In this document: positions 1-64,000 of the stretch, in pieces | How positions within the stretch are numbered: position 1 is the stretch's first letter | Layout of the letters: each line of letters begins with the position of its first letter | Source: Salinimicrobium sediminilitoris | GTDB taxonomy: Bacteria > Bacteroidota > Bacteroidia > Flavobacteriales > Flavobacteriaceae | Length of the DNA: 64,000 bases | Direction: 5' to 3' | Assembly (NCBI RefSeq): GCF_020866905.1 | Contig: NZ_JAIVCC010000005.1 | Span: 422,088-486,087, forward strand | Program-made: the position numbers and the translations under genes | Notes under the pieces: model-generated | What the model saw: the letters and a program-made list of their open reading frames with translations, nothing else | The model's database searches: none | What the model was told of the DNA's origin: nothing

Positions 1-1
1 G

Positions 2-75
2 CTCCTCCTCTTGGGCTCGAACCAAGGACCCTCTGATTAACAGTCAGATGCTCTAACCAACTGAGCTAAGGAGGA
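2..75 (-). tRNA. tRNA-Asn (GTT), first copy
   Basis: Read on the minus strand this folds as a 74-nt cloverleaf. The acceptor stem TCCTCCT pairs with AGGAGGA, the D arm begins TTAGCTCAGTTGG, the anticodon loop contains GTT, and the T loop is TTCGAGC. The discriminator base is G. It duplicates the tRNA at 221-294 and is probably cotranscribed with it. The CCA end is not encoded as far as the window shows. Confidence 0.95.
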
Positions 76-131
76 ATTCCAATACGTCTTCAGTGTTATT
101 TTAAAAGGTCACTAACACCCTTTTTATTTTT

Positions 132-195
132 GCTCCTCCTCTTGGGCTTCCCTCGACTTAGCCTACGGCTTCACTCGGGATAGGCTTCTCGCCCA
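132..195 (-). repeat. tRNA-Asn 3' tail relic plus palindromic segment
   Basis: Positions 132-148 repeat exactly the last 17 nt of the two flanking tRNA-Asn genes (T-arm end plus acceptor 3' strand). The similarity then stops. The following 149-175 is an imperfect inverted repeat: TCCCTCGA pairs with TCACTCGGGA around GCC-TAC-GGC. This is a truncated tRNA copy or an attachment-site-like duplication, not a functional tRNA. Confidence 0.6.
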
Positions 196-220
196 ACAGA
201 AATTTGCATTTCAATTTAAG

Positions 221-294
221 CTCCTCCTCTTGGGCTCGAACCAAGGACCCTCTGATTAACAGTCAGATGCTCTAACCAACTGAGCTAAGGAGGA
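221..294 (-). tRNA. tRNA-Asn (GTT), second copy
   Basis: This is identical over the mature 74 nt to the copy at 2-75. It has acceptor TCCTCCT/AGGAGGA and anticodon GTT. It is the promoter-proximal copy of the tandem pair. Confidence 0.95.
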
Positions 295-318
295 ATTTCG
301 CAACCATTTTTGCGGTTG

Positions 319-326
319 CAAATATA
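319..326 (-). promoter_or_regulatory. Putative -7 box for the tRNA-Asn pair
   Basis: The minus strand reads TATATTTG, matching the Bacteroidetes -7 consensus TAnnTTTG, 25 nt upstream of the tRNA. The leader between them can form a small hairpin (GCAACC/GGTTGC, 300-319). No clear -33 element was identified. Confidence 0.45.
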
Positions 327-488
327 GTCGAAAATTTCTATTTCACTAAATAAAGAGTCAAAAAAGTGCGTCGGAATGAAATATTTTATTCCTGTTTATT
401 TTCCGGCCTGGATTCAATAAAAATCTACTCTCTAAAAACCTCGTAAAATTACAAATTCCTGAGGCTATCATTGAGTCGATTTAAGTCT

Positions 489-2294
489 TTAACTGTAAAT
501 CGACTGAATAAAATCCTGGTACTTCTCTATGATCGTTTTTCTTTTCAGCTTAAGGGTAGGAGTTAATTCCCCGCCTTCAATGGTCCACTCATTTGGAATT
601 AACCGGAATTTTTTGATCTGTTCTACCGGATTAAAATCCTGGTTGAATTTCGTGACAGATGCGCTAATCAATTCCCTCGCCTCGCTATCGTGCAGTACCT
701 TGTCGTTTCCGGGATAAGGTTTTTCCTGTTCTAAATACCATTTTTTCAAGGCTTCAAAAGCCGGGACCACCAGGGCTCCTACAAATTTTTGTAGTTCCCC
801 TACCACCATGATCTGCTCGATCCAGGGGCTCTCTACCATTTTATTTTCAATAGGCTGAGGTGCAACAAATTTTCCGCCGCTGGTTTTGATGAGTTCTTTC
901 TTTCGGTCAGTGATCTTCAGGAATTTTCCATCTATTATTTTTCCAATGTCGCCGGTACGCAGCCATTCTCCATCCATTACCTCTTCAGTAAGATCGGGTC
1001 TTTTATAATAGCCAATCATCACGTTTGGTCCTTTGCACAGAATTTCGCCATCTTCGGCTATTTTGACCTCAACATCCTTCAGCAGTGGTCCCACAGTGCC
1101 AAACATCCTGTTCTTTTCGTTGTAACGATTCCCGCTAATTATAGGTGAGGCTTCGGTGAGGCCGTAACCTTCCTGTATCACGATGTCGGCTGCAGTAAAG
1201 ATCTTCAGCAAACGTACCTGGCATGCAGCAGCTCCTGTAATGATAGATTTGATCTCACCACCAAGGGCCTCTCTCCATTTGCTGAAGATAAGCTTGTTGG
1301 CCAACGCGAGCTGCAACTTATAACTCAGGCTTTTTGGCTGATTGATCTCAAAACGCTCTGCCAGGTCCAGCGCCCAAAAGAATAGTTTCTTTTTAATTCC
1401 GGTTAGCTGATTTCCTTTGGCGAGAATGCCTTCGTAAATTTTCTCAAGAAGACGGGGGACAGTAGTAAAAAGAGTGGGTTTTACTTCCTTAAGGTTTGCA
1501 GCTATTGTATCCATACTTTCGGCATAATAGACCGCTGCCCCGCTGTAAAAGAAGCAATAGGTCGCCATGCGTTCAAAAGCATGGTTAAGCGGCAGGAAAC
1601 TTATCACCCTTTTTCCCTGAACTCCCACCTCCTGAATAACATCGGCAGCACCAAGGGAGTTACTAACGATGTTGCGGTGTGACAACATAACGCCTTTTGG
1701 AGTTCCCGTTGTTCCTGAAGTATAAAGAATACTGGCAAGATCTGTTTCTTTTACAGCCGCTTTTAGCTGTTGAACCTGAGACTTCATCTCTGGTGTAAGC
1801 TCCTTCATTAATTGAGTTAGTTGAGGTAGCTCGGGCACTTCCTTAAAAGAATAGACCTGCTGTAAAGCCGGTAAATTCTCCCTAATTTCTTTTATCTTTT
1901 TATAAAGAGATTCATCTCCAACGAAGATCATTTTTACACCTGCATCTTCCAGAATGAATTGCAATTCTTTAGTGGTAATATTTGGATAAACGGGAACAGA
2001 CACAGCCCCAATCTGCTGAATTGCCAAATCCACCATCATCCATTCGGGACAGTTCTGGCTAATGATTCCAATTTTGTCTTTTCCTTCTATGCTGTTGTCA
2101 CCTGCGGAAAATCCCATTTTCAAAAGTGAGGCACTTATTTGATCTGCTTTTTCACTCACTTCCCGGGTGCTGTATTTTCTCCACTCACCATTTTCTTTAG
2201 CAGCAAGCATATCGGGTAGGGGAAAATTCTCAAGTTGATAACTAAGGCAGTCAAAAAGCCGCATTGGATTTTGTTTAGATGCCATTTGGTTCAT
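489..2294 (-). CDS. Long-chain fatty-acid-CoA ligase (AMP-forming)
   Basis: This 601-residue protein belongs to the ANL superfamily, long-chain (FAA1/COG1022-like) branch. Members activate fatty acids to acyl-adenylate and then acyl-CoA on the cytoplasmic face of the inner membrane. The phosphate-binding motif YTSGTTGTPKGVMLSH is near residue 190, and an EGYGLTEASP motif near 375 is the adenylate-binding A5 region. 'GEWLRTGDIG' near 445 is the hinge/ribose-binding segment, and 'DRKKELIKTSGGKFVAP' near 467 is typical of the long-chain subfamily. Length is normal. Met4 (2285) is an equally possible start. The gene is monocistronic, with a 181-bp gap to proC upstream. Substrate chain length cannot be read from the sequence. 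Confidence 0.9.
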   Translation of the reverse strand: MNQMASKQNPMRLFDCLSYQLENFPLPDMLAAKENGEWRKYSTREVSEKADQISASLLKMGFSAGDNSIEGKDKIGIISQNCPEWMMVDLAIQQIGAVSVPVYPNITTKELQFILEDAGVKMIFVGDESLYKKIKEIRENLPALQQVYSFKEVPELPQLTQLMKELTPEMKSQVQQLKAAVKETDLASILYTSGTTGTPKGVMLSHRNIVSNSLGAADVIQEVGVQGKRVISFLPLNHAFERMATYCFFYSGAAVYYAESMDTIAANLKEVKPTLFTTVPRLLEKIYEGILAKGNQLTGIKKKLFFWALDLAERFEINQPKSLSYKLQLALANKLIFSKWREALGGEIKSIITGAAACQVRLLKIFTAADIVIQEGYGLTEASPIISGNRYNEKNRMFGTVGPLLKDVEVKIAEDGEILCKGPNVMIGYYKRPDLTEEVMDGEWLRTGDIGKIIDGKFLKITDRKKELIKTSGGKFVAPQPIENKMVESPWIEQIMVVGELQKFVGALVVPAFEALKKWYLEQEKPYPGNDKVLHDSEARELISASVTKFNQDFNPVEQIKKFRLIPNEWTIEGGELTPTLKLKRKTIIEKYQDFIQSIYS

Positions 2295-2414
2295 TTATCA
2301 TTTAAGTTATAAAAAATCTATTTTCTCCGGGCAGTTGTTTGGGACTATTCCGGGAGTGTAAAAATATCACATATTCAAATTAATAAGGCAGGGCAGCGCC
2401 TTTAAATATTGGAG

Positions 2415-2455
2415 AAAAAAAAGCCGGCAACGTTTTGAATAAAACACTGCCGGCT
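2415..2455 (-). terminator. Intrinsic terminator after proC
   Basis: On the minus strand AGCCGGCA pairs with TGCCGGCT around an AT-rich loop that itself contains GTTTT/AAAAC complementarity. An uninterrupted T run follows. It lies just downstream of the proC stop. Confidence 0.8.
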
Positions 2456-2475
2456 CAATATAGTTCTAAATTTTT

Positions 2476-3282
2476 CTAACTCTCTTCTCCAAGTTCTACT
2501 GCCCGGTCAAAAGCAGCATAGGCAGCCTCTTTGATCAATTCCTTTACATTATTGTCATCCATGGAATCCAGCGCTGCACGGGTAGTTCCTCCTTTTGAGG
2601 CCACCCTGTCCATCCATAGCGTAGGGGAAAGATCATTTTGGTTGAATAATTCCACTGCTCCTTCAAAGGTTTGGCTTACCAGTACCCGGGAATCGTGTTC
2701 CGAAAAGCCCATTTTAAGAGCTGCTTCCAGCATAGAGTTCATAAAGTAGAAAACATATGCGGGACCACTACCCGATATTCCTGTCGAGGCATCAATAAAG
2801 TTCTCGTTTTTAACATGAATGGACTCTCCGGTTGTATCGAGAAGATTTCTTATCATAAGCAATTCCACTCTTGAGACTTCTTTACTCTCGGTGTAGGAGG
2901 TAACTCCTTTTCCTACCTGGGCAGGTAGATTTGGCATTGACCTTACAACTTTTGAAATTCCAAGGCCTTCCTGAATCCTGCCAATGGTAACTCCGGCCAT
3001 TAAAGAAACAGCAATTTGTTCTTTATGCATCAATGGCTTCATTCTCTCAAATAGTTCTTCGCTGTGAAAAGGTTTTACAGCAATAAAAACCACATCGGCT
3101 TCGGGTAAGGCGTCTTCGAGTTTTTCATGAACATCAAAAATTCCCATATCCTTCAGCAGAACGGTCTTGTCTGGCGACACATCATAAATCATCAGCTTTC
3201 GCCTGTTTAAAAATGTCGATGATGCCATCCCTTCTGCGTAGGTAAGGCCCATATTTCCTCCTCCAATAACTAAAACTTTCAT
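2476..3282 (-). CDS. proC: Pyrroline-5-carboxylate reductase
   Basis: This 268-residue protein catalyses the last step of proline synthesis, NAD(P)H-dependent reduction of 1-pyrroline-5-carboxylate, in the cytoplasm. The N-terminal Rossmann motif is VIGGGNMG (residues 5-12). 'VFIAVKPFH' near 65 and 'SLMAGVTI' near 94 are P5CR signatures. The dimerisation domain carries the family signature around 'GISGSGPAYVFYFM' (about 169) and 'SKGGTTRAALDSM' (about 228). Length is typical. A terminator follows directly, so it is probably a single-gene transcript. Confidence 0.95.
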   Translation of the reverse strand: MKVLVIGGGNMGLTYAEGMASSTFLNRRKLMIYDVSPDKTVLLKDMGIFDVHEKLEDALPEADVVFIAVKPFHSEELFERMKPLMHKEQIAVSLMAGVTIGRIQEGLGISKVVRSMPNLPAQVGKGVTSYTESKEVSRVELLMIRNLLDTTGESIHVKNENFIDASTGISGSGPAYVFYFMNSMLEAALKMGFSEHDSRVLVSQTFEGAVELFNQNDLSPTLWMDRVASKGGTTRAALDSMDDNNVKELIKEAAYAAFDRAVELGEES

Positions 3283-3536
3283 TACTTTAATATTTTGTAG
3301 AGTTTGTGCAAAGACTGTACAGGATCGCTCCTGAAGATAATAAATTCCGAAGTTTCTTTTCTGAATTCCCTTAATCCCTTTAATAATCAGGCCTATACCA
3401 TATTTTTCTCTTCTAATCTAACCCCGACATTTCGTCAATAACCTGAAAAGGCGTCAGTATCTGAAGCACTTCAGCAGGAAAACTTATGAGTTTAATTAAT
3501 ATATTTGGTCAAAACCGAATAAAATCTAAATTTCAC

Positions 3537-5087
3537 ATGAAAAAAATTTCAGGAATTCTATTTTTCTGTTTTCTCCTGATAGGAAACATTTCCGTAGCAC
3601 AGGAAGATCCTGTGATTGCAAGAATCATACAGGAGGCTGAGGAAAATTCAAAATTGGAAAATCTTGCACATTCGTTAATTGACAGCATTGGTCCCAGACT
3701 TGTAGGCACGCCAGAGATGAAAAACTCTCACGATTGGGTGGCAAAGAAGTACAAGAGCTGGGGTATTGAAGCCGAAAATCAGCAGTATGGTACCTGGCGT
3801 GGTTGGGAGCGTGGCATTACTCATATTGACCTTGTAGAGCCAAGATTACGCACGCTGCAAGGGAGGCAACTGGCCTGGAGCCCTTCAACCGGAAAAAAAG
3901 GTGTAACCGCTGAGGTGGTACTACTGCCTGAAGCTTCTGATTCTACTGCTTTTGCCAATATGCTTTCTAAGGTTAAAGGAAAATTTGTAATGATCTCAGT
4001 AAACGAAGCTACCGGAAGGCCTCCATATAACTGGGAAGAATGGGCTACTGAAAAGTCCTGGGAAAAGATGCAGAAGACTATAAAAGAAACCGATTCCCTT
4101 TGGAGAGATCGAATTGAAAAAACAGGTTATGGCTACCGGGAATTACCTGGAGCACTTGAAAAGGCAGGGGCTGCAGGAATTGTAACTTCAAACTGGTCTC
4201 ATGGTTTTGGTGCGAATAAGATTTTTGGTGGATACACCAGTGAAATCCCCACTATAGACCTTAACTTGGAGGATTATGGCTTGCTGTACCGACTAGCCGA
4301 AAATGGTAGCGCTCCAAAAATAAAAGTAGTTGCTGAATCTAAAGATCTTGGAGAAGTACCTACGTTTAATACTATTGCAAGAATTAAAGGCAGTGAAAAA
4401 CCTGAGGAATATATTATTCTTTCAGCGCACCTTGACTCCTGGGATGGAGGAACCGGTGCTACAGATAATGGTTCCGGCACAATAGTAATGATGGAAACCA
4501 TGAGAATTCTTAAAAAACTTTATCCCAATCCAAAACGCACCATTATTGCCGGGCATTGGGGAGGTGAAGAGCAAGGTTTGAATGGTTCACGCGCTTTTGT
4601 AAAAGACAATCCCGAAATTGTGGATAATGTTCAGGCCTTATTCAATCAGGATAATGGCACCGGAAGAGTTAAGAATATTAATGGACAGGGTTTCCTTCAC
4701 TCCTACGATTATATAGGAAGATGGTTGGAGCCGGTTCCGCAGGAAATTAAGGGTGAAATTGAAACTACCTTCCCCGGGATTCCATCAAGTGGGGGAACTG
4801 ATCACGCTGCTTTTGTAGCAGCCGGTGCGCCTGCATTTATGCTTAATTCCTTAAACTGGTCTTACTGGGACTATACCTGGCACACTAATTTAGATACTTA
4901 CGATAAGCTCGTTTTTGATGATGTTAGAAGCAATGTGATCTTAACTGCAATTTTAACTTATATGGCGAGTGAAGACCCTGAAACGACTTCCCGTGAAAGG
5001 AGGATTCTTCCGGTTAGCAGAAGAACCGGAGAGCAAATGACCTGGCCTGAGCCTAGAGATGCTAACCGTAAGGGAGGATTGGACTAA
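3537..5087 (+). CDS. Secreted M28-family zinc peptidase
   Basis: I chose the ATG at 3537 because it begins a clean signal peptide (MKKISGILFFCFLLIGNISVAQ). The upstream in-frame ATG at 3486 would add 17 unlikely residues. The mature part resembles M28 / carboxypeptidase-Q-like enzymes: an inserted PA domain, then 'SAHLDSWDGGTGATDNGSG' (first zinc ligands His and Asp), 'GHWGGEEQGLNGSRAF' (Glu-Glu base and ligand), a further Asp in 'FNQDNGTGR', and a final His in 'GGTDHAAF'. All expected ligands are present, so an active periplasmic or exported aminopeptidase or dipeptidase is likely. A strong terminator follows. The exact substrate is unknown. Confidence 0.88.
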   Translation: MKKISGILFFCFLLIGNISVAQEDPVIARIIQEAEENSKLENLAHSLIDSIGPRLVGTPEMKNSHDWVAKKYKSWGIEAENQQYGTWRGWERGITHIDLVEPRLRTLQGRQLAWSPSTGKKGVTAEVVLLPEASDSTAFANMLSKVKGKFVMISVNEATGRPPYNWEEWATEKSWEKMQKTIKETDSLWRDRIEKTGYGYRELPGALEKAGAAGIVTSNWSHGFGANKIFGGYTSEIPTIDLNLEDYGLLYRLAENGSAPKIKVVAESKDLGEVPTFNTIARIKGSEKPEEYIILSAHLDSWDGGTGATDNGSGTIVMMETMRILKKLYPNPKRTIIAGHWGGEEQGLNGSRAFVKDNPEIVDNVQALFNQDNGTGRVKNINGQGFLHSYDYIGRWLEPVPQEIKGEIETTFPGIPSSGGTDHAAFVAAGAPAFMLNSLNWSYWDYTWHTNLDTYDKLVFDDVRSNVILTAILTYMASEDPETTSRERRILPVSRRTGEQMTWPEPRDANRKGGLD

Positions 5088-5123
5088 AAAGAGTCAAGAA
5101 ACAAGAATTTTATGAAAGCAATT

Positions 5124-5160
5124 AAGCTGCAGAAAAATTAAATTTTCTGCAGCTTTTTTA
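5124..5160 (+). terminator. Intrinsic terminator after the M28 peptidase
   Basis: The arms AAGCTGCAGAAAA and TTTTCTGCAGCTT pair almost perfectly and are followed by TTTTTA. It lies 37 nt after the stop codon. Confidence 0.85.
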
Positions 5161-5176
5161 TTTCTGTTTGAGAGCC

Positions 5177-5256
5177 AGATTTGTCAAAGTTTTATCCGTT
5201 ATGAACGAAAGCATATTTTATAATCAGATTTCATGAAAAGGAACTTTGGTAAATCT
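5177..5256 (-). repeat. 80-bp inverted-repeat element (copy of the 47-kb family)
   Basis: The ends are inverted repeats, AGATTTGTCAAAGTT and AACTTTGGTAAATCT, exactly 80 bp apart outer edge to outer edge. Read on the minus strand, the end sequences and parts of the interior (CCTTTTCAT near one end, AAAACTTTG near the other) align with the elements at 47024-47104 and 47301-47381. It is non-coding and MITE- or REP-like. Its interior is diverged, so this is an old copy. Confidence 0.55.
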
Positions 5257-5325
5257 TTTAGCAGGCTTCAGGGAAAATCTAAAGCTGCTAAGGTGTCAAT
5301 AATGGCATTTTTTGACTAGCTCATT

Positions 5326-5850
5326 TTATTTCAGGTTGAGAGCTTTCTTGCCTTCGCTGACTTCTTTACACGCTTTTTCAAAAAGGATTGGATCGCCACC
5401 TACAAGAACTCTGGTGAGTTTATCCATTTCGGAGAGATATTTAGGGCCGAAGCTGGGATTGTTTTTAACGATGTCGGGAGTATTATCAATGACATCTGCC
5501 AGTTTAATGGTCTTTGCCTCATTGCTGATGGTTGCCTGTCGCTCCACCTCCTTATCTTTTCTCCTGCGCCGGTTTAAATGGGGATATTTCTCTGTTACAT
5601 ATTCATCTGTAAGTTCTTCTACCAGCTGAGCCACTTTATTTCCAAACTTCTTTTTGATCTCTTCAATTTCCACCGGCGTATCTTCCACCACATCATGCAG
5701 GTATGCCGCGCAGATCATTTCGGTAGTATGAGAAACAGTACGAACGGTCTCTGCAACTCTTTTAGGATGTTCTATGTAGAGTTCTTCAGAATATTTTCGC
5801 AGTTGTTCTCCATGTGCCTTCCGTGCAAACTCTAAGGCTTTCTCTTCCAT
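5326..5850 (-). CDS. HD-domain protein, MESH1/SpoT hydrolase-like
   Basis: This 174-residue protein is nearly all HD domain. The motifs follow the RelA/SpoT hydrolase and small MESH1-like (p)ppGpp hydrolase pattern: His13 in AHGEQLRKY, 'YIEHP' with His28, 'AAYLHDVVEDT' with His52-Asp53 and Glu56-Asp57, and a later Asp in 'IKLADVIDN' near 120. No synthetase, TGS or ACT domain is present, so any (p)ppGpp role would be hydrolysis only. The role is inferred from the family; other nucleotide phosphates are possible substrates. The gene stands alone between two convergent or spaced neighbours. Confidence 0.75.
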   Translation of the reverse strand: MEEKALEFARKAHGEQLRKYSEELYIEHPKRVAETVRTVSHTTEMICAAYLHDVVEDTPVEIEEIKKKFGNKVAQLVEELTDEYVTEKYPHLNRRRRKDKEVERQATISNEAKTIKLADVIDNTPDIVKNNPSFGPKYLSEMDKLTRVLVGGDPILFEKACKEVSEGKKALNLK

Positions 5851-6028
5851 ATCTTTTATTTTTAAAATAGGGAATTTTTTTGAAGTTGGAAAAGAGGGAA
5901 TAAGAAAGAGGCCCTTAAAAAGTGAGTAAAATCGTTATTCTGAATTTATTTCAGAATCATTAATGCACGAGAACCTGAAATTAGTTCAGGCTCATACATA
6001 ATTTGATTTACTTTTTAAGCACCTCCTA

Positions 6029-6041
6029 AAATGTCATTTTG
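6029..6041. repeat. AAAATGNCATTTT palindrome, intergenic copy
   Basis: The sequence is AAAATGTCATTTT with center T. It lies 5 nt beyond the stop codon of the lipoprotein gene at 6046-6414. It is one of 11 exact copies in the window. Confidence 0.8.
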
Positions 6042-6045
6042 GGAA

Positions 6046-6414
6046 CTATTGGTTTAGAGGCGCTCCCACAGGAATTGAACAGTCATGCCCCGGTTCTCCA
6101 TGTGCAGGATTCACGCTTGGGGTTTGATCTACCCTAATAGGCGAAACCGAAGTTGATGGCAACTGGCTGGTAGGAGTAGGGTTGGGAGTACTTCCCGCAC
6201 TGGCATTCAATGGTGCCCCAACCGGAAGATCACACCTGTGGCCCGGCAAACCATGAGCAGGGTTCACCTGTACTTCTTCGGTTCCTTCGGCTTTAGAAGT
6301 GGTTTCGGTAGTTTCCTGTGGTGTAGCTTCGGCAGTCTTCTCTTCGTCTTTGCAGGAAACCATAAGGATCAATCCCAGGACAACTATGATGTAATTAAGC
6401 TTTAAATTTTTCAT
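6046..6414 (-). CDS. Small lipoprotein with duplicated NPAHGxPGHxCxxPVGAPLN motif
   Basis: This 122-residue protein has a lipoprotein signal (LGLILMVSC, lipidated Cys21). A Thr/Glu-rich linker follows, then two copies of a near-identical 20-residue block, at about 52-71 and 102-121, separated by a Pro/Thr/Ser-rich spacer. Each block carries His-x4-His and Cys in the order H, GHxC. The protein ends right after the second block. I do not recognise a characterised function. The conserved His/Cys set could bind a metal or heme, or be a surface-attachment motif (inference). It lies 6 nt downstream of the DUF1028 gene and is probably cotranscribed with it. Confidence 0.75.
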   Translation of the reverse strand: MKNLKLNYIIVVLGLILMVSCKDEEKTAEATPQETTETTSKAEGTEEVQVNPAHGLPGHRCDLPVGAPLNASAGSTPNPTPTSQLPSTSVSPIRVDQTPSVNPAHGEPGHDCSIPVGAPLNQ

Positions 6415-6420
6415 TTCAAT

Positions 6421-7413
6421 TTATTTTATGAGGTTCAGTAATTCTTGTGACGGGATGTTAAGGAGCCCTGCAGACGGTAATCTACGGGGCATTTCCTTCC
6501 AGTTTTCATCTTCTTTAAAAACAGCTTCAAAAATGGGTTTTGCTTCGTCCATTCTTCCGCTGTTTGCGAGTGCTACTGCAGTCCAGTACTGCATTTCCAG
6601 GTTATCGGGAAACAATTCCATAGCATTCCCATATTCTTCCAGGGCTTTGTCTACTTTATTCGCTTCCATTGCCAGGTCACCCCGGTTCATGAATTCATAG
6701 GCGCGGGCAACCTTCAGCAAACGTTCAAGTTCTACCAGGGGTTGTTCATGATCGTCCACGCGAAGGTCGATCTTTTTTTCTTCCCATGCATTCTCCACTT
6801 TCTTGGGACCAACAACCAGGATTGCAGCCGACTGACTTCCGCGGATATCTCCCCCGGCAGCCTCGGCAGCCTGAAGCACTTTTAAGACTCTTTCGGCCAG
6901 TGGTAGTTTGGCATTGTCTAGGAATGCCTTTTGCATAGCAGGAACTACAGTGGCATTGAGCATCATATTAGCCTGAACGGAATAATTTTGTCCGGTGATA
7001 TGATCTGCAGCTTCCACGCAGTTTTCGCCCGTATGTGCAGCAGTGTTTCCTGAAGTATCCAAAAATGCCACCTGGCGGTACTCTTTTCCTTCATCTTGTG
7101 CCAGCAAAATACCTAATGCTTCTGAAGGTTGTTTCCCCTGTTCCATTAGCTCCAGCCCTTGAGGCCCATAAGCCGGGTTGACAAAGGATTGGGTTGCAAC
7201 CACTCCCACCCCCGATTTTCCCCAGGACACAATTGAACCAACAGAAAACCAGTGACTCTGTACTCCCACAGCCATTTCTCCGGTTTCCGCATCTCTTGCC
7301 ACTATGGAATAAGTATGTGCAAAAGCATCTTTCATGATCTCAGGATTTTTAGTCTGAGAATATACGGAAGTGCAGCAAAAGATGGCAAGTAGAGAAAGGA
7401 TCTTCATGATCAA
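6421..7413 (-). CDS. Secreted DUF1028 (Ntn-hydrolase-like) protein with TPR-like tail
   Basis: The 330-residue protein starts with a signal peptide (MIMKILSLLAIFCCTSVYSQ; Met3 is an alternative start). Residues about 30-215 match the DUF1028 family, which has an Ntn-hydrolase-type fold: 'HTYSIVARDAETGEMAVGVQSHWFSVGS', 'GVGVVATQSFVNPAYG' and 'GGDIRGSQSAA'. The last 110 residues look like tetratricopeptide helices (AYEFMNRGDLAMEANKVDKA, NLEMQYWTAVALANSGR). DUF1028 enzymology is not firmly established; amide hydrolysis is the inferred chemistry. The tail suggests a protein partner. The downstream gene, 6 nt away, is the His/Cys-motif lipoprotein. Confidence 0.85.
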   Translation of the reverse strand: MIMKILSLLAIFCCTSVYSQTKNPEIMKDAFAHTYSIVARDAETGEMAVGVQSHWFSVGSIVSWGKSGVGVVATQSFVNPAYGPQGLELMEQGKQPSEALGILLAQDEGKEYRQVAFLDTSGNTAAHTGENCVEAADHITGQNYSVQANMMLNATVVPAMQKAFLDNAKLPLAERVLKVLQAAEAAGGDIRGSQSAAILVVGPKKVENAWEEKKIDLRVDDHEQPLVELERLLKVARAYEFMNRGDLAMEANKVDKALEEYGNAMELFPDNLEMQYWTAVALANSGRMDEAKPIFEAVFKEDENWKEMPRRLPSAGLLNIPSQELLNLIK

Positions 7414-7511
7414 ATAATTTTTTTAAATGTAATAAATATTCCTTTATCGGCTTTTCATACTTCCTTCTCTAAAATTTTAGGATTAAAGACCGATAACTTA
7501 TCGGAAGTTTT

Positions 7512-7519
7512 TAAATTTG
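7512..7519 (+). promoter_or_regulatory. Putative -7 box for tRNA-Arg
   Basis: TAAATTTG matches TAnnTTTG and ends 10 nt before the tRNA 5' end. Confidence 0.5.
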
Positions 7520-7529
7520 CACCCCATCC

Positions 7530-7601
7530 GGCCTCGTAGTTCAATGGATAGAATAGTAGTTTCCTAAACTGTAGATCCAAGTTCGATTCTTGGCGAGGCT
7601 A
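7530..7601 (+). tRNA. tRNA-Arg (CCT)
   Basis: A 72-nt cloverleaf: acceptor GGCCTCG pairs with CGAGGCT (one G-U pair), the D arm is GTTC/GAAT, the anticodon loop TTCCTAA reads CCT, and the T arm is CCAAG/CTTGG around TTCGATT. The anticodon stem has two wobble pairs. The discriminator is A. A terminator follows. Confidence 0.93.
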
Positions 7602-7623
7602 CTTTAATTTTTAAAGTTAATAC

Positions 7624-7658
7624 AACCCTGTTGATCTTGTTTTGACAGGGTTTTTTAT
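7624..7658 (+). terminator. Terminator after tRNA-Arg
   Basis: AACCCTGT pairs with ACAGGGTT across a 12-nt loop and is followed by a T run. Confidence 0.75.
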
Positions 7659-7694
7659 TCTGAACAGTTGAGAGTTTCACAAGAAAATTTACAT

Positions 7695-8222
7695 CTAATT
7701 CCTTACATCCTCCAATAGCCACTCTTCAACTTGCTTTTCTTCCTCCTGATGATGTAATACTGAAATATCTCCTGTAGTTTCAAAAACTACTGCCTTTACC
7801 TGTGACAGCCTTATTACATTTGCTTCCCGCAGTTTTGCACGCAGGTCACCTTTTGTAACCCTGGCCTTTTTCAAATTTTCTTCCAGAACCTCTGACCCGT
7901 TCATTAATAGAAAAGGTTTATTCTCTACAATATGTCCAAAAAAAGGAAACCTTCTGAAGTAAGCGACCAACTGTTGCAGAAGGTAGATTGATGCCAAACC
8001 AATAATTCCCGTTGTGAGGCTTACAGAAGCTAAAAGAAGCGTACTGCCTACAATAGATCCAATTGCGATGGTCATGGCAAAGTCGAAACTCGACATCTTT
8101 GAGAAACTACGTTTCCCCGCGATCCTGGTGAAAAGTATCACTGTAAAATAGATGCCAACTGCCGATAAAAATACAGCCAATAAAGATCCTGCTGATACGC
8201 CGAAGTACTTGTCCATATCCAA
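7695..8222 (-). CDS. DUF421 (YetF-like) membrane protein
   Basis: This 175-residue protein has three hydrophobic helices in the first 90 residues. 'FTRIAGKRSFSKMSSFDFAMTIAIGS' is the recognisable DUF421 signature. A short cytoplasmic domain ('NKPFLLMNGSEVLEENLKKARVTKGDLRAKLREANV') corresponds to the YetF small domain. Length and motif order are typical. The family's biochemical role is not known. It has no evident operon partners; it is convergent with tRNA-Arg and divergent from the flavocytochrome gene. Confidence 0.85.
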   Translation of the reverse strand: MDMDKYFGVSAGSLLAVFLSAVGIYFTVILFTRIAGKRSFSKMSSFDFAMTIAIGSIVGSTLLLASVSLTTGIIGLASIYLLQQLVAYFRRFPFFGHIVENKPFLLMNGSEVLEENLKKARVTKGDLRAKLREANVIRLSQVKAVVFETTGDISVLHHQEEEKQVEEWLLEDVRN

Positions 8223-8372
8223 AAGTTTATTCCAAGATAGTAATTCTAATGTTCAATGGAACAAGTCTTGGAGAGGTCTTTGGCTAAATTCATATGTTGA
8301 ACAGACAAATTGATATATGTCATGTATTAAAATGTCACTGCTCCTTAATTTTAAGTTCTTTATTCTCAATAA

Positions 8373-9671
8373 ATGGTTTTAAGTAAGAAAAGAGCATTAC
8401 TTGCTACTTTAAGCGCGGTGTTCTTCGGGATCGTTCTCTGGTATTTTTCCTTCCCAACGACTGGAATTAAACATAATTTCCAGCCCCTGCTGGTCTATGG
8501 CAGCCAGGTAGTTTCTGTAGCGGGCTATACCCTTTTTTCCCTCTCATTTGTGTTTTCAGTAAGACATAAAGTATTGGACAGGCTTTTTGGAGGACTGGAT
8601 AAACTTTATCACTTACACCACAGTACAGGAAAACTTGCATTTTTCGTTTTGTTGATTCATCCTTTACTTCTTGCGCTAAGATGGATTCCTGAAAACAATG
8701 AAAAAGCATTGACATACTTTCTTCCTTTGCACCAGAAACCGGAAATAGACCTGGGCAGTTGGTCTTTATTAGGACTAACCCTTTTAATCCTGTTAACTAT
8801 TGTGATCAAATTGCCATACGATAGATGGAAGGTCACCCATAAATTCATGGGTCTTTTTTATGTGCTGGGAATTATGCATGTATTTTACATCGATTCTTTT
8901 TTTGAACAAAACACGCTTCTGGCTGTTTACCTGTTGCTGCTCTCTGTTTTAGGAGTACTTGCTTTCCTCTATATGTCGATTTTCTACGGAATACTCTCTA
9001 AAAAACATCATTTTGAAGTAAAAGAAATTACCCGTCACAGCTCCCGGATTATGGAAATTTCTCTTGTTCCTCAGGATACGCCATTGGAATTTATTCCAGG
9101 ACAATTCTGCTTTTTCCGGTTTAAACAAAAAGGTATTAGCAGGGAAAGCCATCCCTATACCATTTGTAGCACATCATCAAATTCTTCTATAGAAATACTT
9201 GTGAAGGATCTCGGTGACTATACAACTAAACTCCATAGCCTCCTTAAGACAGGGACCCCTGCCATCTTGGATGGACCTTACGGATGTTTTAATTTTAGGC
9301 AGGGAAGTGAAAAGCAAATTTGGATTGCCGGTGGGGTGGGAATAGCCCCATTTATTAGCTGGGCTGCAGTCTTGAATTCAGCTGAAAATACAGGGCTGGA
9401 AATTGATCTTTATTATTGCTTTAAGAATAAAAATGATGGTCTCTTTCATGTGGAATTCCAAAAGCTGGAAAAAAAGCATAAGAACTTTCGGATACACAGA
9501 ATATGCTCAGAAGAGTCAGGTCATTTAAAAGCATCAGACATCCAACAACCCGAAAAAAAGTCCATTTTTATCTGTGGTCCTAAAAATCTGCGTCAAACTT
9601 TAGTGAAGGATTTCCGGACCCTTGGAACTCCCGCAAAGAATATCCATTTCGAGGATTTCGATTTCTCATAA
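8373..9671 (+). CDS. Ferric-reductase-like transmembrane flavocytochrome
   Basis: The 432-residue protein has about six N-terminal helices. Two His pairs (about His83/His96 and His154/His167) have the same 13-residue spacing, as expected for a two-heme ferric-reductase-like core. A ferredoxin-reductase-type module follows: FAD site 'SHPYTICS' near 265 and NAD(P) site 'IAGGVGIAPF' near 315, ending in a Cys-Gly-Pro motif ('FICGPKNLR') near 395. Family members move electrons from NAD(P)H through FAD and heme across the membrane. The acceptor here (Fe3+, oxygen or a periplasmic protein) cannot be told from the sequence. It appears to be a lone gene. Confidence 0.85.
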   Translation: MVLSKKRALLATLSAVFFGIVLWYFSFPTTGIKHNFQPLLVYGSQVVSVAGYTLFSLSFVFSVRHKVLDRLFGGLDKLYHLHHSTGKLAFFVLLIHPLLLALRWIPENNEKALTYFLPLHQKPEIDLGSWSLLGLTLLILLTIVIKLPYDRWKVTHKFMGLFYVLGIMHVFYIDSFFEQNTLLAVYLLLLSVLGVLAFLYMSIFYGILSKKHHFEVKEITRHSSRIMEISLVPQDTPLEFIPGQFCFFRFKQKGISRESHPYTICSTSSNSSIEILVKDLGDYTTKLHSLLKTGTPAILDGPYGCFNFRQGSEKQIWIAGGVGIAPFISWAAVLNSAENTGLEIDLYYCFKNKNDGLFHVEFQKLEKKHKNFRIHRICSEESGHLKASDIQQPEKKSIFICGPKNLRQTLVKDFRTLGTPAKNIHFEDFDFS

Positions 9672-9852
9672 TAACCTATATGGAGCCTTAAAGACTGAAG
9701 TTAGGCTGAATTTGGAGAGAAATGTTCTCTTTTACCATCATTTTTAAAACCTCAGCCTTGTTAAGATAGCTTCTCCGGAATTTGTCTGTTATCCTTAAAT
9801 AGTAGTAAATTACTGAGGTTTTAGTTTTCCAATATCTTAAAAACGCATTTAT

Positions 9853-10950
9853 ATGAGCTTCGGCAAGATCATAATCTTTTTCTTTTTTATTTCAGCAATC
9901 CTTTTCAGTAGTTCCGTCCGGGCACAGGAGGATTCTCTTTTTTTTGAAGAAGGAAAGGAACTCATAGTGGGACTAAATCCCGAACCTCCTTTTGTTATTC
10001 AGGGTGAAAATGGCACCTGGGATGGTATCAGTATAAGGCTGTGGCGGGCGGTGGCCGATAGTCTGAATATGACTTATCAATTTGCTGAAGTAAATAAGGA
10101 AGGAGTGGCGGTAGAACTACTTAATGGAGATGTTGATGTCCTGCTGCTGGGAGATGTAACTTCAAAATCTGAAGCCGATGTTGACTTCAGCCATATTTAT
10201 TACACCTCAGAGCTTGGCCTGGCTACTTCCAGTTCGATCTCTCTCTCCCGTCTTTCCAAAGCCTTTTTTAATGAACGTTTTTGGAAAATCGCTATTGCAT
10301 TATCATTTCTATTGCTCATTGTAGGTTCTATTATTTATTTAGTGGAGCGGGGTTCTAATGAAGATCACTTTGGAGGGGATCGCTCTGTGGCTAAGGGAAT
10401 TGGATCTGGATTTTGGTGGGCAGGAGTGACCATGACAACTATCGGGTACGGAGACAAAGCTCCGGTTACTTTCCTGGGACGTGCACTTGCATTGATCTGG
10501 ATGTTGATAGCCATGGCTGTTACTGCCGTTCTTACGGCTTCCCTTGTATCGGTCGTTATGGGTAGTTCGGGAGGCAAAAAAATTGAGGCCCCCGGAGATC
10601 TTCGGAATATAAAAATAGCTGCGATAGAAGGTTCTGCTGCTTCGCAGTATCTGGATTCGGAAAGAATTGCTTATAAAGCTTTTTCCAATCTTTCAGAAGC
10701 TCTGGAGGCTGTAAATAAAAATGATCTCAAGGGAGTGTTTCACACGGTACCGGCATTGAGGTACCATATAAACAATGACCCCGATCTTTCTTTGCGGGTG
10801 CAGCCACTAAAGCTCGACCCTCACTATTATGCTTTTGCTGTAGCTCCAAAAAGCCGTTTACGGGAGGAAATTAATCTGGGGCTTCTTACCATCCTCAACA
10901 CTGCCTTATGGCGGCAGGAGCTGGATCGCTTCATTCCCGAAAAGAAGTAA
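9853..10950 (+). CDS. Prokaryotic ionotropic glutamate-receptor-type potassium channel
   Basis: This 365-residue protein has the complete S1-TM1-P-TM2-S2 architecture of GluR0-type receptors. The signal peptide ends near residue 24 (SSSVRAQ). S1 (about 30-135) is the first lobe of a periplasmic amino-acid-binding protein ('VGLNPEPPFVI', 'WDGISIRLWRAVADSL'). TM1 is about 141-164. A pore loop holds the K+-channel selectivity filter TTIGYGD (195-201). TM2 is about 206-236. S2 (about 245-365) is the second lobe ('IAAIEGSAASQYL'). The filter is canonical, so K+ selectivity is expected. The ligand is predicted to be an amino acid or similar small molecule. A 16-bp palindrome follows the stop codon. 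Confidence 0.9.
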   Translation: MSFGKIIIFFFFISAILFSSSVRAQEDSLFFEEGKELIVGLNPEPPFVIQGENGTWDGISIRLWRAVADSLNMTYQFAEVNKEGVAVELLNGDVDVLLLGDVTSKSEADVDFSHIYYTSELGLATSSSISLSRLSKAFFNERFWKIAIALSFLLLIVGSIIYLVERGSNEDHFGGDRSVAKGIGSGFWWAGVTMTTIGYGDKAPVTFLGRALALIWMLIAMAVTAVLTASLVSVVMGSSGGKKIEAPGDLRNIKIAAIEGSAASQYLDSERIAYKAFSNLSEALEAVNKNDLKGVFHTVPALRYHINNDPDLSLRVQPLKLDPHYYAFAVAPKSRLREEINLGLLTILNTALWRQELDRFIPEKK

Positions 10951-10963
10951 ATTTAAACCTAAA

Positions 10964-10979
10964 GAAACCTTAAGGTTTC
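10964..10979. repeat. 16-bp perfect palindrome after the channel gene
   Basis: GAAACCTTAAGGTTTC begins 14 nt after the stop codon. No T run follows, so it is a weak terminator candidate or a protein-binding site. Confidence 0.5.
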
Positions 10980-11057
10980 GTGAAATAACTTGCGGTTAAC
11001 AGTCTAGGAGGGTATAATTGAGTAATTTGAGATCATAACCTTAAAAATAATACAGTT

Positions 11058-11627
11058 ATGAGACGAATTTCTTACAATTTATATAGCGGACTTATAGTTC
11101 TGATGTTACTCCTGGCTTCGGGAAATGTAAATGCTCAGGATCAGGAGATGCTCATGGACATGGAAAAGCGAGAAGTAATTAAAACTGATGCAATGGACTC
11201 CAAAATGGCCTTTATGAGAGCAAACCCCGAGTTAGAAGGAATGCTTTCTGATGCCGCAGGATATGCTATTTTTCCTAATGTAGGAAAAGGTGCCTGGATC
11301 CTGGGAGGAGCTGCCGGGAACGGTATTGTTTATGAAAATGGACAAGTTGCCGGTTATGCCGAACTAAGACAAATAGACATTGGCTTCCAGTTTGGAGGTA
11401 AAGCCTTTAGAGAACTTATAGTATTTGAAACTCAGGAAGCTCTTGATAAATTCAAAGAAGGAAATTTTGAATTTGGAGGAAGCGCTTCTGCAGTAATTTG
11501 GGATGAAGGTAAAGGAAAAGCCATTACCTTTGAAAATGGAGCCGGAGTTGCAATTATGCCAAAAGCCGGAGCCATGGCAGGTATTTCTGTAGGTGGTCAG
11601 GAATTTGATTACCGTGCAGTAGAATAA
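11058..11627 (+). CDS. SYLF-domain (YSC84-like) secreted protein
   Basis: The 189-residue protein has a signal peptide ending near residue 27 (SGNVNAQ). The rest matches the SYLF lipid-binding domain: 'LSDAAGYAIFPNVGKGAWILGGAAGNGIVY', 'FQFGGKAFRELIVF' and a C-terminal Gly-rich segment 'AIMPKAGAMAGISVGGQEF'. Eukaryotic SYLF domains bind phosphoinositides; in bacteria the role is unknown, and a periplasmic envelope role is inferred. It is monocistronic, closed by a strong terminator. Confidence 0.88.
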   Translation: MRRISYNLYSGLIVLMLLLASGNVNAQDQEMLMDMEKREVIKTDAMDSKMAFMRANPELEGMLSDAAGYAIFPNVGKGAWILGGAAGNGIVYENGQVAGYAELRQIDIGFQFGGKAFRELIVFETQEALDKFKEGNFEFGGSASAVIWDEGKGKAITFENGAGVAIMPKAGAMAGISVGGQEFDYRAVE

Positions 11628-11649
11628 TAATAGTCCATAAAATTAACGA

Positions 11650-11678
11650 AACCGGATCTTTTAGGTCCGGTTTTTTTT
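11650..11678 (+). terminator. Intrinsic terminator after the SYLF gene
   Basis: AACCGGA pairs with TCCGGTT around a short loop and is followed by eight T residues. Confidence 0.9.
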
Positions 11679-11778
11679 GTGCCTAATTCGGGGTAGAAAA
11701 AGTTAGGTTGTGTAACAAAAGTTGCATAAAAAAAGAGTTGGTGGTCTTAAATTTACATTATTATTTAAACCCTTAGTC

Positions 11779-13008
11779 ATGAAGAATTTAGTAATCCTTG
11801 GAGCTGGTACCGCAGGTACTATGATGGCAAATCATCTACGTCCAAAATTAAAGAGCTCAGATTGGAATATCACCATTATAGATCAATATAAAACTCACTA
11901 TTATCAACCCGGATTTTTATTTCTTCCTTTTGATATTTACACCGAAGAGCAAGTAAAAAAACCTGGAAAAAAATTCGTTCCCAAGGGAGTGAATTATGTT
12001 CAGAAAAGAATAGAACAAATCTTTCCGGGAGAGAATAAGGTGCAGCTTGAGGATGAAAGCCTTCAGTATGACCTTTTAATAATAGCCACTGGTTCAAAAA
12101 TTGCTCCTGAAGAGGTTGAGGGCATGAAAGGGGAAAACTGGCATAAGAATGTTTTCGACTTCTACACCTATGAAGGAGCACTTGCACTTCGGAATAAACT
12201 AAGAGACTGGAAGGGTGGACATATGGTGGTCCATCTTACCGAGATGCCTATCAAGTGTCCTGTAGCTCCACTGGAATTCGCTTTTCTTGCAGATTCATAT
12301 TTCCACAAAAAGGGTATGCGGGATAAAGTGAAACTCACCTACGTAACACCACTTTCTGGAGCGTTTACCAAAGAGAAAAGCTCCAGTGCCTTAGGATATT
12401 TGCTGAAAGAGAAAAATATCAACCTGGAGATCGATTTCGCCATAGAAAGTGTAGACAATGATAACAATAAGATCATTGACTACGGGGGGCGGGAGGTACC
12501 ATATGACCTTTTGGTAACTATCCCAACAAATATGGGGGATGATGTAATTGAACGCTCCGGTATGGGAGATGATCTCAACTTTGTACCAACAGATCATCAT
12601 ACGCTTCAGTCCAAAGAATACGAAAATGTGTTTGTAATAGGAGATGCTACTAATGTACCTGCCTCAAAAGCCGGCTCTGTAGCTCATTTTGAAGCAGAAA
12701 CCCTTACAGATAACATTTTGCTGTACATCGAGGGAAAACCTCTAAAAGCAGAATTTGACGGGCACGCCAACTGCTTCATTGAAACCGGAAAAAATAAAGC
12801 TCTGCTTATTGATTTCAACTATAAGCAGGAGCCTGTGGAGGGGACCTTTCCCATTCCCGGTTTGGGTCCGTTAAAATTGCTGAAGGAAAGCGTTTTTAAT
12901 CACTGGGGAAAACTGGCCTTTAGGTGGATCTACTGGAATATGTTGTTAAAGGGAATTCCAATTCCCCTGGTAAGTCGAAATATGAGCACCAAAGGCAAAA
13001 AACTATAG
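11779..13008 (+). CDS. Sulfide:quinone oxidoreductase-like flavoprotein
   Basis: I chose the ATG at 11779 because the Rossmann strand (VILGAGTAGTMM) begins at once; the in-frame ATG at 11722 adds an unlikely leader. The 409-residue protein follows the SQR/FCSD fold. FAD-binding segments include 'LLIIATGSKIAPEEVEG' and 'ENVFVIGDATNVPASKAG'. Cys160 in 'IKCPVAPLEF' and Cys332 in 'HANCFIETG' fall at the positions of the redox-active cysteine pair of SQRs. The C-terminus has a hydrophobic/amphipathic segment expected for membrane attachment. Predicted role: sulfide oxidation with electron delivery to the quinone pool. It is followed, 25 nt later, by TusE- and DsrE-like genes. Confidence 0.87.
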   Translation: MKNLVILGAGTAGTMMANHLRPKLKSSDWNITIIDQYKTHYYQPGFLFLPFDIYTEEQVKKPGKKFVPKGVNYVQKRIEQIFPGENKVQLEDESLQYDLLIIATGSKIAPEEVEGMKGENWHKNVFDFYTYEGALALRNKLRDWKGGHMVVHLTEMPIKCPVAPLEFAFLADSYFHKKGMRDKVKLTYVTPLSGAFTKEKSSSALGYLLKEKNINLEIDFAIESVDNDNNKIIDYGGREVPYDLLVTIPTNMGDDVIERSGMGDDLNFVPTDHHTLQSKEYENVFVIGDATNVPASKAGSVAHFEAETLTDNILLYIEGKPLKAEFDGHANCFIETGKNKALLIDFNYKQEPVEGTFPIPGLGPLKLLKESVFNHWGKLAFRWIYWNMLLKGIPIPLVSRNMSTKGKKL

Positions 13009-13033
13009 AATTTATAATTTAAAATTTAATATC

Positions 13034-13342
13034 ATGGAAACTTTAATTGCAGGATCAAACGTAAAAGTTAACGAAGAAGGTTATTTACTAGATTTTTCTC
13101 AATGGAACCGGGGGGTGGGAGAAGAAATCGCCACAAAAGAAGGAATCACAATGACCCCCCGGCACTGGGAAGTGATCGAATGGATCCAGGAACAGGTAAA
13201 GGCAGATAAAGCTCTGTCTATTAGGGGCATTAAAAAAAGTGGTGTACTCGATATAAAAGAATTCTACGCTCTATTCCCCGGTGGACCTTTAAAGATCTCA
13301 ACAAAGATCGCAGGGGTGCCTAAACCCAAAAGCTGTATCTAA
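13034..13342 (+). CDS. TusE/DsrC-family sulfur-carrier protein
   Basis: This 102-residue protein has the DsrC/TusE fold signature: 'NEEGYLLDFSQWNRGVGEEIATKEGI', 'MTPRHWEVIEWIQEQ' and a flexible C-terminal arm ending 'GVPKPKSCI'. The penultimate Cys101 (CysA) is kept. The position 11 residues earlier, where true DsrC has CysB, is Thr90. That matches TusE-like or single-Cys DsrC proteins rather than the two-Cys DsrC that carries a trisulfide. It probably receives persulfide sulfur in a relay. It lies between the SQR-like and DsrE-like genes (25 and 15 nt), so the three are almost certainly one operon. Confidence 0.88.
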   Translation: METLIAGSNVKVNEEGYLLDFSQWNRGVGEEIATKEGITMTPRHWEVIEWIQEQVKADKALSIRGIKKSGVLDIKEFYALFPGGPLKISTKIAGVPKPKSCI

Positions 13343-13357
13343 TTTAAACCTACTAAA

Positions 13358-13834
13358 ATGAGCAAGACAAAAGTGAAAAAGATGCTCTTCATCTTATCAA
13401 AGGCTACCATTGAAAATGTATATGCAGCCTTTATAATGGCCAATGGCGCCAGGATGGAAGGCATAGAATCTGAAATTTTCTTTACCTTCTTTGGTCTGGA
13501 AGCCGTACAGAAGAAAAAGTTGAATAAACTACGGGTAGCAACCGTGGGTAATCCAGCCATGCACATGCCCACGATGGTAGGTGGACTTCCAGGGATGGAA
13601 GCAATCGCTACTAAAATGATGAAAAAAGAAATGGATAAGCTGGATATGCCGCCGGTAGATGAATTTCTTGAGATACTTTCGGCTTCAGGAGTAAAACTCT
13701 GGGCCTGTAAGCTGGCTTATGATATGTTTCATCTAAAAGAAGATGACCTAATCGATGAGCTCGACGGAATTCTGACCATAGGCGATTTTTATAATCGTGC
13801 AGATCAGGATGGAGTACAAATGTTATTCATCTAA
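13358..13834 (+). CDS. DsrE/DsrF-like (DsrE2) sulfurtransferase family protein
   Basis: The 158-residue protein matches the DsrE2 group: 'MLFILSKATIENVYAAFIMANGARMEGIESEIFFTFFG', followed by 'ASGVKLWACKLAYDMFHLKEDDLID' with the conserved acceptor Cys117. Family members hold sulfur as a Cys persulfide and pass it to TusA or DsrC partners. The hydrophobic N-terminal half may associate with the membrane, as in other DsrE2 proteins. It is the third gene of the SQR-TusE-DsrE unit, closed by a strong terminator. Confidence 0.85.
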   Translation: MSKTKVKKMLFILSKATIENVYAAFIMANGARMEGIESEIFFTFFGLEAVQKKKLNKLRVATVGNPAMHMPTMVGGLPGMEAIATKMMKKEMDKLDMPPVDEFLEILSASGVKLWACKLAYDMFHLKEDDLIDELDGILTIGDFYNRADQDGVQMLFI

Positions 13835-13951
13835 AGGATCCTAAAACATAGAAAGCAGTAGAAGATCATGCCATTTTTACATGTCTAACCTCACCCTGGT
13901 ATAAGGAGAATAATTTTCCAGTTACTGTTTTCATGATCGACAGGGTGGTTG

Positions 13952-13981
13952 AAGCCGGCTGAGAAATCAGCCGGCTTTTTT
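13952..13981 (+). terminator. Intrinsic terminator of the sulfur operon
   Basis: The 11-bp arms AAGCCGGCTGA and TCAGCCGGCTT enclose a GAAA tetraloop and are followed by Ts. Confidence 0.95.
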
Positions 13982-13990
13982 AGATCCTGC

Positions 13991-14009
13991 TCAAAAATGC
14001 CATTTTTGA
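13991..14009. repeat. AAAATGNCATTTT palindrome, 19-bp extended copy
   Basis: TCAAAAATGCCATTTTTGA is a perfect palindrome around a central base. It lies between the convergent sulfur operon and SDR gene, just beyond the terminator at 13952-13981. Confidence 0.85.
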
Positions 14010-14096
14010 CTGCTTCTGTTCGTGTTTTATTTTGACCCTTTGCAATCATAAAATACTGTTTTGGACTTGCTGGCCACTAATCATTGTCTACTGGAA

Positions 14097-14873
14097 TCAT
14101 GCTCCCTGGCCAACATTTTGCATCAATCCGCCGTCCATGACGTAAGTGGAGCCGGTGACATAATCTGAATCTGAGGAAGCAAGGAAAACTGCAAGCTTCC
14201 CTATCTCTTCGGGCTTTCCTGCTCTTTTCATAGGGATGTGTTGTACCTGTTCCTCTCTTGTCTTCTTATCCTCAATAGCTTCCTGATTCATGGGAGTAAG
14301 GATCATTCCGGGAGCGATATTATTAACATTGATACCTTCTTCGGCCAGTTCCAGTGCAAGCACCCGGGTGAAATTTCGCACCGCACCTTTGGAAGCACAA
14401 TATTCTGCAGTGCCGGGAGCAGGAATTTCCTCATGGACCGAACTCACGTTAATAATTTTTCCTTTGCTTTTTTGCTTTTTCAGCTCCTTGATAAACCTTC
14501 GGGTGCAAAAGAATGTACCGTAAAGATTGATTTTTATAGCCTTATCAAAATTCTCGGTTGGCATTTCGGCAACTTTAAAACCCTGCCCGTCAATGGCAGC
14601 ATTATTCATTAGGATATGGATCTTCCCAAATTCTGCCAGTGCTTTGTCGAACATGCTTTCAACTTCTTTTTCTTCGGAAATATCCACTTTTAAAACAATT
14701 CCTTTTCTTCCCTGCGCTTCGATTTGCTGAAGGGTTTCTTTGGCTCCTTCTTCATCTGTGTGATAAGTGACCACCACGTTTGCTCCTTCTTTTGCGAAGG
14801 CTATTGCTGAAGCCTGCCCAATTCCCGAATCAGAGCCGGTGATTAATGCTACTTTTCCATCAAGTTTTCCCAT
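14097..14873 (-). CDS. Short-chain dehydrogenase/reductase (glucose-1-dehydrogenase-like)
   Basis: The 258-residue classical SDR has the cofactor motif TGSDSGIGQ (TGxxxGxG, residues 13-21), 'MNNAA' near 89, catalytic Ser in 'IINVSSVHEE', the Tyr/Lys pair in 'YCASKGA' near 157, and a C-terminal 'YVTGSTYVMDGG'. It is a cytoplasmic NAD(P)-dependent oxidoreductase. Sequence style resembles the glucose/ribitol dehydrogenase subgroup often linked to stress and desiccation, but the substrate cannot be assigned. It is a single gene. Confidence 0.88.
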   Translation of the reverse strand: MGKLDGKVALITGSDSGIGQASAIAFAKEGANVVVTYHTDEEGAKETLQQIEAQGRKGIVLKVDISEEKEVESMFDKALAEFGKIHILMNNAAIDGQGFKVAEMPTENFDKAIKINLYGTFFCTRRFIKELKKQKSKGKIINVSSVHEEIPAPGTAEYCASKGAVRNFTRVLALELAEEGINVNNIAPGMILTPMNQEAIEDKKTREEQVQHIPMKRAGKPEEIGKLAVFLASSDSDYVTGSTYVMDGGLMQNVGQGA

Positions 14874-14976
14874 AACTGCTTTTTTTTTGCTGATTTACAA
14901 TACCTTATTAAGCTAGTAAGGAATTTCTAGAACCTGCGTTAAGGAAACTGTAATATCAAAACCGGGACAAGTAATT

Positions 14977-17900
14977 CTAATATTTAAAGTTGAGCATAAC
15001 GCTTATACGGTTTCCGTCACCACCGTGATAGAGTCCGATGTTTCCGGTTAGGGCCAAACCGGCACTAACCCAGAAAGAACCACCATAGTTGTTGTGCCAT
15101 TGTTCTGAATCTTCCCCGGGTGTCCAAACCCGGCCGTAATCGAATCCGGCAGTGACACCATACACAAAGGGAACAAAACTATTTTCCCAGATTCCGAGCG
15201 CTGTTCTCAAATCTGTACTGTGGTAAAATGCCTGTTTTCCATTGAAACGGTGATTTCGATAACCCCTAAGGCTGCGATTTCCTCCAATTGTGGCAGCGTG
15301 GTAGATTTCATAATCATCTCCAAAGATCACTTCTCCTCCAAGTTTTGAGGCAATGACTGCGTAACCGCTGGGAATAAGCGGGTAATTAAAAGAAACGGAA
15401 GGCTCCAGGTAAGCAAATTCATTTCCAGTACCGTCTATACTCTTTTTGTAACCTGTTGTAACCCGAACATTAGATCCCAGACTGGGATAGGCTGCGTTGT
15501 TTTTGCTGTAGAACCTGTAATTAGCTTCCGCTCCGGCATATAACTGCCTGTCAAAAATGTCATTTTCGGGAGATAATAATTGTCCCAGATAAATATCCTG
15601 CTCATATTTTACCTTGATGGATTCGATCATGGTTCTGAAATCAAAAACACTTCCGGCGTCATTTCGCCAAATTAATGATGGGGAAAAATGCCATTTTTCG
15701 ATCCTTATTCGGTTGAAGTCTTTGTCTACTTCATTGCTGTAGTATTGGCTTTCCGATCCACTTCCGAAGTAATTGAGCGTGTAGTTAGGACTGTTATAGC
15801 GTGCAGTAATGCCAAAGTTCCAGTTATTGAAGAGGTGGGCAAACTCTCCATCATACCGTAGAGAAAATCCATTGGTAGCAAAGTAGTAATTGGCCAGAAG
15901 TTCATGTTGTGTTTGGAAAGGGTTGTTCACCAGCCCATACTTCGTCCAAACCGCTTCTGCACCGAGAGTAAAACCTGCATCGGTTTCAAAGTTGACATAG
16001 GGCATCGCTTTGAACGTGCTGTATTTGAATTTTTTATAGTAGAAGTTGTTGATCTCGTATGAATCTACCAACAACTTTCGCGATCCCGGCTGTAAAATTT
16101 CACTTTCTGAACTTTTAAAGTCATAGAGCTTTACCTTTCTTTTATTCTGAAAGTCGTAAACATCCTTTCCCGGACCTCCCAAAGTTCTTATCCTTACCAG
16201 ATCATCGCCAGAACCGGTGACACTAAAAGTGTCCTCTCCTGCCATGCCGTAGATCCAGATGTCCTCTGTCTCTTCTGAATTATATGTTTTTCTGAAGATC
16301 TCTTCGCCTTCAGATATTTGGACGATTTCGGTATTTCCATCTTCCTTTCGTGTGATCTTGAAATTCTCATCTTCATCTGTACCTGTGATCACAGTAAATT
16401 CATGCATGTGCTCGTAGTATTCGCGGGCGATATCCATTAAATTCCCACGACGACCCTTCAGCTTTTGTTTGATCTCTTCTATACTCTGGTCCTGTGCTGC
16501 TGCCGGTAACTCGGCAAAAGCAGCTTCAATTTGTTCATCTGAAATCGTGTTTTGAATGAGTTCCACCTGCTCCTCCCATTGTTCCCAGTTACTTTTAAAC
16601 AGGATCTGAAGGTCTAAAGGATAACCTGACCAGTTGAACCATTCCACACTGTCAATATCTTCGTCAAAAGTCTGCATCTTTCGAAGGTTTGGCACCGCAA
16701 GCTTAATTAACCGAATGAGCGGGCCATCATATTTTGAGAAAGATTGATCCCGGTCCCTGGGAATAGGCACATAAAGCTTTTCCCCATTTTCTTCATACTC
16801 GGCCCAACGCCAGTTGTCCTGGTGACGGTCCCAGTCGCCAATCAACATATCAAACAACCTGGCTTTTATATATTCACTTTCAGCAACGCTGGCCTGAGGA
16901 TTTTCCCGAAGCTCTTCTAAAAGATCAAATGAACTCAGGATCTCCTGTGGCTTTTCGAATTGTGCAAATGACTTGTTCTCACTCCCCGCATGGGCCTGCA
17001 ATTCATAAAGCTCATCGCCATATTCATCATTATGAATATCCAGTGCAGGCTGGCGCGGCACATAATAGATATCGGGTTTTATGTGAGGCAGGTCAAGAGC
17101 TTCAGCAAAATTATCGAGTGCAAATTTTGCATATGGATGGGAGGTGGTGAAGTAGTCTTTAACCAACCTTTCCGGCAGCGTGTTGTTGATCCTGTCTCCT
17201 ACATAGGAGGTAGGAAGAAGATCGGCTTGTATGTATTGCGAAGGACTTTTTCTCAGGGCCCGTAGTGTATATTCGTTTTCATCTTCATTTATAAACCTAA
17301 TGGAACGGGATTGTTGCCCGCCTCCTTCTTTTAGAGGAGTGAGGCCGCCATGAATGGTATCAAGGAGCAATACAGGAACTTCGATCCTGGTGTTGTAAAC
17401 CTCCCGGTAGTGGTCCCCCCATAGAAAACGATAGACTCCGCTTTTGCTGGTCTCTTCGGAAGTATAAATAGAAGCTGAAAATGTATCTTCCAGTTCTTTC
17501 CATTGCTCCCCTTCCAGGTCTATTTTGGTATTTCTTTCCCGCGGAATTGTTGTGCTAAATAAAAGCTCTTCAGCTGATTCTTCAACTTTAAAGAACTTCA
17601 CTTCAGAATTGCCATTTTTGAAGATTGTTAATTTTGCGTAGCCGGGTTCTTGAGAGGCGAAATGACTATCTTCTTTAGCTTTGGCAGATTCTGTTTTTGC
17701 CGCAGTAGCGCTTATGATCTGGGGATTTCTGTCATTGGTGAGATATTGCAGGTTCCGATCATTTCCAGAGACAAAGATCACGTCGTCAAACTGGCTTGCA
17801 AGGGTTTCGAGTCTTTTCCGGAGTTCACGATACAAAGGATTGTCAAAATTTTGACGGGAAAAAGGAAAGACGTTATTTAAAAAGCCTGAAGTTGATGAAC

Positions 17901-18576
17901 TCAGCATCGGGTGATGTACAGCAACTATTTTAACCTTCCCAAAATTATCTTTTAAGGCATCTTTTACTTCTATGAAAAATCTCTCTTTGGTTCTAATGTC
18001 GCAATCCACATTAAAATCACTACTGCTGTCCCAGTCTTCCAGGTACCATTGAGAATCTACAGTAATGAGGGCAATCTCTTCGTTAATTTCAACGTCTTCA
18101 ACAGGACAACCATCATCTGGTATAAACTCGCGGTCGCTGTTTTCCTGTAAAAAACTTTCCAGGTCGTCCAGACTTTGAGGGGCAGATTCGTTCCATTCGT
18201 TTACTCCTGGTACAAAAATGATGTTTCCATTAAAGTTTTTGAGAGGTTGTAAAAGTTGCTTTCTAAGAAATTCCTGTGCCTGTTGCCTTTTTTGATCTCC
18301 CTCGGGATATCCCATTTCTTTTGTTATATTTCCCAAAAGTAGAAGGGAAGCGCAGGAATCATTCCTGGACGCTTCTGAAATTTTTTCCAGAAGAGCAGGA
18401 GTGGCCATGTCTGCACCCGGTCCTGTGTTTGAAAGAATATAAAAGGAACGGGAAATAGCTAAAGAGTCGTCTTTTTGTTCTTGTGCCAGGGAAGAAACCG
18501 ACAACAAAAGGAAGAAAAAAAAGGGAATATAAATAGTTCTGAAAAATAGAATGGGGGATACCATGTTTGGGATCAT
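14977..18576 (-). CDS. Outer-membrane protein: degenerate phosphoesterase + kinase-like domain + Omp85 barrel
   Basis: The 1199-residue protein has a signal peptide (about 1-32). Residues about 40-300 align with calcineurin-like phosphoesterases, but the metal-site motifs are altered: LGN (81-83) for GD, GVNEW (124-128) for GN[HD], HHP kept at 221-223, and GNDRN (271-275) for GHxH. Residues about 480-700 contain a kinase-like active-site pattern, 'GDWDRHQDNW' (580-589) then 'PRDRDQ' (606-611), resembling the catalytic and metal loops of HipA/Fam20/CotH-type atypical kinases. The last about 340 residues are a beta barrel with the Omp85/surface-antigen motif 'GNRSLRGYR' near 1096. Related proteins are usually annotated 'metallophosphoesterase'. 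The function is unknown. Two exact AAAATGNCATTTT palindromes lie inside it. Confidence 0.8.
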   Translation of the reverse strand: MIPNMVSPILFFRTIYIPFFFFLLLSVSSLAQEQKDDSLAISRSFYILSNTGPGADMATPALLEKISEASRNDSCASLLLLGNITKEMGYPEGDQKRQQAQEFLRKQLLQPLKNFNGNIIFVPGVNEWNESAPQSLDDLESFLQENSDREFIPDDGCPVEDVEINEEIALITVDSQWYLEDWDSSSDFNVDCDIRTKERFFIEVKDALKDNFGKVKIVAVHHPMLSSSTSGFLNNVFPFSRQNFDNPLYRELRKRLETLASQFDDVIFVSGNDRNLQYLTNDRNPQIISATAAKTESAKAKEDSHFASQEPGYAKLTIFKNGNSEVKFFKVEESAEELLFSTTIPRERNTKIDLEGEQWKELEDTFSASIYTSEETSKSGVYRFLWGDHYREVYNTRIEVPVLLLDTIHGGLTPLKEGGGQQSRSIRFINEDENEYTLRALRKSPSQYIQADLLPTSYVGDRINNTLPERLVKDYFTTSHPYAKFALDNFAEALDLPHIKPDIYYVPRQPALDIHNDEYGDELYELQAHAGSENKSFAQFEKPQEILSSFDLLEELRENPQASVAESEYIKARLFDMLIGDWDRHQDNWRWAEYEENGEKLYVPIPRDRDQSFSKYDGPLIRLIKLAVPNLRKMQTFDEDIDSVEWFNWSGYPLDLQILFKSNWEQWEEQVELIQNTISDEQIEAAFAELPAAAQDQSIEEIKQKLKGRRGNLMDIAREYYEHMHEFTVITGTDEDENFKITRKEDGNTEIVQISEGEEIFRKTYNSEETEDIWIYGMAGEDTFSVTGSGDDLVRIRTLGGPGKDVYDFQNKRKVKLYDFKSSESEILQPGSRKLLVDSYEINNFYYKKFKYSTFKAMPYVNFETDAGFTLGAEAVWTKYGLVNNPFQTQHELLANYYFATNGFSLRYDGEFAHLFNNWNFGITARYNSPNYTLNYFGSGSESQYYSNEVDKDFNRIRIEKWHFSPSLIWRNDAGSVFDFRTMIESIKVKYEQDIYLGQLLSPENDIFDRQLYAGAEANYRFYSKNNAAYPSLGSNVRVTTGYKKSIDGTGNEFAYLEPSVSFNYPLIPSGYAVIASKLGGEVIFGDDYEIYHAATIGGNRSLRGYRNHRFNGKQAFYHSTDLRTALGIWENSFVPFVYGVTAGFDYGRVWTPGEDSEQWHNNYGGSFWVSAGLALTGNIGLYHGGDGNRISVMLNFKY
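15554..15566. repeat. AAAATGNCATTTT palindrome inside the Omp85-fusion gene
   Basis: The copy is AAAATGTCATTTT. On the coding strand it is read as E-N-D-I-F. Confidence 0.8.
15683..15699. repeat. AAAATGNCATTTT palindrome, 17-bp extended copy in the Omp85-fusion gene
   Basis: GAAAAATGCCATTTTTC is a perfect palindrome. It is read as E-K-W-H-F-S, a different frame from the copy 130 bp away. Confidence 0.8.
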
Positions 18577-18993
18577 AAGGAACTTTCAGTTTATGTTTTT
18601 CTTTTATAAAATCTAATGCCAGACAAATGTTCCAATTTCAGAAAAAAAGCTTCCATTCTACTGGTATTTAACCCGTTTATAACAATAAAAACAGAAATTC
18701 CTAAAGAAAATCCTAACCTGCAGGGGTTAAAAGATTAAATCAAGGATTCTCTTTTGAATTTTTGTGGATTGAATATTTCGGAAATTATAATTGTGGAACA
18801 GGTTTTCAACGTTTTCACAGTGAAAAAAAAGGTTGGTTTCGGTTTACTTAAGAAAAAATCACTAATAGAGCTTTTGGGAAAAATGCCGGGTAAAGTCTAG
18901 GAGGATATTATCAGAAAATTTAAATGCTTTCTTTAAAAATTTCCTTAAATATAAATTGCTGGTATATTTGTTTGAAATGAACTCAGACTTCTT
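18577..18993. other. 417-bp divergent intergenic region
   Basis: This separates the Omp85-fusion gene (-) from the PUL regulator gene (+). It is AT-rich and holds no credible ORF. The interrupted palindrome TAACC-TGCAGG-GGTTA lies near 18714-18729, and a -7-like box lies at 18963-18970. Nothing else could be recognised. Confidence 0.6.
18963..18970 (+). promoter_or_regulatory. Putative -7 box of the PUL regulator gene
   Basis: TATATTTG matches TAnnTTTG, 24 nt before the GTG start, so the leader would be short. Confidence 0.4.
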
Positions 18994-21762
18994 GTGTTGA
19001 AGAAAATATTCTTTGTTTTCCTGTTTTTTAGCCTGGCAATAAACGCTCAGGAACTACCTCCTGTCACTAATTTTTCTCCCAGCGAATACGGGGCTGGCAA
19101 CCAGAACTGGATGATCTCGCAGGGTCCAGATAAAATGATTTACGTTGCTAATAATTCCGGACTGCTTCAATTTGATGGGGAGCATTGGAATCTCTATGAG
19201 GTTCCCGGTAAAACCGCAGTACGTTCGGTAATGGTATCAGGTGAAAATATTTACACCGGGGCCTATATGGAATTTGGATATTGGCGCACAGGGAAAGATG
19301 GAATACTACAGTATACATCTCTAAAAGATTCAGTCTCAGAAGGACTCATTGACGGAGAGCAATTTTGGGATATTAAAGAGGTTGATGATCATGTTATTTT
19401 TCAAAGTCATCAAAGACTTTACAGCTTTAACAAGATATCCGGTAAGGTGACAACTATAGTTACCGAAAAAAATATATCAAACCTTTTCGGGGTTTGGGAT
19501 AAAATATACTATCAGGTTGCAGATAAAGGTCTGTTCGTGATCGAGCAGGGAATAGGGAAAACATTTATTTCAAATGTAAAAATTGAGAACAAGCCTATTG
19601 TAGGATTATTTCCTTACTCATCTGACAAGATGCTGGCAGTGACCCGGGATGACGGAATATTTATTATTACCGGGAACCAATGGGAAGCTTTACCAATAGA
19701 AAATTATCCCATGTCTGTAAGTTTCTTTTCGGCGATCTACTTAAAAGATGGAAGCCTGGCGTTGGGAAGTATAGGGGGAGGCTTATACTTGCTCAAAATG
19801 GAGGGTGGGGTGGAGTATCATTTGTCGCAGCCTACGCTCCTCAATAACACGCTACTGGCAGTGGCGGAAGATTCTGAAGGGAATATTTGGGGAGGACTGG
19901 ATAATGGGATTGCGATAATTAATAAAGAAAGTGCTTTTCGCATTTTCGTGGATTTCTTCGGAAAGATTGGGACGGTTTACTGCAGCTTGGTGGTGGACGA
20001 TCTTATGTATTTAGGTACCAACCAGGGGTTATACTATAAAACAGTAGACTCCGATGAACCATATCGGTTGGTGTCCGGTACAACAGGACAGGTTTGGAGT
20101 CTTAATTATCTGGAAGGAAATCTTTATGCAGGACATGACAGGGGCACCTTTAAGATAGAAAAAAAGGATGCTGTGCTAATCTGGGATGGACTTGGGACAT
20201 GGACCATGGAGGAAATAGGAGATGGAATTTTACAGGGGCATTATAATGGTCTTAGCTATCTACCTTCACATTCAAAAGACTCTACTGCCAAGTACATTAA
20301 AAATTTTGATTTTTCTGTACAGCATATGATTGTTGAGAGTGATTCTGTGGTATGGATGAGCCACTTTCACAGAGGAATTTTCCGGATCAAACTTGATGAA
20401 AATTTTTCCAGAGTAAAAGAAATTCGGAATTATGAGATCAGTGAGAATTCTGGGCTTGTTCCGCAGATCTTTCAATTTGAAGATGAAATATATTATGCTA
20501 CTGAAAAAGAAGTTTTTCTATATGATAAGAATTTAAACAAATTTACCAGGGACAATGATCTAAACAGATTGACCGGGAAAGACAATAGGATTAGTGGTGC
20601 TTCGGTAGTTCTTGAAGATGGTAGCTGGTGGACTTTTGGTGTAGATAACCTTTACTATGTTAAAAGAGATCCTTTTGAGCAAAAATTAATAGCAAGAGAA
20701 GTTGCATTGCCTCTAGATGATCGAAACATCGGGAAAGGATTCGAAAATATTTCATTAATTGGAGAGAATCGTTATCTGGTTGGTTCTAATGGTGGATATA
20801 TCGAATTTTCTTTACCCCTTGAAAAAGAAGTACTTTCTGGCTCCGTAGTGATAAACAATGTGCGCACATCTTCAAAGAGGGAGGACATCAGTTATCAATC
20901 ATTGAATGAACCAGATCTAAGGCTCGAGAGCCAAGATAACAATATTCTCTTTAAATACAGTATTCCAAATTATCAAAAACTTGCGAAAACAGAATATAGT
21001 TATAGACTTGAGGGCTATTCCTCTAATTGGTCCAGATGGGAGCAGACAAGTACCGCAAATTTTGAGAATCTTTCAGCTGGAGACTACACATTTCAGGTAA
21101 AAGGAAGAATTAATGGCAGGGAAACTGCTGTTGAAGAGTATTATTTTTCGATTTCAAGACCTTGGTACAACAGTAATTTGGCTTTGGTTAGTTATCTTAT
21201 ACTGTTTGTCCTGGGGCTTACATTAGTTCACTATTCATATAAAAGGCGCCACAAAAAGATCCTGGAAGAGCGGGAAAAGAATCTTAAAATGAAAAACCTT
21301 GAAGCAGAACAGAAGATCATAAAACTTCAAAAGGAACACCTTGAAAAAGACATGACAGAAAAGAATGGGCAGTTGGCAGCTTCCACAATGTCGCTGGTGC
21401 GGAAAAACGAATTTCTCTCCAATCTTAAACAAGAGCTTAAGGGAGCGGAAAGTTCCAAGGTTAAAAATGTTATCAAAACAATAGATAATGAATTGAGAGA
21501 AGAAGACAACTGGAAGATGTTTAAAGAGGCTTTCAAAAATGCCGACAAAGAATTTTTTGATAAAATTAAAACCAAACATCCCGGACTCACTTCCAATGAT
21601 CTTCGTCTCTGCGCCTATCTTAGGTTAAATCTTTCTTCTAAAGAAATTGCTCCCCTAATAAATATCTCCGTGAAAAGCGTCGAAATAAAGCGATATCGAT
21701 TGAGAAAGAAACTTGATTTACCTCGGGAAACCAATTTGACAGATTATATCATGAATTTGTAG
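18994..21762 (+). CDS. Membrane-spanning propeller/Y_Y_Y sensor with LuxR-type HTH (PUL regulator)
   Basis: The start is GTG at 18994 (TTG three bases later is the alternative), which gives a signal peptide directly. The 922-residue protein has periplasmic two-component-regulator-type propeller repeats (about 30-600; 'DSEGNIWGGLDNGIAIIN' is a typical blade), a Y_Y_Y domain (about 640-715; 'EYSYRLEGYSSNWSRWEQ'), one membrane helix (about 732-752), a charged coiled coil (about 755-830) and a C-terminal LuxR-like helix-turn-helix (about 860-922; 'NLSSKEIAPLINISVKSVEIKRYRLRKKL'). There is no kinase or receiver domain, so it is a one-step membrane-bound regulator, unlike hybrid two-component systems. 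Its place before susC suggests it senses beta-glucan oligosaccharides and controls the PUL. Confidence 0.88.
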   Translation: MLKKIFFVFLFFSLAINAQELPPVTNFSPSEYGAGNQNWMISQGPDKMIYVANNSGLLQFDGEHWNLYEVPGKTAVRSVMVSGENIYTGAYMEFGYWRTGKDGILQYTSLKDSVSEGLIDGEQFWDIKEVDDHVIFQSHQRLYSFNKISGKVTTIVTEKNISNLFGVWDKIYYQVADKGLFVIEQGIGKTFISNVKIENKPIVGLFPYSSDKMLAVTRDDGIFIITGNQWEALPIENYPMSVSFFSAIYLKDGSLALGSIGGGLYLLKMEGGVEYHLSQPTLLNNTLLAVAEDSEGNIWGGLDNGIAIINKESAFRIFVDFFGKIGTVYCSLVVDDLMYLGTNQGLYYKTVDSDEPYRLVSGTTGQVWSLNYLEGNLYAGHDRGTFKIEKKDAVLIWDGLGTWTMEEIGDGILQGHYNGLSYLPSHSKDSTAKYIKNFDFSVQHMIVESDSVVWMSHFHRGIFRIKLDENFSRVKEIRNYEISENSGLVPQIFQFEDEIYYATEKEVFLYDKNLNKFTRDNDLNRLTGKDNRISGASVVLEDGSWWTFGVDNLYYVKRDPFEQKLIAREVALPLDDRNIGKGFENISLIGENRYLVGSNGGYIEFSLPLEKEVLSGSVVINNVRTSSKREDISYQSLNEPDLRLESQDNNILFKYSIPNYQKLAKTEYSYRLEGYSSNWSRWEQTSTANFENLSAGDYTFQVKGRINGRETAVEEYYFSISRPWYNSNLALVSYLILFVLGLTLVHYSYKRRHKKILEEREKNLKMKNLEAEQKIIKLQKEHLEKDMTEKNGQLAASTMSLVRKNEFLSNLKQELKGAESSKVKNVIKTIDNELREEDNWKMFKEAFKNADKEFFDKIKTKHPGLTSNDLRLCAYLRLNLSSKEIAPLINISVKSVEIKRYRLRKKLDLPRETNLTDYIMNL

Positions 21763-22112
21763 CCTATACAAGGAGGTAGGTTACCTATACAACACCTCTA
21801 CATGTTCTTTATTTAATACCAATTCATCTTTTTTTTAGAGCGCCGAACTATTTATGTTTTCCTGTTTACGTCCCTTTATTTGCGGGTTCATTGTAATCTA
21901 TACAAGGAACTTTGCTTATGTAGGTTTTTTGTAAAGGTGATTTTTATATTGTCTGTTACATTACTTAATATATTGGTAACATAATTTTAACAACGTATGG
22001 AATGGCTGAAATGCATTTTCGACAATCGAAATCGATTTCGATTTTTCAAAGTGCACTACGGCAAAAAGTAAATTTTAAAATTAAATGCACCAACAACTAA
22101 ATTCAACAGTCA
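21763..22112 (+). promoter_or_regulatory. 350-bp regulatory region upstream of susC
   Basis: This is a non-coding, AT-rich region between the regulator stop and susC. It contains TGTTACATTACTTAATATAT-type AT-rich sequence near 21953 and a perfect 20-bp palindrome at 22024-22043. It probably carries the main PUL promoter, but no convincing -7/-33 pair was found. Confidence 0.6.
22024..22043. promoter_or_regulatory. 20-bp perfect palindrome, candidate PUL operator
   Basis: The half-sites AATCGAAATC and GATTTCGATT are exact reverse complements with no spacer. The site is 70 bp upstream of the susC ATG and 261 bp after the regulator gene. It fits binding by a dimeric HTH protein such as the upstream regulator (inference). 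Confidence 0.6.
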
Positions 22113-25100
22113 ATGAAAATTAAGAATTATTTAGTGATGTTATTTTTGTTCGTTCTGGGTTCAGCGATGGCTCAAACGCAAGAAGTAGCAGGTACCGTAG
22201 TAGATGACAAAGGTTTGCCTTTACCGGGTGCCAATGTTATAATCAAAGGTACTACAACAGGAACCCTTACAGATTTCGATGGAAGATTTGCAATTACCGC
22301 CTCTCCGTTGGATGTACTCGTTTTCTCCTATGTAGGTTTTGAAACTATCGAAACTGTGGTAGGAGACAAACAAGATTTAAAGATTACTCTTACGCCCAGT
22401 GCTGCTGCTCTAGATGAAGTTGTGGTAGTAGGTTATGGTACTCAGAAAAGAAGTGTGGTAACAGGAGCAATTTCTAGCGTGAATGCTTCAGATTTAGAAA
22501 CGCTACCAATTAATAATGTTGGAGACGCCCTACAGGGTCGTACTTCCGGTTTGACAGTAGCCTCTTCGAGTGGACAGCCTGGATCTGGTTCAACCATTAG
22601 GGTTCGAGGAATTACCACCCTAAATAACAATAATCCTCTTTGGATTGTCGACGGGGTTGTTGTGGACAACGGTGGTATTGGTTATTTAAATCAATCTGAC
22701 ATTGCGTCTATTGAAGTTTTAAAAGATGCTGCTTCCCAGGCTATATATGGAGCAAGGGCTGCGAGTGGGGTGATCCTAATTACTACCAAATCTGGAAAAG
22801 AAGGTAGAATAAAGGTGAACTATAACACTTATTTTGGAGTCTCTGAACCTGATTCGAGAGTTGACCTGGTAAATGCTACCCAATATGCCGGTTTGAGAAA
22901 TGAAGCCAGCGTAAATGATGGTGGCCCTATTCTTTTCCCCGACCTAAGTATCTACGGTGAAGGAACAGATTGGCAGGATGCAATTTTTAATGACTCTGCT
23001 ATACGCCAAAACCATGAACTTAGTATAAGTGGGGGTAATGAAACTTCTACATTTTATCTTTCTTTTGGCTATTTAGACGAAGAAGGTATCGTAGCAACAG
23101 ATATTTCAAATTTCGAAAGGACTAACCTTCGAATCAATTCTACTCATAAGATCACTCCGTGGTTAACCTTTGGTGAAAATGTTGGTTTTTCGAGAGAAAA
23201 AAGTATTGGTTTAGGAAATACTAATAGTGAGTATGGAGGTCCTTTAAGTTCTGCTCTAAACCTTGATCCTCTTACCCCACTTGTTGTTACAGATCCAGTG
23301 AGATTAGGCCAATATCCATACAACCAGGATCTTCCCCTTATGAGAGACGCAAACGGAAATCCTTACGGAATTTCAGACTATGTGGGACAGGAAATGGTAA
23401 ATCCGCTTGCATATATACAAACACGTTTAGGAAATTATGGGTTTGGTGACAATATTGTGGGAAATGCCTTCGTAGAAGCTGAACCAGTTGAAGGTCTTGT
23501 GTTTAGGTCAAACATAGGTGCAAAATATTCCTATTGGGGAGGTGAGGGTTTTACTCCAGTAAGTTTTTTAAATACTTCGACAAGTACTGCAGAAACATCT
23601 TTTTCCCGTAGTTATAATGATAAGCTTGATTACAACGTTGAAAACACAGTTTCCTACTCCGATGTGATTGGAGAGCATAACTTTACAGTCCTTTTAGGAC
23701 AGGGTGCATATAAAGAAAATGAAGCCAAAGGAACTTCAGTTACCAAATTTGGTATTCCCGTTGATAATTTTGACGATGCCTCTTTAAACTTTAATGTTCC
23801 AGAAGAAGATATTAGTGCCGGAGGATATGAAAATGTACCCCATAAGGTTTCTTCACTTTTTGCAAGGGTTAATTACAATTATGCAGAAAGATATCTTTTT
23901 AGCGGAGTCGTAAGGCGAGATGGTTCCTCTCGTTTTGGTGCAAATAATAAGTATGGGGTTTTTCCTTCCGCTTCCGTAGGATGGGTGGCTTCAAGAGAAG
24001 ATTTTTGGGGACCTGATAATCCGGTGAATTTCTTCAAGTTAAGAGGTAGTTATGGTATAGTAGGTAATGACAACGTGGGTGACCTTACATTCCTTTCTAC
24101 AATTGGTTCTGGAAGAAATTATGCGTTTGGTGATCAAACTACCCGTTACGATGTGGGATACAGCCCTAACGCTCCTGCTAACCCAGATCTTAAATGGGAA
24201 GAGACCAGTCAGTTGAACATTGGGTTTGAATCAAGATTCTTTAAAGGCTTTTCTTTGGAGGTAGATTGGTATAAAAAAATCACCACTGACATTTTACTTT
24301 ATCCTAGAGTTGCAGCTTATGCAGGAGTTATTGGCAACCCGGCAAGCAACGTGGGTGATATGGAAAACACCGGGGTAGAGATAAATCTTGGATACAAAAA
24401 ATATATGGATGATTTCGGTTTTTCCATAAACGGGAATGCTTCATTCTTAAAGAATGAGGTTACTTTCCTAGGTGAGGGAGTTGAGTTTCTTGATGGAGGG
24501 GTACCTTTCCAGGCCAGTACTTACCCTATTACCAGAACGGCCGTTGGACAGGCAGTAAATTCCTTCTTTGGTTTTAAAACTCTTGGGATTTTTCAAACCC
24601 CCGAGGAAGTAGATAATTATCGTAATGAAGGAGGAGGTTTGATTCAACCTAGCGCAGTACCCGGTGATTTTAAGTGGCAAGATTCCAATGGGGATGGAAC
24701 TATTACAGAGGAGGATAGGGTCTTTATTGGCGATCCAACTCCCGACTGGTCTTTTGGTATAACTTTAAATGCTTATTATAAGAATTTTGATATTACCATT
24801 TTTGGACAGGGAGCAGGTGGAAACCAAATTTACCAGGGACTTAGAAGGCTGGATATAGCAAATGCAAATTATCCTGCTAAGGCTTTACAAAGATGGACCG
24901 GTCCCGGAACGTCAAATAGTTATCCAAGAATGACAGATGCCGATCCTAACAACAACTATTCTAATCCATCAGATTTCTACCTGGAAGATGGAGATTATTT
25001 TAGAATCAAAACAGCTCAGTTAGGTTACTCCCTTCCTGAAAATACATTATCTTCAATAGGATTTGAGAAGGTAAGAGTGTATGTGATGAGTGAAAATCTT

Positions 25101-25220
25101 TTAACCCTTACAGATTATACGGGATATGATCCTGAAATTGGAGGCGGAGTACTTAGTATAGACAGGGGTATTTATCCTCAGGCCAGATCCTATATGCTTG
25201 GAGCATCTATTGGCTTTTAA
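22113..25220 (+). CDS. SusC-family TonB-dependent outer-membrane glycan importer
   Basis: The 1035-residue protein has a signal peptide ending near residue 21 (LGSAMAQ). A carboxypeptidase-regulatory-like domain follows ('VAGTVVDDKGLPLPGANVIIKGTTTGTLTDFDG' region). Next is the linker 'LDEVVVVGYGTQKRS', the plug domain ('LQGRTSGLTV', 'IRVRGITTLNNNNPLWIVDGV', 'EVLKDAASQAIYGARAASGVILITTK') and a long 22-strand-type barrel ending in aromatic 'GASIGF'. With SusD it should form the pedal-bin complex that pulls beta-glucan oligosaccharides through the outer membrane using TonB energy. susD starts 28 nt downstream. Confidence 0.96.
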   Translation: MKIKNYLVMLFLFVLGSAMAQTQEVAGTVVDDKGLPLPGANVIIKGTTTGTLTDFDGRFAITASPLDVLVFSYVGFETIETVVGDKQDLKITLTPSAAALDEVVVVGYGTQKRSVVTGAISSVNASDLETLPINNVGDALQGRTSGLTVASSSGQPGSGSTIRVRGITTLNNNNPLWIVDGVVVDNGGIGYLNQSDIASIEVLKDAASQAIYGARAASGVILITTKSGKEGRIKVNYNTYFGVSEPDSRVDLVNATQYAGLRNEASVNDGGPILFPDLSIYGEGTDWQDAIFNDSAIRQNHELSISGGNETSTFYLSFGYLDEEGIVATDISNFERTNLRINSTHKITPWLTFGENVGFSREKSIGLGNTNSEYGGPLSSALNLDPLTPLVVTDPVRLGQYPYNQDLPLMRDANGNPYGISDYVGQEMVNPLAYIQTRLGNYGFGDNIVGNAFVEAEPVEGLVFRSNIGAKYSYWGGEGFTPVSFLNTSTSTAETSFSRSYNDKLDYNVENTVSYSDVIGEHNFTVLLGQGAYKENEAKGTSVTKFGIPVDNFDDASLNFNVPEEDISAGGYENVPHKVSSLFARVNYNYAERYLFSGVVRRDGSSRFGANNKYGVFPSASVGWVASREDFWGPDNPVNFFKLRGSYGIVGNDNVGDLTFLSTIGSGRNYAFGDQTTRYDVGYSPNAPANPDLKWEETSQLNIGFESRFFKGFSLEVDWYKKITTDILLYPRVAAYAGVIGNPASNVGDMENTGVEINLGYKKYMDDFGFSINGNASFLKNEVTFLGEGVEFLDGGVPFQASTYPITRTAVGQAVNSFFGFKTLGIFQTPEEVDNYRNEGGGLIQPSAVPGDFKWQDSNGDGTITEEDRVFIGDPTPDWSFGITLNAYYKNFDITIFGQGAGGNQIYQGLRRLDIANANYPAKALQRWTGPGTSNSYPRMTDADPNNNYSNPSDFYLEDGDYFRIKTAQLGYSLPENTLSSIGFEKVRVYVMSENLLTLTDYTGYDPEIGGGVLSIDRGIYPQARSYMLGASIGF

Positions 25221-25248
25221 TTGAAAAAGAAAAATTAATTATAATATT

Positions 25249-26787
25249 ATGAGAACAAAAATTAAACTTACAGTACTTGCCTTTTTTTCAGCAGTCGTTT
25301 TGATTTCTTGTAGTGATGAATATCTGGAGGTGGAACCTCGTGGAACCAGTTTGGAAGCAAACTACTATAGAAATCAACAAGAGGCATATGCAGGTCTGGT
25401 TGCCGCATATGATCCTGTGGGATGGATAGGTGGAAATTATGTAGCAAAAGAATTTGCCTTAAATGTGGCTTCCGACGATTTTTATGCAGGAGGAGGAAAT
25501 TCACAAGATGTTCCAGCAATTCAAGCCTGGTCAAATTATACTGTTGATCCAGCTGTAGGACCTCAGGAGGAACTTTGGAGAAAAGGTTTTTCGGGTGTAT
25601 ACAGAGCCAACGTGTTGCTTTCTAAATTGCCAGATACTAATATGGATGAACAGTTGAAAGAAAGATATGTGGCCGAAATGAAATTTCTAAGGGCGTATTA
25701 CTATTTCGACTTGATTAGGTTATTCTACGAAGTTCCTTTATTTACCAAGCCATTAGGCGCTGATGAAATAAATAATGCTCAGCAAGTTGAAAGAGCAGCA
25801 GTTTATGCACAGATTGAACAGGATTTAATGGAAGCTATTCCTAATCTTCCTACCTCATTAGACCTTGCTACTGAAGCCGGAAGGGCGACTCAAGGTGCTG
25901 CTAAAGCATTACTTGGAAAAGTTTATTTGAATCAGGAAAAATTTGGTCAGGCAGCAGAACAATTTCAAGATGTTAATGGAACCCCGGGAGAAACCAGCCA
26001 GTACGGCTATCGTCTTCTGGATAACTTTGGGGACCTTTTTGAAAATGAAAATCAATTTAATTCCGAATCCATATTCGAGGTTGTTCACACTTCGGCTTCA
26101 AACTGGGGTGACTGGGGTTGCATTGGATGTACCGAGGGTAACTTCTTAAATCAAATGTCGGCACCTAGGGGATATTCCATAAATGAATCTGGACGTGGTG
26201 CTCCAGACTTTATTGCCGGATGGGGCTTTAATGTTCCAACGCAAAGATTGGTTGATGCCTTTATTGCTCAAGATGGTACCTACGACCAAAGGTATAAACA
26301 TACAATAAGTAACATAGACAGTCTCGCAGGTTTAGGAGTAGTTTCTTATGAAGAGAGTTACCAGGGTACTGGATATTTCTTAAAGAAATTCGCCGGTACG
26401 CAGGACGACAGGCATACAGGTGCCGGTAATTATGAAGGAAACTGGCCTCAGAACTTCTATGACATTAGATTGGCCGACACTTATCTATTAGAGGCAGAGG
26501 CCCTTGTAAGAGGAGGTGGTGATATGAATAGAGCGCAAGCTTTATTGAATGCAGTTAGGACAAGATCTGGAAACGCTCCTGTAACTGTGAATTTTGATAA
26601 TATTCTTCGGGAGAGACGTCTTGAATTGGCAGGAGAAGGACATCGCTGGTTTGACTTACAAAGAGCTGGCTTGGCCCCAACATATCTTGAATTTAAGGGA
26701 TATGTTAGAGAAAAGCACGATAAACTTCCTATCCCGCTGCTGGATCTTACCAATACTTTACTGGAGCAGGATCCTGCTTATCAATAG
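25249..26787 (+). CDS. SusD-family surface glycan-binding lipoprotein
   Basis: The 512-residue protein has the lipoprotein signal AVVLISCSDEY (lipidated Cys near 21). It shows SusD/RagB hallmarks: N-terminal 'EVEPRGTSLEANYYRN', TPR-type helices with 'RYVAEMKFLRAYYYFDLIRLFYEVPL', and C-terminal 'RLADTYLLEAEALVRGG' and 'RERRLELAGEGHRWFDLQRAGL'. It forms the lid over the SusC barrel and binds glycan at the cell surface. The gene is in the operon between susC and the SusE-position lipoprotein. Confidence 0.95.
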   Translation: MRTKIKLTVLAFFSAVVLISCSDEYLEVEPRGTSLEANYYRNQQEAYAGLVAAYDPVGWIGGNYVAKEFALNVASDDFYAGGGNSQDVPAIQAWSNYTVDPAVGPQEELWRKGFSGVYRANVLLSKLPDTNMDEQLKERYVAEMKFLRAYYYFDLIRLFYEVPLFTKPLGADEINNAQQVERAAVYAQIEQDLMEAIPNLPTSLDLATEAGRATQGAAKALLGKVYLNQEKFGQAAEQFQDVNGTPGETSQYGYRLLDNFGDLFENENQFNSESIFEVVHTSASNWGDWGCIGCTEGNFLNQMSAPRGYSINESGRGAPDFIAGWGFNVPTQRLVDAFIAQDGTYDQRYKHTISNIDSLAGLGVVSYEESYQGTGYFLKKFAGTQDDRHTGAGNYEGNWPQNFYDIRLADTYLLEAEALVRGGGDMNRAQALLNAVRTRSGNAPVTVNFDNILRERRLELAGEGHRWFDLQRAGLAPTYLEFKGYVREKHDKLPIPLLDLTNTLLEQDPAYQ

Positions 26788-26824
26788 ATAAAGATGATTT
26801 TATTAAGGTTATTAAACAGAAAAT

Positions 26825-27925
26825 ATGAAAAGTAAAAAAATAAGTTTTGGGATGCTCCTCTTGCTGGTTTTTGCAATGGGATGTAGCGATTCAAGCGGTC
26901 TGGATGAGGATACGTCGTTCTTAAATACAGTTAACACTGAGAATATCGATGCAATCTTCGATATTACAAATGATAACTCAGGAAACGTAACAATTACACC
27001 TACCGGAGAAGGTGTAGTAAAATACACCGTAGTTTATGGAGATAATTCTGAAATGGACGAATCTGTTACTTTAAATCCGGGAGAAAGTACTACTCATTCT
27101 TACGAGGAAGGTTCATATACAGTTAATGTTGTGGCAAAGAACCTTGCTGGAGAAGAAGTTACTGCTGAATTTCCTTTGACCATGACATATCGTGCACCGG
27201 AAAACGTGGTCATTAATACCGCCGGTAACATGAGAGTTTCGGCAAGTGCAGATTATGCTGAATCTTTCCTTGTTTATTATGGAGATGTAGAAAATGAAGA
27301 AGGTACTCCTCTTGCTATTGATGAGGAATTACCACCTCATACTTACCCTGCAAATGGAGGACCTTACACTCTTCGTGTGGTTGCACTAAGCGGAGGTGCT
27401 GCGACTACTGAGGAGACTAAGGAACTATTCGGATTGCCTATTACCTTTGAAAGACCGGGAGTGGCATTCTTTGGTACTTTTGACGATTGGGGACAACAAG
27501 CTTTTGAAGTAGTCGAAAATCCAGATCCTTCAGGAAATAATACCAGTACTACCGTTGGCAAATACACTAATGGACATGCTCCATGGAGCGGTACCTATAG
27601 CCCATTAAACATTCCTATTGATTTCGGGCAAGGTCAGGTGATTACCATGATGGTCTATAATCCAGACCCTGCTAACATTGGAAAAATGTTTAATATGGAA
27701 CTTGAGTGGGCCATTGGAGCAAGTGAAGCAAATCCTTATGGAGCTGTAGTTAAAACACCAATTACTACTTCGGGAGAATGGGAATTGCTAACCTTTGACT
27801 TTAGCGACATGGAGTCTATTCCAGATGATGCCATGTTTACCCAGATGGTGTTCAGGTTTAATGACTCAGCCGAAGGACAGCAGGAAGTTATCTTCATGGA
27901 CAATATAACGCTAACAAACGACTAA
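26825..27925 (+). CDS. Surface glycan-binding lipoprotein (SusE position), PKD-like and jelly-roll modules
   Basis: The 366-residue lipoprotein has the lipobox VFAMGCSDSS (Cys19-20). Residues about 45-115 and 115-200 look like two PKD/Ig-like modules ('AIFDITNDNSGNVTITPTGEGVVKYTVVYG'; 'YAESFLVYYGDVENEEG'). Residues about 205-366 look like a beta-sandwich carbohydrate-binding domain ('GVAFFGTFDDWGQQAFEVVENPDPSGNN', 'ITMMVYNPDPANIGKMFNMELEWA'). No catalytic motif was seen. From position and build it is a surface glycan-binding protein that holds beta-glucan near the SusCD complex. The next gene starts 1 nt after its stop. Confidence 0.82.
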   Translation: MKSKKISFGMLLLLVFAMGCSDSSGLDEDTSFLNTVNTENIDAIFDITNDNSGNVTITPTGEGVVKYTVVYGDNSEMDESVTLNPGESTTHSYEEGSYTVNVVAKNLAGEEVTAEFPLTMTYRAPENVVINTAGNMRVSASADYAESFLVYYGDVENEEGTPLAIDEELPPHTYPANGGPYTLRVVALSGGAATTEETKELFGLPITFERPGVAFFGTFDDWGQQAFEVVENPDPSGNNTSTTVGKYTNGHAPWSGTYSPLNIPIDFGQGQVITMMVYNPDPANIGKMFNMELEWAIGASEANPYGAVVKTPITTSGEWELLTFDFSDMESIPDDAMFTQMVFRFNDSAEGQQEVIFMDNITLTND

Positions 27926-27926
27926 T

Positions 27927-28898
27927 ATGAAAACGAAATTAATAAAGGGAATAAGTCTGATTTTTGCCAGCCTTTTAATTCTGGGTTGTTCAGACACAGA
28001 TTATGAATTTGGTGATCTTGCAGCACCGTCAAACATTGAACTTCATGCAGATATTGTAGGAGCAGATGACGAAAATCCTTACGGAGGAGGATCGGGGGAG
28101 GTTGTCTTAACAGTAACCGCAGATAATGCCATGACCTATGAAATCGACTATGGCACCACTACAGATCCAAATTTTGTGCCTTTTAAAGGTCAGGCTTATA
28201 AAAGATTTACTCTACCTGGAGTAAACACATATACTATTTCCATAATTGCCTACGGTCGTGGTGGAACTACTACGTTCGTTACCCGTGAACTTACAGTAAA
28301 TAGCGTGTATAATCCAGACCCTGAAATCATCACCGCCTTAACAGGTGGAGATTATATGGAAGAAGAAGGTGATGGTGCCAAGACGTGGGTGGTAGATAAA
28401 TCTGTAACAGGCCATCTGGGAGTGGGACCATGGACAGGTTCAGTTGTTCCCGAATGGTGGGCTGCCGGAGTAGAGGAGAAAGTTGGATCTGCAGACTGTT
28501 TATATTCTGCAACCTATACCTTTACTCAGCAAAGTGAAAACAGCTTTACTTTATCTGTAGATGCGCCAGAAGGGGCTTTTACCAAGACCGGTGATCTTAC
28601 TACACTTCCCAATATTCCAGATTCAGGAGAGGAAGCTTGTTATGACAGTTATGATGGCGGTACCTCCGAATTAACTTTTGGTCCTTCAACAACAGGCCTA
28701 GATGCTTCGACACCTTCAACCCAAACAAGTATCAATCTTGTGGGGACTCAGACCTTCATTGGTTATGGAGCAGTACAGAAAGAATATGAAATTCTTGAGA
28801 TCACACCAGATTACTTGTATCTAAGAGTTCAGGGTACTGAGGTAGGCAATGCCTGGTATATGAAGCTTGTTCCGGCGGAAGAAGTGCCGGCTGAATAA
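27927..28898 (+). CDS. PUL surface lipoprotein (SusF-position glycan-binding protein)
   Basis: The 323-residue lipoprotein has the lipobox LLILGCSDTD (Cys near 21). The N-terminal module (about 30-120) has the pattern 'ADIVGADDENPYGGGSGEV', closely matching the N-terminal module of the following GH16 ('EIVGSSASNPNGDGSGEI'). A second part contains 'KTWVVDKSVTGHLGVGPWTG', a recurrent segment in lipoproteins next to GH16 genes of Flavobacteriia (recalled, not searched). There are no catalytic residues. It probably binds beta-glucan at the cell surface. It begins 1 nt after the preceding stop, suggesting translational coupling. Confidence 0.78.
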   Translation: MKTKLIKGISLIFASLLILGCSDTDYEFGDLAAPSNIELHADIVGADDENPYGGGSGEVVLTVTADNAMTYEIDYGTTTDPNFVPFKGQAYKRFTLPGVNTYTISIIAYGRGGTTTFVTRELTVNSVYNPDPEIITALTGGDYMEEEGDGAKTWVVDKSVTGHLGVGPWTGSVVPEWWAAGVEEKVGSADCLYSATYTFTQQSENSFTLSVDAPEGAFTKTGDLTTLPNIPDSGEEACYDSYDGGTSELTFGPSTTGLDASTPSTQTSINLVGTQTFIGYGAVQKEYEILEITPDYLYLRVQGTEVGNAWYMKLVPAEEVPAE

Positions 28899-28985
28899 TT
28901 GCCGAAGAAACCTGAAGATTTCCGGAGGAAATTAATATCCTCCGGAAATTTACCAGGTTTGCATCATCAACTTTATACTTTAAAA

Positions 28986-30074
28986 ATGAATTATCGAAAG
29001 CTATTTTTGAAGCTCGGGCCATTCTTTTGCCTAATTTTTTGGATTATTCCAATGAGCTGCAGCAGTTCTGACCCCAATGAAAATGACACCTCGAAGCTTT
29101 CTGATCTTACGGTTGAGGTGGAAATTGTTGGTAGTTCTGCTTCCAATCCAAACGGAGATGGCAGTGGAGAGATCAATGTCTCTTTTTCAGCAAAATATGC
29201 CAAATCCTATAAAGTCAATTTTGGTAATGGTGAGGTGTTAGAAACTACTTCAAATAAACTTTCCTACACTTATGTAGGAAGCGGAACTAATACCTACCAG
29301 TTATTTGTTTCTGCTTACAATGGGAGTGAGTTTATCTCTAAAGGAGAAACAGTGACCATTTTTGTTACTCAAAGTATGATCTTTTCTGAAGAATTCGATT
29401 ACAGTGGCGCACCCGATGCAACCAAGTGGACCTATGATATTGGCAGGGGCGATAATGGCTGGGGTAATAGTGAATCTCAGTTTTATACAAACCGACCTGA
29501 AAACGTCGAAGTAAACAATGGCATACTGAAGATAACTGCCAAAAAGGAAAATTACGAGGGTGCTTCCTATACATCCACTCGTATGAAAACACAGGGTAAA
29601 TTTAATTTTAGGTATGGTAAAGTTGAGGTAAGAGCAAAATTGCCTCAGGGCGGAGGTACCTGGCCTGCTATTTGGACTTTAGGCTCAAATATTACCTCTG
29701 TTAGCTGGCCTGCTTGCGGGGAGATTGACATTATGGAACATGTAGGCAATAATCCTAATACGGTGATTAGTGCTATCCACACACCTTCGAGCTACGGGAA
29801 CACCCAAAATAAAGCTACTACATCAGTACAGAATGCTACTACAGAATTTCATGTCTATGGTCTGGAGTGGACTCCCGAGAAACTGGTTTTTTCGGTTGAT
29901 GGTAAGGTGCATTACACCTACAATCCAACAACTAAGAATCCAAGTACCTGGCCTTTTGATTCTAATCAATTCCTAATATTAAATATAGCTGTAGGAGGCA
30001 CTTTAGGTGGTACAATAGATCCCGGTTTTGTTTCCAGTACCATGGAAATAGATTATGTAAGAGTATATCAATAG
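28986..30074 (+). CDS. GH16 endo-beta-glucanase lipoprotein (laminarinase-type)
   Basis: I chose ATG 28986 because it starts a lipoprotein signal (FWIIPMSCSSSD). The in-frame TTG at 28899 immediately follows the previous stop and encodes a polar leader. After the lipidated Cys comes a PKD-like module (about 35-125) shared with the preceding lipoprotein. The GH16 catalytic domain (about 128-362) has 'WTYDIGRGDNGWGNSESQFYT', and the active-site motif GEIDIMEHVG gives nucleophile Glu246, Asp248 and acid/base Glu251. Similar bacterial enzymes cut beta-1,3-glucan (laminarin). Lipidation suggests cell-surface display. Confidence 0.9.
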   Translation: MNYRKLFLKLGPFFCLIFWIIPMSCSSSDPNENDTSKLSDLTVEVEIVGSSASNPNGDGSGEINVSFSAKYAKSYKVNFGNGEVLETTSNKLSYTYVGSGTNTYQLFVSAYNGSEFISKGETVTIFVTQSMIFSEEFDYSGAPDATKWTYDIGRGDNGWGNSESQFYTNRPENVEVNNGILKITAKKENYEGASYTSTRMKTQGKFNFRYGKVEVRAKLPQGGGTWPAIWTLGSNITSVSWPACGEIDIMEHVGNNPNTVISAIHTPSSYGNTQNKATTSVQNATTEFHVYGLEWTPEKLVFSVDGKVHYTYNPTTKNPSTWPFDSNQFLILNIAVGGTLGGTIDPGFVSSTMEIDYVRVYQ

Positions 30075-30110
30075 AAATTTTTCCTCACAAAAGGGTAAAA
30101 AAAGAAAATA

Positions 30111-31547
30111 ATGAAAGGGTTAATAACAACTTTACTTTTGCTCTTCATCTGCGTTGGTTGTAGCGGTGATAGTGAAACAGATCCACCGGCACCTCCTCAA
30201 CCTCCACAGGTGGAAAATGAGGTGGATTTCTACCTTACCACCGGAGATCAATCCCAAAAATTTAAAAAGCAAACAGGACTTCTTGCTTTTGGAACATTAA
30301 ATAATACTTATCCTTCTATCGAGATAAGTACGATAGAAACTTATCAAACTGTTGAAGGTTTTGGTTTCACCTTAACTGGAGGTAGTGCAGATGTCATCAA
30401 CTCCCTCAACAACAGTAAAAAACAGGAATTGCTCCAAAAACTATTTGGGAGTAATGAAGACGGAATTGGAATTAGCTATTTGCGCATTAGCGTAGGTGCC
30501 TCAGATCTTGATGCCTCTGCTTTCACATATAATGACCTTCCTGAGGGCCAAACAGATGAAGATCTTTCAGATTTTAGTCTGGAACCCAATATGGATAATG
30601 TTATCCCACTCTTACAGGAGATCCTGAAGATTAATCCCGATTTAGGTATAATGGCCACACCCTGGTCCCCACCTGTTTGGATGAAGGACAACGACAGTAC
30701 TATTGGAGGAAATCTCCAGCCAGAATATTATGATGTCTATGCAGATTATTTGGTAAAATACATTCAGGAAATGAAGAAACTGGGTATACCTATACATGCC
30801 CTTACGCCTCAAAATGAACCTTTACATGCGGGGAATAATCCCAGCATGCATATGACGGCATCAGAACAAGCAGATTTTATTAAAAATGCATTGGGACCTG
30901 CCTTCGAAAATGCCGGAATAGAAACAAAGATCATCATTTATGATCATAATGCAGATAATCCCGATTATCCTATTTCTGTTCTCAATGATCCTGATGCCAG
31001 ACAGTATGTTGCAGGTTCAGCTTTTCATTTGTATGGAGGTGATATTTCAGCATTGTCTACAGTACATGATGCTTATCCAAATAAGGATATTTACTTCACC
31101 GAACAATACACTTCTTCACAAGGTGAATTTGGAGGTGATTTAAAATGGCATTTGCGGAATGTGATCATAGGATCTATGAGAAACTGGAGTAAAACTGCGC
31201 TGGAATGGAATCTTGCTAATAATGCTAATTATGGCCCACATACCGATGGAGGTTGCACCACCTGTAAAGGAGCAGTAACAATAAGCAGTAGCTCTTCCTA
31301 TACCGAAAATGTTGGTTTTTATATCATAGCACATGCCTCGAAATTTGTTTCTCCCGGCTCCGTGCGCATTTCCAGTAATATTATTGGTGATCTGTACAAC
31401 GTTGCTTTCAGGACACCATCAGGAGACAAAGTGCTCATTGTACTTAATAATGGCAACAGCTCTCAACCTTTTAATATAGAATTTAAGGGGGAGTGGATCA
31501 CCAGTTCCCTTAATCCGGGTGCGGTAGGTACTTATGTGTGGGAGTGA
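30111..31547 (+). CDS. GH30 beta-glucanase lipoprotein (probable beta-1,6-glucanase)
   Basis: The 478-residue lipoprotein (lipobox ICVGCSGDSE, Cys near 17) has a Pro-rich linker followed by a GH30 (beta/alpha)8 domain with beta-sandwich tail. Landmarks are 'YQTVEGFGFTLTGGSADVI', 'LRISVGASD', 'MATPWSPPVWMK', the acid/base Glu236 in TPQNEPLHAG and the nucleophile Glu331 in 'YFTEQYTS'. GH30 enzymes in beta-glucan PULs often attack beta-1,6 linkages, which would debranch laminarin or cut pustulan-like chains. A glucosylceramidase-type activity is the less likely alternative. Confidence 0.87.
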   Translation: MKGLITTLLLLFICVGCSGDSETDPPAPPQPPQVENEVDFYLTTGDQSQKFKKQTGLLAFGTLNNTYPSIEISTIETYQTVEGFGFTLTGGSADVINSLNNSKKQELLQKLFGSNEDGIGISYLRISVGASDLDASAFTYNDLPEGQTDEDLSDFSLEPNMDNVIPLLQEILKINPDLGIMATPWSPPVWMKDNDSTIGGNLQPEYYDVYADYLVKYIQEMKKLGIPIHALTPQNEPLHAGNNPSMHMTASEQADFIKNALGPAFENAGIETKIIIYDHNADNPDYPISVLNDPDARQYVAGSAFHLYGGDISALSTVHDAYPNKDIYFTEQYTSSQGEFGGDLKWHLRNVIIGSMRNWSKTALEWNLANNANYGPHTDGGCTTCKGAVTISSSSSYTENVGFYIIAHASKFVSPGSVRISSNIIGDLYNVAFRTPSGDKVLIVLNNGNSSQPFNIEFKGEWITSSLNPGAVGTYVWE

Positions 31548-31568
31548 CCGGGACTAAAAACTACAGCA

Positions 31569-33323
31569 ATGAAAAAATTCATACTTTCTGCCTTTCTTGC
31601 AATTTCTCTTGCAGGATTCTCACAAGGAACGAAATCTTCGGAATTTCTTCACACCCGTAATCAAAAGATTGTAGACAGTAATGGCGAAAATTTACTTCTA
31701 AGAGGAATAGGCCTGGGAGGTCACATGCTGCAGGAAGGATATATGCTAAAAGTGCCATTTTCAGGACAACAGTATGTGATAAGGGAGCATATTGAAGAAT
31801 TGATAGGACAGGAGAAAACTGAAGAGTTCTACGAGGCCTGGCTGCAAAACCACACCCGAAAGATAGATATAGATTCCATGAAGAGCTGGGGCTTCAATTC
31901 GGTCCGCCTTCCTATGCATTACAATCTTTACACCCTTCCGATAGAAGACGAGCCGGTGAAAGGTGAGAATACATGGCTGGAAAAAGGATTTCAAATGACC
32001 GACTCCCTCTTGAGCTGGGCAGAGGCGAATGAAATGTACCTTATTCTGGACATGCATGCTGCTCCGGGAGGACAGGGGCATGATGTAAATATTTCGGACA
32101 GGGACCCTTCCAAACCTTCTCTTTGGGAAAGCGAAGCAAATCAACAAAAGTTGGTGGCATTGTGGAAGAAACTGGCAGAAAGATACAAGGATGAACCTTG
32201 GATTGGAGCCTATGATATCATCAATGAGCCTAACTGGACCTTTGAAGAAGGGAAACATAAACATGGAATTCAGGATACTTTAAATGCACCTCTTAAAAAG
32301 CTTTTAGTTGACATAACACGAGCTATTAGAGAAGTAGACAATAACCATATTGTCATCATTGAAGGTAATGGTTGGGGGAATAATTACAACGGGATCCTTC
32401 CGCCGTGGGATGATAACATGGTGATTAGTTTTCACAAATACTGGAACTACAACGACACCGGTTCCATTCAGCAATTCCTTGACTTCAGGGAAAAATACAA
32501 CACTCCTGTGTGGCTCGGGGAAACCGGAGAAAATTCCAATGTCTGGTTTACAGATGCCATAAGGCTGATGGAGGAAAACAATATCGGATGGGCCTGGTGG
32601 CCTCTCAAAAAATTAGGATTTAATAATCCCCTTGAAGTGCTGGTAAATCCGGGATATCAACAAATTCTCGATTACTGGAGAGGAGAAGCTGAAAAGCCTT
32701 CCGAAGAAGAAGCTTATGCGGCCTTAATGCAACTCGCCGAAAACACTAAACTCGAAAATAATTATTTTCATAAAGGAGTCGTGGATGCGATGATTAGACA
32801 GCCGCATTCAGAAAAAGCCATTCCTTTTGAGAAGATTACGCTCCAAGATGAGGCAGTTCTTAAAGCTGCCAATTATGATATGGGAGAGCTGGGAATAGCC
32901 TACCACGATAATGTTGCAGCCAACTATTATATCTCAACGGGCGGAGAAAGGCAAAGCTGGAACAATGGCCGCATCTATCGCAACGATGGAGTTGATATAT
33001 ATCCAAAGGAGCCCAGAACCCAATATGATGACGTCTACGTAGGTGACATGGAAGCTGAAGAGTGGCTACAGTACACTTTCCAGGTATCCAAAAATGGCAA
33101 TTTTGAGCTCTCTTTCAAAACTGCTGCCGATGCTCCCGGAAAAGCTGCCGTTGAGATCAACGGAAAGAGATATCCGGCTTTTGTTGTTCCCGACAGCGCC
33201 GGAAAATGGATTGAAACAGCTATAAAAGACATGTCCCTTCAAAAAGGACAAAACAGGCTGAAAGTTCTAGTCGTAGACGGGGGCTTCAAGCTGGAAAAGA
33301 TAAAAATAAACCGTCAGGAATAA
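31569..33323 (+). CDS. GH5-family glucan hydrolase with C-terminal CBM6-like module
   Basis: The 584-residue secreted protein has a signal peptide ending near residue 19 (LAGFSQG). The GH5 domain (about 25-370) shows 'WGFNSVRLPMHYNL', 'LILDMHAAPGGQ', acid/base Glu220 in 'DIINEPNW' and nucleophile Glu318 in 'VWLGETGEN'. The C-terminal about 130 residues ('EEWLQYTFQVSKNGNFEL', 'GGFKLEKIKI') resemble a CBM6/CBM35-type beta sandwich. The GH5 subfamily is not certain; exo-beta-1,3- or beta-1,6-glucanase would fit. It lacks a lipobox, so it is probably periplasmic or secreted. It starts 21 nt after the GH30 gene. Confidence 0.85.
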   Translation: MKKFILSAFLAISLAGFSQGTKSSEFLHTRNQKIVDSNGENLLLRGIGLGGHMLQEGYMLKVPFSGQQYVIREHIEELIGQEKTEEFYEAWLQNHTRKIDIDSMKSWGFNSVRLPMHYNLYTLPIEDEPVKGENTWLEKGFQMTDSLLSWAEANEMYLILDMHAAPGGQGHDVNISDRDPSKPSLWESEANQQKLVALWKKLAERYKDEPWIGAYDIINEPNWTFEEGKHKHGIQDTLNAPLKKLLVDITRAIREVDNNHIVIIEGNGWGNNYNGILPPWDDNMVISFHKYWNYNDTGSIQQFLDFREKYNTPVWLGETGENSNVWFTDAIRLMEENNIGWAWWPLKKLGFNNPLEVLVNPGYQQILDYWRGEAEKPSEEEAYAALMQLAENTKLENNYFHKGVVDAMIRQPHSEKAIPFEKITLQDEAVLKAANYDMGELGIAYHDNVAANYYISTGGERQSWNNGRIYRNDGVDIYPKEPRTQYDDVYVGDMEAEEWLQYTFQVSKNGNFELSFKTAADAPGKAAVEINGKRYPAFVVPDSAGKWIETAIKDMSLQKGQNRLKVLVVDGGFKLEKIKINRQE

Positions 33324-33355
33324 ATTTTTGGACATTTCTGAAAAATGAACAACAA

Positions 33356-35683
33356 ATGAAAATTACACACATAGTTTTAGGATTTGGAATTTTACTAACT
33401 ACCGGCTGTGGCGTAAAGGCCCAGGATAAGATAACTGCGCCATCAAAGGCAGAAATTGAGACTAAGGTAGATGAGCTTTTGTCTAAAATGACCCTTGAGG
33501 AAAAAGTTGGACAAATGACCCAGGTAACCCTTGATGTTATTGGGAAAGGTGACGACCGCTTTACCAGCTATGAGCCTTTTTCTCTGGACCGGGACCTCGT
33601 CAAAAAAGCAGTTTCTGAATACCACGTGGGTTCTTTCCTAAACACCGCAAATAACCGCGCCCTTCCAAAAGAGAAGTGGTATGAGGTGATAAAGGAACTT
33701 CAGGATATCAACAAAGCTGAAACCAGGTTGGGAATTCCTATAGTATATGGAGTGGATATGATCCACGGCGCAACTTACACCGCCGGGGCTACTATGTTCC
33801 CCCAACAGATAGGGCAGGCTGCAAGTCGTAATCCTGAGCTTGTCCAACGCGGGGCTGAGATCACGGCTTATGAAACACGTGCCAGCGGAATTCCGTGGAA
33901 TTTTTCTCCGGTACTGGATTTGGGAATGGATCCGCGTTTCTCAAGAATGTGGGAATCTTTTGGAGAAGATCCATATTTGGCATCTATTCTGGGAGTAGCG
34001 ATGATAGATGGTTATGAAGGCAAGAACAACAACATTGGCCATCCTGAGCATGTTGCTTCAACATTGAAACATTTCCTCGGCTACCATGCTGTAACTTCGG
34101 GTAAAGACAGAACTCCGTCGTACATCCCTGAAGATGCTCTTAGAGAATACCATCTGCCTCCCTTTAAGGCTGCAGTAGATGCAGGTGCACATACGATTAT
34201 GGTGAACTCCGGGATTATAAATGGAGTTCCTGTACATGCCAATTATGATCTGCTTACCTCTCTTCTTAAGGAAGAATTAGGTTTTGAAGGATTGGTGGTG
34301 ACCGATTGGGCCGATATTGAAAATCTGCATCGTCGCGACCGTGTAGCTGAATCTGATCGCGAGGCCATAAAAATGGCTATAAATGCCGGAATCGATATGT
34401 CAATGGTGCCTTATCAATATGAGGTGTTTGTAGATAACCTGGTGGATCTGGTAAAGTCGGGTGAGGTTGAGGAGTCGAGAATTGATGATGCCGTGAGAAG
34501 GATCCTTAAAGTTAAGCTTGCTCTTAACCTTTTTGAAACTCCTGTAACGCATTACAAGAACTATCCAAAGTTCGGAAGCAAAGAGTTTGAACAGGCTTCC
34601 TATGATATGGCTGCGGAATCTATCACGCTGCTTAAAAATGAGGAAAACATACTTCCGCTTGAGAAAAATGTGAAAGTGCTCGTAACAGGTCCGAATGCTA
34701 ATTCAATGCGTACGCTTAACGGGGCCTGGACCTATTCATGGCAGGGAGAGAAAACACCTGAGTTTGCGGAATCCTATAACACAATCCTGGAAGCGATTCA
34801 GAATGAGATTGGAGAGCAGAACGTGACTTTTGTTCCGGGCGTATCTTATGTTGAAGGAGGCAAATATTATGAGGAGGAAAAAGTGAATTTTGAGAAAGCT
34901 ATTTCCGAAGCTAAGAACGTAGATTACGTGATCCTTGCTGTAGGTGAAAATACTTATACTGAAAAGCCGGGGGATCTTAATGATCTCTACCTGTCTGACC
35001 ATCAAACGGAATTAGCCAGAGAACTTGCAAAGACCGGTACCCCCGTGATTCTTGTCCTTAACGAAGGGCGCCCCCGGATTATCAGTAAATTCGAAAGAGA
35101 AATGGAAGCCATCGTACAAACTTACCTCCCCGGAAACTTTGGAGGAGATGCACTGGCAGATGTTCTCTTTGGAGATGTCAATCCTTCCGGAAAACTGCCG
35201 TATAACTATCCTCGTTATCCAAACGCACTGATACCTTACATTCACAAACCTTCTGAAGAACAAGCCAAGGCTGAAGGAGTTTATAACTATGAAGCCGATT
35301 ACAATCCGCAGTTCTTCTTTGGAGACGGGTTAAGCTATACCACATTTGAATATTCAGATCTTAAGTTGGATAAGAACGAGATCAATACCACCGGAAGCGT
35401 CACTGTAGAAGTAAAAGTTACCAATACCGGAAAAAGAGCAGGAAAGGAAGTTGTGGAGCTATACACTTCAGATCTTTATGCCAGCCAAAGTACACCCGAT
35501 GTAAAAAGATTGAGGAGGTTTGAAAAGATCTCTCTTGAACCTGGTGAAACAAAAACCGTCACCTTCACCCTTAACGCAAATGATCTTGCCTACGTCACTC
35601 CAAAAGGAGAATCGCTGGTAGAGCCGGGAGATTTTGAGCTAATGGTGGACGAACTCAAGACCGGGCTTGAGGTGACCAACTAA
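33356..35683 (+). CDS. GH3 beta-glucosidase (lipoprotein-type)
   Basis: The 775-residue protein begins with a signal that may be lipidated (LLTTGCGVKAQ, Cys18). The GH3 N-domain has 'MTLEEKVGQMTQ', 'YGVDMIHGATY', 'RFSRMWESFGEDPYLAS', 'KHFLGY' and the nucleophile Asp317 in VVTDWADIEN. The GH3 C-domain and a fibronectin-III-like tail follow ('FFFGDGLSYTTFEYS', 'VKVTNTGKRAGKEVVELY'). It probably removes terminal glucose from beta-glucan oligosaccharides in the periplasm. It is the first of two adjacent GH3 genes that differ enough to suggest different linkage or length preferences. Confidence 0.93.
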   Translation: MKITHIVLGFGILLTTGCGVKAQDKITAPSKAEIETKVDELLSKMTLEEKVGQMTQVTLDVIGKGDDRFTSYEPFSLDRDLVKKAVSEYHVGSFLNTANNRALPKEKWYEVIKELQDINKAETRLGIPIVYGVDMIHGATYTAGATMFPQQIGQAASRNPELVQRGAEITAYETRASGIPWNFSPVLDLGMDPRFSRMWESFGEDPYLASILGVAMIDGYEGKNNNIGHPEHVASTLKHFLGYHAVTSGKDRTPSYIPEDALREYHLPPFKAAVDAGAHTIMVNSGIINGVPVHANYDLLTSLLKEELGFEGLVVTDWADIENLHRRDRVAESDREAIKMAINAGIDMSMVPYQYEVFVDNLVDLVKSGEVEESRIDDAVRRILKVKLALNLFETPVTHYKNYPKFGSKEFEQASYDMAAESITLLKNEENILPLEKNVKVLVTGPNANSMRTLNGAWTYSWQGEKTPEFAESYNTILEAIQNEIGEQNVTFVPGVSYVEGGKYYEEEKVNFEKAISEAKNVDYVILAVGENTYTEKPGDLNDLYLSDHQTELARELAKTGTPVILVLNEGRPRIISKFEREMEAIVQTYLPGNFGGDALADVLFGDVNPSGKLPYNYPRYPNALIPYIHKPSEEQAKAEGVYNYEADYNPQFFFGDGLSYTTFEYSDLKLDKNEINTTGSVTVEVKVTNTGKRAGKEVVELYTSDLYASQSTPDVKRLRRFEKISLEPGETKTVTFTLNANDLAYVTPKGESLVEPGDFELMVDELKTGLEVTN

Positions 35684-35719
35684 AAATATTTTTAATCCCT
35701 ATTACCAAATAAACAAAAT

Positions 35720-37993
35720 ATGAAAAAGCGAATATTACTCCTGGCTTGCCTTTTTCCGGCCTTTACAGCCACGGCACAGGATGCTGAAATCAAAAGTTCA
35801 GTTAAGAACGTAGAAGCAAAAGTTGATTCTGTACTTTCACTTATGACCCTTGAAGAAAAAGTGGGTCAAATGGTGCAGTATAGCGGCACCTGGGATCTCA
35901 CAGGCCCGGCAACCGGAGATCAAAACCAGTATCGCAAGGAACAGCTTAAAAAAGGACTCGTAGGCTCTATGCTCAATGTTCTTTCAGTTGATGCCACCCG
36001 CGAAGCACAAAAGCTGGTGATGGAAAATTCCCGCATCAAGATCCCTCTTATGTTTGGTTATGATGTGATCCATGGATATAAAACCATGTTTCCCGTACCT
36101 CTTGGCGAAACCGCCAGTTGGGATCTTGAGGCTATGGAGGAAACAGCACGAATCTCTGCTCTTGAAGCAGCAGCCGATGGGGTGAACTGGACCTTTGCAC
36201 CTATGATCGATATTTCCCGCGATGCACGTTGGGGCCGTATTATGGAAGGAGCCGGGGAGGACCCTTACCTCACTTCCCGCGTTGCTGAAGCAAAAGTTAG
36301 AGGATATCAAAGTGAAGATCTTTCAAATCCCGCATCTATTGCAGCAACTGCGAAGCATTTTGCAGGTTACGGTTTTGCTGAAGCCGGTCGCGATTACAAC
36401 ACAGTACACGTTGGAGAAAATGAGCTTCACAACACAATTTTACCTCCCTTTAAAGCTGCTGCAGATGCAGGAGTGGCAACTTTTATGAATGCCTTTAATG
36501 ATATTGATGGAACTCCTGCTACCGGAAACAGGATCCTTCAAAGGGATATCTTGAAAGGAGAATGGGATTGGGATGGATTCATTGTTTCCGATTGGGCTTC
36601 AATCGCCGAAATGAGAGAACACGGTTTTGCTGAAGATCTTACTCATGCTGCTGAAATTGCCATTAAGGCAGGAAGTGATATGGACATGGAAGGTGGTGCC
36701 TACGAAACCGGACTTGTAGAACTGGTTGAAGAAGGTAAAGTAGATGAGGAGCTGGTAAATGACGCAGTGAGAAGGATCTTAAGAGTGAAGTTCAAACTTG
36801 GCCTTTTTGAGGATCCTTACCGTTATTCAGATCCACAGGCAATTAGTAGAATCGATAAAGCCGCTCATAGAGAAGTTGCCAGAGATGTGGCTAAAAAATC
36901 TATCGTCCTTCTTAAAAATGAAAAGAACCTTTTACCACTCTCTTCTTCAGTTAAGAATATCGCGGTGATTGGGCCTCTTGCCGATGACAAGAATACACCC
37001 ATTGGTAACTGGCGCGCTCAGGGAGAAGCAAATTCTGCAGTTTCCATTCTGGAAGGGGTGAGAAATGCTGTGGGGAAAAACGTCAAAGTGACCTATGCTA
37101 AAGGAGCCGATCTTGGAGTTGGGGAAAAAAGTTTCCTTAAGCCGCTTGAAATTAATACTACAGACAAGTCAGGTTTTAAAGCAGCTGTAGATGCTGCGAA
37201 GAAGGCAGATCTTGTGATCCTTGCCCTTGGAGAAGATGCTTTCCAGAGTGGGGAAGGAAGAAGTCAGGTGAATATTGGACTGGCGGGAGTACAAAAGGAA
37301 CTTATGAAGGAGATCTATGCAGTTAATAAAAACGTGGTTCTTGTGCTTCAAAATGGAAGGCCGCTCGAAATAAGCTGGGCTTCAGAGAACATTCCTGCAA
37401 TTGTAGTTGCATGGCAACTTGGTACAGAAAGTGGGAACGCTATTGCCGATGTTCTCTTCGGAAAATACAATCCTTCAGGAAAACTTCCGGTTTCATTCCC
37501 AAGAGCTGTTGGTCAGGAGCCATTGTATTACAATCAGAAGATGACTGGCCGTCCAACCAATCCTACAGATGTGACTTATTCTGCTTATACAGATGAAGAG
37601 AAAACAGCATTGTATCCATTTGGTTATGGTCTTAGTTATACAACTTTCAAGTACGGAGATTTAAAATTGTCTTCTAATGAAATGACTCAGGATGGATCTA
37701 TTAAAGTGACTGTACCAGTTACGAATGCCGGAAATAAAGCCGGAAAAGAAGTGGTGCAGCTGTATTTGCGGGATTTGGTTGCGAGCACTACAAGACCAGT
37801 GATCGAGCTTAAAGGTTTCGAACTTGTTGAACTGCAACCGGGAGAGACTAAAGAAATAACTTTTGAGATCACTAATGATCTTCTCGAGTTCTACAATGCC
37901 GAAAAGAAATGGACTTCAGAACCGGGAGAATTCCGGGTCATGGTAGGTGGAAATTCAGTAGATCTGAAAACAGATACCTTCAGGTTAAATTAG
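35720..37993 (+). CDS. GH3 beta-glucosidase, BglX-like
   Basis: The 757-residue protein has an ordinary signal peptide ending near residue 20 (FTATAQD), so it should be a soluble periplasmic enzyme. Motifs: 'MTLEEKVGQMVQYSG', 'FGYDVIHGYKTMFPVPLGE', 'RWGRIMEGAGEDPYL', 'AKHFAGYG', the nucleophile Asp291 in 'FIVSDWASI', and the FnIII-like tail 'YPFGYGLSYTTFKYG'. This arrangement resembles BglX. It likely finishes oligosaccharide breakdown to glucose. The following hairpin at 38000-38030 could partly uncouple it from the last GH16 gene. Confidence 0.94.
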   Translation: MKKRILLLACLFPAFTATAQDAEIKSSVKNVEAKVDSVLSLMTLEEKVGQMVQYSGTWDLTGPATGDQNQYRKEQLKKGLVGSMLNVLSVDATREAQKLVMENSRIKIPLMFGYDVIHGYKTMFPVPLGETASWDLEAMEETARISALEAAADGVNWTFAPMIDISRDARWGRIMEGAGEDPYLTSRVAEAKVRGYQSEDLSNPASIAATAKHFAGYGFAEAGRDYNTVHVGENELHNTILPPFKAAADAGVATFMNAFNDIDGTPATGNRILQRDILKGEWDWDGFIVSDWASIAEMREHGFAEDLTHAAEIAIKAGSDMDMEGGAYETGLVELVEEGKVDEELVNDAVRRILRVKFKLGLFEDPYRYSDPQAISRIDKAAHREVARDVAKKSIVLLKNEKNLLPLSSSVKNIAVIGPLADDKNTPIGNWRAQGEANSAVSILEGVRNAVGKNVKVTYAKGADLGVGEKSFLKPLEINTTDKSGFKAAVDAAKKADLVILALGEDAFQSGEGRSQVNIGLAGVQKELMKEIYAVNKNVVLVLQNGRPLEISWASENIPAIVVAWQLGTESGNAIADVLFGKYNPSGKLPVSFPRAVGQEPLYYNQKMTGRPTNPTDVTYSAYTDEEKTALYPFGYGLSYTTFKYGDLKLSSNEMTQDGSIKVTVPVTNAGNKAGKEVVQLYLRDLVASTTRPVIELKGFELVELQPGETKEITFEITNDLLEFYNAEKKWTSEPGEFRVMVGGNSVDLKTDTFRLN

Positions 37994-37999
37994 ATTTAG

Positions 38000-38030
38000 G
38001 AGTCTCAAAAATGTCATTTTTGGGACTCTT
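38000..38030 (+). terminator. Hairpin with embedded AAAATGNCATTTT palindrome
   Basis: GAGTC...GACTC arms extend the palindrome CAAAAATGTCATTTTTG (38006-38022), with one T-G pair between them. TTCTTTTT follows. It lies 7 nt after the second GH3 stop and before the last GH16 gene, so it may attenuate the operon. The 15-bp core is at 38007-38021. Confidence 0.75.
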
Positions 38031-38052
38031 CTTTTTGATATCAAAAAAATTG

Positions 38053-38925
38053 ATGAACATGAAAAAATTAATTAGGAATATATTTTTGGGGCTTTTATTT
38101 CCTGCGGCCGGTGGTGCTTTTGCACAGGATCTTCCTGTAAAGACAGAAACAGATACTATCTTTTTTGAAGATTTCTCCGGAAGTTCCCTCGATCGTGAGA
38201 AATGGAATGTCATGGGGACCGACTTTTGGGTGAATAACGAGCAGCAGATCTATGTGGATACTTCTGCAACAGTTTATACCGTAAGTGGTGCCGACGCCAA
38301 GGGAGTTGAAAATGCACTTGTTCTTAAAGCGCATTACAGCCCCAATTACATAAATTATAAGGGGAACGATTTCGATTTTATCTCCGGAAGGATCAATACC
38401 AGGGATAAAGTGATGTTTACCTACGGGACTGCAGCTGCCAGAATGAAATTACCCGAAGGCGCCGGCTATTGGCCAGCTTTCTGGGCACTTGGTGGCGGTG
38501 ACTGGCCTGCAACAGGTGAAATAGATATCATGGAATATGTGGGAGAAACAGACTGGATCGGGGTTGCCCTACACGGCCCCGGTTATTCCGGAGAGACTCC
38601 GCTAGTCAACAAATATTTCTTTCCGGAAGGGGAAGATGTGACCGATTGGCATGTATATTCGGTAGACTGGACTCCTGAAGGCTTTGACTTCAAAGTTGAC
38701 GGCAGGTTAATTTATCGCGTCACAAAACCTATGGTGGAGAACTATGGGAAATGGGCTTTTGATAATCCTAAATTCCTTATTCTGAACCTTGCACTGGGTG
38801 GGGCATATCCGTACAAGACTAATGGTGTGGAAGAACCTTATAACGGACTTCCCGCTTCAACGGTAGAACTTATCAAAGAAGGAAAAGCAGAAGTACTGGT
38901 AGACTGGGTGTTGATAACCCAATAA
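38053..38925 (+). CDS. GH16 beta-glucanase, second copy in the PUL
   Basis: The ATG at 38053 (or 38059) starts a signal peptide ending AGGAFAQ near residue 23. The longer reading frame begins inside the upstream GH3 gene and is not credible. The 290-residue protein is a bare GH16 domain: 'FFEDFSGSSLDREKWNVMG', 'ARMKLPEGAGYWPAFWALGG' and the active-site motif GEIDIMEYVG (Glu156, Asp158, Glu161). It lacks the PKD-like module and lipobox of the first GH16, so it is predicted to be soluble and periplasmic or secreted, cutting imported chains. A very strong terminator follows. Confidence 0.9.
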   Translation: MNMKKLIRNIFLGLLFPAAGGAFAQDLPVKTETDTIFFEDFSGSSLDREKWNVMGTDFWVNNEQQIYVDTSATVYTVSGADAKGVENALVLKAHYSPNYINYKGNDFDFISGRINTRDKVMFTYGTAAARMKLPEGAGYWPAFWALGGGDWPATGEIDIMEYVGETDWIGVALHGPGYSGETPLVNKYFFPEGEDVTDWHVYSVDWTPEGFDFKVDGRLIYRVTKPMVENYGKWAFDNPKFLILNLALGGAYPYKTNGVEEPYNGLPASTVELIKEGKAEVLVDWVLITQ

Positions 38926-38942
38926 AAGAATAGAGTTAGCCG

Positions 38943-38985
38943 AAAATCCTCTCCAAAAATGTCATTTTTGGAGAGGATTTTTTTA
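38943..38985 (+). terminator. PUL terminator, 39-bp perfect palindrome with AAAATGNCATTTT core
   Basis: The arms run 38943-38961 and 38963-38981 and are exactly complementary (19 bp), with one central T. The core AAAAATGTCATTTTT is at 38955-38969, extended by TCCTCTCC/GGAGAGGA, and a T run follows. It lies 18 nt after the final PUL gene. Confidence 0.93.
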
Positions 38986-38996
38986 TAGAAGGTTTC

Positions 38997-39030
38997 AACC
39001 CATTCAGGGTTCCAAACCCTGAAAGGGTTT
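38997..39030. repeat. AACCCTTTCAGGGTTT-type palindromic repeat
   Basis: AACCCATTCAGGGTT and AAACCCTGAAAGGGTT form a near-perfect inverted repeat. A partial relative (GGGTTC...AACCCTGAA) lies near 49871-49890. REP-like and non-coding. Confidence 0.55.
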
Positions 39031-39083
39031 ATTCAACTAAGTCTTGGCTCTTGATTCTTGCAGCGAAGCGGTCTTAGGTCTTT

Positions 39084-39533
39084 TTAATTCAGATTCCTCC
39101 TTTCAATAAAGAAACGCTTCAAAAGTTCTGAAGCTTCCTCCTCTAAAATGCCATTTTTAACCTTCGTCTTTGGGTGCAGTTTTCCTCCCATTTTTCTGTA
39201 GCCCCGTTCTGGATCTGAGGCTGCAAAAACCAGGTTGGAGATCTGGCTCCAGTACAGCGCCCCGGCGCACATTTGGCATGGTTCCAAAGTAACATACATG
39301 GTGCAGTCGATGAGGTATTTTCCGCCAAGGAAATTTGCGGCAGAGGTAATAGCCTGCATTTCGGCATGAGCGGTTACATCATTAAGAAGTTCTGTAAGGT
39401 TATGGCCGCGGGCGATGATCTGTTGATTTGCCACGATCACCACACCTACAGGAATTTCCCCTTTTTCATAGGCTTGCTGCGCCTCCTCTAAAGCCTTCCG
39501 CATAAAATAGCTGTAGTCAAAAACTAATTGCAT
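39084..39533 (-). CDS. tadA: tRNA adenosine/nucleoside deaminase (TadA-like)
   Basis: I set the start at 39533 (MQLVFDYSYFMRKALEEA). The longer frame to 39578 would run across the dxs promoter and start. The 149-residue zinc deaminase has 'HAEM' (His zinc ligand, Glu proton shuttle) near 55 and 'PCQMCAGAL' (two Cys ligands) near 85. The C-terminal 'RRNLN' helix is typical of TadA, which converts A34 to inosine in tRNA-Arg(ACG). Another small-molecule nucleoside deaminase remains possible. It is divergent from dxs with a 38-bp gap. The AAAATGNCATTTT palindrome lies at 39145-39157. Confidence 0.88.
   Translation of the reverse strand: MQLVFDYSYFMRKALEEAQQAYEKGEIPVGVVIVANQQIIARGHNLTELLNDVTAHAEMQAITSAANFLGGKYLIDCTMYVTLEPCQMCAGALYWSQISNLVFAASDPERGYRKMGGKLHPKTKVKNGILEEEASELLKRFFIERRNLN
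39145..39157. repeat. AAAATGNCATTTT palindrome inside tadA
   Basis: The copy is AAAATGCCATTTT, within TAAAATGCCATTTTTA. On the coding strand it is read as K-N-G-I-L. Confidence 0.8.
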
Positions 39534-39557
39534 ATTCAAAAATACAATTTCAAAATG

Positions 39558-39565
39558 TACCTTTG
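39558..39565 (+). promoter_or_regulatory. Putative -7 box of dxs
   Basis: TACCTTTG matches TAnnTTTG and ends 6 nt before the ATG at 39572. The mRNA would therefore be nearly leaderless, which argues against the upstream TTG as start. Confidence 0.45.
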
Positions 39566-39571
39566 CACAAC

Positions 39572-41353
39572 ATGTCAAAAACTCTTCTCGATACTATTAA
39601 TTCTCCTGCAGATCTGCGGAAAATTGCCCCCGAAAAGCTTCAGCAGCTGGCGGCAGAATTACGGAAATTTATTATTGAAATAGTAGCCACCAAAGAAGGT
39701 CATCTTGGGGCCAGTCTTGGGGTTGTGGAATTAACTATTGCCCTTCATTATGTTTTCAATACACCGGAAGATCTGTTGGTGTGGGATGTGGGGCATCAGG
39801 CTTACGGGCACAAGATCCTTACCGGAAGAAGAGATTCTTTTCACACGAACAGACAGCTGGACGGTATTAGTGGATTTCCCAAAAGAAGCGAAAGCGAATA
39901 TGACACTTTTGGAGTGGGACATTCTTCAACTTCCATTTCGGCTGCACTTGGAATGGCTTTGGCTTCCAGTTTAAAAGGAGATTTTAAAAAACAACATATA
40001 GCAGTTATAGGAGATGCTTCCATCGCGAGCGGGATGGCTTTTGAAGGTTTAAATCATGCCGGAGTGACCAATGCAAATCTGCTGATTATCTTAAACGATA
40101 ATGCAATAGGTATTGATCCGAGCGTTGGGGCTTTAAAAAATTATCTTACTAAAGCCAGGGTTGGATATAAGCCGAAGCAGAGTAACATTATTGAAGCTCT
40201 CAATTTCCAATATTTCGGTCCCGTAGATGGTCACGATCTGGAGAGTCTTACGAGTACCCTGGAGATGCTTAAAGAAATTGAAGGTCCAAAGTTCCTTCAT
40301 GTGATCACCAGGAAAGGAAAAGGCCTTAAAAAGGCGGAAGAAGACCAGGTGAAGTATCATGCGCCGGGGAAATTCCTTCCCGATACCGGGGAATTGCTTC
40401 CCTATGAAACAAATGGGTTGCCGCTCAAATTTCAGGATGTTTTTGGGTTTACCCTGGTGGAGTTGGCAGAAAAGAATGAGAAAATTATAGGGATCACCCC
40501 TGCCATGCCAACGGGAAGTTCCCTTAAATACATGATGCAGGCTTTTCCCGACAGGGCCTTTGATGTGGGTATAGCCGAGCAGCATGCAGTAACGCTTGCA
40601 GCGGGAATGGCCACGCAAGGATTTACCGTTTTTTGCGCCATTTATTCCACATTTTTGCAAAGAGCTTATGACCAGGTGATCCACGATGTGGCACTTCAGG
40701 ATTTGCCGGTGATCTTTTGTCTTGACAGAGCCGGATTGGTAGGAGAAGATGGGGCGACACATCACGGTGCTTTTGACATAGCTTATTTAAGAGCTATCCC
40801 CAATATGATGATCTTCGCACCCTTTGATGAGGTGGAACTCCGAAATATGCTTTACACAGCTCAAAATCAAAAATTTGCTCATCCACTGGCAATTCGCTAC
40901 CCGAGAGGAAGAGGTTTTGTAGAAGACTGGGAGATGCCATTCGAAGAAATCCCTTTTGGAAAAGGCAGGAAGTTAAAAGAAGGTAGTTCTATTGCCGTTC
41001 TCAGCTTTGGTACATTGGGAAAGAATGTAGAGAAAGCAATTCAGAGTCTGGAAAACCCGGCAGAAATAGGGCATTACGATATGCGCTTTGTAAAACCTCT
41101 GGACGAAGAGCTTTTACATGAGATCTTTTCCAACTATGGCAACATAGTTACTGTTGAAGATGGGGTAATAAAAGGCGGTGCAGGTTCGGCTATAATGGAA
41201 TTTGCGCAGGCCAATAAATATTACCTACCAATCACAGCCTTAGGACTGCCCGATCAATTTATAGACCATGGAAATGTGGATGAATTGCAAGAAATAGCAA
41301 AAATTGACGTTGAGAGTATTAGAGAATGTCTTTACCGCCTACTTAAAAAATAG
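39572..41353 (+). CDS. dxs: 1-deoxy-D-xylulose-5-phosphate synthase
   Basis: The 593-residue protein is a TPP enzyme of the methylerythritol-phosphate pathway, condensing pyruvate and glyceraldehyde-3-phosphate in the cytoplasm. Landmarks: 'HLGASLGVVELTIALHYVF', 'WDVGHQAYGHKILTGRR', the TPP/Mg motif GDASIASGMAFEGLNHAG ending in 'LNDN' near 150-178, 'DVGIAEQHAVTLAAGMA' (transketolase-like central domain), and 'LAIRYPRG'. Length is slightly below the usual about 620, as is common in Bacteroidota. It precedes a DUF3078 gene by 10 nt, so the two may be cotranscribed. Confidence 0.95.
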   Translation: MSKTLLDTINSPADLRKIAPEKLQQLAAELRKFIIEIVATKEGHLGASLGVVELTIALHYVFNTPEDLLVWDVGHQAYGHKILTGRRDSFHTNRQLDGISGFPKRSESEYDTFGVGHSSTSISAALGMALASSLKGDFKKQHIAVIGDASIASGMAFEGLNHAGVTNANLLIILNDNAIGIDPSVGALKNYLTKARVGYKPKQSNIIEALNFQYFGPVDGHDLESLTSTLEMLKEIEGPKFLHVITRKGKGLKKAEEDQVKYHAPGKFLPDTGELLPYETNGLPLKFQDVFGFTLVELAEKNEKIIGITPAMPTGSSLKYMMQAFPDRAFDVGIAEQHAVTLAAGMATQGFTVFCAIYSTFLQRAYDQVIHDVALQDLPVIFCLDRAGLVGEDGATHHGAFDIAYLRAIPNMMIFAPFDEVELRNMLYTAQNQKFAHPLAIRYPRGRGFVEDWEMPFEEIPFGKGRKLKEGSSIAVLSFGTLGKNVEKAIQSLENPAEIGHYDMRFVKPLDEELLHEIFSNYGNIVTVEDGVIKGGAGSAIMEFAQANKYYLPITALGLPDQFIDHGNVDELQEIAKIDVESIRECLYRLLKK

Positions 41354-41363
41354 AAATTGCCTA

Positions 41364-42440
41364 ATGCATAAGTTCCTCCTTTGCCTCCTTTTCCTTTTTA
41401 CAACCACTTTTAGCTTCGGAAGGGGGATAATTGATACCACAAAAGTTAATATCACAGTAGTTGATACCACAGCAGTTGATACAACAAAAGTTAATACCAC
41501 AAAAGTTGATACTACAGTAGTTGATACAACCGTAGTTGATACCACAGTGGCTGATACTACCAAGGTTGTAAACGAAAAGATCAATTATTGGGAGAAAACG
41601 AACAAGGTAGGGATCAACCTTAGTGAAGTGGCCTTTATCAACTGGAATTCGGGTGGAAATAATTCCTTTTCTGCATTAATGCATGGGCTTGTGGGAAGGA
41701 AATACAAGAAAGAACTTTTGAACTGGAATTCAACACTCGTAATTAAATACGGATTCAATGCGCAGGAAGGAAGGGAGCTCCGGAAGACCGAGGATAACCT
41801 GGAGATCAATTCAAACTTTGGGTATCGCCGCGATTCAATTTCCAACTGGTATTATTCGGCTAAATTTAACTTCACCACCCAGCTCACATATGGATACCGT
41901 TACCCGAATACCGAAGCACCCATTTCGAAATTCATGGCTCCGGGTTATGCTTTTTTGGGGGTTGGAACCGAATATTCTTCTCCAACAGAAGATCTCACCG
42001 TTTACATTTCCCCGGTCACCCAAAAATCTACTTTTGTGCTGGATCAACGTCTGGCCAATGAAGGGATGTTTGGGGTAACCCCTGCCATTAAAGACGAGGA
42101 GGGGAATGTTATAAAAGATGGGGAAAGGGTGAGAACCCAGCTAGGTTTCCTTGTGAGTAGCGAATTTTCGAAGAAGATCTTTGAAAATATTGCGCTCCAA
42201 AATAATTTAAGGTTGTATTCTGATTATCTCAATAAATTCGGAAATATTGATATCGACTGGGAGCTTAATCTTGACCTGCAGGTAAATGATTATGTAAAAG
42301 CAAATGTCGGGTCTCATTTAAAATACGACGACGATGTTAAGTTTAAGCAGGATCTGGATGGAGATGGGGAACTGGAAACGGGAGGACCTAAGGTACAATT
42401 CAAACAACTTCTTGGGGTAGGAGTGGTCTACTCCTTTTAA
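41364..42440 (+). CDS. DUF3078 outer-membrane-type protein with tandem VDTT repeats
   Basis: I chose ATG 41364, 10 nt after the dxs stop, because it begins a signal peptide (MHKFLLCLLFLFTTTFSFG). The longer frame from 41304 lies inside dxs. Residues about 24-68 are eight or more five-residue units of the type VVDTT/KVNTT, encoded by 15-bp DNA repeats (about 41430-41570). The rest is DUF3078 ('VGINLSEVAFINWNSGGNNSFS', 'TTQLTYGYRYP'), predicted to be beta-strand-rich and to end in a barrel-like 'LLGVGVVYSF'. Function unknown; an outer-membrane location is inferred. Its stop codon overlaps that of the convergent T9SS gene. Confidence 0.85.
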   Translation: MHKFLLCLLFLFTTTFSFGRGIIDTTKVNITVVDTTAVDTTKVNTTKVDTTVVDTTVVDTTVADTTKVVNEKINYWEKTNKVGINLSEVAFINWNSGGNNSFSALMHGLVGRKYKKELLNWNSTLVIKYGFNAQEGRELRKTEDNLEINSNFGYRRDSISNWYYSAKFNFTTQLTYGYRYPNTEAPISKFMAPGYAFLGVGTEYSSPTEDLTVYISPVTQKSTFVLDQRLANEGMFGVTPAIKDEEGNVIKDGERVRTQLGFLVSSEFSKKIFENIALQNNLRLYSDYLNKFGNIDIDWELNLDLQVNDYVKANVGSHLKYDDDVKFKQDLDGDGELETGGPKVQFKQLLGVGVVYSF

Positions 42441-45271
42441 TCCTCAAGATCTATTGCTTTTATAACTTTTTGAATGTTGGTAGTTCCTGCTCCTGTCATC
42501 TTAAAAATGTAAAGTCCCCGGGCTGCTGAAGTAAGATCTAATTCCACGGGTTGATTTGCCTCCAAGGGAGTCGTGACAACCTGTACAAGCCTCCCCTGGA
42601 GGTTGTAAACGAATACTTCAGCGTTTTGAACATTCTCGCCTGAAATGATCTTATAAGTTCCTGCTGAAATGGTGGGGTAAACCTGAATTTTGTTTTCCCT
42701 TACCACGACTTCCCCCCGTTCTTCTGCTTCCTCTATGGCAGTTTTGAACTGACCTGAGAAAATTCCGCGGCCATAAGAGGCAGCATAAGCCTCATTTTTA
42801 CCTTTTTTGAGATCCAGATCTGTAACCTTCACGTCACTCATTCCATTATATGACTGTGTCCAAACCGGTTGACTGCTATTAAAATTCTCAGTAGCCCAAA
42901 TACCCAGCTCTGTTCCAATGATCACTTCATCTTCATTTAGTGGGTTGGGCAGGATGGAGAGCACCGGTAAGTCGGGAAGATTCCCTTCCTTATTTTCCCA
43001 GGTAGGACTGGCGGCATTGGCATTGGCAGTGTACCAGATACTCTTTACTCCGTAGTTGTAAAATGTAACATATAATTGATCTTCAGTTTCTCCATATTCA
43101 ACATCAGAAATACTTCCAACAAATTGTGGTCCTGTGATCTCTTTCCAGGTCGCATTTGAAGGATCGCCATGGGCGTTTTCAACTTTAAGTAGTTTTGAGT
43201 TAATAAGTCCCAGAAGCACTGTGCTGCTCTGGGTTGAAAAAGGTGAAACTGTGATGGCGCTAATGGAGGTGTCTAAAAGTGGATTTTTAAGAGAGCTTCT
43301 GGGTGCAATGGGAGAATCCCGTTCAATTCCATTATCTCCTAAAGTTTCAATTTTAGTGAGATCTTCGTACCTGTAAAGAACCCCTTCAGGTCCATTCGAA
43401 TAAAGAATATCCAGGTTGGAATCCAAAGCCTGCGGATTTATAAAAAATCCATCTCTATCTTCATTATTTGCTATTAGAGAATATCCTTCTTTTTCATAAT
43501 TGTAAAGGACAATAAGATCATTGTAGATCAAATTTGCAATAAAATATTCTGTATTTACCTGATCATAGAAGGAATGTGCTCCATCTCCTCCAAGAATGCC
43601 CAGGGAAGCAGGATTTCCATTTTCGAGCAATAAACTTCCGTTATCCTGGGTGCCTCCAAGGAAATAATCCCCGCTTGCAAATGAAGCCGGAGCTACAGCA
43701 ACAGAGTAGAACTGCGTGGTAATATAATTCACCTCGGGCGTAATGAATACTTTAGAAGTACTTGCCGATGCAAGGTCACGTGCGAAGGAAACGCCGCCGT
43801 CATGTCCAAAAATTGCCTGGTTGGTATTGTTCGGTCTAAACTTCATCACGTGATGATCTGCATGGACTTCAGAAACCGGAAGTTCGTCCAGGTTATCATT
43901 GTCTGCCCATTTTGAAATTTGCTCCCAGGAATCGCCGCTGTTGGAGGATCTAAAAAGGTCTATTCCTCCTACATAGACGATTTCGTCGTTTGTGGGGTCA
44001 GACTCTATCATGAGATTGTAAAAGGCCTGTCCTCTTGCAAAATCATAGGGAGGAATGTCAAGATCGGCGTCGTTTGGTTCATTGAGCCGGGAGATAGTTT
44101 GAAAGGCATCTGTAGTGATCCAAAGGGATGCTTCTTCCATTCGATCTTCAGCAAGAATATAGAATTTTCCAGGATCTGTGGCAGAAGCTTCTATCTCTGT
44201 GCGGTAAACTTCGGGTATGGTGGTTATCTCAGACCAGGTTGTACTTGTTCCCTGTTCACGCATAAAAATTTTTCCGCCGAAAGAATTTTCCTCTCCCGGG
44301 GAATAAGTTGTAGATGCCCAGATATTTCCGTTAGCATCTGTTTCAAAATCATTGAAAGATTCCTCTTCAACAACTTTGTTCCAGGAAGATCCACCGTCTT
44401 TACTTCCGTAGAGACCTCGTTCAAAAAATCCCAATAAATTCTGCGGATTTTGGGCGTTGGCATAGAGGTGTGTGGAAACCCCTATAAAGATCTCGGTGCT
44501 GCTGCCATTATCCCAGGCCTCAATGTCATTGATGTAATAAACTCCTCCAATTGCCCTAATATTTGTTCCTCCTCCCGAATTTGAGAATTCCTCAACGTCC
44601 AGTACTTTATTCCAGGTTTTGCCGCCATCTGTAGTTTTATAGACTCCGGTACCTACCACATCTCCCCCTGTGTATTGCTCCCCGGTACCGGCATACCAAA
44701 TATTTGAATCTCTTGGGTCAACCGTAAGACAGGAAACATTTAAATTGGCCGGTAAACCTTCTACCTGTTTCCAGGCCGAGGATTCACTGGTGATATTATT
44801 ATTTACCCAAAGACCTCCACTTATAGCACCGGCAAATACTTTATTGCCCGAGGGATCATTAGGGTCAAATAGCAATACCCTGGTGCGGCCTCCCACATTA
44901 TTAGGCCCTCTGGAAACCCATGGATGTTCATCACTGTCCCCGGGAGATTTGCTAAAATTCTTGTTTTGTCTTTTCCTTAGAAGTTGTTCGTGAAGTTCCC
45001 TGACCTTATAGGGTTCAGGGTATCCCAGGGCAGGATTCATGGTGAGATAAGCCATTTCCTCATAATATTTTTTTGGAGGAAGAGCTCTTTTAATTCTTTC
45101 AAGGCGGGAAAATCCCTTGTCTTTGTCGGGCTTATTTTGCTTCAGAAATCCAGAATGTTTCTCCCTGATTTCAGAAATATTATTTGTGGAGATATCTTCC
45201 GGGATAAGGTACAGGCCAAAAACTACGGCAAACAACAGAACCGGAAGTATAAAATTTATACGTTTATTCAT
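42437..45271 (-). CDS. T9SS cargo protein with BNR/sortilin-like propeller
   Basis: The start at 45271 (MNKRINFILPVLLFAVVFGL) gives a signal anchor/peptide; the frame extends further upstream but adds an unlikely leader. The about 944-residue protein contains repeated sialidase/BNR-type blades ('VYKTTDGGKTWNKVL', 'GLYGSKDGGSSWNKVV', 'LFRSSNSGDSWEQIS'), a long propeller as in VPS10/sortilin-like domains. It ends with a type-A T9SS sorting domain ('IQVYPTISAGTYKII', 'VFVYNLQGRLVQ', 'LDLTSAARGLYIFKM'). It should be exported by the type IX system and released or anchored on the cell surface. Catalytic residues of a true sialidase were not identified. Confidence 0.87.
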   Translation of the reverse strand: MNKRINFILPVLLFAVVFGLYLIPEDISTNNISEIREKHSGFLKQNKPDKDKGFSRLERIKRALPPKKYYEEMAYLTMNPALGYPEPYKVRELHEQLLRKRQNKNFSKSPGDSDEHPWVSRGPNNVGGRTRVLLFDPNDPSGNKVFAGAISGGLWVNNNITSESSAWKQVEGLPANLNVSCLTVDPRDSNIWYAGTGEQYTGGDVVGTGVYKTTDGGKTWNKVLDVEEFSNSGGGTNIRAIGGVYYINDIEAWDNGSSTEIFIGVSTHLYANAQNPQNLLGFFERGLYGSKDGGSSWNKVVEEESFNDFETDANGNIWASTTYSPGEENSFGGKIFMREQGTSTTWSEITTIPEVYRTEIEASATDPGKFYILAEDRMEEASLWITTDAFQTISRLNEPNDADLDIPPYDFARGQAFYNLMIESDPTNDEIVYVGGIDLFRSSNSGDSWEQISKWADNDNLDELPVSEVHADHHVMKFRPNNTNQAIFGHDGGVSFARDLASASTSKVFITPEVNYITTQFYSVAVAPASFASGDYFLGGTQDNGSLLLENGNPASLGILGGDGAHSFYDQVNTEYFIANLIYNDLIVLYNYEKEGYSLIANNEDRDGFFINPQALDSNLDILYSNGPEGVLYRYEDLTKIETLGDNGIERDSPIAPRSSLKNPLLDTSISAITVSPFSTQSSTVLLGLINSKLLKVENAHGDPSNATWKEITGPQFVGSISDVEYGETEDQLYVTFYNYGVKSIWYTANANAASPTWENKEGNLPDLPVLSILPNPLNEDEVIIGTELGIWATENFNSSQPVWTQSYNGMSDVKVTDLDLKKGKNEAYAASYGRGIFSGQFKTAIEEAEERGEVVVRENKIQVYPTISAGTYKIISGENVQNAEVFVYNLQGRLVQVVTTPLEANQPVELDLTSAARGLYIFKMTGAGTTNIQKVIKAIDLED

Positions 45272-45323
45272 ATAGGGATAACTAGCTAACTTCCGAGGAA
45301 ATCGATTCTGCAAAATACAAAAA

Positions 45324-46667
45324 TTAAATTTTCAAGCCTTTAAACTTTTTAAATGAGGCAACAATATTGCTGTCGGTTAAAGAGGAAATATAGCTACATG
45401 TCTTAATTAGCTTGTCATATACCGGTAAATCTTCAAAGTGACCCGCTTCGGGAATTAGTTTAAGCACCAGTTTGTTGTAATTGGTTTGTTCCCCATTCAC
45501 TGGAAGTAAGGCATCTGTATAAGTGTCGAGAAGGTGAGACAGCATTTGGTAACCGGCAATTTCCTTACTTATCACCTCTTCACTCTGGTAGATCTTATCA
45601 ATACTTATTTTGATGATATCGGTTATTTGCGCTTCATATTTGCTCCTGTCAAATAATGCCTCATGGAATTCCCCTTTTAAGATGGCTTCTTCATATTGCA
45701 TAAAGATCTCCACGGCTTCTGTAAGAAGAGTATTAATTGCTAAAGCCCTTAGATAACTAAGCCTGTCTGCCCGGGTTTGCAGATTGTGGTATTTCTCGGT
45801 AATTATTGAATCTTTTACCAGATTGATCAAATATTCCAGCGCATATTCCTCCTGAATAAGCCCCAAATTGATCCCGTCTTCAAAATCTATGATGGTATAG
45901 CAAATATCATCGGCTGCTTCCACAAGAAAGGCGAGGGGATGCCTGCAGTAACTAATATTCTTTCCCCTACTCGTGGAAATAAGTCCCAGTTCCTGTGCTA
46001 CCTCTTCAAAAAAGGCTTTTTCTGACTGAAATATTCCAAACTTCTTATCGGCTATTCGCGAAGTGGGTTTATGCGGAAGGGATTCCTTGGGGTATTTTAT
46101 AAAAGCTCCTAAAGTAGCATATGAAAGCCTTATGCCGCCGGGAATGCCGGGGCGATCTTCTGTGAGGATTTTAAAACCATTGGCATTACCTTCAAATTTC
46201 GTTAGATCCTGAAATTCTTCAGGTGTAAGCATTTCCTGAAACCTTTTTCCATTGCCATTGCTGAAGTATTCGCCAATAGCCTTTTCACCCGAATGCCCAA
46301 ACGGCGGATTCCCAATATCATGTGCCAAAGCAGCAGCGGCTACAATTGCGCCAAAATCATTCATCTGGTAGCCATGGGTCTTTTCCAGCTGCGGATGCTT
46401 CTCCAGGATCTTTTGCCCGGCAAGCCGACCTAAAGAACGCCCTACTACAGAAACTTCCAAACTATGCGTGAGGCGGGTGTGAACAAAGTCTGTCTTTGAA
46501 AGCGGAATCACCTGCGTTTTATCCTGCAAACTCCTAAAAGCTGAAGAAAAAATGATACGATCATAATCCACTTCAAAACCTAACCGGGTCGCATTTTGTT
46601 CTTTTCGTAATCTTTTATTCGTGTCTCCTGCTTTTCTCAGCGAAAGCAGCTGCTCCCAGTTCATCAT
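45324..46667 (-). CDS. dgt: dGTP triphosphohydrolase-like dNTPase
   Basis: The 447-residue HD-domain protein has the expected order: 'RIIFSSAFRSLQDKTQVIPL' near 35, 'RLTHSLEVSVVGR' (His ligand), 'AAALAHDIGNPPFGHSGE' (HD pair, about 113-130), and a later metal-binding 'VEAADDICYTIIDFEDG' near 250. It hydrolyses dNTPs to nucleoside and triphosphate, helping balance the dNTP pool. Start is Met1 or Met2. It lies 53 nt upstream of the T9SS cargo gene on the same strand. Ribonucleotide reductase lies beyond the repeat region. Confidence 0.9.
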   Translation of the reverse strand: MMNWEQLLSLRKAGDTNKRLRKEQNATRLGFEVDYDRIIFSSAFRSLQDKTQVIPLSKTDFVHTRLTHSLEVSVVGRSLGRLAGQKILEKHPQLEKTHGYQMNDFGAIVAAAALAHDIGNPPFGHSGEKAIGEYFSNGNGKRFQEMLTPEEFQDLTKFEGNANGFKILTEDRPGIPGGIRLSYATLGAFIKYPKESLPHKPTSRIADKKFGIFQSEKAFFEEVAQELGLISTSRGKNISYCRHPLAFLVEAADDICYTIIDFEDGINLGLIQEEYALEYLINLVKDSIITEKYHNLQTRADRLSYLRALAINTLLTEAVEIFMQYEEAILKGEFHEALFDRSKYEAQITDIIKISIDKIYQSEEVISKEIAGYQMLSHLLDTYTDALLPVNGEQTNYNKLVLKLIPEAGHFEDLPVYDKLIKTCSYISSLTDSNIVASFKKFKGLKI

Positions 46668-46803
46668 TTGGTATATTTTTTCAGTAAAGCTTCAAAAATA
46701 AACAATGAGCAATAAACAATAATCAATTAACAGGTAATAAAAAAGAAAGCATCAAATTCCAGGCACCAAATTCCAATTTGGCGATTAAAAAGGAAGTGAT
46801 AAC

Positions 46804-46861
46804 GATTGTCATTTCGACAGAGCAACTGCTTTTGGGAAAAAGGACATACGACGAGAAATCT
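46804..46861 (+). repeat. Repeat unit A, copy 1 (GTCATTTCGACAGAGC type)
   Basis: About 58 bp beginning GATTGTCATTTCGACAGAGC and ending GACGAGAAATCT. The opening resembles a dispersed repeat common in Flavobacteriia genomes (recalled, not searched). Confidence 0.75.
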
Positions 46862-46863
46862 GT

Positions 46864-46935
46864 CATTGGAGAACAGTCTTGAGGTTTTCCGGAGAAGTAA
46901 TTTTATAAACTTTGGTAAATCTACTTTCAATCTTG
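46864..46935 (+). repeat. Repeat unit B, copy 1
   Basis: A 72-bp unit starting CATTGGAGAACAGTCT and ending CTTTGGTAAATCT plus ACTTTCAATCTTG. It is nearly identical to 47225-47296. Its end carries the TTTGGTAAATCT terminal sequence found in unit C. Confidence 0.7.
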
Positions 46936-46958
46936 AACTGTAAAAATGAAGTGAAAAC

Positions 46959-47016
46959 GATTGTCATTTCGACAGAGCGTCTGCTTTTGCGAAAAAGGAG
47001 ATGCGACGAGAAATCT
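46959..47016 (+). repeat. Repeat unit A, copy 2
   Basis: Almost the same as copies 1 and 3 (GCGTCTGC in place of GCAACTGC). It is joined directly to a unit C. Its left flank (GAAGTGAAAAC) is also shared with copy 1. Confidence 0.75.
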
Positions 47017-47023
47017 TTTTGAA

Positions 47024-47104
47024 AGATTTACCAAAGTCCCTTTCATCAATACTTGGTGAACGATTAGCTTATTTGTGAAGATGGTTTAAAACTTCGGTAA
47101 ATCT
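47024..47104 (+). repeat. Repeat unit C, copy 1 (81-bp inverted-end element)
   Basis: It begins AGATTTACCAAAGT and ends ACTTCGGTAAATCT; the ends are inverted repeats with one mismatch. It pairs with 47301-47381 and resembles the diverged 80-bp element at 5177-5256. Confidence 0.7.
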
Positions 47105-47164
47105 GAAGCGTGCAACATGCAACCTGGAACAGAAGAACCCGCAACTCCTAAAGTTAATATCCAA

Positions 47165-47221
47165 ATTGTCATTTCGACAGAGCAACTGCTTTTGCGAAAA
47201 AGGAGATGCGATGAGAAATCT
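47165..47221 (+). repeat. Repeat unit A, copy 3
   Basis: About 57 bp, from ATTGTCATTTCGACAGAGC to GAGAAATCT. It is followed at once by unit B copy 2. Confidence 0.75.
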
Positions 47222-47224
47222 TTT

Positions 47225-47296
47225 CATTGGAGAACAGTCTAAAGGTTTTCCGTAGAAGTAATTTCATAAACTTTGGTAAATCTACTTTCAATCTTG
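47225..47296 (+). repeat. Repeat unit B, copy 2
   Basis: The same 72-bp length as copy 1 with only a few substitutions. It is followed 4 nt later by unit C copy 2. Confidence 0.7.
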
Positions 47297-47300
47297 CACA

Positions 47301-47381
47301 AGATTTACCAAAGTCCATTTCATCAATATTTGGTGAACGATTAGCTTCTTTGGGAAGATGATTTAAAACTTTGGCAAATCT
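47301..47381 (+). repeat. Repeat unit C, copy 2 (81-bp inverted-end element)
   Basis: The ends AGATTTACCAAAGT and ACTTTGGCAAATCT are inverted repeats. About 85-90% identical by eye to 47024-47104. Confidence 0.7.
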
Positions 47382-47418
47382 GTCTCACGTCTCAGATCTC
47401 ATATCTAATATCTCACTT

Positions 47419-49836
47419 CTACGACCCGCACATCAAACAATCATCTCCTTCTGCTTCTTTGGAGCTGGCAATAAGGGCTCGGAGCTCTTCCGGACTCAGA
47501 GAGGTTCCCTCAGGAACCGGTATAGTCGATGGTTTTGGTGCTTCAGCAGGAATTTCTTCTTTCTTTTCCTCTTTTGCCAGGGTAAATTTGATGGCGTCAA
47601 CCGCACTTTTGGTACGCAGGTAGTACATCCCGGTTTTTAGTCCGCTTTTCCAGGCGTAGAAGTGCATGGAGGTGAGTTTGCCGTAATTCGCATTTTCCAT
47701 GAACAGGTTGAGCGATTGGGATTGATCAATAAAATAGCCGCGGTGACGGGACATATCAATTATGTCCTTCATACTTAGCTCCCAAACAGTTTTGTAGAGC
47801 TCTTTAAGATCATCTGGAATTACGTCTATATTCTGCACAGAACCATTGGATCGTAAAATGGCATTTTTGACATTCTCTGTCCAAAGGTTTCTTTCTACTA
47901 GGTCTTCCAGTAAATGCTTGTTCACCACAATAAATTCGCCTGAAAGTACGCGACGGGTGTAAATATTTGAAGTGTATGGTTCAAAGGCTTCATTGTTTCC
48001 AAGGATCTGTGAAGTGGAAGCAGTGGGCATAGGCGCCACTAAAAGGGAGTTGCGAACGCCATTTTTGAGCACCTGTTTTCGCAGTTTTGCCCAATCCCAT
48101 CTTCCGCTAAGGTCTTCATCATTGATCCCCCACAAATTGAACTGGAACTGACCTTTGCTCATTGGTGAACCTTCATAGCTTGAATAAGCTCCTTCATCTT
48201 TGGCCATTTCCATAGATGCAGTAACTGCAGCAAAATATAGCGTTTCAAAGATCTCCTGATTCAGCTTTTTTGCTGCGTCACTGGTAAATGGAAGTCTTAG
48301 TTTGATAAAAGTATCAGCCAGCCCCTGGACTCCAAGCCCCACAGGGCGGTGCCTGAAATTGGAGTTTTCGGCTTCCTTCACGGGATAGAAATTTCGGTCG
48401 ATCACCTTGTTGAGGTTGCGGGTAACTCTTTTAGTGATCCTGAACAGCTCCTTGTGATCGAATTCATTCCCTTTGATAAACATGGGCAATGCGATAGAAG
48501 CCAGATTACACACTGCAACTTCATCTTCACTGGTATATTCCAGGATCTCTGTACAGAGGTTTGAGGAACGGATGGTGCCAAGGTTCTGCTGATTTGACTT
48601 CCGGTTGGCAGAGTCCTTGTACAGCATGTAAGGCGTGCCGGTTTCGATCTGCGACTCCAGGATCTTCTCCCACAGGTCGCGCGCTTTTATTGTTTTACGA
48701 CCTTTGCCTTCAGCTTCATATTTTAAATATAGTGCTTCAAATTCATCGCCGTGGATGTCATAGAGTCCGGGGCATTCGTGCGGACACATAAGTGTCCAGC
48801 TTTCATTCGCTTCCACCCGTTTCATAAAAAGATCGGGCACCCACATCGCATAGAAAAGGTCGCGGGCACGCATTTCTTCTTTTCCATGGTTCTTTTTGAG
48901 GTCCAGAAAATCAAAAATATCGGCATGCCATGGCTCTACATAAATTGCGAAAGAACCTTTACGTTTTCCGCCACCCTGGTCTACATACCGCGCCGTGTCA
49001 TTGAACACCCGAAGCATGGGCACAATCCCATTGGAAGTTCCGTTGGTTCCGGAAATATAAGAACCTGTAGCTCTCACATTGTGAATAGATAAGCCAATTC
49101 CGCCGGCAGATTGTGAGATCTTGGCAGTTTGTTTCAGCGTATCATAAATGCCATCAATGCTGTCGTCTTTCATGGTGAGCAGAAAGCAGGAAGACATTTG
49201 CGGCTTTGGCGTTCCCGCGTTAAAGAGAGTAGGCGTGGCGTGGGTGAAATATTTCTTGGACATGAGCTCGTAAGTCTCAATAGCAGCCTCAATATCATCG
49301 GGATGTATCCCTATGGAAACCCTCATGAGCATGTGCTGAGGTCTTTCAGCGATCTTTCCGTTGATCTTCAGTAGATACGAACGCTCCAGGGTTTTAAAGC
49401 CGAAATAGTCGTACTGGAAATCCCGGTTGTAGATGATCGTGGAATCCAGGAGCTCCTTATTCTGCTGAATCACCTCATAAACATCATCGGCCAAAAGGGG
49501 GGCTTTCTGACCGGTGCGGGGGTTTACATACTCATAAAGATCTGTCATCACCTCCGAAAATGTTTTTTTGGTGTTCTTATGCAGGTTAGAAACCGAAATC
49601 TTGGCGGCAAGTTTAGCATAGTCCGGGTGAGAAGTGGTCATGGTGGCTGCGATCTCGGCAGCAAGGTTGTCCAACTCACTTGTGGTTACGCCATCATATA
49701 ATCCTTCGATCACTCTCATTGCCACCTTAACAGGATCGACAAGCTCGTTTAATCCATAGCAAAGTTTTTTGATCCTTGCGGTGATCTTATCGAACATTAT
49801 GGGTTCTCTGCGGCCGTCTCTTTTTTCTACGAACAT
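47419..49836 (-). CDS. nrdA: Class I ribonucleoside-diphosphate reductase, alpha subunit
   Basis: The 805-residue catalytic subunit converts ribonucleoside diphosphates to deoxyribonucleotides. It has an N-terminal ATP-cone ('[20 protein letters not shown]', about 1-90), which allows dATP/ATP overall control. The barrel contains '[21 protein letters not shown]', 'SNLCTEI', '[13 protein letters not shown]' and '[24 protein letters not shown]'. The redox-active C-terminal tail ends CLMCGS (Cys-x2-Cys), expected to be reduced by thioredoxin. nrdB lies 109 nt upstream on the same strand, so the order is nrdB-nrdA. An AAAATGNCATTTT palindrome lies inside. Confidence 0.95.
47855..47867. repeat. AAAATGNCATTTT palindrome inside nrdA
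   Basis: The copy is AAAATGGCATTTT; the coding strand reads it as K-N-A-I-L. A half-site (GCCATTTTTGAG) occurs in the same gene at 48057-48068. Confidence 0.8.
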
Positions 49837-49945
49837 AACTTGAAGATTTAAATGAGGTAATAAGAATTCCGGGGGTTCAAAAAACCCTGAAAAATTTAAA
49901 GAATAAGCCGCAATGCTGAAAAGCTACTGCGGCCTTGAAAAGTTT

Positions 49946-50923
49946 TTAGAAATCGGCGTCGAAGCTGATCTTATCTGCGTCTTTGTCTTTGTTCATCACT
50001 CCTGCTTTCTGATACTCGCCAACTCTTTTTTCGAAGAAATTGGTTTTTCCCTGCAGGTTGATCATATCCATAAAATCAAATGGATTTGCAGTACCGTACT
50101 CTTTCTCACATTCAAGTTCAACCAGCAATCTGTCGGCTACAAATTCCAGGTATTGAGTCATCAATTTGGAATTCATTCCAATAAGACTCGCCGGGAGAGA
50201 CTCAGTGATAAATTCGCGTTCAATGTTTAGAGCATCAACAATGATCTCTCTAATCCGTTCTTTTGGCACCTTATTCACCAGGTGGTTGTTGTGCAGGTGC
50301 ACGGCAAAGTCGCAGTGAACCCCTTCATCTCTTGAGATCAACTCATTTGAAAAAGTAAGGCCGGGCATTAATCCGCGCTTCTTAAGCCAGAAGATGGAAC
50401 AAAATGCGCCCGAAAAGAAGATCCCTTCTACAGCTGCAAAAGCGATAAGCCTTTCAGCAAAAGAATCAGATTCTATCCACTTCAGGGCCCAATTGGCTTT
50501 TTTCTGAATGGCTGGAAATACTTCAATAGCTTTAAAAAGCTGATTTTTTTCCTTCTCATCCTTGACGTAGGTATCGATGAGCAGGGAGTAGGTTTCAGAA
50601 TGGATGTTCTCCATCATGATCTGGAATCCATAAAAGAATTTAGCTTCAGAATATTGAACTTCGTTGACAAAGTTCTCTGCTAAATTCTCGTTTACGATTC
50701 CGTCTGAAGCGGCAAAAAAGGCAAGAATGTGCTTGATGAAATATCTTTCATCCGATGTTAATTTTTGGTTCCAGTCAGTAAGGTCCTGGTGCAGGTCAAT
50801 TTCTTCTGCAGTCCAGAAACTTGCTTCCATTTTTTTGTACCAGTCCCAAATGTCGTGATGTTTGATTGGGAAAATCACGAACCGGTCCTTGTTCTCTTGT
50901 AAAATGGGTTCTAACTGAGCCAT
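49946..50923 (-). CDS. nrdB: Class I ribonucleoside-diphosphate reductase, beta subunit
   Basis: The 325-residue subunit carries the dinuclear metal/radical site. The four-helix diiron pattern is visible: '[12 protein letters not shown]' (first acidic ligand region), '[16 protein letters not shown]' (Glu and His), '[19 protein letters not shown]', and '[16 protein letters not shown]' (Glu and His). The C-terminal tail ('[11 protein letters not shown]') should dock into NrdA. It is the first gene of the nrdBA pair; its 254-bp upstream region probably holds the promoter, but no convincing NrdR box pair was seen. Confidence 0.95.
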
Positions 50924-51165
50924 AATTTATTTAGTTTGGTTGGTTTTGGAAAATTGGTTATAACAAATATTGTGAATTATGTAAGAGTTTCTCCTACAGC
51001 AGCAGAAAGCTTTTCAACAAAGTTTTCAACATGACAAGTAATTTTTGTTATTGAATTTTTGTTAAACCAGGGATGCAGATAAATAAAAATGAGGAAGTTA
51101 ATGCCTGTTAAAGGATTTAAGAACAGCTAATGGTAACAGGGTTTTTAACTATAAAAGAAAGGCCG

Positions 51166-51178
51166 AAAATGCCATTTT
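51166..51178. repeat. AAAATGNCATTTT palindrome at the end of the Gfo/Idh gene
   Basis: AAAATGCCATTTT ends on the first base of the TTA that is the minus-strand stop codon, so it sits immediately 3' of the gene. Confidence 0.8.
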
Positions 51179-52266
51179 TAGAGGGGTTGTATTTCGAGTC
51201 TTTTCCCTCCTGCAGCAGCCGATTCGTAGATCTTTTCGAGCACAATTATATCTTTTAATCCATCTTCCCCTGGAGCGATCATTGGCCGGTCATTTAGAAT
51301 GGCCAGGGCATCATCATCCATCTGTACCGCCTGTTGATTTTTGCCCATGGGTGGCAGGATTTTACCATCGCTGGTTCCTCCTTTTACCCCGCTGTAAGAT
51401 TGGAAGGGCTGTAAATAATAAGAGCCATCGCGGCAGGAGATCTCCAGGTTGTTCATGTTTTCCCCGAAGCTTGTGCGGCAGTGAGCAGTAATTCCATCGG
51501 GAAACTCGAGGGTGAATTCCATAGTTTCATCAACTTCACTAAAAAGTTCGGGCCTGCTGGTCGATGACTTCGCCGAAACTGCAATGGGTTCCCTGCCCGT
51601 GGAGTAGCGGGAGGTATTTAGAGGATACACTCCCATGTCGTACATGGCGCCGCCGCCCATATCCGCTTCTGTACGCCAGCCGGGATTACTGCTGAAGAAA
51701 CCTGCCTTGGCCGTTAAATTCTGAATGCTGCCATAAGGATTCGTCTCTGCCCACTTCATCATTATGCGGTTATTCTTTTCATGCTGAAGGCGATATCCTA
51801 TAGCCAGTTTGACTTTATTCTTTTCGCAGGCAGCAATCATTTCCCGGCATTCTTTGGCATTCATTGCCATAGGTTTTTCGCACCATACATGTTTTCCTGC
51901 ATTGGCCGCTATGATGGAGTATTTTGCGTGCATTGAATTTGGAAGTACGATGTAAATGACATTAATATTGTCATTTTTGGCAATCTCGTGCATGTTCTCA
52001 TAATTGTAGACATTGGCATCGGGAATGTTGTATTTTTCCTGCCAACGCGGAATTTTTTCGGGACTGCCCGTTACGATACCGCGGAGTTCACAATACTCCG
52101 TTTGCTGCAAGGCAGGAGCAAGTTGGTGTGTGCTGTAGCCTCCAAGACCGACAAGGGCTACGCCTAACTTTTTTTTACCTCCCGCAAAAAGTATGTTGGG
52201 AATAGGTAAGCTTAGGGCGGTTAGTAATAAACCCGATTTTTTAAGGAATGTGCGACGGTTGTCCAT
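51178..52266 (-). CDS. Exported Gfo/Idh/MocA-family oxidoreductase
   Basis: The 362-residue protein starts with an apparent Tat signal ('MDNRRTFLKKSGLLLTALSL', twin Arg at 4-5). The NAD(P)-binding domain begins 'KLGVALVGLGGYSTHQLAPAL'. 'VWCEKPMAMNAKECREM' contains the conserved EKP motif near 130, and the C-terminal beta-sheet domain includes 'MGGGAMYDMGVYPLNTSRYSTG' near 210. Tat export implies folding with cofactor before secretion, as in glucose-fructose oxidoreductase. The substrate is probably a sugar or sugar derivative. It is a single gene. Confidence 0.88.
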   Translation of the reverse strand: MDNRRTFLKKSGLLLTALSLPIPNILFAGGKKKLGVALVGLGGYSTHQLAPALQQTEYCELRGIVTGSPEKIPRWQEKYNIPDANVYNYENMHEIAKNDNINVIYIVLPNSMHAKYSIIAANAGKHVWCEKPMAMNAKECREMIAACEKNKVKLAIGYRLQHEKNNRIMMKWAETNPYGSIQNLTAKAGFFSSNPGWRTEADMGGGAMYDMGVYPLNTSRYSTGREPIAVSAKSSTSRPELFSEVDETMEFTLEFPDGITAHCRTSFGENMNNLEISCRDGSYYLQPFQSYSGVKGGTSDGKILPPMGKNQQAVQMDDDALAILNDRPMIAPGEDGLKDIIVLEKIYESAAAGGKRLEIQPL

Positions 52267-52367
52267 AGTTATGGTTTGAACAACTTAAATTAAGAAATTC
52301 AGAAGAACTTTTTTAGCTATAGCAAAGAATCTCCCGAAATTCCCTGTTTAAAATGGCTAAGAAAATT

Positions 52368-53201
52368 TTACCTGCCTCCCATGTTCATACCTTGATAATT
52401 AGAGGTTTTTACGGAAAAGGGTTTTTTTTCAATTCCCGTGCAGGTCATGCTGACATTTTTTTCGGGATTATTTTTATCTTTCATCTCCATTGCCATCATT
52501 AATCCGGTGCCATCTTTGATCCAGTCAGCATTAAGTCCCTTCGGAACATTCTTTTGATTTTTCTGGTAAAGATCTCTAAAACTTACTCCTGCCTCTTCGG
52601 TAACATAGAATTCAAATATATTATCGGCATTTTCAGAGCGATAGCCCTGGCATTCATAGCCCAGAATGGTTTTCGTTCCAATTTCTTTAAATTCCATATC
52701 CCCATAAGGATTTTCCAGGTCCATATCCTCTTCAGAAACGTTGTTGCGGGTGGCCATTACCATCTTATTTCCATCTGAATTCATGTACATAACAGTCAGA
52801 TTATTTTTGTTGTCGAGGACGGTGAACATATTTTCTGCCTGCGGGATTTTTACACCCACATAAGGTGCATTTTCTTTAATGTGATAAACCATGTCCATTT
52901 CCCCTTCGGTGGTATTCATTTTAAGGGTGTATTCCCAGTCAAAATCATAACCTTCAGGAATTTCAGACGGATCCACCATATCCATACCCATTGGGAAACT
53001 GGAATTTCCAAGCTGGTTTTCCCACATTTTGTTGAGAGACTTATCTGTTTCTTCGGCAGCTTTATTTGAAATGTTTTCTGTTGCTGCATCTTCAACTTTT
53101 TTTTCAACCTTCTTTTTAAGCTTTTTGAGAAATTGTGCTTCTGCTGGCGTGGTTCCGGTTATTAATAAAATGGCAAGAACTAAATAAATAAGATTTTTCA
53201 T
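52368..53201 (-). CDS. Secreted DUF4412 protein
   Basis: The 277-residue protein has a signal peptide ending near residue 22 (TTPAEAQ). A short Lys-rich amphipathic stretch ('FLKKLKKKVEKKVEDAATE') follows. Residues about 80-260 match the DUF4412 pattern: 'YTLKMNTTEGEMDMVYHI', 'NLTVMYMNSDGNKMVMA', 'KTILGYECQGYRSENAD', 'WIKDGTGLMMAMEMKDK'. Several Met-rich segments are notable. The role is unknown; a periplasmic or outer-membrane-facing protein is inferred. It ends 101 nt before the Gfo/Idh gene on the same strand. Confidence 0.82.
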   Translation of the reverse strand: MKNLIYLVLAILLITGTTPAEAQFLKKLKKKVEKKVEDAATENISNKAAEETDKSLNKMWENQLGNSSFPMGMDMVDPSEIPEGYDFDWEYTLKMNTTEGEMDMVYHIKENAPYVGVKIPQAENMFTVLDNKNNLTVMYMNSDGNKMVMATRNNVSEEDMDLENPYGDMEFKEIGTKTILGYECQGYRSENADNIFEFYVTEEAGVSFRDLYQKNQKNVPKGLNADWIKDGTGLMMAMEMKDKNNPEKNVSMTCTGIEKKPFSVKTSNYQGMNMGGR

Positions 53202-53713
53202 AACTGTAGAGTTTTGAGATTTGAGCCTTTGTGAAACAAAGAGGCTAAACTTTTTTCAGAAATGGGGGATTCCTGCTTTAGGGGAAGATAGTAGCAGAAA
53301 TGTAGCATAAAGTTAAGAAAAATTTAATTAAAATCAGCGATCAACCTTTTGATTGTCAGGTGTATGAATGTTGTTAAGGAAAATGCCCGCTAGTATTGTA
53401 CAATTAAGGGAATAGGCATCATTTAAAAAGGCGGCGAACTCTACTGTAAAGACTTTGAACAGGTAATTTCTTTATCGATGAGAGGAGTGATAATGTAACT
53501 TTTGTCCATCCTCATGATGTTCAGACCACCAAGAGATGTTTTTCAGCATTTCCGCTCACGGGGTTCCCATCGGGAGGGAAATACCTCATTTTCTTTCCGG
53601 CTTAGATCATGCTCAAAAAAGATCTCGTTCCAGGTTTTTTCTGGGAGGGAGTTGATTCCAGATTTGGGGGCGTTGTAGGCTTAAGGTAGATATGAATTTT
53701 TTTACCGGAGTGA
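53202..53713. other. 512-bp intergenic region
   Basis: No convincing gene. A start-less 45-codon open stretch lies at 53544-53680 on the minus strand, possibly a decayed fragment. The part next to the DUF4412 start probably holds its promoter. No repeat of the other families was seen here. Confidence 0.5.
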
Positions 53714-54292
53714 TTAAGCTTCCTGCTCCTTTAGCTTTTCGGCTACTTTTTCAAGTTCGGCATACCAGTCCTCCCCGTATTTTCTTATAAGGGCTTCCTT
53801 TACGAACTTGTATACAGGTACCTGAAGTTCTTTTCCAAGGGTGCAGGCATCGTCACAAATATACCAATGGTGGTAATTAACTGCCGAAAATTCTGAATAG
53901 TCCTGAGTTCTAACAGGATAAAGGTGACAGGAAACAGGTTTTTTCCACTTGATATCTCCCTGATTATAAGCTTCTTCAATTCCGCATAAGGCGGTGCCTT
54001 TCTGGTCAAAAGTGACATAGGCACAGTCTGCATCATTTATAAGAGGGGTTTCGTATTCCCCGTCTTTTCCAATAATGGAAGTTCCCTGTTTTTCAATTGC
54101 TTCAATTCCTTCTTTTCGAAGGTAAGGTTTTACCAGAGGGTAAATATCTTCAAGGATATGGGTTTCCGCTTCTTCCAGTGGTGCCCCGGCGTCACCCGCA
54201 ATACAACAGGCTCCTTTGCAGGCAGAAAGGTTACACACAAAATCCTTTTTAAGGATCTCTTCTGAAACTATAGTTTTTCCAAGCTGAAACAT
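53714..54292 (-). CDS. DUF3109 cysteine-rich protein
   Basis: The 192-residue protein belongs to DUF3109, which resembles YkgJ-type putative Zn/Fe-S cysteine-cluster proteins. The N-terminal set is Cys20, Cys25, Cys29 and Cys30 ('FVCNLSACKGACC'). Further Cys residues occur in 'DADCAYVTF', 'ALCGIEEAY', 'PVSCHLYPVR' and 'YICDDACTLG', the usual family spacing. A metal cluster is likely; the reaction is unknown. It is divergent from the marC operon with a 113-bp gap. Confidence 0.87.
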   Translation of the reverse strand: MFQLGKTIVSEEILKKDFVCNLSACKGACCIAGDAGAPLEEAETHILEDIYPLVKPYLRKEGIEAIEKQGTSIIGKDGEYETPLINDADCAYVTFDQKGTALCGIEEAYNQGDIKWKKPVSCHLYPVRTQDYSEFSAVNYHHWYICDDACTLGKELQVPVYKFVKEALIRKYGEDWYAELEKVAEKLKEQEA

Positions 54293-54380
54293 TTGGCAAA
54301 GATAATTTTTTCAGGCAGTTAACTTCAGGTTTAATTCTGTTAAAATTTTAAAGTATAATCCAAGTTGTTTCATTTCAAAG

Positions 54381-54388
54381 TACTTTTG
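54381..54388 (+). promoter_or_regulatory. Putative -7 box of the marC operon
   Basis: TACTTTTG matches TAnnTTTG and ends 17 nt before the marC ATG. Confidence 0.45.
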
Positions 54389-54405
54389 CAAGCTAGTTTT
54401 TCAAT

Positions 54406-54981
54406 ATGGAATTAAATTTCAGGGAAATAGCGACCGCAAGTATGATCCTCTTTGCAGTTATTGATATTATTGGTAGTATTCCAATTATTATTGATCTGCG
54501 GAAGAAGGCCGGTCATATACAAAGTGAGAAAGCTACCGTAGTTGCAGGGATCTTGATGATCGCCTTTCTTTTTGTTGGAAAGGAAATCCTGAATTTGATT
54601 GGGATTGATGTGAATTCCTTTGCAGTGGCGGGTGCCCTCATCCTGTTCTTCCTCGCATTGGAGATGATCCTGGGTATTCAGCTTTATAAAGATGATGCGC
54701 CCGAAACAGCAGCTGTTGTGCCTTTGGCATTCCCGCTTATCGCCGGTGCCGGTACCATGACTTCCATTTTATCACTCCGGGCAGAATATGCCACTACAAA
54801 CATTATTGTTGCCATAATTATAAATATTATTTTTGTTTACATAGTCCTGAAATCTTCTGGAAAAATTGAAAATTTCCTCGGGAAGCAGGGGATTAACGTG
54901 ATCCGGAAGATCTTTGGGGTCATTCTTTTGGCAATAGCCGTAAAACTTTTCGCTACCAATATTAAGAGCCTGTTTATATGA
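54406..54981 (+). CDS. MarC-family integral membrane protein
   Basis: The 191-residue protein has six hydrophobic helices. Family landmarks: 'FAVIDIIGSIPIIIDLRKKAG' near 17, 'FAVAGALILFFLALEMILG' near 72, and 'VVPLAFPLIAGAGTMTSIL' near 104. MarC proteins are of uncertain function; the former antibiotic-resistance assignment was withdrawn for E. coli MarC. Length is normal. The stop overlaps the start of the next gene by 4 bp, so translation is likely coupled. Confidence 0.9.
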   Translation: MELNFREIATASMILFAVIDIIGSIPIIIDLRKKAGHIQSEKATVVAGILMIAFLFVGKEILNLIGIDVNSFAVAGALILFFLALEMILGIQLYKDDAPETAAVVPLAFPLIAGAGTMTSILSLRAEYATTNIIVAIIINIIFVYIVLKSSGKIENFLGKQGINVIRKIFGVILLAIAVKLFATNIKSLFI

Positions 54982-55175
54982 AAATCCTCATTTATTTTTT
55001 ACTTGTACTGGCCGCAGGCCTCATTGTATATAACGCAACATTTTTAGACTTCCAAGACACCTTTTCGGGAGATAGTAAAACAGCCTTAATAGGTATACTT
55101 GCTTCGAGTATTGTTGTGGTTCTCATGGTGATTCTTCTTATGTCCAGGGCGATATCCAAGAAGAGTGGAGAATAG
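54978..55175 (+). CDS. Small two-helix membrane protein
   Basis: The 65-residue protein is mostly two hydrophobic helices (about 3-21 and 33-56), separated by a short polar loop 'DFQDTFSGDSK' and ending in basic 'SRAISKKSGE'. I do not recognise a family. Its start overlaps marC by 4 bp and its end overlaps the next gene by 11 bp, which supports it being a real gene in a coupled operon. Confidence 0.75.
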   Translation: MKILIYFLLVLAAGLIVYNATFLDFQDTFSGDSKTALIGILASSIVVVLMVILLMSRAISKKSGE

Positions 55176-55782
55176 GGATTTTGATGCTCTTATTGTAGGT
55201 GGTGGTGCGGCAGGTCTATCCTGCGCCCTATTACTTGGGTCTGCTCTTTCCAAACCATTTTGTGCAGATAAAAGAGTAGGTATTATTGCGCATCAACGTG
55301 CGTCGCATCTTTCCAGTGCTTTACTTAATAATGTGCTGGGTGTACCTGCGGGTTCTGCGGGGAAAGATATTCTTTCTTCAGGAGTGCAGCAGCTGGAAAC
55401 TCTTTATCCGGAGGTGGAGATCATTCAGAAAGAAAAGGTGCTGAAAATGACATTTTCAGAAGGTAAATTCCAAATTCTCACGAATAAGAATTCTTATACT
55501 TCTTCAATAGTAGTTTTAGCTACGGGATATGCCAAACCCTTCACTATTGATGGCCTGGAAGAATATCTCGTGCCTCATAAAAAATCAAAACCCTCAAAAG
55601 ACAGGGTCCAGCTTTCAAATATGGATCACTTTGTAAAGCCGGGTCTCTATGTTGCCGGCTCCCTGGCAGGTCACAGGAGCCAGTATGCCATTGCCTGCGG
55701 AAGTGGTGCGGCAGTGGCAACAGATATTCTCACGCTTTGGAATGATGGGGAACAAACAAAGGTTCACGACAAGCTTAAGTAA
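55165..55782 (+). CDS. Short FAD-dependent oxidoreductase (thioredoxin-reductase-like, FAD domain only)
   Basis: The start is GTG at 55165, inside the preceding gene. The 205-residue protein has the FAD motif 'DALIVGGGAAGLSCALLLG' near 8-26, 'VVLATGYAKPF' near 115 and 'GLYVAGSLAGHRSQYAIACGSGAAVATDIL' near 158, the pattern of TrxR-like flavoproteins. The NADPH domain and the CxxC redox pair are absent. 'SSALLNNVLGVPAG' replaces the usual tract. It may use a separate electron donor or act on a small substrate. An AAAATGNCATTTT palindrome (19 bp) lies in mid-gene. Confidence 0.8.
   Translation: MENRDFDALIVGGGAAGLSCALLLGSALSKPFCADKRVGIIAHQRASHLSSALLNNVLGVPAGSAGKDILSSGVQQLETLYPEVEIIQKEKVLKMTFSEGKFQILTNKNSYTSSIVVLATGYAKPFTIDGLEEYLVPHKKSKPSKDRVQLSNMDHFVKPGLYVAGSLAGHRSQYAIACGSGAAVATDILTLWNDGEQTKVHDKLK
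55441..55459. repeat. AAAATGNCATTTT palindrome, 19-bp extended copy in the FAD gene
   Basis: CTGAAAATGACATTTTCAG is a perfect palindrome about one base. It is read as K-M-T-F-S, yet another frame. The core is 55444-55456. Confidence 0.85.
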
Positions 55783-55783
55783 G

Positions 55784-57388
55784 CTAATTTTTGAATTCCC
55801 GGTCTGCCGAAAGTTTAATTATTTTCTCAATTGCAGGGTCCTCTTCATTAAGGATTTGCTCAAAGGCAGTACTTCCAAACAGTTGCTGAGCCATAGCCGC
55901 TTTTAAATAAAGCTTAAGAGTAGGCAGGTAATTTTTGAAGCGCATATCGAAGTTCTCACGTCTCATAAAGTCTCTGAATTCCTCCACAATGGCATTTGTG
56001 ATCACTTCTCTTTGCATAAAATCTTCAAAACTAAGAGAGTTGTAATATTTACGGTCCTGTTCAAGAACTTCAAATATAAAACTATCCATATACCCATTGC
56101 GAAGCATAAGGTTTAGACTTTGCTTTTCAAAATTGGTGTCTTTGGGAATAAAAATATCTGGAATTATCCCACCACCACCGTAAACTATCTTTCCGCCGGG
56201 GGTGACGTACCGTAATGAATCGGCTACATGAATACTATCTGCGCTCACCAGCTCCCCATTCCTGTAGCGATTGAGATAATCGGCAAAATATTCTTCGCTG
56301 CCATGATCATAAGGCCGCTGTATAGACCTTCCGGTAGGGGTATAATACCTTGCGATTGTAAGCCTTACTGCACTGCCATCTCCCAGTGCCATCTCTCTTT
56401 GGACCAGGCCTTTTCCGTAGGATCTTCGTCCAACAATTACACCTTTGTCATTGTCCTGAAGAGCTCCCGCTATGATCTCGCTGGCCGAAGCCGAATTCTC
56501 GTTAATAAGTACGTATAGTTCCCCTTTTTCAAAATTCCCTTCTTCTGTGGCGAAGGTTTTTTCAATTGCCCCCTTTTTGTTTTTGGTAATAAGCACCAGC
56601 TTATCTTCGGGAAGGAATTCATCTACAATTTTTGTCGCCTCGGCAAGGTAACCGCCGGGATTGTCGCGTAAGTCAAGGACTATTTGACTTGCCCCCAGTT
56701 TCTTCAGTTCAAGAAGTCCGGTCTTGAATTCTTCATAGGTAGATTCTGCAAAACGATTGATTTTAATATAGCCCAGCTCCTTTGTAAGCATATAAGCTGC
56801 ATCCACACTTTTAAGAGCAACTTTCCCGCGTTTCACATCAAATTCAAGAAGATTTGGGACACCTTTTCTATGCACTTTTAAAAGCACCCTTGTATTTTCT
56901 TCTCCTTTAAGTTTACTGGTAATGGAGTCTACATGAATATTGGAATCAAAAAGAGGTTCCCCATTCGCATAGAGGATCCTGTCGCCTCCTTTAATGCCCA
57001 CTTTTTCGCTCGGGCCGCCTTTCATAGTCTGGATAACGGCAATGGTGTCATTAATGTTTCTAAAGCTCACCCCAATTCCTACAAAATCCCCTTTCATGCT
57101 TGCACTTAAATTCGCATATTCCTCCTGTGGGATGTAAACTGAATGAGGGTCAAGATCTGTAAGAATGCCGTTTACGGTAACGTCTACAATGCTGTCCATA
57201 TCTACATCGTCCACGTACTCGTATTCAATGTAATCAATTAAACGGGCCAGCTTTTCTTTTTTCTTATTAGTTTTGAGGAAAGGTCCAGAGCTGTAACTGG
57301 AAAAATCCAAGGCTGCGCCCAGTAGTACACCAAGTGCACAGGCGAATCCCAAAAGTAAGGGTAAATATTTTTTGTTATAGTTTTTCAA
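55784..57388 (-). CDS. S41-family C-terminal processing protease
   Basis: The 534-residue protein has an N-terminal signal anchor (about 8-27), a PDZ domain (about 85-165; 'GIGVSFRNINDTIAVIQTMKGGPSEKVGIKGGDRIL'), and the S41 core. The Ser-Lys dyad is Ser301 in 'NENSASASEI' and Lys326 in 'YGKGLVQ', with the 25-residue spacing of Prc/CtpA enzymes. It should cleave C-termini of exported proteins in the periplasm. The start codon overlaps the stop of the upstream dCMP-deaminase gene by 4 bp, so it is translationally coupled. Confidence 0.92.
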   Translation of the reverse strand: MKNYNKKYLPLLLGFACALGVLLGAALDFSSYSSGPFLKTNKKKEKLARLIDYIEYEYVDDVDMDSIVDVTVNGILTDLDPHSVYIPQEEYANLSASMKGDFVGIGVSFRNINDTIAVIQTMKGGPSEKVGIKGGDRILYANGEPLFDSNIHVDSITSKLKGEENTRVLLKVHRKGVPNLLEFDVKRGKVALKSVDAAYMLTKELGYIKINRFAESTYEEFKTGLLELKKLGASQIVLDLRDNPGGYLAEATKIVDEFLPEDKLVLITKNKKGAIEKTFATEEGNFEKGELYVLINENSASASEIIAGALQDNDKGVIVGRRSYGKGLVQREMALGDGSAVRLTIARYYTPTGRSIQRPYDHGSEEYFADYLNRYRNGELVSADSIHVADSLRYVTPGGKIVYGGGGIIPDIFIPKDTNFEKQSLNLMLRNGYMDSFIFEVLEQDRKYYNSLSFEDFMQREVITNAIVEEFRDFMRRENFDMRFKNYLPTLKLYLKAAMAQQLFGSTAFEQILNEEDPAIEKIIKLSADREFKN

Positions 57389-57816
57389 CCGTCGAGTTCA
57401 GTTATTTGTTCTATTTCAACTCCTGCTTTTTCTAAAAAATTTAATCCTGAGTTGTCTTTATAATCAATACTGTAGACAAGACGTGTAATGCCCGACTGGT
57501 GAATGAGCTTGCTACAATCTTTGCAGGGAGACATAGTAATATATAGTGTAGCTCCTTTGCAGGATTGAGTGCTCCCGGCAACTTTTAAAATTGCGTTCGC
57601 TTCGGCGTGCAATACATACCATTTGGTATACCCGTCTTCATCTTCACACGGATTTTCAAAACCGGTAGGTGTACCGTTATATCCGTCAGAAATAATCATT
57701 CTGTCTTTCACAATAAGCGCGCCAACCTGTCTACGATTACAGTGAGAAAGTTTCCCCCATTCTCTGGCGATCCTTAAATACGCCCGATCAAACTTAAGCT
57801 GCTTTGTTCTTTGCAT
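57385..57816 (-). CDS. dCMP deaminase-family zinc deaminase
   Basis: I prefer the ATG at 57816 (MQRTKQLKFDRAYLRIAREWGKLSHC); an in-frame ATG at 57837 is the alternative. The about 143-residue deaminase has 'RRQVGALIVKDRMIISDGYNGTPTGF', the zinc/catalytic motif 'HAEANAILK' and 'SPCKDCSKLI' with two Cys ligands. This is the dCMP deaminase/ComEB pattern, giving dUMP for thymidylate synthesis. A 4-bp overlap with the S41 protease gene makes an odd but clear operon. Confidence 0.88.
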   Translation of the reverse strand: MQRTKQLKFDRAYLRIAREWGKLSHCNRRQVGALIVKDRMIISDGYNGTPTGFENPCEDEDGYTKWYVLHAEANAILKVAGSTQSCKGATLYITMSPCKDCSKLIHQSGITRLVYSIDYKDNSGLNFLEKAGVEIEQITELDG

Positions 57817-57924
57817 AGTCAAAAAATTCGTCTGCAATATAGAAAGCTTTTTAAGTTGCTGAAAATTTGGGCTTTACTAAAATATTGCAAGACTTAAATT
57901 AATCCAATAAAGGAAAGTTAAATT

Positions 57925-58512
57925 TTAAAGAGCCAGGTAATTTTCTTTCAGAATAGGCAGAATTATACCTATAACAATCGCCGACACTACAATAATCCAG
58001 TCGCGCCTTGCCACCCGCAATACATTTTGTAGCAGGAAGCTGAGCACCAGCACACACAATACCACGATGATTTGAGCAGTTTCTATTCCTAAAGCAAATT
58101 CCAGCAAGGGGAGAAAAACACTGTCGGTACCCGATGCGATCATTTTAAAATATGAAGAAAAACCAAGGCCGTGGATTATTCCAAAGAAAGCGGTACTAAA
58201 ATAAAGTAAACTTATGTTGTTCTGGCTTTCTCTCTTTTTGGCGTTGATAATATTAAACACGGCAGTGGCCAGAATAGTCACCGGAATCAGAAATTCCACC
58301 CAGGTAGTGTCAACAAGCACAATTTTATATACCGACAGGAACAGTGAAATCGTGTGTCCCAGGGTGAAGATTGTTACCAGCCAAAAAACTCTTTTCCAGG
58401 TGAGGAAGGAGTAGGAGGCAACAAGGACAATAAGAAAAAGAATATGATCATAAGCATTCCAGTCCAGTACATGTTCCAGACCTAACTGGAAATACAACCA
58501 AAATTGAGACAT
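57925..58512 (-). CDS. HupE/UreJ-family membrane protein
   Basis: The 195-residue protein has about six hydrophobic helices. The opening 'GLEHVLDWNAYDHILFLIVLVA' and later 'FGIIHGLGFSS' are HupE/UreJ_2-like, with conserved His residues in helices 1 and 4 that could bind Ni or other metal. In this clade no hydrogenase or urease genes are nearby, so the classic nickel-uptake role is not supported by context. It appears to be a single gene, divergent from tRNA-Leu. Confidence 0.83.
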   Translation of the reverse strand: MSQFWLYFQLGLEHVLDWNAYDHILFLIVLVASYSFLTWKRVFWLVTIFTLGHTISLFLSVYKIVLVDTTWVEFLIPVTILATAVFNIINAKKRESQNNISLLYFSTAFFGIIHGLGFSSYFKMIASGTDSVFLPLLEFALGIETAQIIVVLCVLVLSFLLQNVLRVARRDWIIVVSAIVIGIILPILKENYLAL

Positions 58513-58648
58513 AGGATAAAAGATAAGCGCCGAAAATACGATTTCTGCGCAAGATGCGCAAAGGAAGCCAGTCTTGATGAGATTTACATTATTTAGGCCG
58601 GGGTCAATTAATTTTTAGGAAAATTTATTAGCAAAAGGAAAAAATTCA

Positions 58649-58656
58649 TACTTTTG
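58649..58656 (+). promoter_or_regulatory. Putative -7 box of tRNA-Leu
   Basis: TACTTTTG matches TAnnTTTG and ends 10 nt before the tRNA. Confidence 0.5.
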
Positions 58657-58666
58657 CCGTCCAATT

Positions 58667-58748
58667 GCCTTGGTGGCGGAATTGGTAGACGCGCTGGATT
58701 CAAAATCCAGTGACTTCGGTCGTGCGGGTTCGATTCCCGCCCAAGGTA
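58667..58748 (+). tRNA. tRNA-Leu (CAA)
   Basis: An 82-nt tRNA with a long variable arm (GTGACTTCGGTCGT). Acceptor GCCTTGG pairs with CCAAGGT (one G-U pair). The anticodon loop TTCAAAA reads CAA, and the T arm is CGGGTTCGATTCCCG. A terminator follows. Confidence 0.95.
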
Positions 58749-58754
58749 CTTAAG

Positions 58755-58788
58755 AAAAGCTGAGATTCATGTCTCAGCTTTTTTTTTG
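58755..58788 (+). terminator. Terminator after tRNA-Leu
   Basis: AAAGCTGAGA pairs with TCTCAGCTTT around a 6-nt loop, followed by a T run. Confidence 0.9.
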
Positions 58789-58882
58789 TTTATAGTTTAG
58801 ATGTCAAATTGACGCTGAGGGATGACCTTAAAAAATAAAATCCTATCTTTTCTTTCCTGTTATCAAACATTAATTGAAGTAA

Positions 58883-59869
58883 ATGATTAGATCTATATTA
58901 TTAAAAATAGTAGTTGTAATAAGTGTCATTGTGGTTGTATTGAGTGTTTTATCCTTAATACATGACCTGACTTACTGGTACGCCAAGATCCTGGATTTTC
59001 CCCGAACTCAGTATCTAATTCTTTCACTGGTTTTTCTCCTGTTGTTTCTAATTTTAAACAGAAAATGGACCACCACTTCATATGTAATTGCCGCCGGACT
59101 CATTATAGCTATAACTATTCATTCAATTAAAATAGCACCTTACTTCTTTGGAGAAAAAGTTGTCCCCGAAGTTTCTCTTGAAGAATCAAATTCCAACTCG
59201 AGCGTGGAGATTCTTATTGTTAATGTTCTCATGACAAACAAAAATGCTGCAAGACTGAGGGAAATAATTGATGAACACCAACCGGATATGGTTTTAGCCA
59301 TGGAAGTGAACAGCTGGTGGGTAGAGCAATTGGATGAAATGGATTATCCATTTGCCATTAAATATCCTTTGGACAATGCTTACGGAATGGTTCTTTACTC
59401 CAGGCTTCCTCTTTCGGAAAGTGAGGTGAAATTTTTTCGACATCAGGATGTTCCTTCTTTTCACACGGTGGTGGAACTTAGGTCTGGGGAAAAAATAAAA
59501 TTTCATGGGGTTCACCCTGTGGCACCTTTTCCAAGTGAAAAATATCCCGATAATGTAGGTCTACAGGAGTTAGCATTATCAAAAGTGGGGAAATTAGTGG
59601 CTGCCGATACTCTACCATCAATCGTAGCAGGAGACTTTAATGATGTCTCCTGGTCCAGCACCACAAAGTTCTTTGAAGAGCATGGAAATTTAAAAAACGT
59701 AAGGCTGGGAAGAGGCCTGTATAATTCTTTTAGTGCTCAATCTTTTTTGATGCGATGGCCTCTCGATCATTTTTTTGTGACTTCGGAGTTTGGGGCTGTA
59801 AAACTTCAAAAGCTCGATGAATTTGGTTCAGATCACTTTCCCATAATAGCAGAATTAGTTCTCCAGTAA
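58883..59869 (+). CDS. Membrane-anchored endonuclease/exonuclease/phosphatase-family protein
   Basis: The 328-residue protein begins with three hydrophobic helices (about 5-27, 39-56, 64-83). The C-terminal EEP domain follows: 'EILIVNVLMTNKNAARL', 'PDMVLAMEVNSWW' (catalytic Glu), 'VAGDFNDVSWS' near 250 (Asp/Asn) and 'GSDHFPIIAEL' near 317 (Asp/His). The domain should face the periplasm. EEP proteins of this topology are often annotated as nucleases or phosphodiesterases; the real substrate is unknown. It is a single gene. Confidence 0.88.
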   Translation: MIRSILLKIVVVISVIVVVLSVLSLIHDLTYWYAKILDFPRTQYLILSLVFLLLFLILNRKWTTTSYVIAAGLIIAITIHSIKIAPYFFGEKVVPEVSLEESNSNSSVEILIVNVLMTNKNAARLREIIDEHQPDMVLAMEVNSWWVEQLDEMDYPFAIKYPLDNAYGMVLYSRLPLSESEVKFFRHQDVPSFHTVVELRSGEKIKFHGVHPVAPFPSEKYPDNVGLQELALSKVGKLVAADTLPSIVAGDFNDVSWSSTTKFFEEHGNLKNVRLGRGLYNSFSAQSFLMRWPLDHFFVTSEFGAVKLQKLDEFGSDHFPIIAELVLQ

Positions 59870-59922
59870 ACAGGAAGATCTTTATTTGAGGTAGTTTAAA
59901 ATTTCTGGTTGGTGCCGAGGTT

Positions 59923-61227
59923 TTATTTTGGAAATCTATCCATTAGCATTTCAACTTCCTTATAGAGCCTATCAAGGGTTTCAAGATCGACCTCGTTTTT
60001 TATGGAATGCCTGGACTCCTGCAAAAGCCCTTTAGCCTCCATGCCTAAAATTAGGTGATATTTTGGGTCTCTGGAATTCTGCCTCATTAAAGAAATGAAC
60101 ATCCCGGCAATTTTTTGAACCACCACAACATCCTGGCTGCAATAACTTCTCAAGGAGGTATTAATATTGTAAAGCAACTCTTTAAAAGTTACTCCTCTCA
60201 ACTTGACATAGTCCTTTCCATCATCTGAAATGAATTCGCGGTCGGATTTCAACATTCTAATCCTTAGCAATTCCGAGAGGTAATCAATTGCGTTTAATGC
60301 TGTCCCGGGATCATTAATGCCAGGAGACATAGCTTTTATTATGACCTCGGTAATTTGTTTGAATGCAAGAATGAAATTTCTTGTAACAAGTTGCTCCCTG
60401 GACAAATGAAATTTATCTAACAAGTCTTTAGCAACTTCTTTATCCAATTTCTTTTTTGATCGGAACACCGGTTCCCCCTCTAAAACAAAAGAGCCTTTTA
60501 TAACTAGAACTTCAAGCATGGTATCATTCTTTTTGCAAAAAGAAAGTAGTCCCTCTCTGGTAAAGCTTTGAAAGTAACCACTTTGTGGGGATTTATATTC
60601 AAACCAATCATCTGTCCCGGGAAAGGAAGAGGAATTACTTTTCTCTTCCTCCAGGAGATAGAAAAGGGTCTTTCGGGCATCTGTAAATATCTTTTTAAGG
60701 ATATTGGTGATTTGAATAGTTTCAGAAATATTATGAATAAAATAAATGAAAGCATAAATGGACATTACCGTAAAAAGAATGCCCAGCAGAACAGAAAAAC
60801 CGGGTATCTGGTATTTGTCTCCTGTGGGCTGAATAGAGAAGAGGGTGAAAATACAGAACAAAATACTTGAGATATATATCCCAAGAATAATCTGGTGACG
60901 ACGATCGGATATTAAACCCGGAAGCAATCGCGGTGAATAATTACTGGCTGCCTGGTTGAGCAGCACCATTACCATGGAAAAGCTAAAGACCATCATTGAT
61001 ATTAACCCTGTGATGCAGGCGCTTAGAATGGTTAAAGCCGTATCACCACTGTTCACTACCAATAGTGGCGCATTTTCAACAAGATATCCCGAAACCCCCA
61101 GGCTCTCCAGGTACATCATAATGAAGGCGAAAATAAGGCCTGTAAGAGCAAATAAGGTAGGATAAAAAGCGATTTTACCTTTGACGTTTCCGTACAGGTA
61201 AGACATTTTGGTTAGAAAAGATTGCAT
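59923..61227 (-). CDS. DUF2254 membrane protein
   Basis: The 434-residue protein has four hydrophobic helices in the first 175 residues (about 18-40, 58-88, 106-128, 140-165). 'STCITGLISMMVFSFSMVMVLLNQAASNYSPRLLPGLI'-type sequence is the recognisable DUF2254 core. The C-terminal soluble part ('MSPGINDPGTALNAIDYLSELL') is conserved in the family. Function unknown. It is convergent with the EEP gene and upstream of nothing on its strand. Confidence 0.88.
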   Translation of the reverse strand: MQSFLTKMSYLYGNVKGKIAFYPTLFALTGLIFAFIMMYLESLGVSGYLVENAPLLVVNSGDTALTILSACITGLISMMVFSFSMVMVLLNQAASNYSPRLLPGLISDRRHQIILGIYISSILFCIFTLFSIQPTGDKYQIPGFSVLLGILFTVMSIYAFIYFIHNISETIQITNILKKIFTDARKTLFYLLEEEKSNSSSFPGTDDWFEYKSPQSGYFQSFTREGLLSFCKKNDTMLEVLVIKGSFVLEGEPVFRSKKKLDKEVAKDLLDKFHLSREQLVTRNFILAFKQITEVIIKAMSPGINDPGTALNAIDYLSELLRIRMLKSDREFISDDGKDYVKLRGVTFKELLYNINTSLRSYCSQDVVVVQKIAGMFISLMRQNSRDPKYHLILGMEAKGLLQESRHSIKNEVDLETLDRLYKEVEMLMDRFPK

Positions 61228-61398
61228 TTTTTTCTTTCAAATATTAATGTTTGAAGTTAAGCAAATCCCAAAACAAGATAGCAGTTCAGATGGCTGTTTG
61301 CTTCAACTATTTTAAAGCACCACATTTTTTTCTATTGTTCACGCAACCTATTATAAAACCGGGGTCATTATAATAAACAACTAATATTTCCACACATT

Positions 61399-61857
61399 AT
61401 GAAGAAGATTGCTCTTTTATTTATGTTCACCTTATTATTGGCCGGTTGTGATATCGAAGATGACGGGCCGGGTTCTGTACAGGTTTTAGCTGAAGTGGTT
61501 GATGTAGATCTCCCGGAGTTTTTTGAAAAGGGAAAACTTTATCAAATCAAAGTCACTTATCTTCTGCCCGATGCCTGCCATACCGCTTTGGGATTACAGG
61601 CCATTAGAGGTGGGGCTGAAGACGCTTTGAGAAGGGACATCTATGTTGCCGGCGTGGCGTCATATCCCACAGGACTTGAGGATTGTACCTTAGAAAGTGA
61701 AGACCTTGAAAAAATGGATTCATTTACTCTTAGAATTGATGAAGATCAGCCTTTTACGTTTTATCTTTGGACAGGCGTTGACGCAAACAAGGAGAGTATT
61801 TATACTAAAATAGTCGTTCCCGTAGGGGAGGCTACTCCTACACCTGCCGTCAATTAA
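61399..61857 (+). CDS. Small lipoprotein of unknown function
   Basis: The 152-residue protein has the lipobox LLLAGCDIEDDG (Cys17). It then reads as a small beta-rich domain ('QVLAEVVDVDLPEFFEKGKLYQIKVTYLLP') with Cys residues in 'PDACHTALG' and 'LEDCTLESED' that could form a disulfide. No known domain recognised. It lies 33 nt before the sigma-factor gene. A -7-like box overlaps its stop, so the sigma gene may have its own promoter. Confidence 0.78.
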   Translation: MKKIALLFMFTLLLAGCDIEDDGPGSVQVLAEVVDVDLPEFFEKGKLYQIKVTYLLPDACHTALGLQAIRGGAEDALRRDIYVAGVASYPTGLEDCTLESEDLEKMDSFTLRIDEDQPFTFYLWTGVDANKESIYTKIVVPVGEATPTPAVN

Positions 61858-61862
61858 TTTTG
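61855..61862 (+). promoter_or_regulatory. Putative -7 box of the sigma-factor gene
   Basis: TAATTTTG matches TAnnTTTG. It overlaps the lipoprotein stop codon and ends 28 nt before the GTG start. Confidence 0.4.
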
Positions 61863-61890
61863 AAAAGGTAGAAACCAACATCGTTTTTAG

Positions 61891-62433
61891 GTGGGTCTTA
61901 AAGAACTAGTTCGGCTGTGTAAACAACAGGATAGAAAGGCGCAGGAAAAGCTTTACCGGGATTATTCCCAACAGCTTTTTGTCCTGTGCCTTAAATATTC
62001 GGCGAATTATGAGCAGGCCCGGGACCTGCTGCAGGACAGTTTTATAAAGATCTTTGAGAATATTCAACAGTATAGAGAAAAAGGCACTTTCGAAGGCTGG
62101 ATGACCCGTATAGTGATCAACACGGCTATTAAAAAAAGCAAGAAGAACGGTATCCACCTTAGTATAACCGGGGATATTTTTGAAGAGATTGACGAAGAGC
62201 TGGATGATGAAATTCTATCCCTTGATTTTTTGATAAAAATAATTCAGGAGTTGCCGGATGCTTACAGGCTTGTCTTCAACCTCTATGTAATGGAAGAATT
62301 TTCTCATAAAGAAATTGCCCGAATGTTGGGTATATCCGAAGGAACTTCTAAATCCAATCTCGCCCGTGCCCGCATTAAGCTAAGAGAAAGTATCAAACGT
62401 CATAAAATGACAAATTACCTGAAATCAATATGA
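61891..62433 (+). CDS. ECF-type RNA polymerase sigma factor
   Basis: The start is GTG at 61891. The 180-residue protein has region 2 ('LYRDYSQQLFVLCLKYSANYEQARDLLQDSFIKIFENI', about 22-60) and region 4 ('PDAYRLVFNLYVMEEFSHKEIARMLGISEGTSKSNLARARIKL', about 128-172). There is no region 1 or 3, as in ECF sigma factors. The stop overlaps the next gene's ATG by 4 bp. The paired gene encodes an anti-sigma-like N-terminus, so cognate control is likely. Target promoters are unknown. Confidence 0.9.
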   Translation: MGLKELVRLCKQQDRKAQEKLYRDYSQQLFVLCLKYSANYEQARDLLQDSFIKIFENIQQYREKGTFEGWMTRIVINTAIKKSKKNGIHLSITGDIFEEIDEELDDEILSLDFLIKIIQELPDAYRLVFNLYVMEEFSHKEIARMLGISEGTSKSNLARARIKLRESIKRHKMTNYLKSI

Positions 62434-63674
62434 AAATGGGTAAGGACATCGACAGCATTTATCGGGATCGCTTTAAAGGAGCTAAAGTCCCGCCACCGGA
62501 AGATTCCTGGGAAAATATCCTGTCCCAATTGCCTCAAAAAAGGGAAAAAAGAAAGCTCTTTCCTCTGTGGTTCCAAATTTCGGGAGTGGCTGCTGCTTTG
62601 GCCCTCATCTTTGCTGCGTACCTGCAAAGCCCTACCTTATTTGATAAAAAGGATGATGTGGTTGTGACGCCTGTTACAAAAGAATTGAATATGATTCCTT
62701 TGGATGCTTCAGAAACTTTTAATGAGGTGATGAGAGAATCGGAAATAATTCTTCAGGTTTTGATATTGCAAAATTGGCGGGCACAACATCAGGAAAACGA
62801 CTATCAATTTGCTTCAGCAAGGGAGGAAAATTCGGAAAAGATAAATAATTCAAATGGTGATTTTTCAAATATCAGGCATGGAGAAGATGCCGAAATTGCT
62901 AATGATAAGGAGGAGCCGGTGGAGGAAAATTTGGTAGCAGAAACAAATTCCGCAGGGGAATTATCTCCGGCAGTTGCATTAGTTCCAAAAGATGATCCCG
63001 ATGCTGTTACTCTTAAAAATGAAAGATCCGCCGAAAAATTTAAATTGACCACCAGGATTGCGCCTGTATATTTCAGTAATATGGGGAATGGTAATGCTTT
63101 GAATAATAGTTTTTCGCCAAAAGAGGCTTCGGGGCAAGTTACTTTTTCTTATGGGGTAAATGTTGCTTATAAGGTTTCCGAAAAGATCAATATCAGGTCT
63201 GGTCTTAATAAGGTGGATCTTGAGTATAATACCCGCGAGGTCTCGTTCAATGATGTAGCCGCTACTAATACTTTTGCCTCAAAAATGGCAGAAACAACGA
63301 CTCTTTCCTCTCCTTCAAATGGAACCTTAAGCCAAAAAATGGGCTTTTTAGAGGTGCCCCTGGAGGTGGAATATGTTCTTATAAATGAAAAATTTGCATT
63401 TGGAATTATTGGAGGTGGCAGTATATTATTTCTCGAAGAAAATGAGCTTTTACTTGACTTTCCGGATAATAAGGCCAATCTTGGGGAGACAAATAACATG
63501 AACAACCTTAGCTACACTACAAATCTTGGGCTTAGTATGGGTTATAATTTATCAAAACAGCTACAGTTAAGTTTGGAACCGGTGGTTAAATTTCAAATGA
63601 ACACTTTTAGGTCTAGCGAAGGACAAACTCCTTATTTCTTCGGGTTATATTCGGGATTTAGCTATAAATTTTAA
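62430..63674 (+). CDS. Anti-sigma-like N-terminus, one TM helix, and OMP-barrel-like C-terminus
   Basis: The 414-residue protein begins with a charged cytoplasmic segment (about 1-45; 'SIYRDRFKGAKVPPPEDSWENILSQLP') of the kind found in FecR/anti-sigma-like Bacteroidota proteins. One membrane helix follows (about 51-69). Then comes a long acidic linker (about 75-200). The C-terminal half (about 205-414) alternates like a PorT/OMP_b-brl barrel ('VTFSYGVNVAYKVSEKINIRSGLNKVDLEYN', ending 'FFGLYSGFSYKF'). The overlap with the sigma gene supports an anti-sigma role. One chain linking inner membrane to a barrel domain is unusual. Confidence 0.8.
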   Translation: MKMGKDIDSIYRDRFKGAKVPPPEDSWENILSQLPQKREKRKLFPLWFQISGVAAALALIFAAYLQSPTLFDKKDDVVVTPVTKELNMIPLDASETFNEVMRESEIILQVLILQNWRAQHQENDYQFASAREENSEKINNSNGDFSNIRHGEDAEIANDKEEPVEENLVAETNSAGELSPAVALVPKDDPDAVTLKNERSAEKFKLTTRIAPVYFSNMGNGNALNNSFSPKEASGQVTFSYGVNVAYKVSEKINIRSGLNKVDLEYNTREVSFNDVAATNTFASKMAETTTLSSPSNGTLSQKMGFLEVPLEVEYVLINEKFAFGIIGGGSILFLEENELLLDFPDNKANLGETNNMNNLSYTTNLGLSMGYNLSKQLQLSLEPVVKFQMNTFRSSEGQTPYFFGLYSGFSYKF

Positions 63675-63706
63675 TTTTTCTGTATTCCTTTAAAGCCAAA
63701 CCTCTC

Positions 63707-63721
63707 AAAAATGGCATTTTT
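63707..63721. repeat. AAAATGNCATTTT palindrome, 15-bp copy before prs
   Basis: AAAAATGGCATTTTT lies 33 nt after the barrel-protein stop, flanked by CTCTC. No strong T run follows. Confidence 0.8.
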
Positions 63722-63817
63722 ATCGGTCTTATTTCTGAAGCCTGATTCATAGAGGTCTTTCCTTTTTTATTTCTGAAGAAAGTATTTTAGCCGGGCGTTT
63801 CCCCTGAAATTAATTTC

Positions 63818-63825
63818 TAAATTTG
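63818..63825 (+). promoter_or_regulatory. Putative -7 box of prs
   Basis: TAAATTTG matches TAnnTTTG and ends 26 nt before the ATG at 63852. Confidence 0.45.
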
Positions 63826-63851
63826 CAGGGCAACAACACAAACTACACACA

Positions 63852-64000
63852 ATGCCTGAAGTTAACACCGCAGCGAAAATTTTTTCCTGTAATCAAAGCC
63901 GGGACCTGGCCGAGAAAATTGCTGAATCCTATGGTTCAAAGCTGGGAAATGTTATTACCTCCACCTATAGTGACGGGGAATTTCAACCTTCCTTCGAGGA
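63852..64000 (+). CDS. prs: Ribose-phosphate pyrophosphokinase, 5' end only
   Basis: The gene runs off the window after 49 complete codons. The N-terminus 'AKIFSCNQSRDLAEKIAESYG' followed by 'ITSTYSDGEFQPSFEE' is the start of PRPP synthetase, where the F-[SD]-DGE segment helps form the nucleotide-binding site. The full enzyme makes PRPP for nucleotide, His and Trp synthesis. The rest lies beyond base 64000. Confidence 0.9.
   Translation, partial: MPEVNTAAKIFSCNQSRDLAEKIAESYGSKLGNVITSTYSDGEFQPSFE

Follow-up and report, generated by a model that had tools for sequence, protein, structure and literature searches.

Species with known DNA-uptake sequences use type IV pilus systems, and these sequences occur about once per kb. 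Among other iterated sites, those of the Noc/SlmA/MatP type are short palindromes with many chromosomal copies, and Chi-type sites are usually strand-oriented. In the available sections of PMC1939737 and PMC7811141, uptake sequences are named only for Neisseriaceae and Pasteurellaceae. They show a gradient of mismatch load, according to the accessible part of PMC1939737, and many neisserial DUSs are argued, in the portion of PMC2397512 at hand, to have spread by recombination and not by point mutation alone. As reported in excerpts of PMC8459023, transformation of Riemerella anatipestifer requires ComEC (RA0C_RS04895), DprA (RS05130), an outer-membrane protein (RS04915), and an adjacent DUF5689 protein (RS04920). 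Additionally, R. columbina favours its own DNA, and the only uptake-motif candidates given for Riemerella in the available text of PMC7965970 are A/T-rich k-mers.

The sequence analysed here, AAAATGNCATTTT, is an AT-rich palindrome of 13 letters with 12 fixed bases and a variable centre. In a stretch of 64,000 nucleotides from Salinimicrobium sediminilitoris (the window), all 11 exact copies listed in the original prediction are present, with two starts shifted by one (6028 instead of 6029, and 13994 instead of 13995). The varying central base was likewise confirmed, as was the extension of copies into perfect palindromes beyond 13 bp, which applies to 6 of the 11 (15, 17, 19, or 39 bp). Dinucleotide shuffles give 0.05 expected copies; the large excess therefore stands, at about 220-fold rather than the estimated near-thousandfold. 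The eight near-matches proposed earlier comprise three with one mismatch, three with two, and two with three, some being merely weak half-sites. Furthermore, the suggestion of a genome-wide iterated palindrome in the style of HIP1 agrees with the count in the S. sediminilitoris genome (G000, 3.59 Mb), where 225 copies are far above the 2 found for a reversed-pattern control. The window is richer than its own genome: at the genome-wide density of 225 copies in 3.59 Mb, 64 kb would hold about 4, versus the 11 present. Searches of the open-access literature by literal pattern and by titles and abstracts returned no description of the motif among the matches listed, an absence that carries little weight.

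Exact copies of the palindrome in the window (positions of the window)
Copy	Coordinates	Strand	Context	Related genomes
AAAATGTCATTTT	6028..6040	.	intergenic	kept in G006
AAAATGCCATTTT	13994..14006	.	core of 19-bp palindrome between convergent ORFs	kept in G006
exact copy	15554..15566	.	within 1199-aa ORF 14977-18576	exact in G006, G009, and G004
exact copy	15685..15697	.	core of 17-bp palindrome, within ORF 14977-18576	kept in G006
exact copy	38008..38020	.	17-bp palindrome, core of imperfect terminator-like hairpin, just past ORF ending 37993	broken in G006 by substitutions and small indels
exact copy	38956..38968	.	centre of 39-bp perfect palindrome with T run, terminator-like	
exact copy	39145..39157	.	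within ORF 39084-39578 (deaminase-like by eye)	
exact copy	47855..47867	.	within ORF 47419-49836 (ribonucleotide-reductase-like by eye)	
exact copy	51166..51178	.	stop end of ORF 51178-52266, overlapping its last base	core altered by two substitutions in G006
exact copy	55444..55456	.	core of 19-bp palindrome, within ORF 55165-55782	kept exactly in G006 and G005; a single mismatch each in G003 and G009
exact copy	63708..63720	.	core of 15-bp palindrome, past ORF ending 63674	intact in G006, one base inserted beside core

Across 12 Salinimicrobium species, the number of copies ranges from 0 to 460, and most genomes carry the motif, often in hundreds: none in G001, 19 in G004, 34 in S. catena (G002), and 118–460 elsewhere. 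In 393 Flavobacteriaceae genomes of other genera, the counts are 0–20, and the excess is confined to Salinimicrobium. When up to one mismatch is allowed, counts exceed the control 6.6- to 16.4-fold in 10 species, 1.9-fold in G004, and 1.2-fold in G001. In the sample of G009, the observed and expected counts with rising mismatch load are 151/1, 197/18, 401/224, and 1827/1519, after which the ratio is 1.0, and reversed and scrambled controls are flat across mismatch load; 13 tandem-array copies of G009 are excluded from these counts and from the coding/intergenic counts, and enter the per-stretch counts as one copy. Over-representation and a graded fall with mismatch load, both of them marks of DUS/USS, are thus found for AAAATGNCATTTT, at a density of one copy per 8–16 kb in G009 and G000. 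A longer but weaker dyad-symmetric consensus encloses the core (AA..ASSTKYC-AAAAATGNCATTTTT-GRMASST..TT). Single-mismatch variants in G009 number 79 at ±2, inside ATGNCAT, and 50 at ±6; summed over the three variants, the enrichment over expectation is about 22-fold at ±6 and about 15-fold at ±2. Neither the low-copy species nor the examined sister-genus loci yielded another comparable palindrome or k-mer dialect; in those loci, orthology inflates the k-mer counts of Christiangramia and Flavobacterium, and masked N occurs in one locus of Flavobacterium. Separately, CTTCNGAAG is about 5-fold over-represented in three of the species, mostly within genes, and was set aside.

Based on a simple gene finder rather than curated annotation, the density of copies in G009 is about 13 times higher in intergenic than in genic DNA (92 of 151 intergenic, 59 genic), and all gene-pair orientations are represented, 12 copies lying between divergent genes. 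Between G000 and G006, 14 of 18 orthologous sites are intact, compared with 6.6 expected from flank identity, and the core diverges by 3.7% versus 12–13% in the flanks; in the compared DNA, no ortholog was available for 4 of the 22 sites in G000 and 3 of the 17 in G006. Preference for non-coding DNA and conservation above the surroundings, as in DUS/USS, are therefore both observed. Moreover, the orthologous alignments display change within pre-existing sequence and not insertion of a unit, another DUS/USS property, and indicate that sites form and decay mainly through base changes in place. In particular, the site at 47855 is exact in all seven alignable crown-group sequences, the window included (G009, with no alignable segment and no match over that gene, is uncounted), and inexact in G002, G004, and all 10 outgroup loci that could be aligned, with some of these a single mismatch away. 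At the place of the 39145 copy, none of 16 alignable outgroup loci has the exact motif. Uptake sequences would be expected to be scarce in recently acquired DNA: five G009 stretches below 40% GC, low GC being merely a proxy for such DNA, hold 2 copies versus 2.6 per stretch overall, but cassette-like arrays contain many copies.

The species with strong motif excess are those with four competence loci (10 of 10), and these loci are absent or broken in the other two of the 12. ComEC frames of 648–690 aa and DprA frames of 339–393 aa are found in the same 10 species. G004 retains a short comEC remnant with four stops and a broken dprA, and G001, whose genome is 74% complete, yields only an off-target match for ComEC and none for DprA. 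DUF5689 is present only in the same 10 species, in which the adjoining outer-membrane protein also aligns over its full or nearly full length, with one stop flagged in G005; the carboxypeptidase-regulatory domain of this protein scores just under the Pfam cut-off. S. catena has all four genes but just 34 exact copies, and 16 of these lie on or within cassette-type repeat arrays; with one mismatch allowed, its count reaches 238 versus 36 for the control. A six-protein tree places G004 and G001 on its two deepest branches, so the association of motif and competence represents one or two events; its permutation chance is 1 in 66. In addition, ComEC scores over the cut-off in 24 of 25 other-genus genomes of the family, all at background for AAAATGNCATTTT; competence genes alone are thus not sufficient.

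In G004, where comEC and dprA are wrecks, 17 of 19 copies lie in genes according to the same simple gene finder. The intergenic fraction differs from that of G009 (Fisher p 5e-6, with one G004 and five G002 cassette-type copies, and a further 11 on G002:C15, excluded from the comparison). Among the seven G004 copies alignable to crown species, five are exact at the same place, where 0.26 would be expected, and protein constraint may contribute to these shared genic copies; the alignment of the 15554 site to G004 is 66.7% identical. A 37-bp profile detected no degenerate relics in 17 kb of G004 intergenic DNA, so that erosion there is indistinguishable from never having had intergenic copies. 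By the same profile, the motif-free coding DNA of Flavobacterium is likewise above simple background, and a genic excess by this measure is therefore not specific.

Collectively, because the motif is in strong excess only together with DNA-uptake genes, a tag of own DNA is the best explanation. We consider it reasonably probable that AAAATGNCATTTT is a DNA-uptake-type sequence of Salinimicrobium that tags own-kind DNA, with a putative uptake bias; this role was missing from the candidates of the original prediction. The narrower proposal, a palindromic uptake sequence born in Salinimicrobium and read by a pilus-less Bacteroidota machine (outer-membrane barrel, DUF5689 lipoprotein, ComEC, and DprA), has in our judgement about an even chance. 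AAAATGNCATTTT is apparently the first DNA-uptake-type sequence to be proposed for Bacteroidota. We infer that the motif-rich species are naturally competent, that the site biases DNA uptake, and that the pair of outer-membrane protein and DUF5689 lipoprotein acts as the sensor. The two-fold symmetry points to a binder that is dimeric or two-headed, and a symmetric tag would work in either orientation. Competent cells would favour site-bearing fragments for uptake or recombination, and therefore point mutations that create or perfect sites would spread through transformation and allelic replacement, wherever the harm is slight, as in intergenic DNA, terminators, and tolerant codons.

The long dyad consensus, the fixed one-base centre, the conservation above the flanks, and the spread over the sampled chromosome would also suit a genus-specific dimeric DNA-binding protein of the chromosome-organising or nucleoid-occlusion type with hundreds of sites. 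However, the G009 sample shows no origin–terminus trend (Spearman −0.04, p 0.75; 59 of about 176 20-kb stretches), and such a protein does not predict joint loss with four competence loci; we regard it as unlikely. A mark of chromosome arms or the terminus was rejected on the same trendless sample, which also weakens the replication or segregation mark envisaged in the original prediction. An intracellular site in transformation or repair, Chi-like or recombination-loading, would be expected to show the same drive and competence link as an uptake site, and the population-genetic evidence fits it equally; yet it would not need the outer-membrane pair, which nevertheless tracks the motif, and the symmetry of AAAATGNCATTTT speaks against a strand-oriented site, so that this account is quite improbable. 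Iterated palindromic form, birth by substitution, and differences between close species, as described for HIPs in the available part of PMC4390886, could instead reflect a by-product of an orphan DNA methyltransferase and biased mismatch repair. Against this very improbable origin stand the 12 specified bases, long for a methylase core, the strong non-coding preference, and the single-mismatch variants, which are most numerous at ±2, then ±6, and not just at the ends; the frequent variants at ±2 within ATGNCAT also make the earlier idea of a methylase site ill-suited.

The perfect hairpin at 38956, whose outer stem bases differ in both arms when G000 is compared with G006 while the core is retained, the near-perfect one at 38008, and several in G009 bear out one part of the predicted RNA hairpin module, as a few copies are indeed cores of terminator-like hairpins. 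As a general role, a transcription terminator or hairpin module was rejected and is highly improbable, because covariation of flank pairing in intergenic copies is weak at most (z ≤2.1 out to ±22, 2.6 at ±23), many copies are genic or lie between divergent genes, and just two of the 11 copies in the window have folding energies under −10 kcal/mol. Derivation from a small mobile element of the MITE or REP kind would account for hundreds of genus-restricted copies and for those in copy-rich cassette-like arrays and in one 25-bp tandem array. For the dispersed copies, this barely credible origin was rejected, as was the possibility that they all derive from one longer mobile element: orthologous sites lack large gaps and differ mainly by substitution, discrete insertions with empty sites in relatives were not seen, and in the G009 set, once the tandem array is left out, no conserved unit extends past the dyad consensus.

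If the uptake-sequence reading is true, self-recognition in bacterial sex would have arisen independently in Bacteroidota, with a symmetric tag and tied to a different uptake machine, one without a known sequence-specific receptor. With an origin inside one genus, the birth, spread, and decay of the motif after competence loss would be visible in living species, and the dozen Salinimicrobium genomes would form a natural experiment on its rise and on its fate once competence is lost. As both would be readable from genomes, selfish drive versus selected tag becomes testable.

Among described systems, AAAATGNCATTTT resembles HIP1 and the alternate HIPs of cyanobacteria, in the accessible sections of PMC4390886, as an iterated palindrome whose abundance varies among relatives. 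In contrast, the HIP1 8-mer is rich in GC and associated with methyltransferases, whereas AAAATGNCATTTT has 12 fixed AT-rich bases and is linked to competence genes; their near-match profiles also differ, one-off variants of AAAATGNCATTTT not being concentrated at the outermost bases. Unlike sites of the Noc/SlmA/MatP type, AAAATGNCATTTT shows no terminus exclusion or regional confinement in the G009 sample. Similar to Riemerella, the motif-rich species have ComEC, DprA, and an adjacent pair of outer-membrane and DUF5689/DUF5017 proteins, likened by domains and gene order rather than by alignment to the Riemerella proteins. Unlike known uptake-sequence species, 11 of the 12 Salinimicrobium genomes are without a T2SS/T4P-type ATPase (PF00437) over the cut-off, G003 being the only one with it. 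DUS/USS are not palindromic, according to the available text of PMC1939737, whereas AAAATGNCATTTT is dyad-symmetric around a variable central base, occurs more sparsely, and comes from another phylum. Finally, as described for DUS/USS in the parts of PMC1939737 and PMC2397512 at hand, AAAATGNCATTTT occurs as short dispersed copies with a mismatch gradient and growth in pre-existing sequence, is placed in non-coding or tolerant coding DNA without chromosomal orientation bias, and, like the sequences of those competent hosts, is abundant in species that have a competence gene set.

In the window, the 13-letter palindrome AAAATGNCATTTT, with 12 fixed bases and a free central base, occurs in 11 exact copies, whereas shuffled sequences lead to an expectation of 0.05. 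All 11 copies claimed in the original prediction are present, and its start positions stand apart from two, each one base too high. Perfect palindromes of 15–39 bp surround six of the 11 copies, in agreement with the longer palindromes described there around many of them. The genome-wide count that it called for gives 225 copies in 3.59 Mb (18 contigs) of the source genome and two for the pattern read backwards, well above background.

The anatomy of the motif was read from a sample of G009, a single-contig Salinimicrobium genome: 59 stretches of 20 kb, out of about 176 possible, which together held 164 copies against 0.78 expected. Thirteen of these form a single 25-bp tandem array; the remaining 151 comprise 92 intergenic and 59 genic copies according to our own gene finder. 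With 89% of the sampled DNA coding, the density is 0.72/kb in intergenic versus 0.056/kb in genic DNA, so that the check for gene-boundary bias revealed an intergenic preference. Intergenic copies lie between gene pairs of every orientation, while 41 of the 59 genic copies read K-N-x-I-F/L and the other two frames account for 12 and 6. The centre is fixed at one base (151 copies with a gap of 1, and 0–2 with gaps of 0 and 2–6). An extended dyad, A-A-n-A-S-S-T-K-Y-C-A(AAAATGNCATTTT) plus its mirror image, is common to genic and intergenic copies. Because left and right flanks covary at most weakly beyond this consensus, the evidence points to a motif read by a protein as DNA rather than by RNA pairing. 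The density is mildly clustered along the sample and does not change systematically with distance from the origin inferred from skew (Spearman -0.04), which argues against the replication or segregation mark once suggested. Separately, CTTCNGAAG is over-represented about 4–6-fold in the samples of G009, G002 (S. catena) and the competence-less G004, mostly in genes.

Observed/expected ratios at 0, 1, 2, 3 and 4 mismatches are 151, 10.9, 1.8, 1.2 and 1.0, respectively, in the G009 sample, and reversed and scrambled controls are flat across the mismatch load. A gradient of this kind is described for uptake sequences in excerpts of PMC1939737. Orthologous sites of congeners align without a large gap, and gain and loss occur mainly by substitutions; for neisserial sites, excerpts of PMC2397512 argue that many arise by recombination. 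Compared with the congener G006, 14 of the 18 alignable source-genome sites are intact (6.6 expected from flank identity), as are all 14 alignable G006 sites in the reverse comparison (5.8 expected). Differences at the 18 sites number 8/216 in the core, 30/252 in the near flanks and 5/18 at the free centre. The 39-bp copy at 38956 has an unchanged core in G006, with stem bases altered on both sides. The exact motif is missing from 16/16 alignable outgroup loci for site 39145 and 10/10 for site 47855, some of them one base short of it.

Exact counts in the 12 Salinimicrobium genomes are 0, 19, 34, 118, 121, 164, 191, 201, 207, 225, 424 and 460. Allowing one mismatch, the counts against the control are 18 versus 15 in G001, 161 versus 85 in G004, 238 versus 36 in G002, and 417–957 versus 39–65 in the other nine. 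In a 397-genome family draw (four Salinimicrobium), genomes of other genera hold at most 20 copies, with the control reaching 12; the top genome, G251, has 20 versus 4. The species tree (FastTree on six concatenated proteins, G001 and G008 resting on about one third of the columns) is a ladder, with G001 deepest, followed by G004, G002, G008 and the remaining eight.

Selected Salinimicrobium genomes and features
Feature	Location	Exact copies	Remark
Genome	G001	0	74% complete
Genome	G004	19	
Genome	G002	34	
Genome	G008	164	75% complete
Genome	G005	201	
Protein	window 45324-46667		96% identity with Salinimicrobium nanhaiense counterpart
Other dispersed intergenic repeat	window 46694-47250		TTGTCATTTCGACAGAGC...GAGAAATCT; many partial copies throughout Salinimicrobium genomes
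Tandem array L144	G009:C1 428490-428803		13 head-to-tail 25-bp units, each with AAAATGTCATTTT; adjoins terminator-like hairpin
Outer-membrane competence-protein homologue	G005:C3:43688-46486		aligned full length; one TAG flagged inside
T2SS/T4P-type ATPase	G003:C21:22380-23510		over cut-off
Array L279	G002:C15, 15.1 kb		motif in spacer of nine ~130-bp repeats
Array L186	G009, about 2.940-2.948 Mb		
Repeats similar to those of L279/L186	G002:C8		

Full-length ComEC (frames of 648–690 aa) is present in 10 of the 12 genomes, DprA frames span 369–393 aa in nine genomes and 339 aa in G008, and DUF5689 occurs in exactly the 10 genomes with both. The DUF5689 protein lies beside an outer-membrane protein whose N-terminal domain scores just under the Pfam cut-off and whose orthologues in the same 10 genomes are 61–94% identical to that of the source genome, from residue 1, 7 or 12 to 933. 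According to excerpts of PMC8459023, the eight genes essential for transformation in Riemerella anatipestifer include those for ComEC, DprA and a similar pair of neighbours, one an outer-membrane protein and the other a DUF5689/DUF5017 protein; the two pairs were matched by domains and gene order, not by protein alignment. In G004, the comEC locus is a short remnant with four stops, flanked as in the source genome by NlpC-like and thioredoxin-like genes (named by eye), and DprA is missing its N-terminal part and stops prematurely. In G001, at 74% completeness, ComEC gives an off-target match only and DprA is absent. Both species have a shared paralogue and weaker matches in place of the outer-membrane orthologue, and both show the lowest motif counts (permutation chance 1 in 66). 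Because they are neighbouring deep branches, this association represents one or two evolutionary events. Moreover, ComEC exceeds the cut-off in 24 of 25 Flavobacteriaceae of other genera with motif counts at background; thus, ComEC is an old state and insufficient for the motif.

Inspection of every one of the 19 copies in G004 places 17 in genes and two between genes, one of the latter inside a cassette-type repeat. Five of the seven genic copies alignable to crown-group DNA are exact at the same position versus 0.26 expected, as are four of six alignable G002 copies versus 0.27, with every 13-mer in these alignments used to set the expectations. Therefore, some of the sites probably existed in the common ancestor with G004. 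Some of the sharing may stem from constraint on the proteins; Flavobacterium coding DNA likewise lies above simple background in a 37-bp profile scan. The simplest history is gain before the G004 split and competence loss in G004, after which unconstrained copies decayed and codon-constrained ones survived. With the same profile, no degenerate intergenic relics were seen in the G004 sample. This absence is compatible with such a history without being expected from it, and counts against it. In L279 and L186, small unrelated ORFs, most of them on the same strand, are spaced by ~130-bp repeats with inverted arms, an arrangement that we take to resemble integron attC cassette arrays.

We propose that Salinimicrobium species with the gene set would be competent, that their cells would favour DNA carrying the site, with the barrel/DUF5689 pair as its putative reader, and that transformation would then propagate it. 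A role of the site on the recombination side instead of at uptake would leave identical marks, those seen directly being enrichment, the mismatch gradient, substitution-driven turnover, conservation, non-coding preference and the joint absence of four competence loci. Among the matches listed from the open-access literature, none describes the motif and none, by title or abstract, an uptake sequence in Bacteroidota; R. columbina reportedly favours DNA of its own kind, and excerpts of PMC7965970 assign no motif to this preference. We rate the motif as a candidate uptake sequence that differs from the known ones. Known uptake sequences rely on type IV pili, whereas a T2SS/T4P-type ATPase passes the cut-off in only one of the 12 congeners. 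Additionally, known uptake sequences are non-palindromic according to excerpts of PMC1939737, whereas the Salinimicrobium motif is palindromic.
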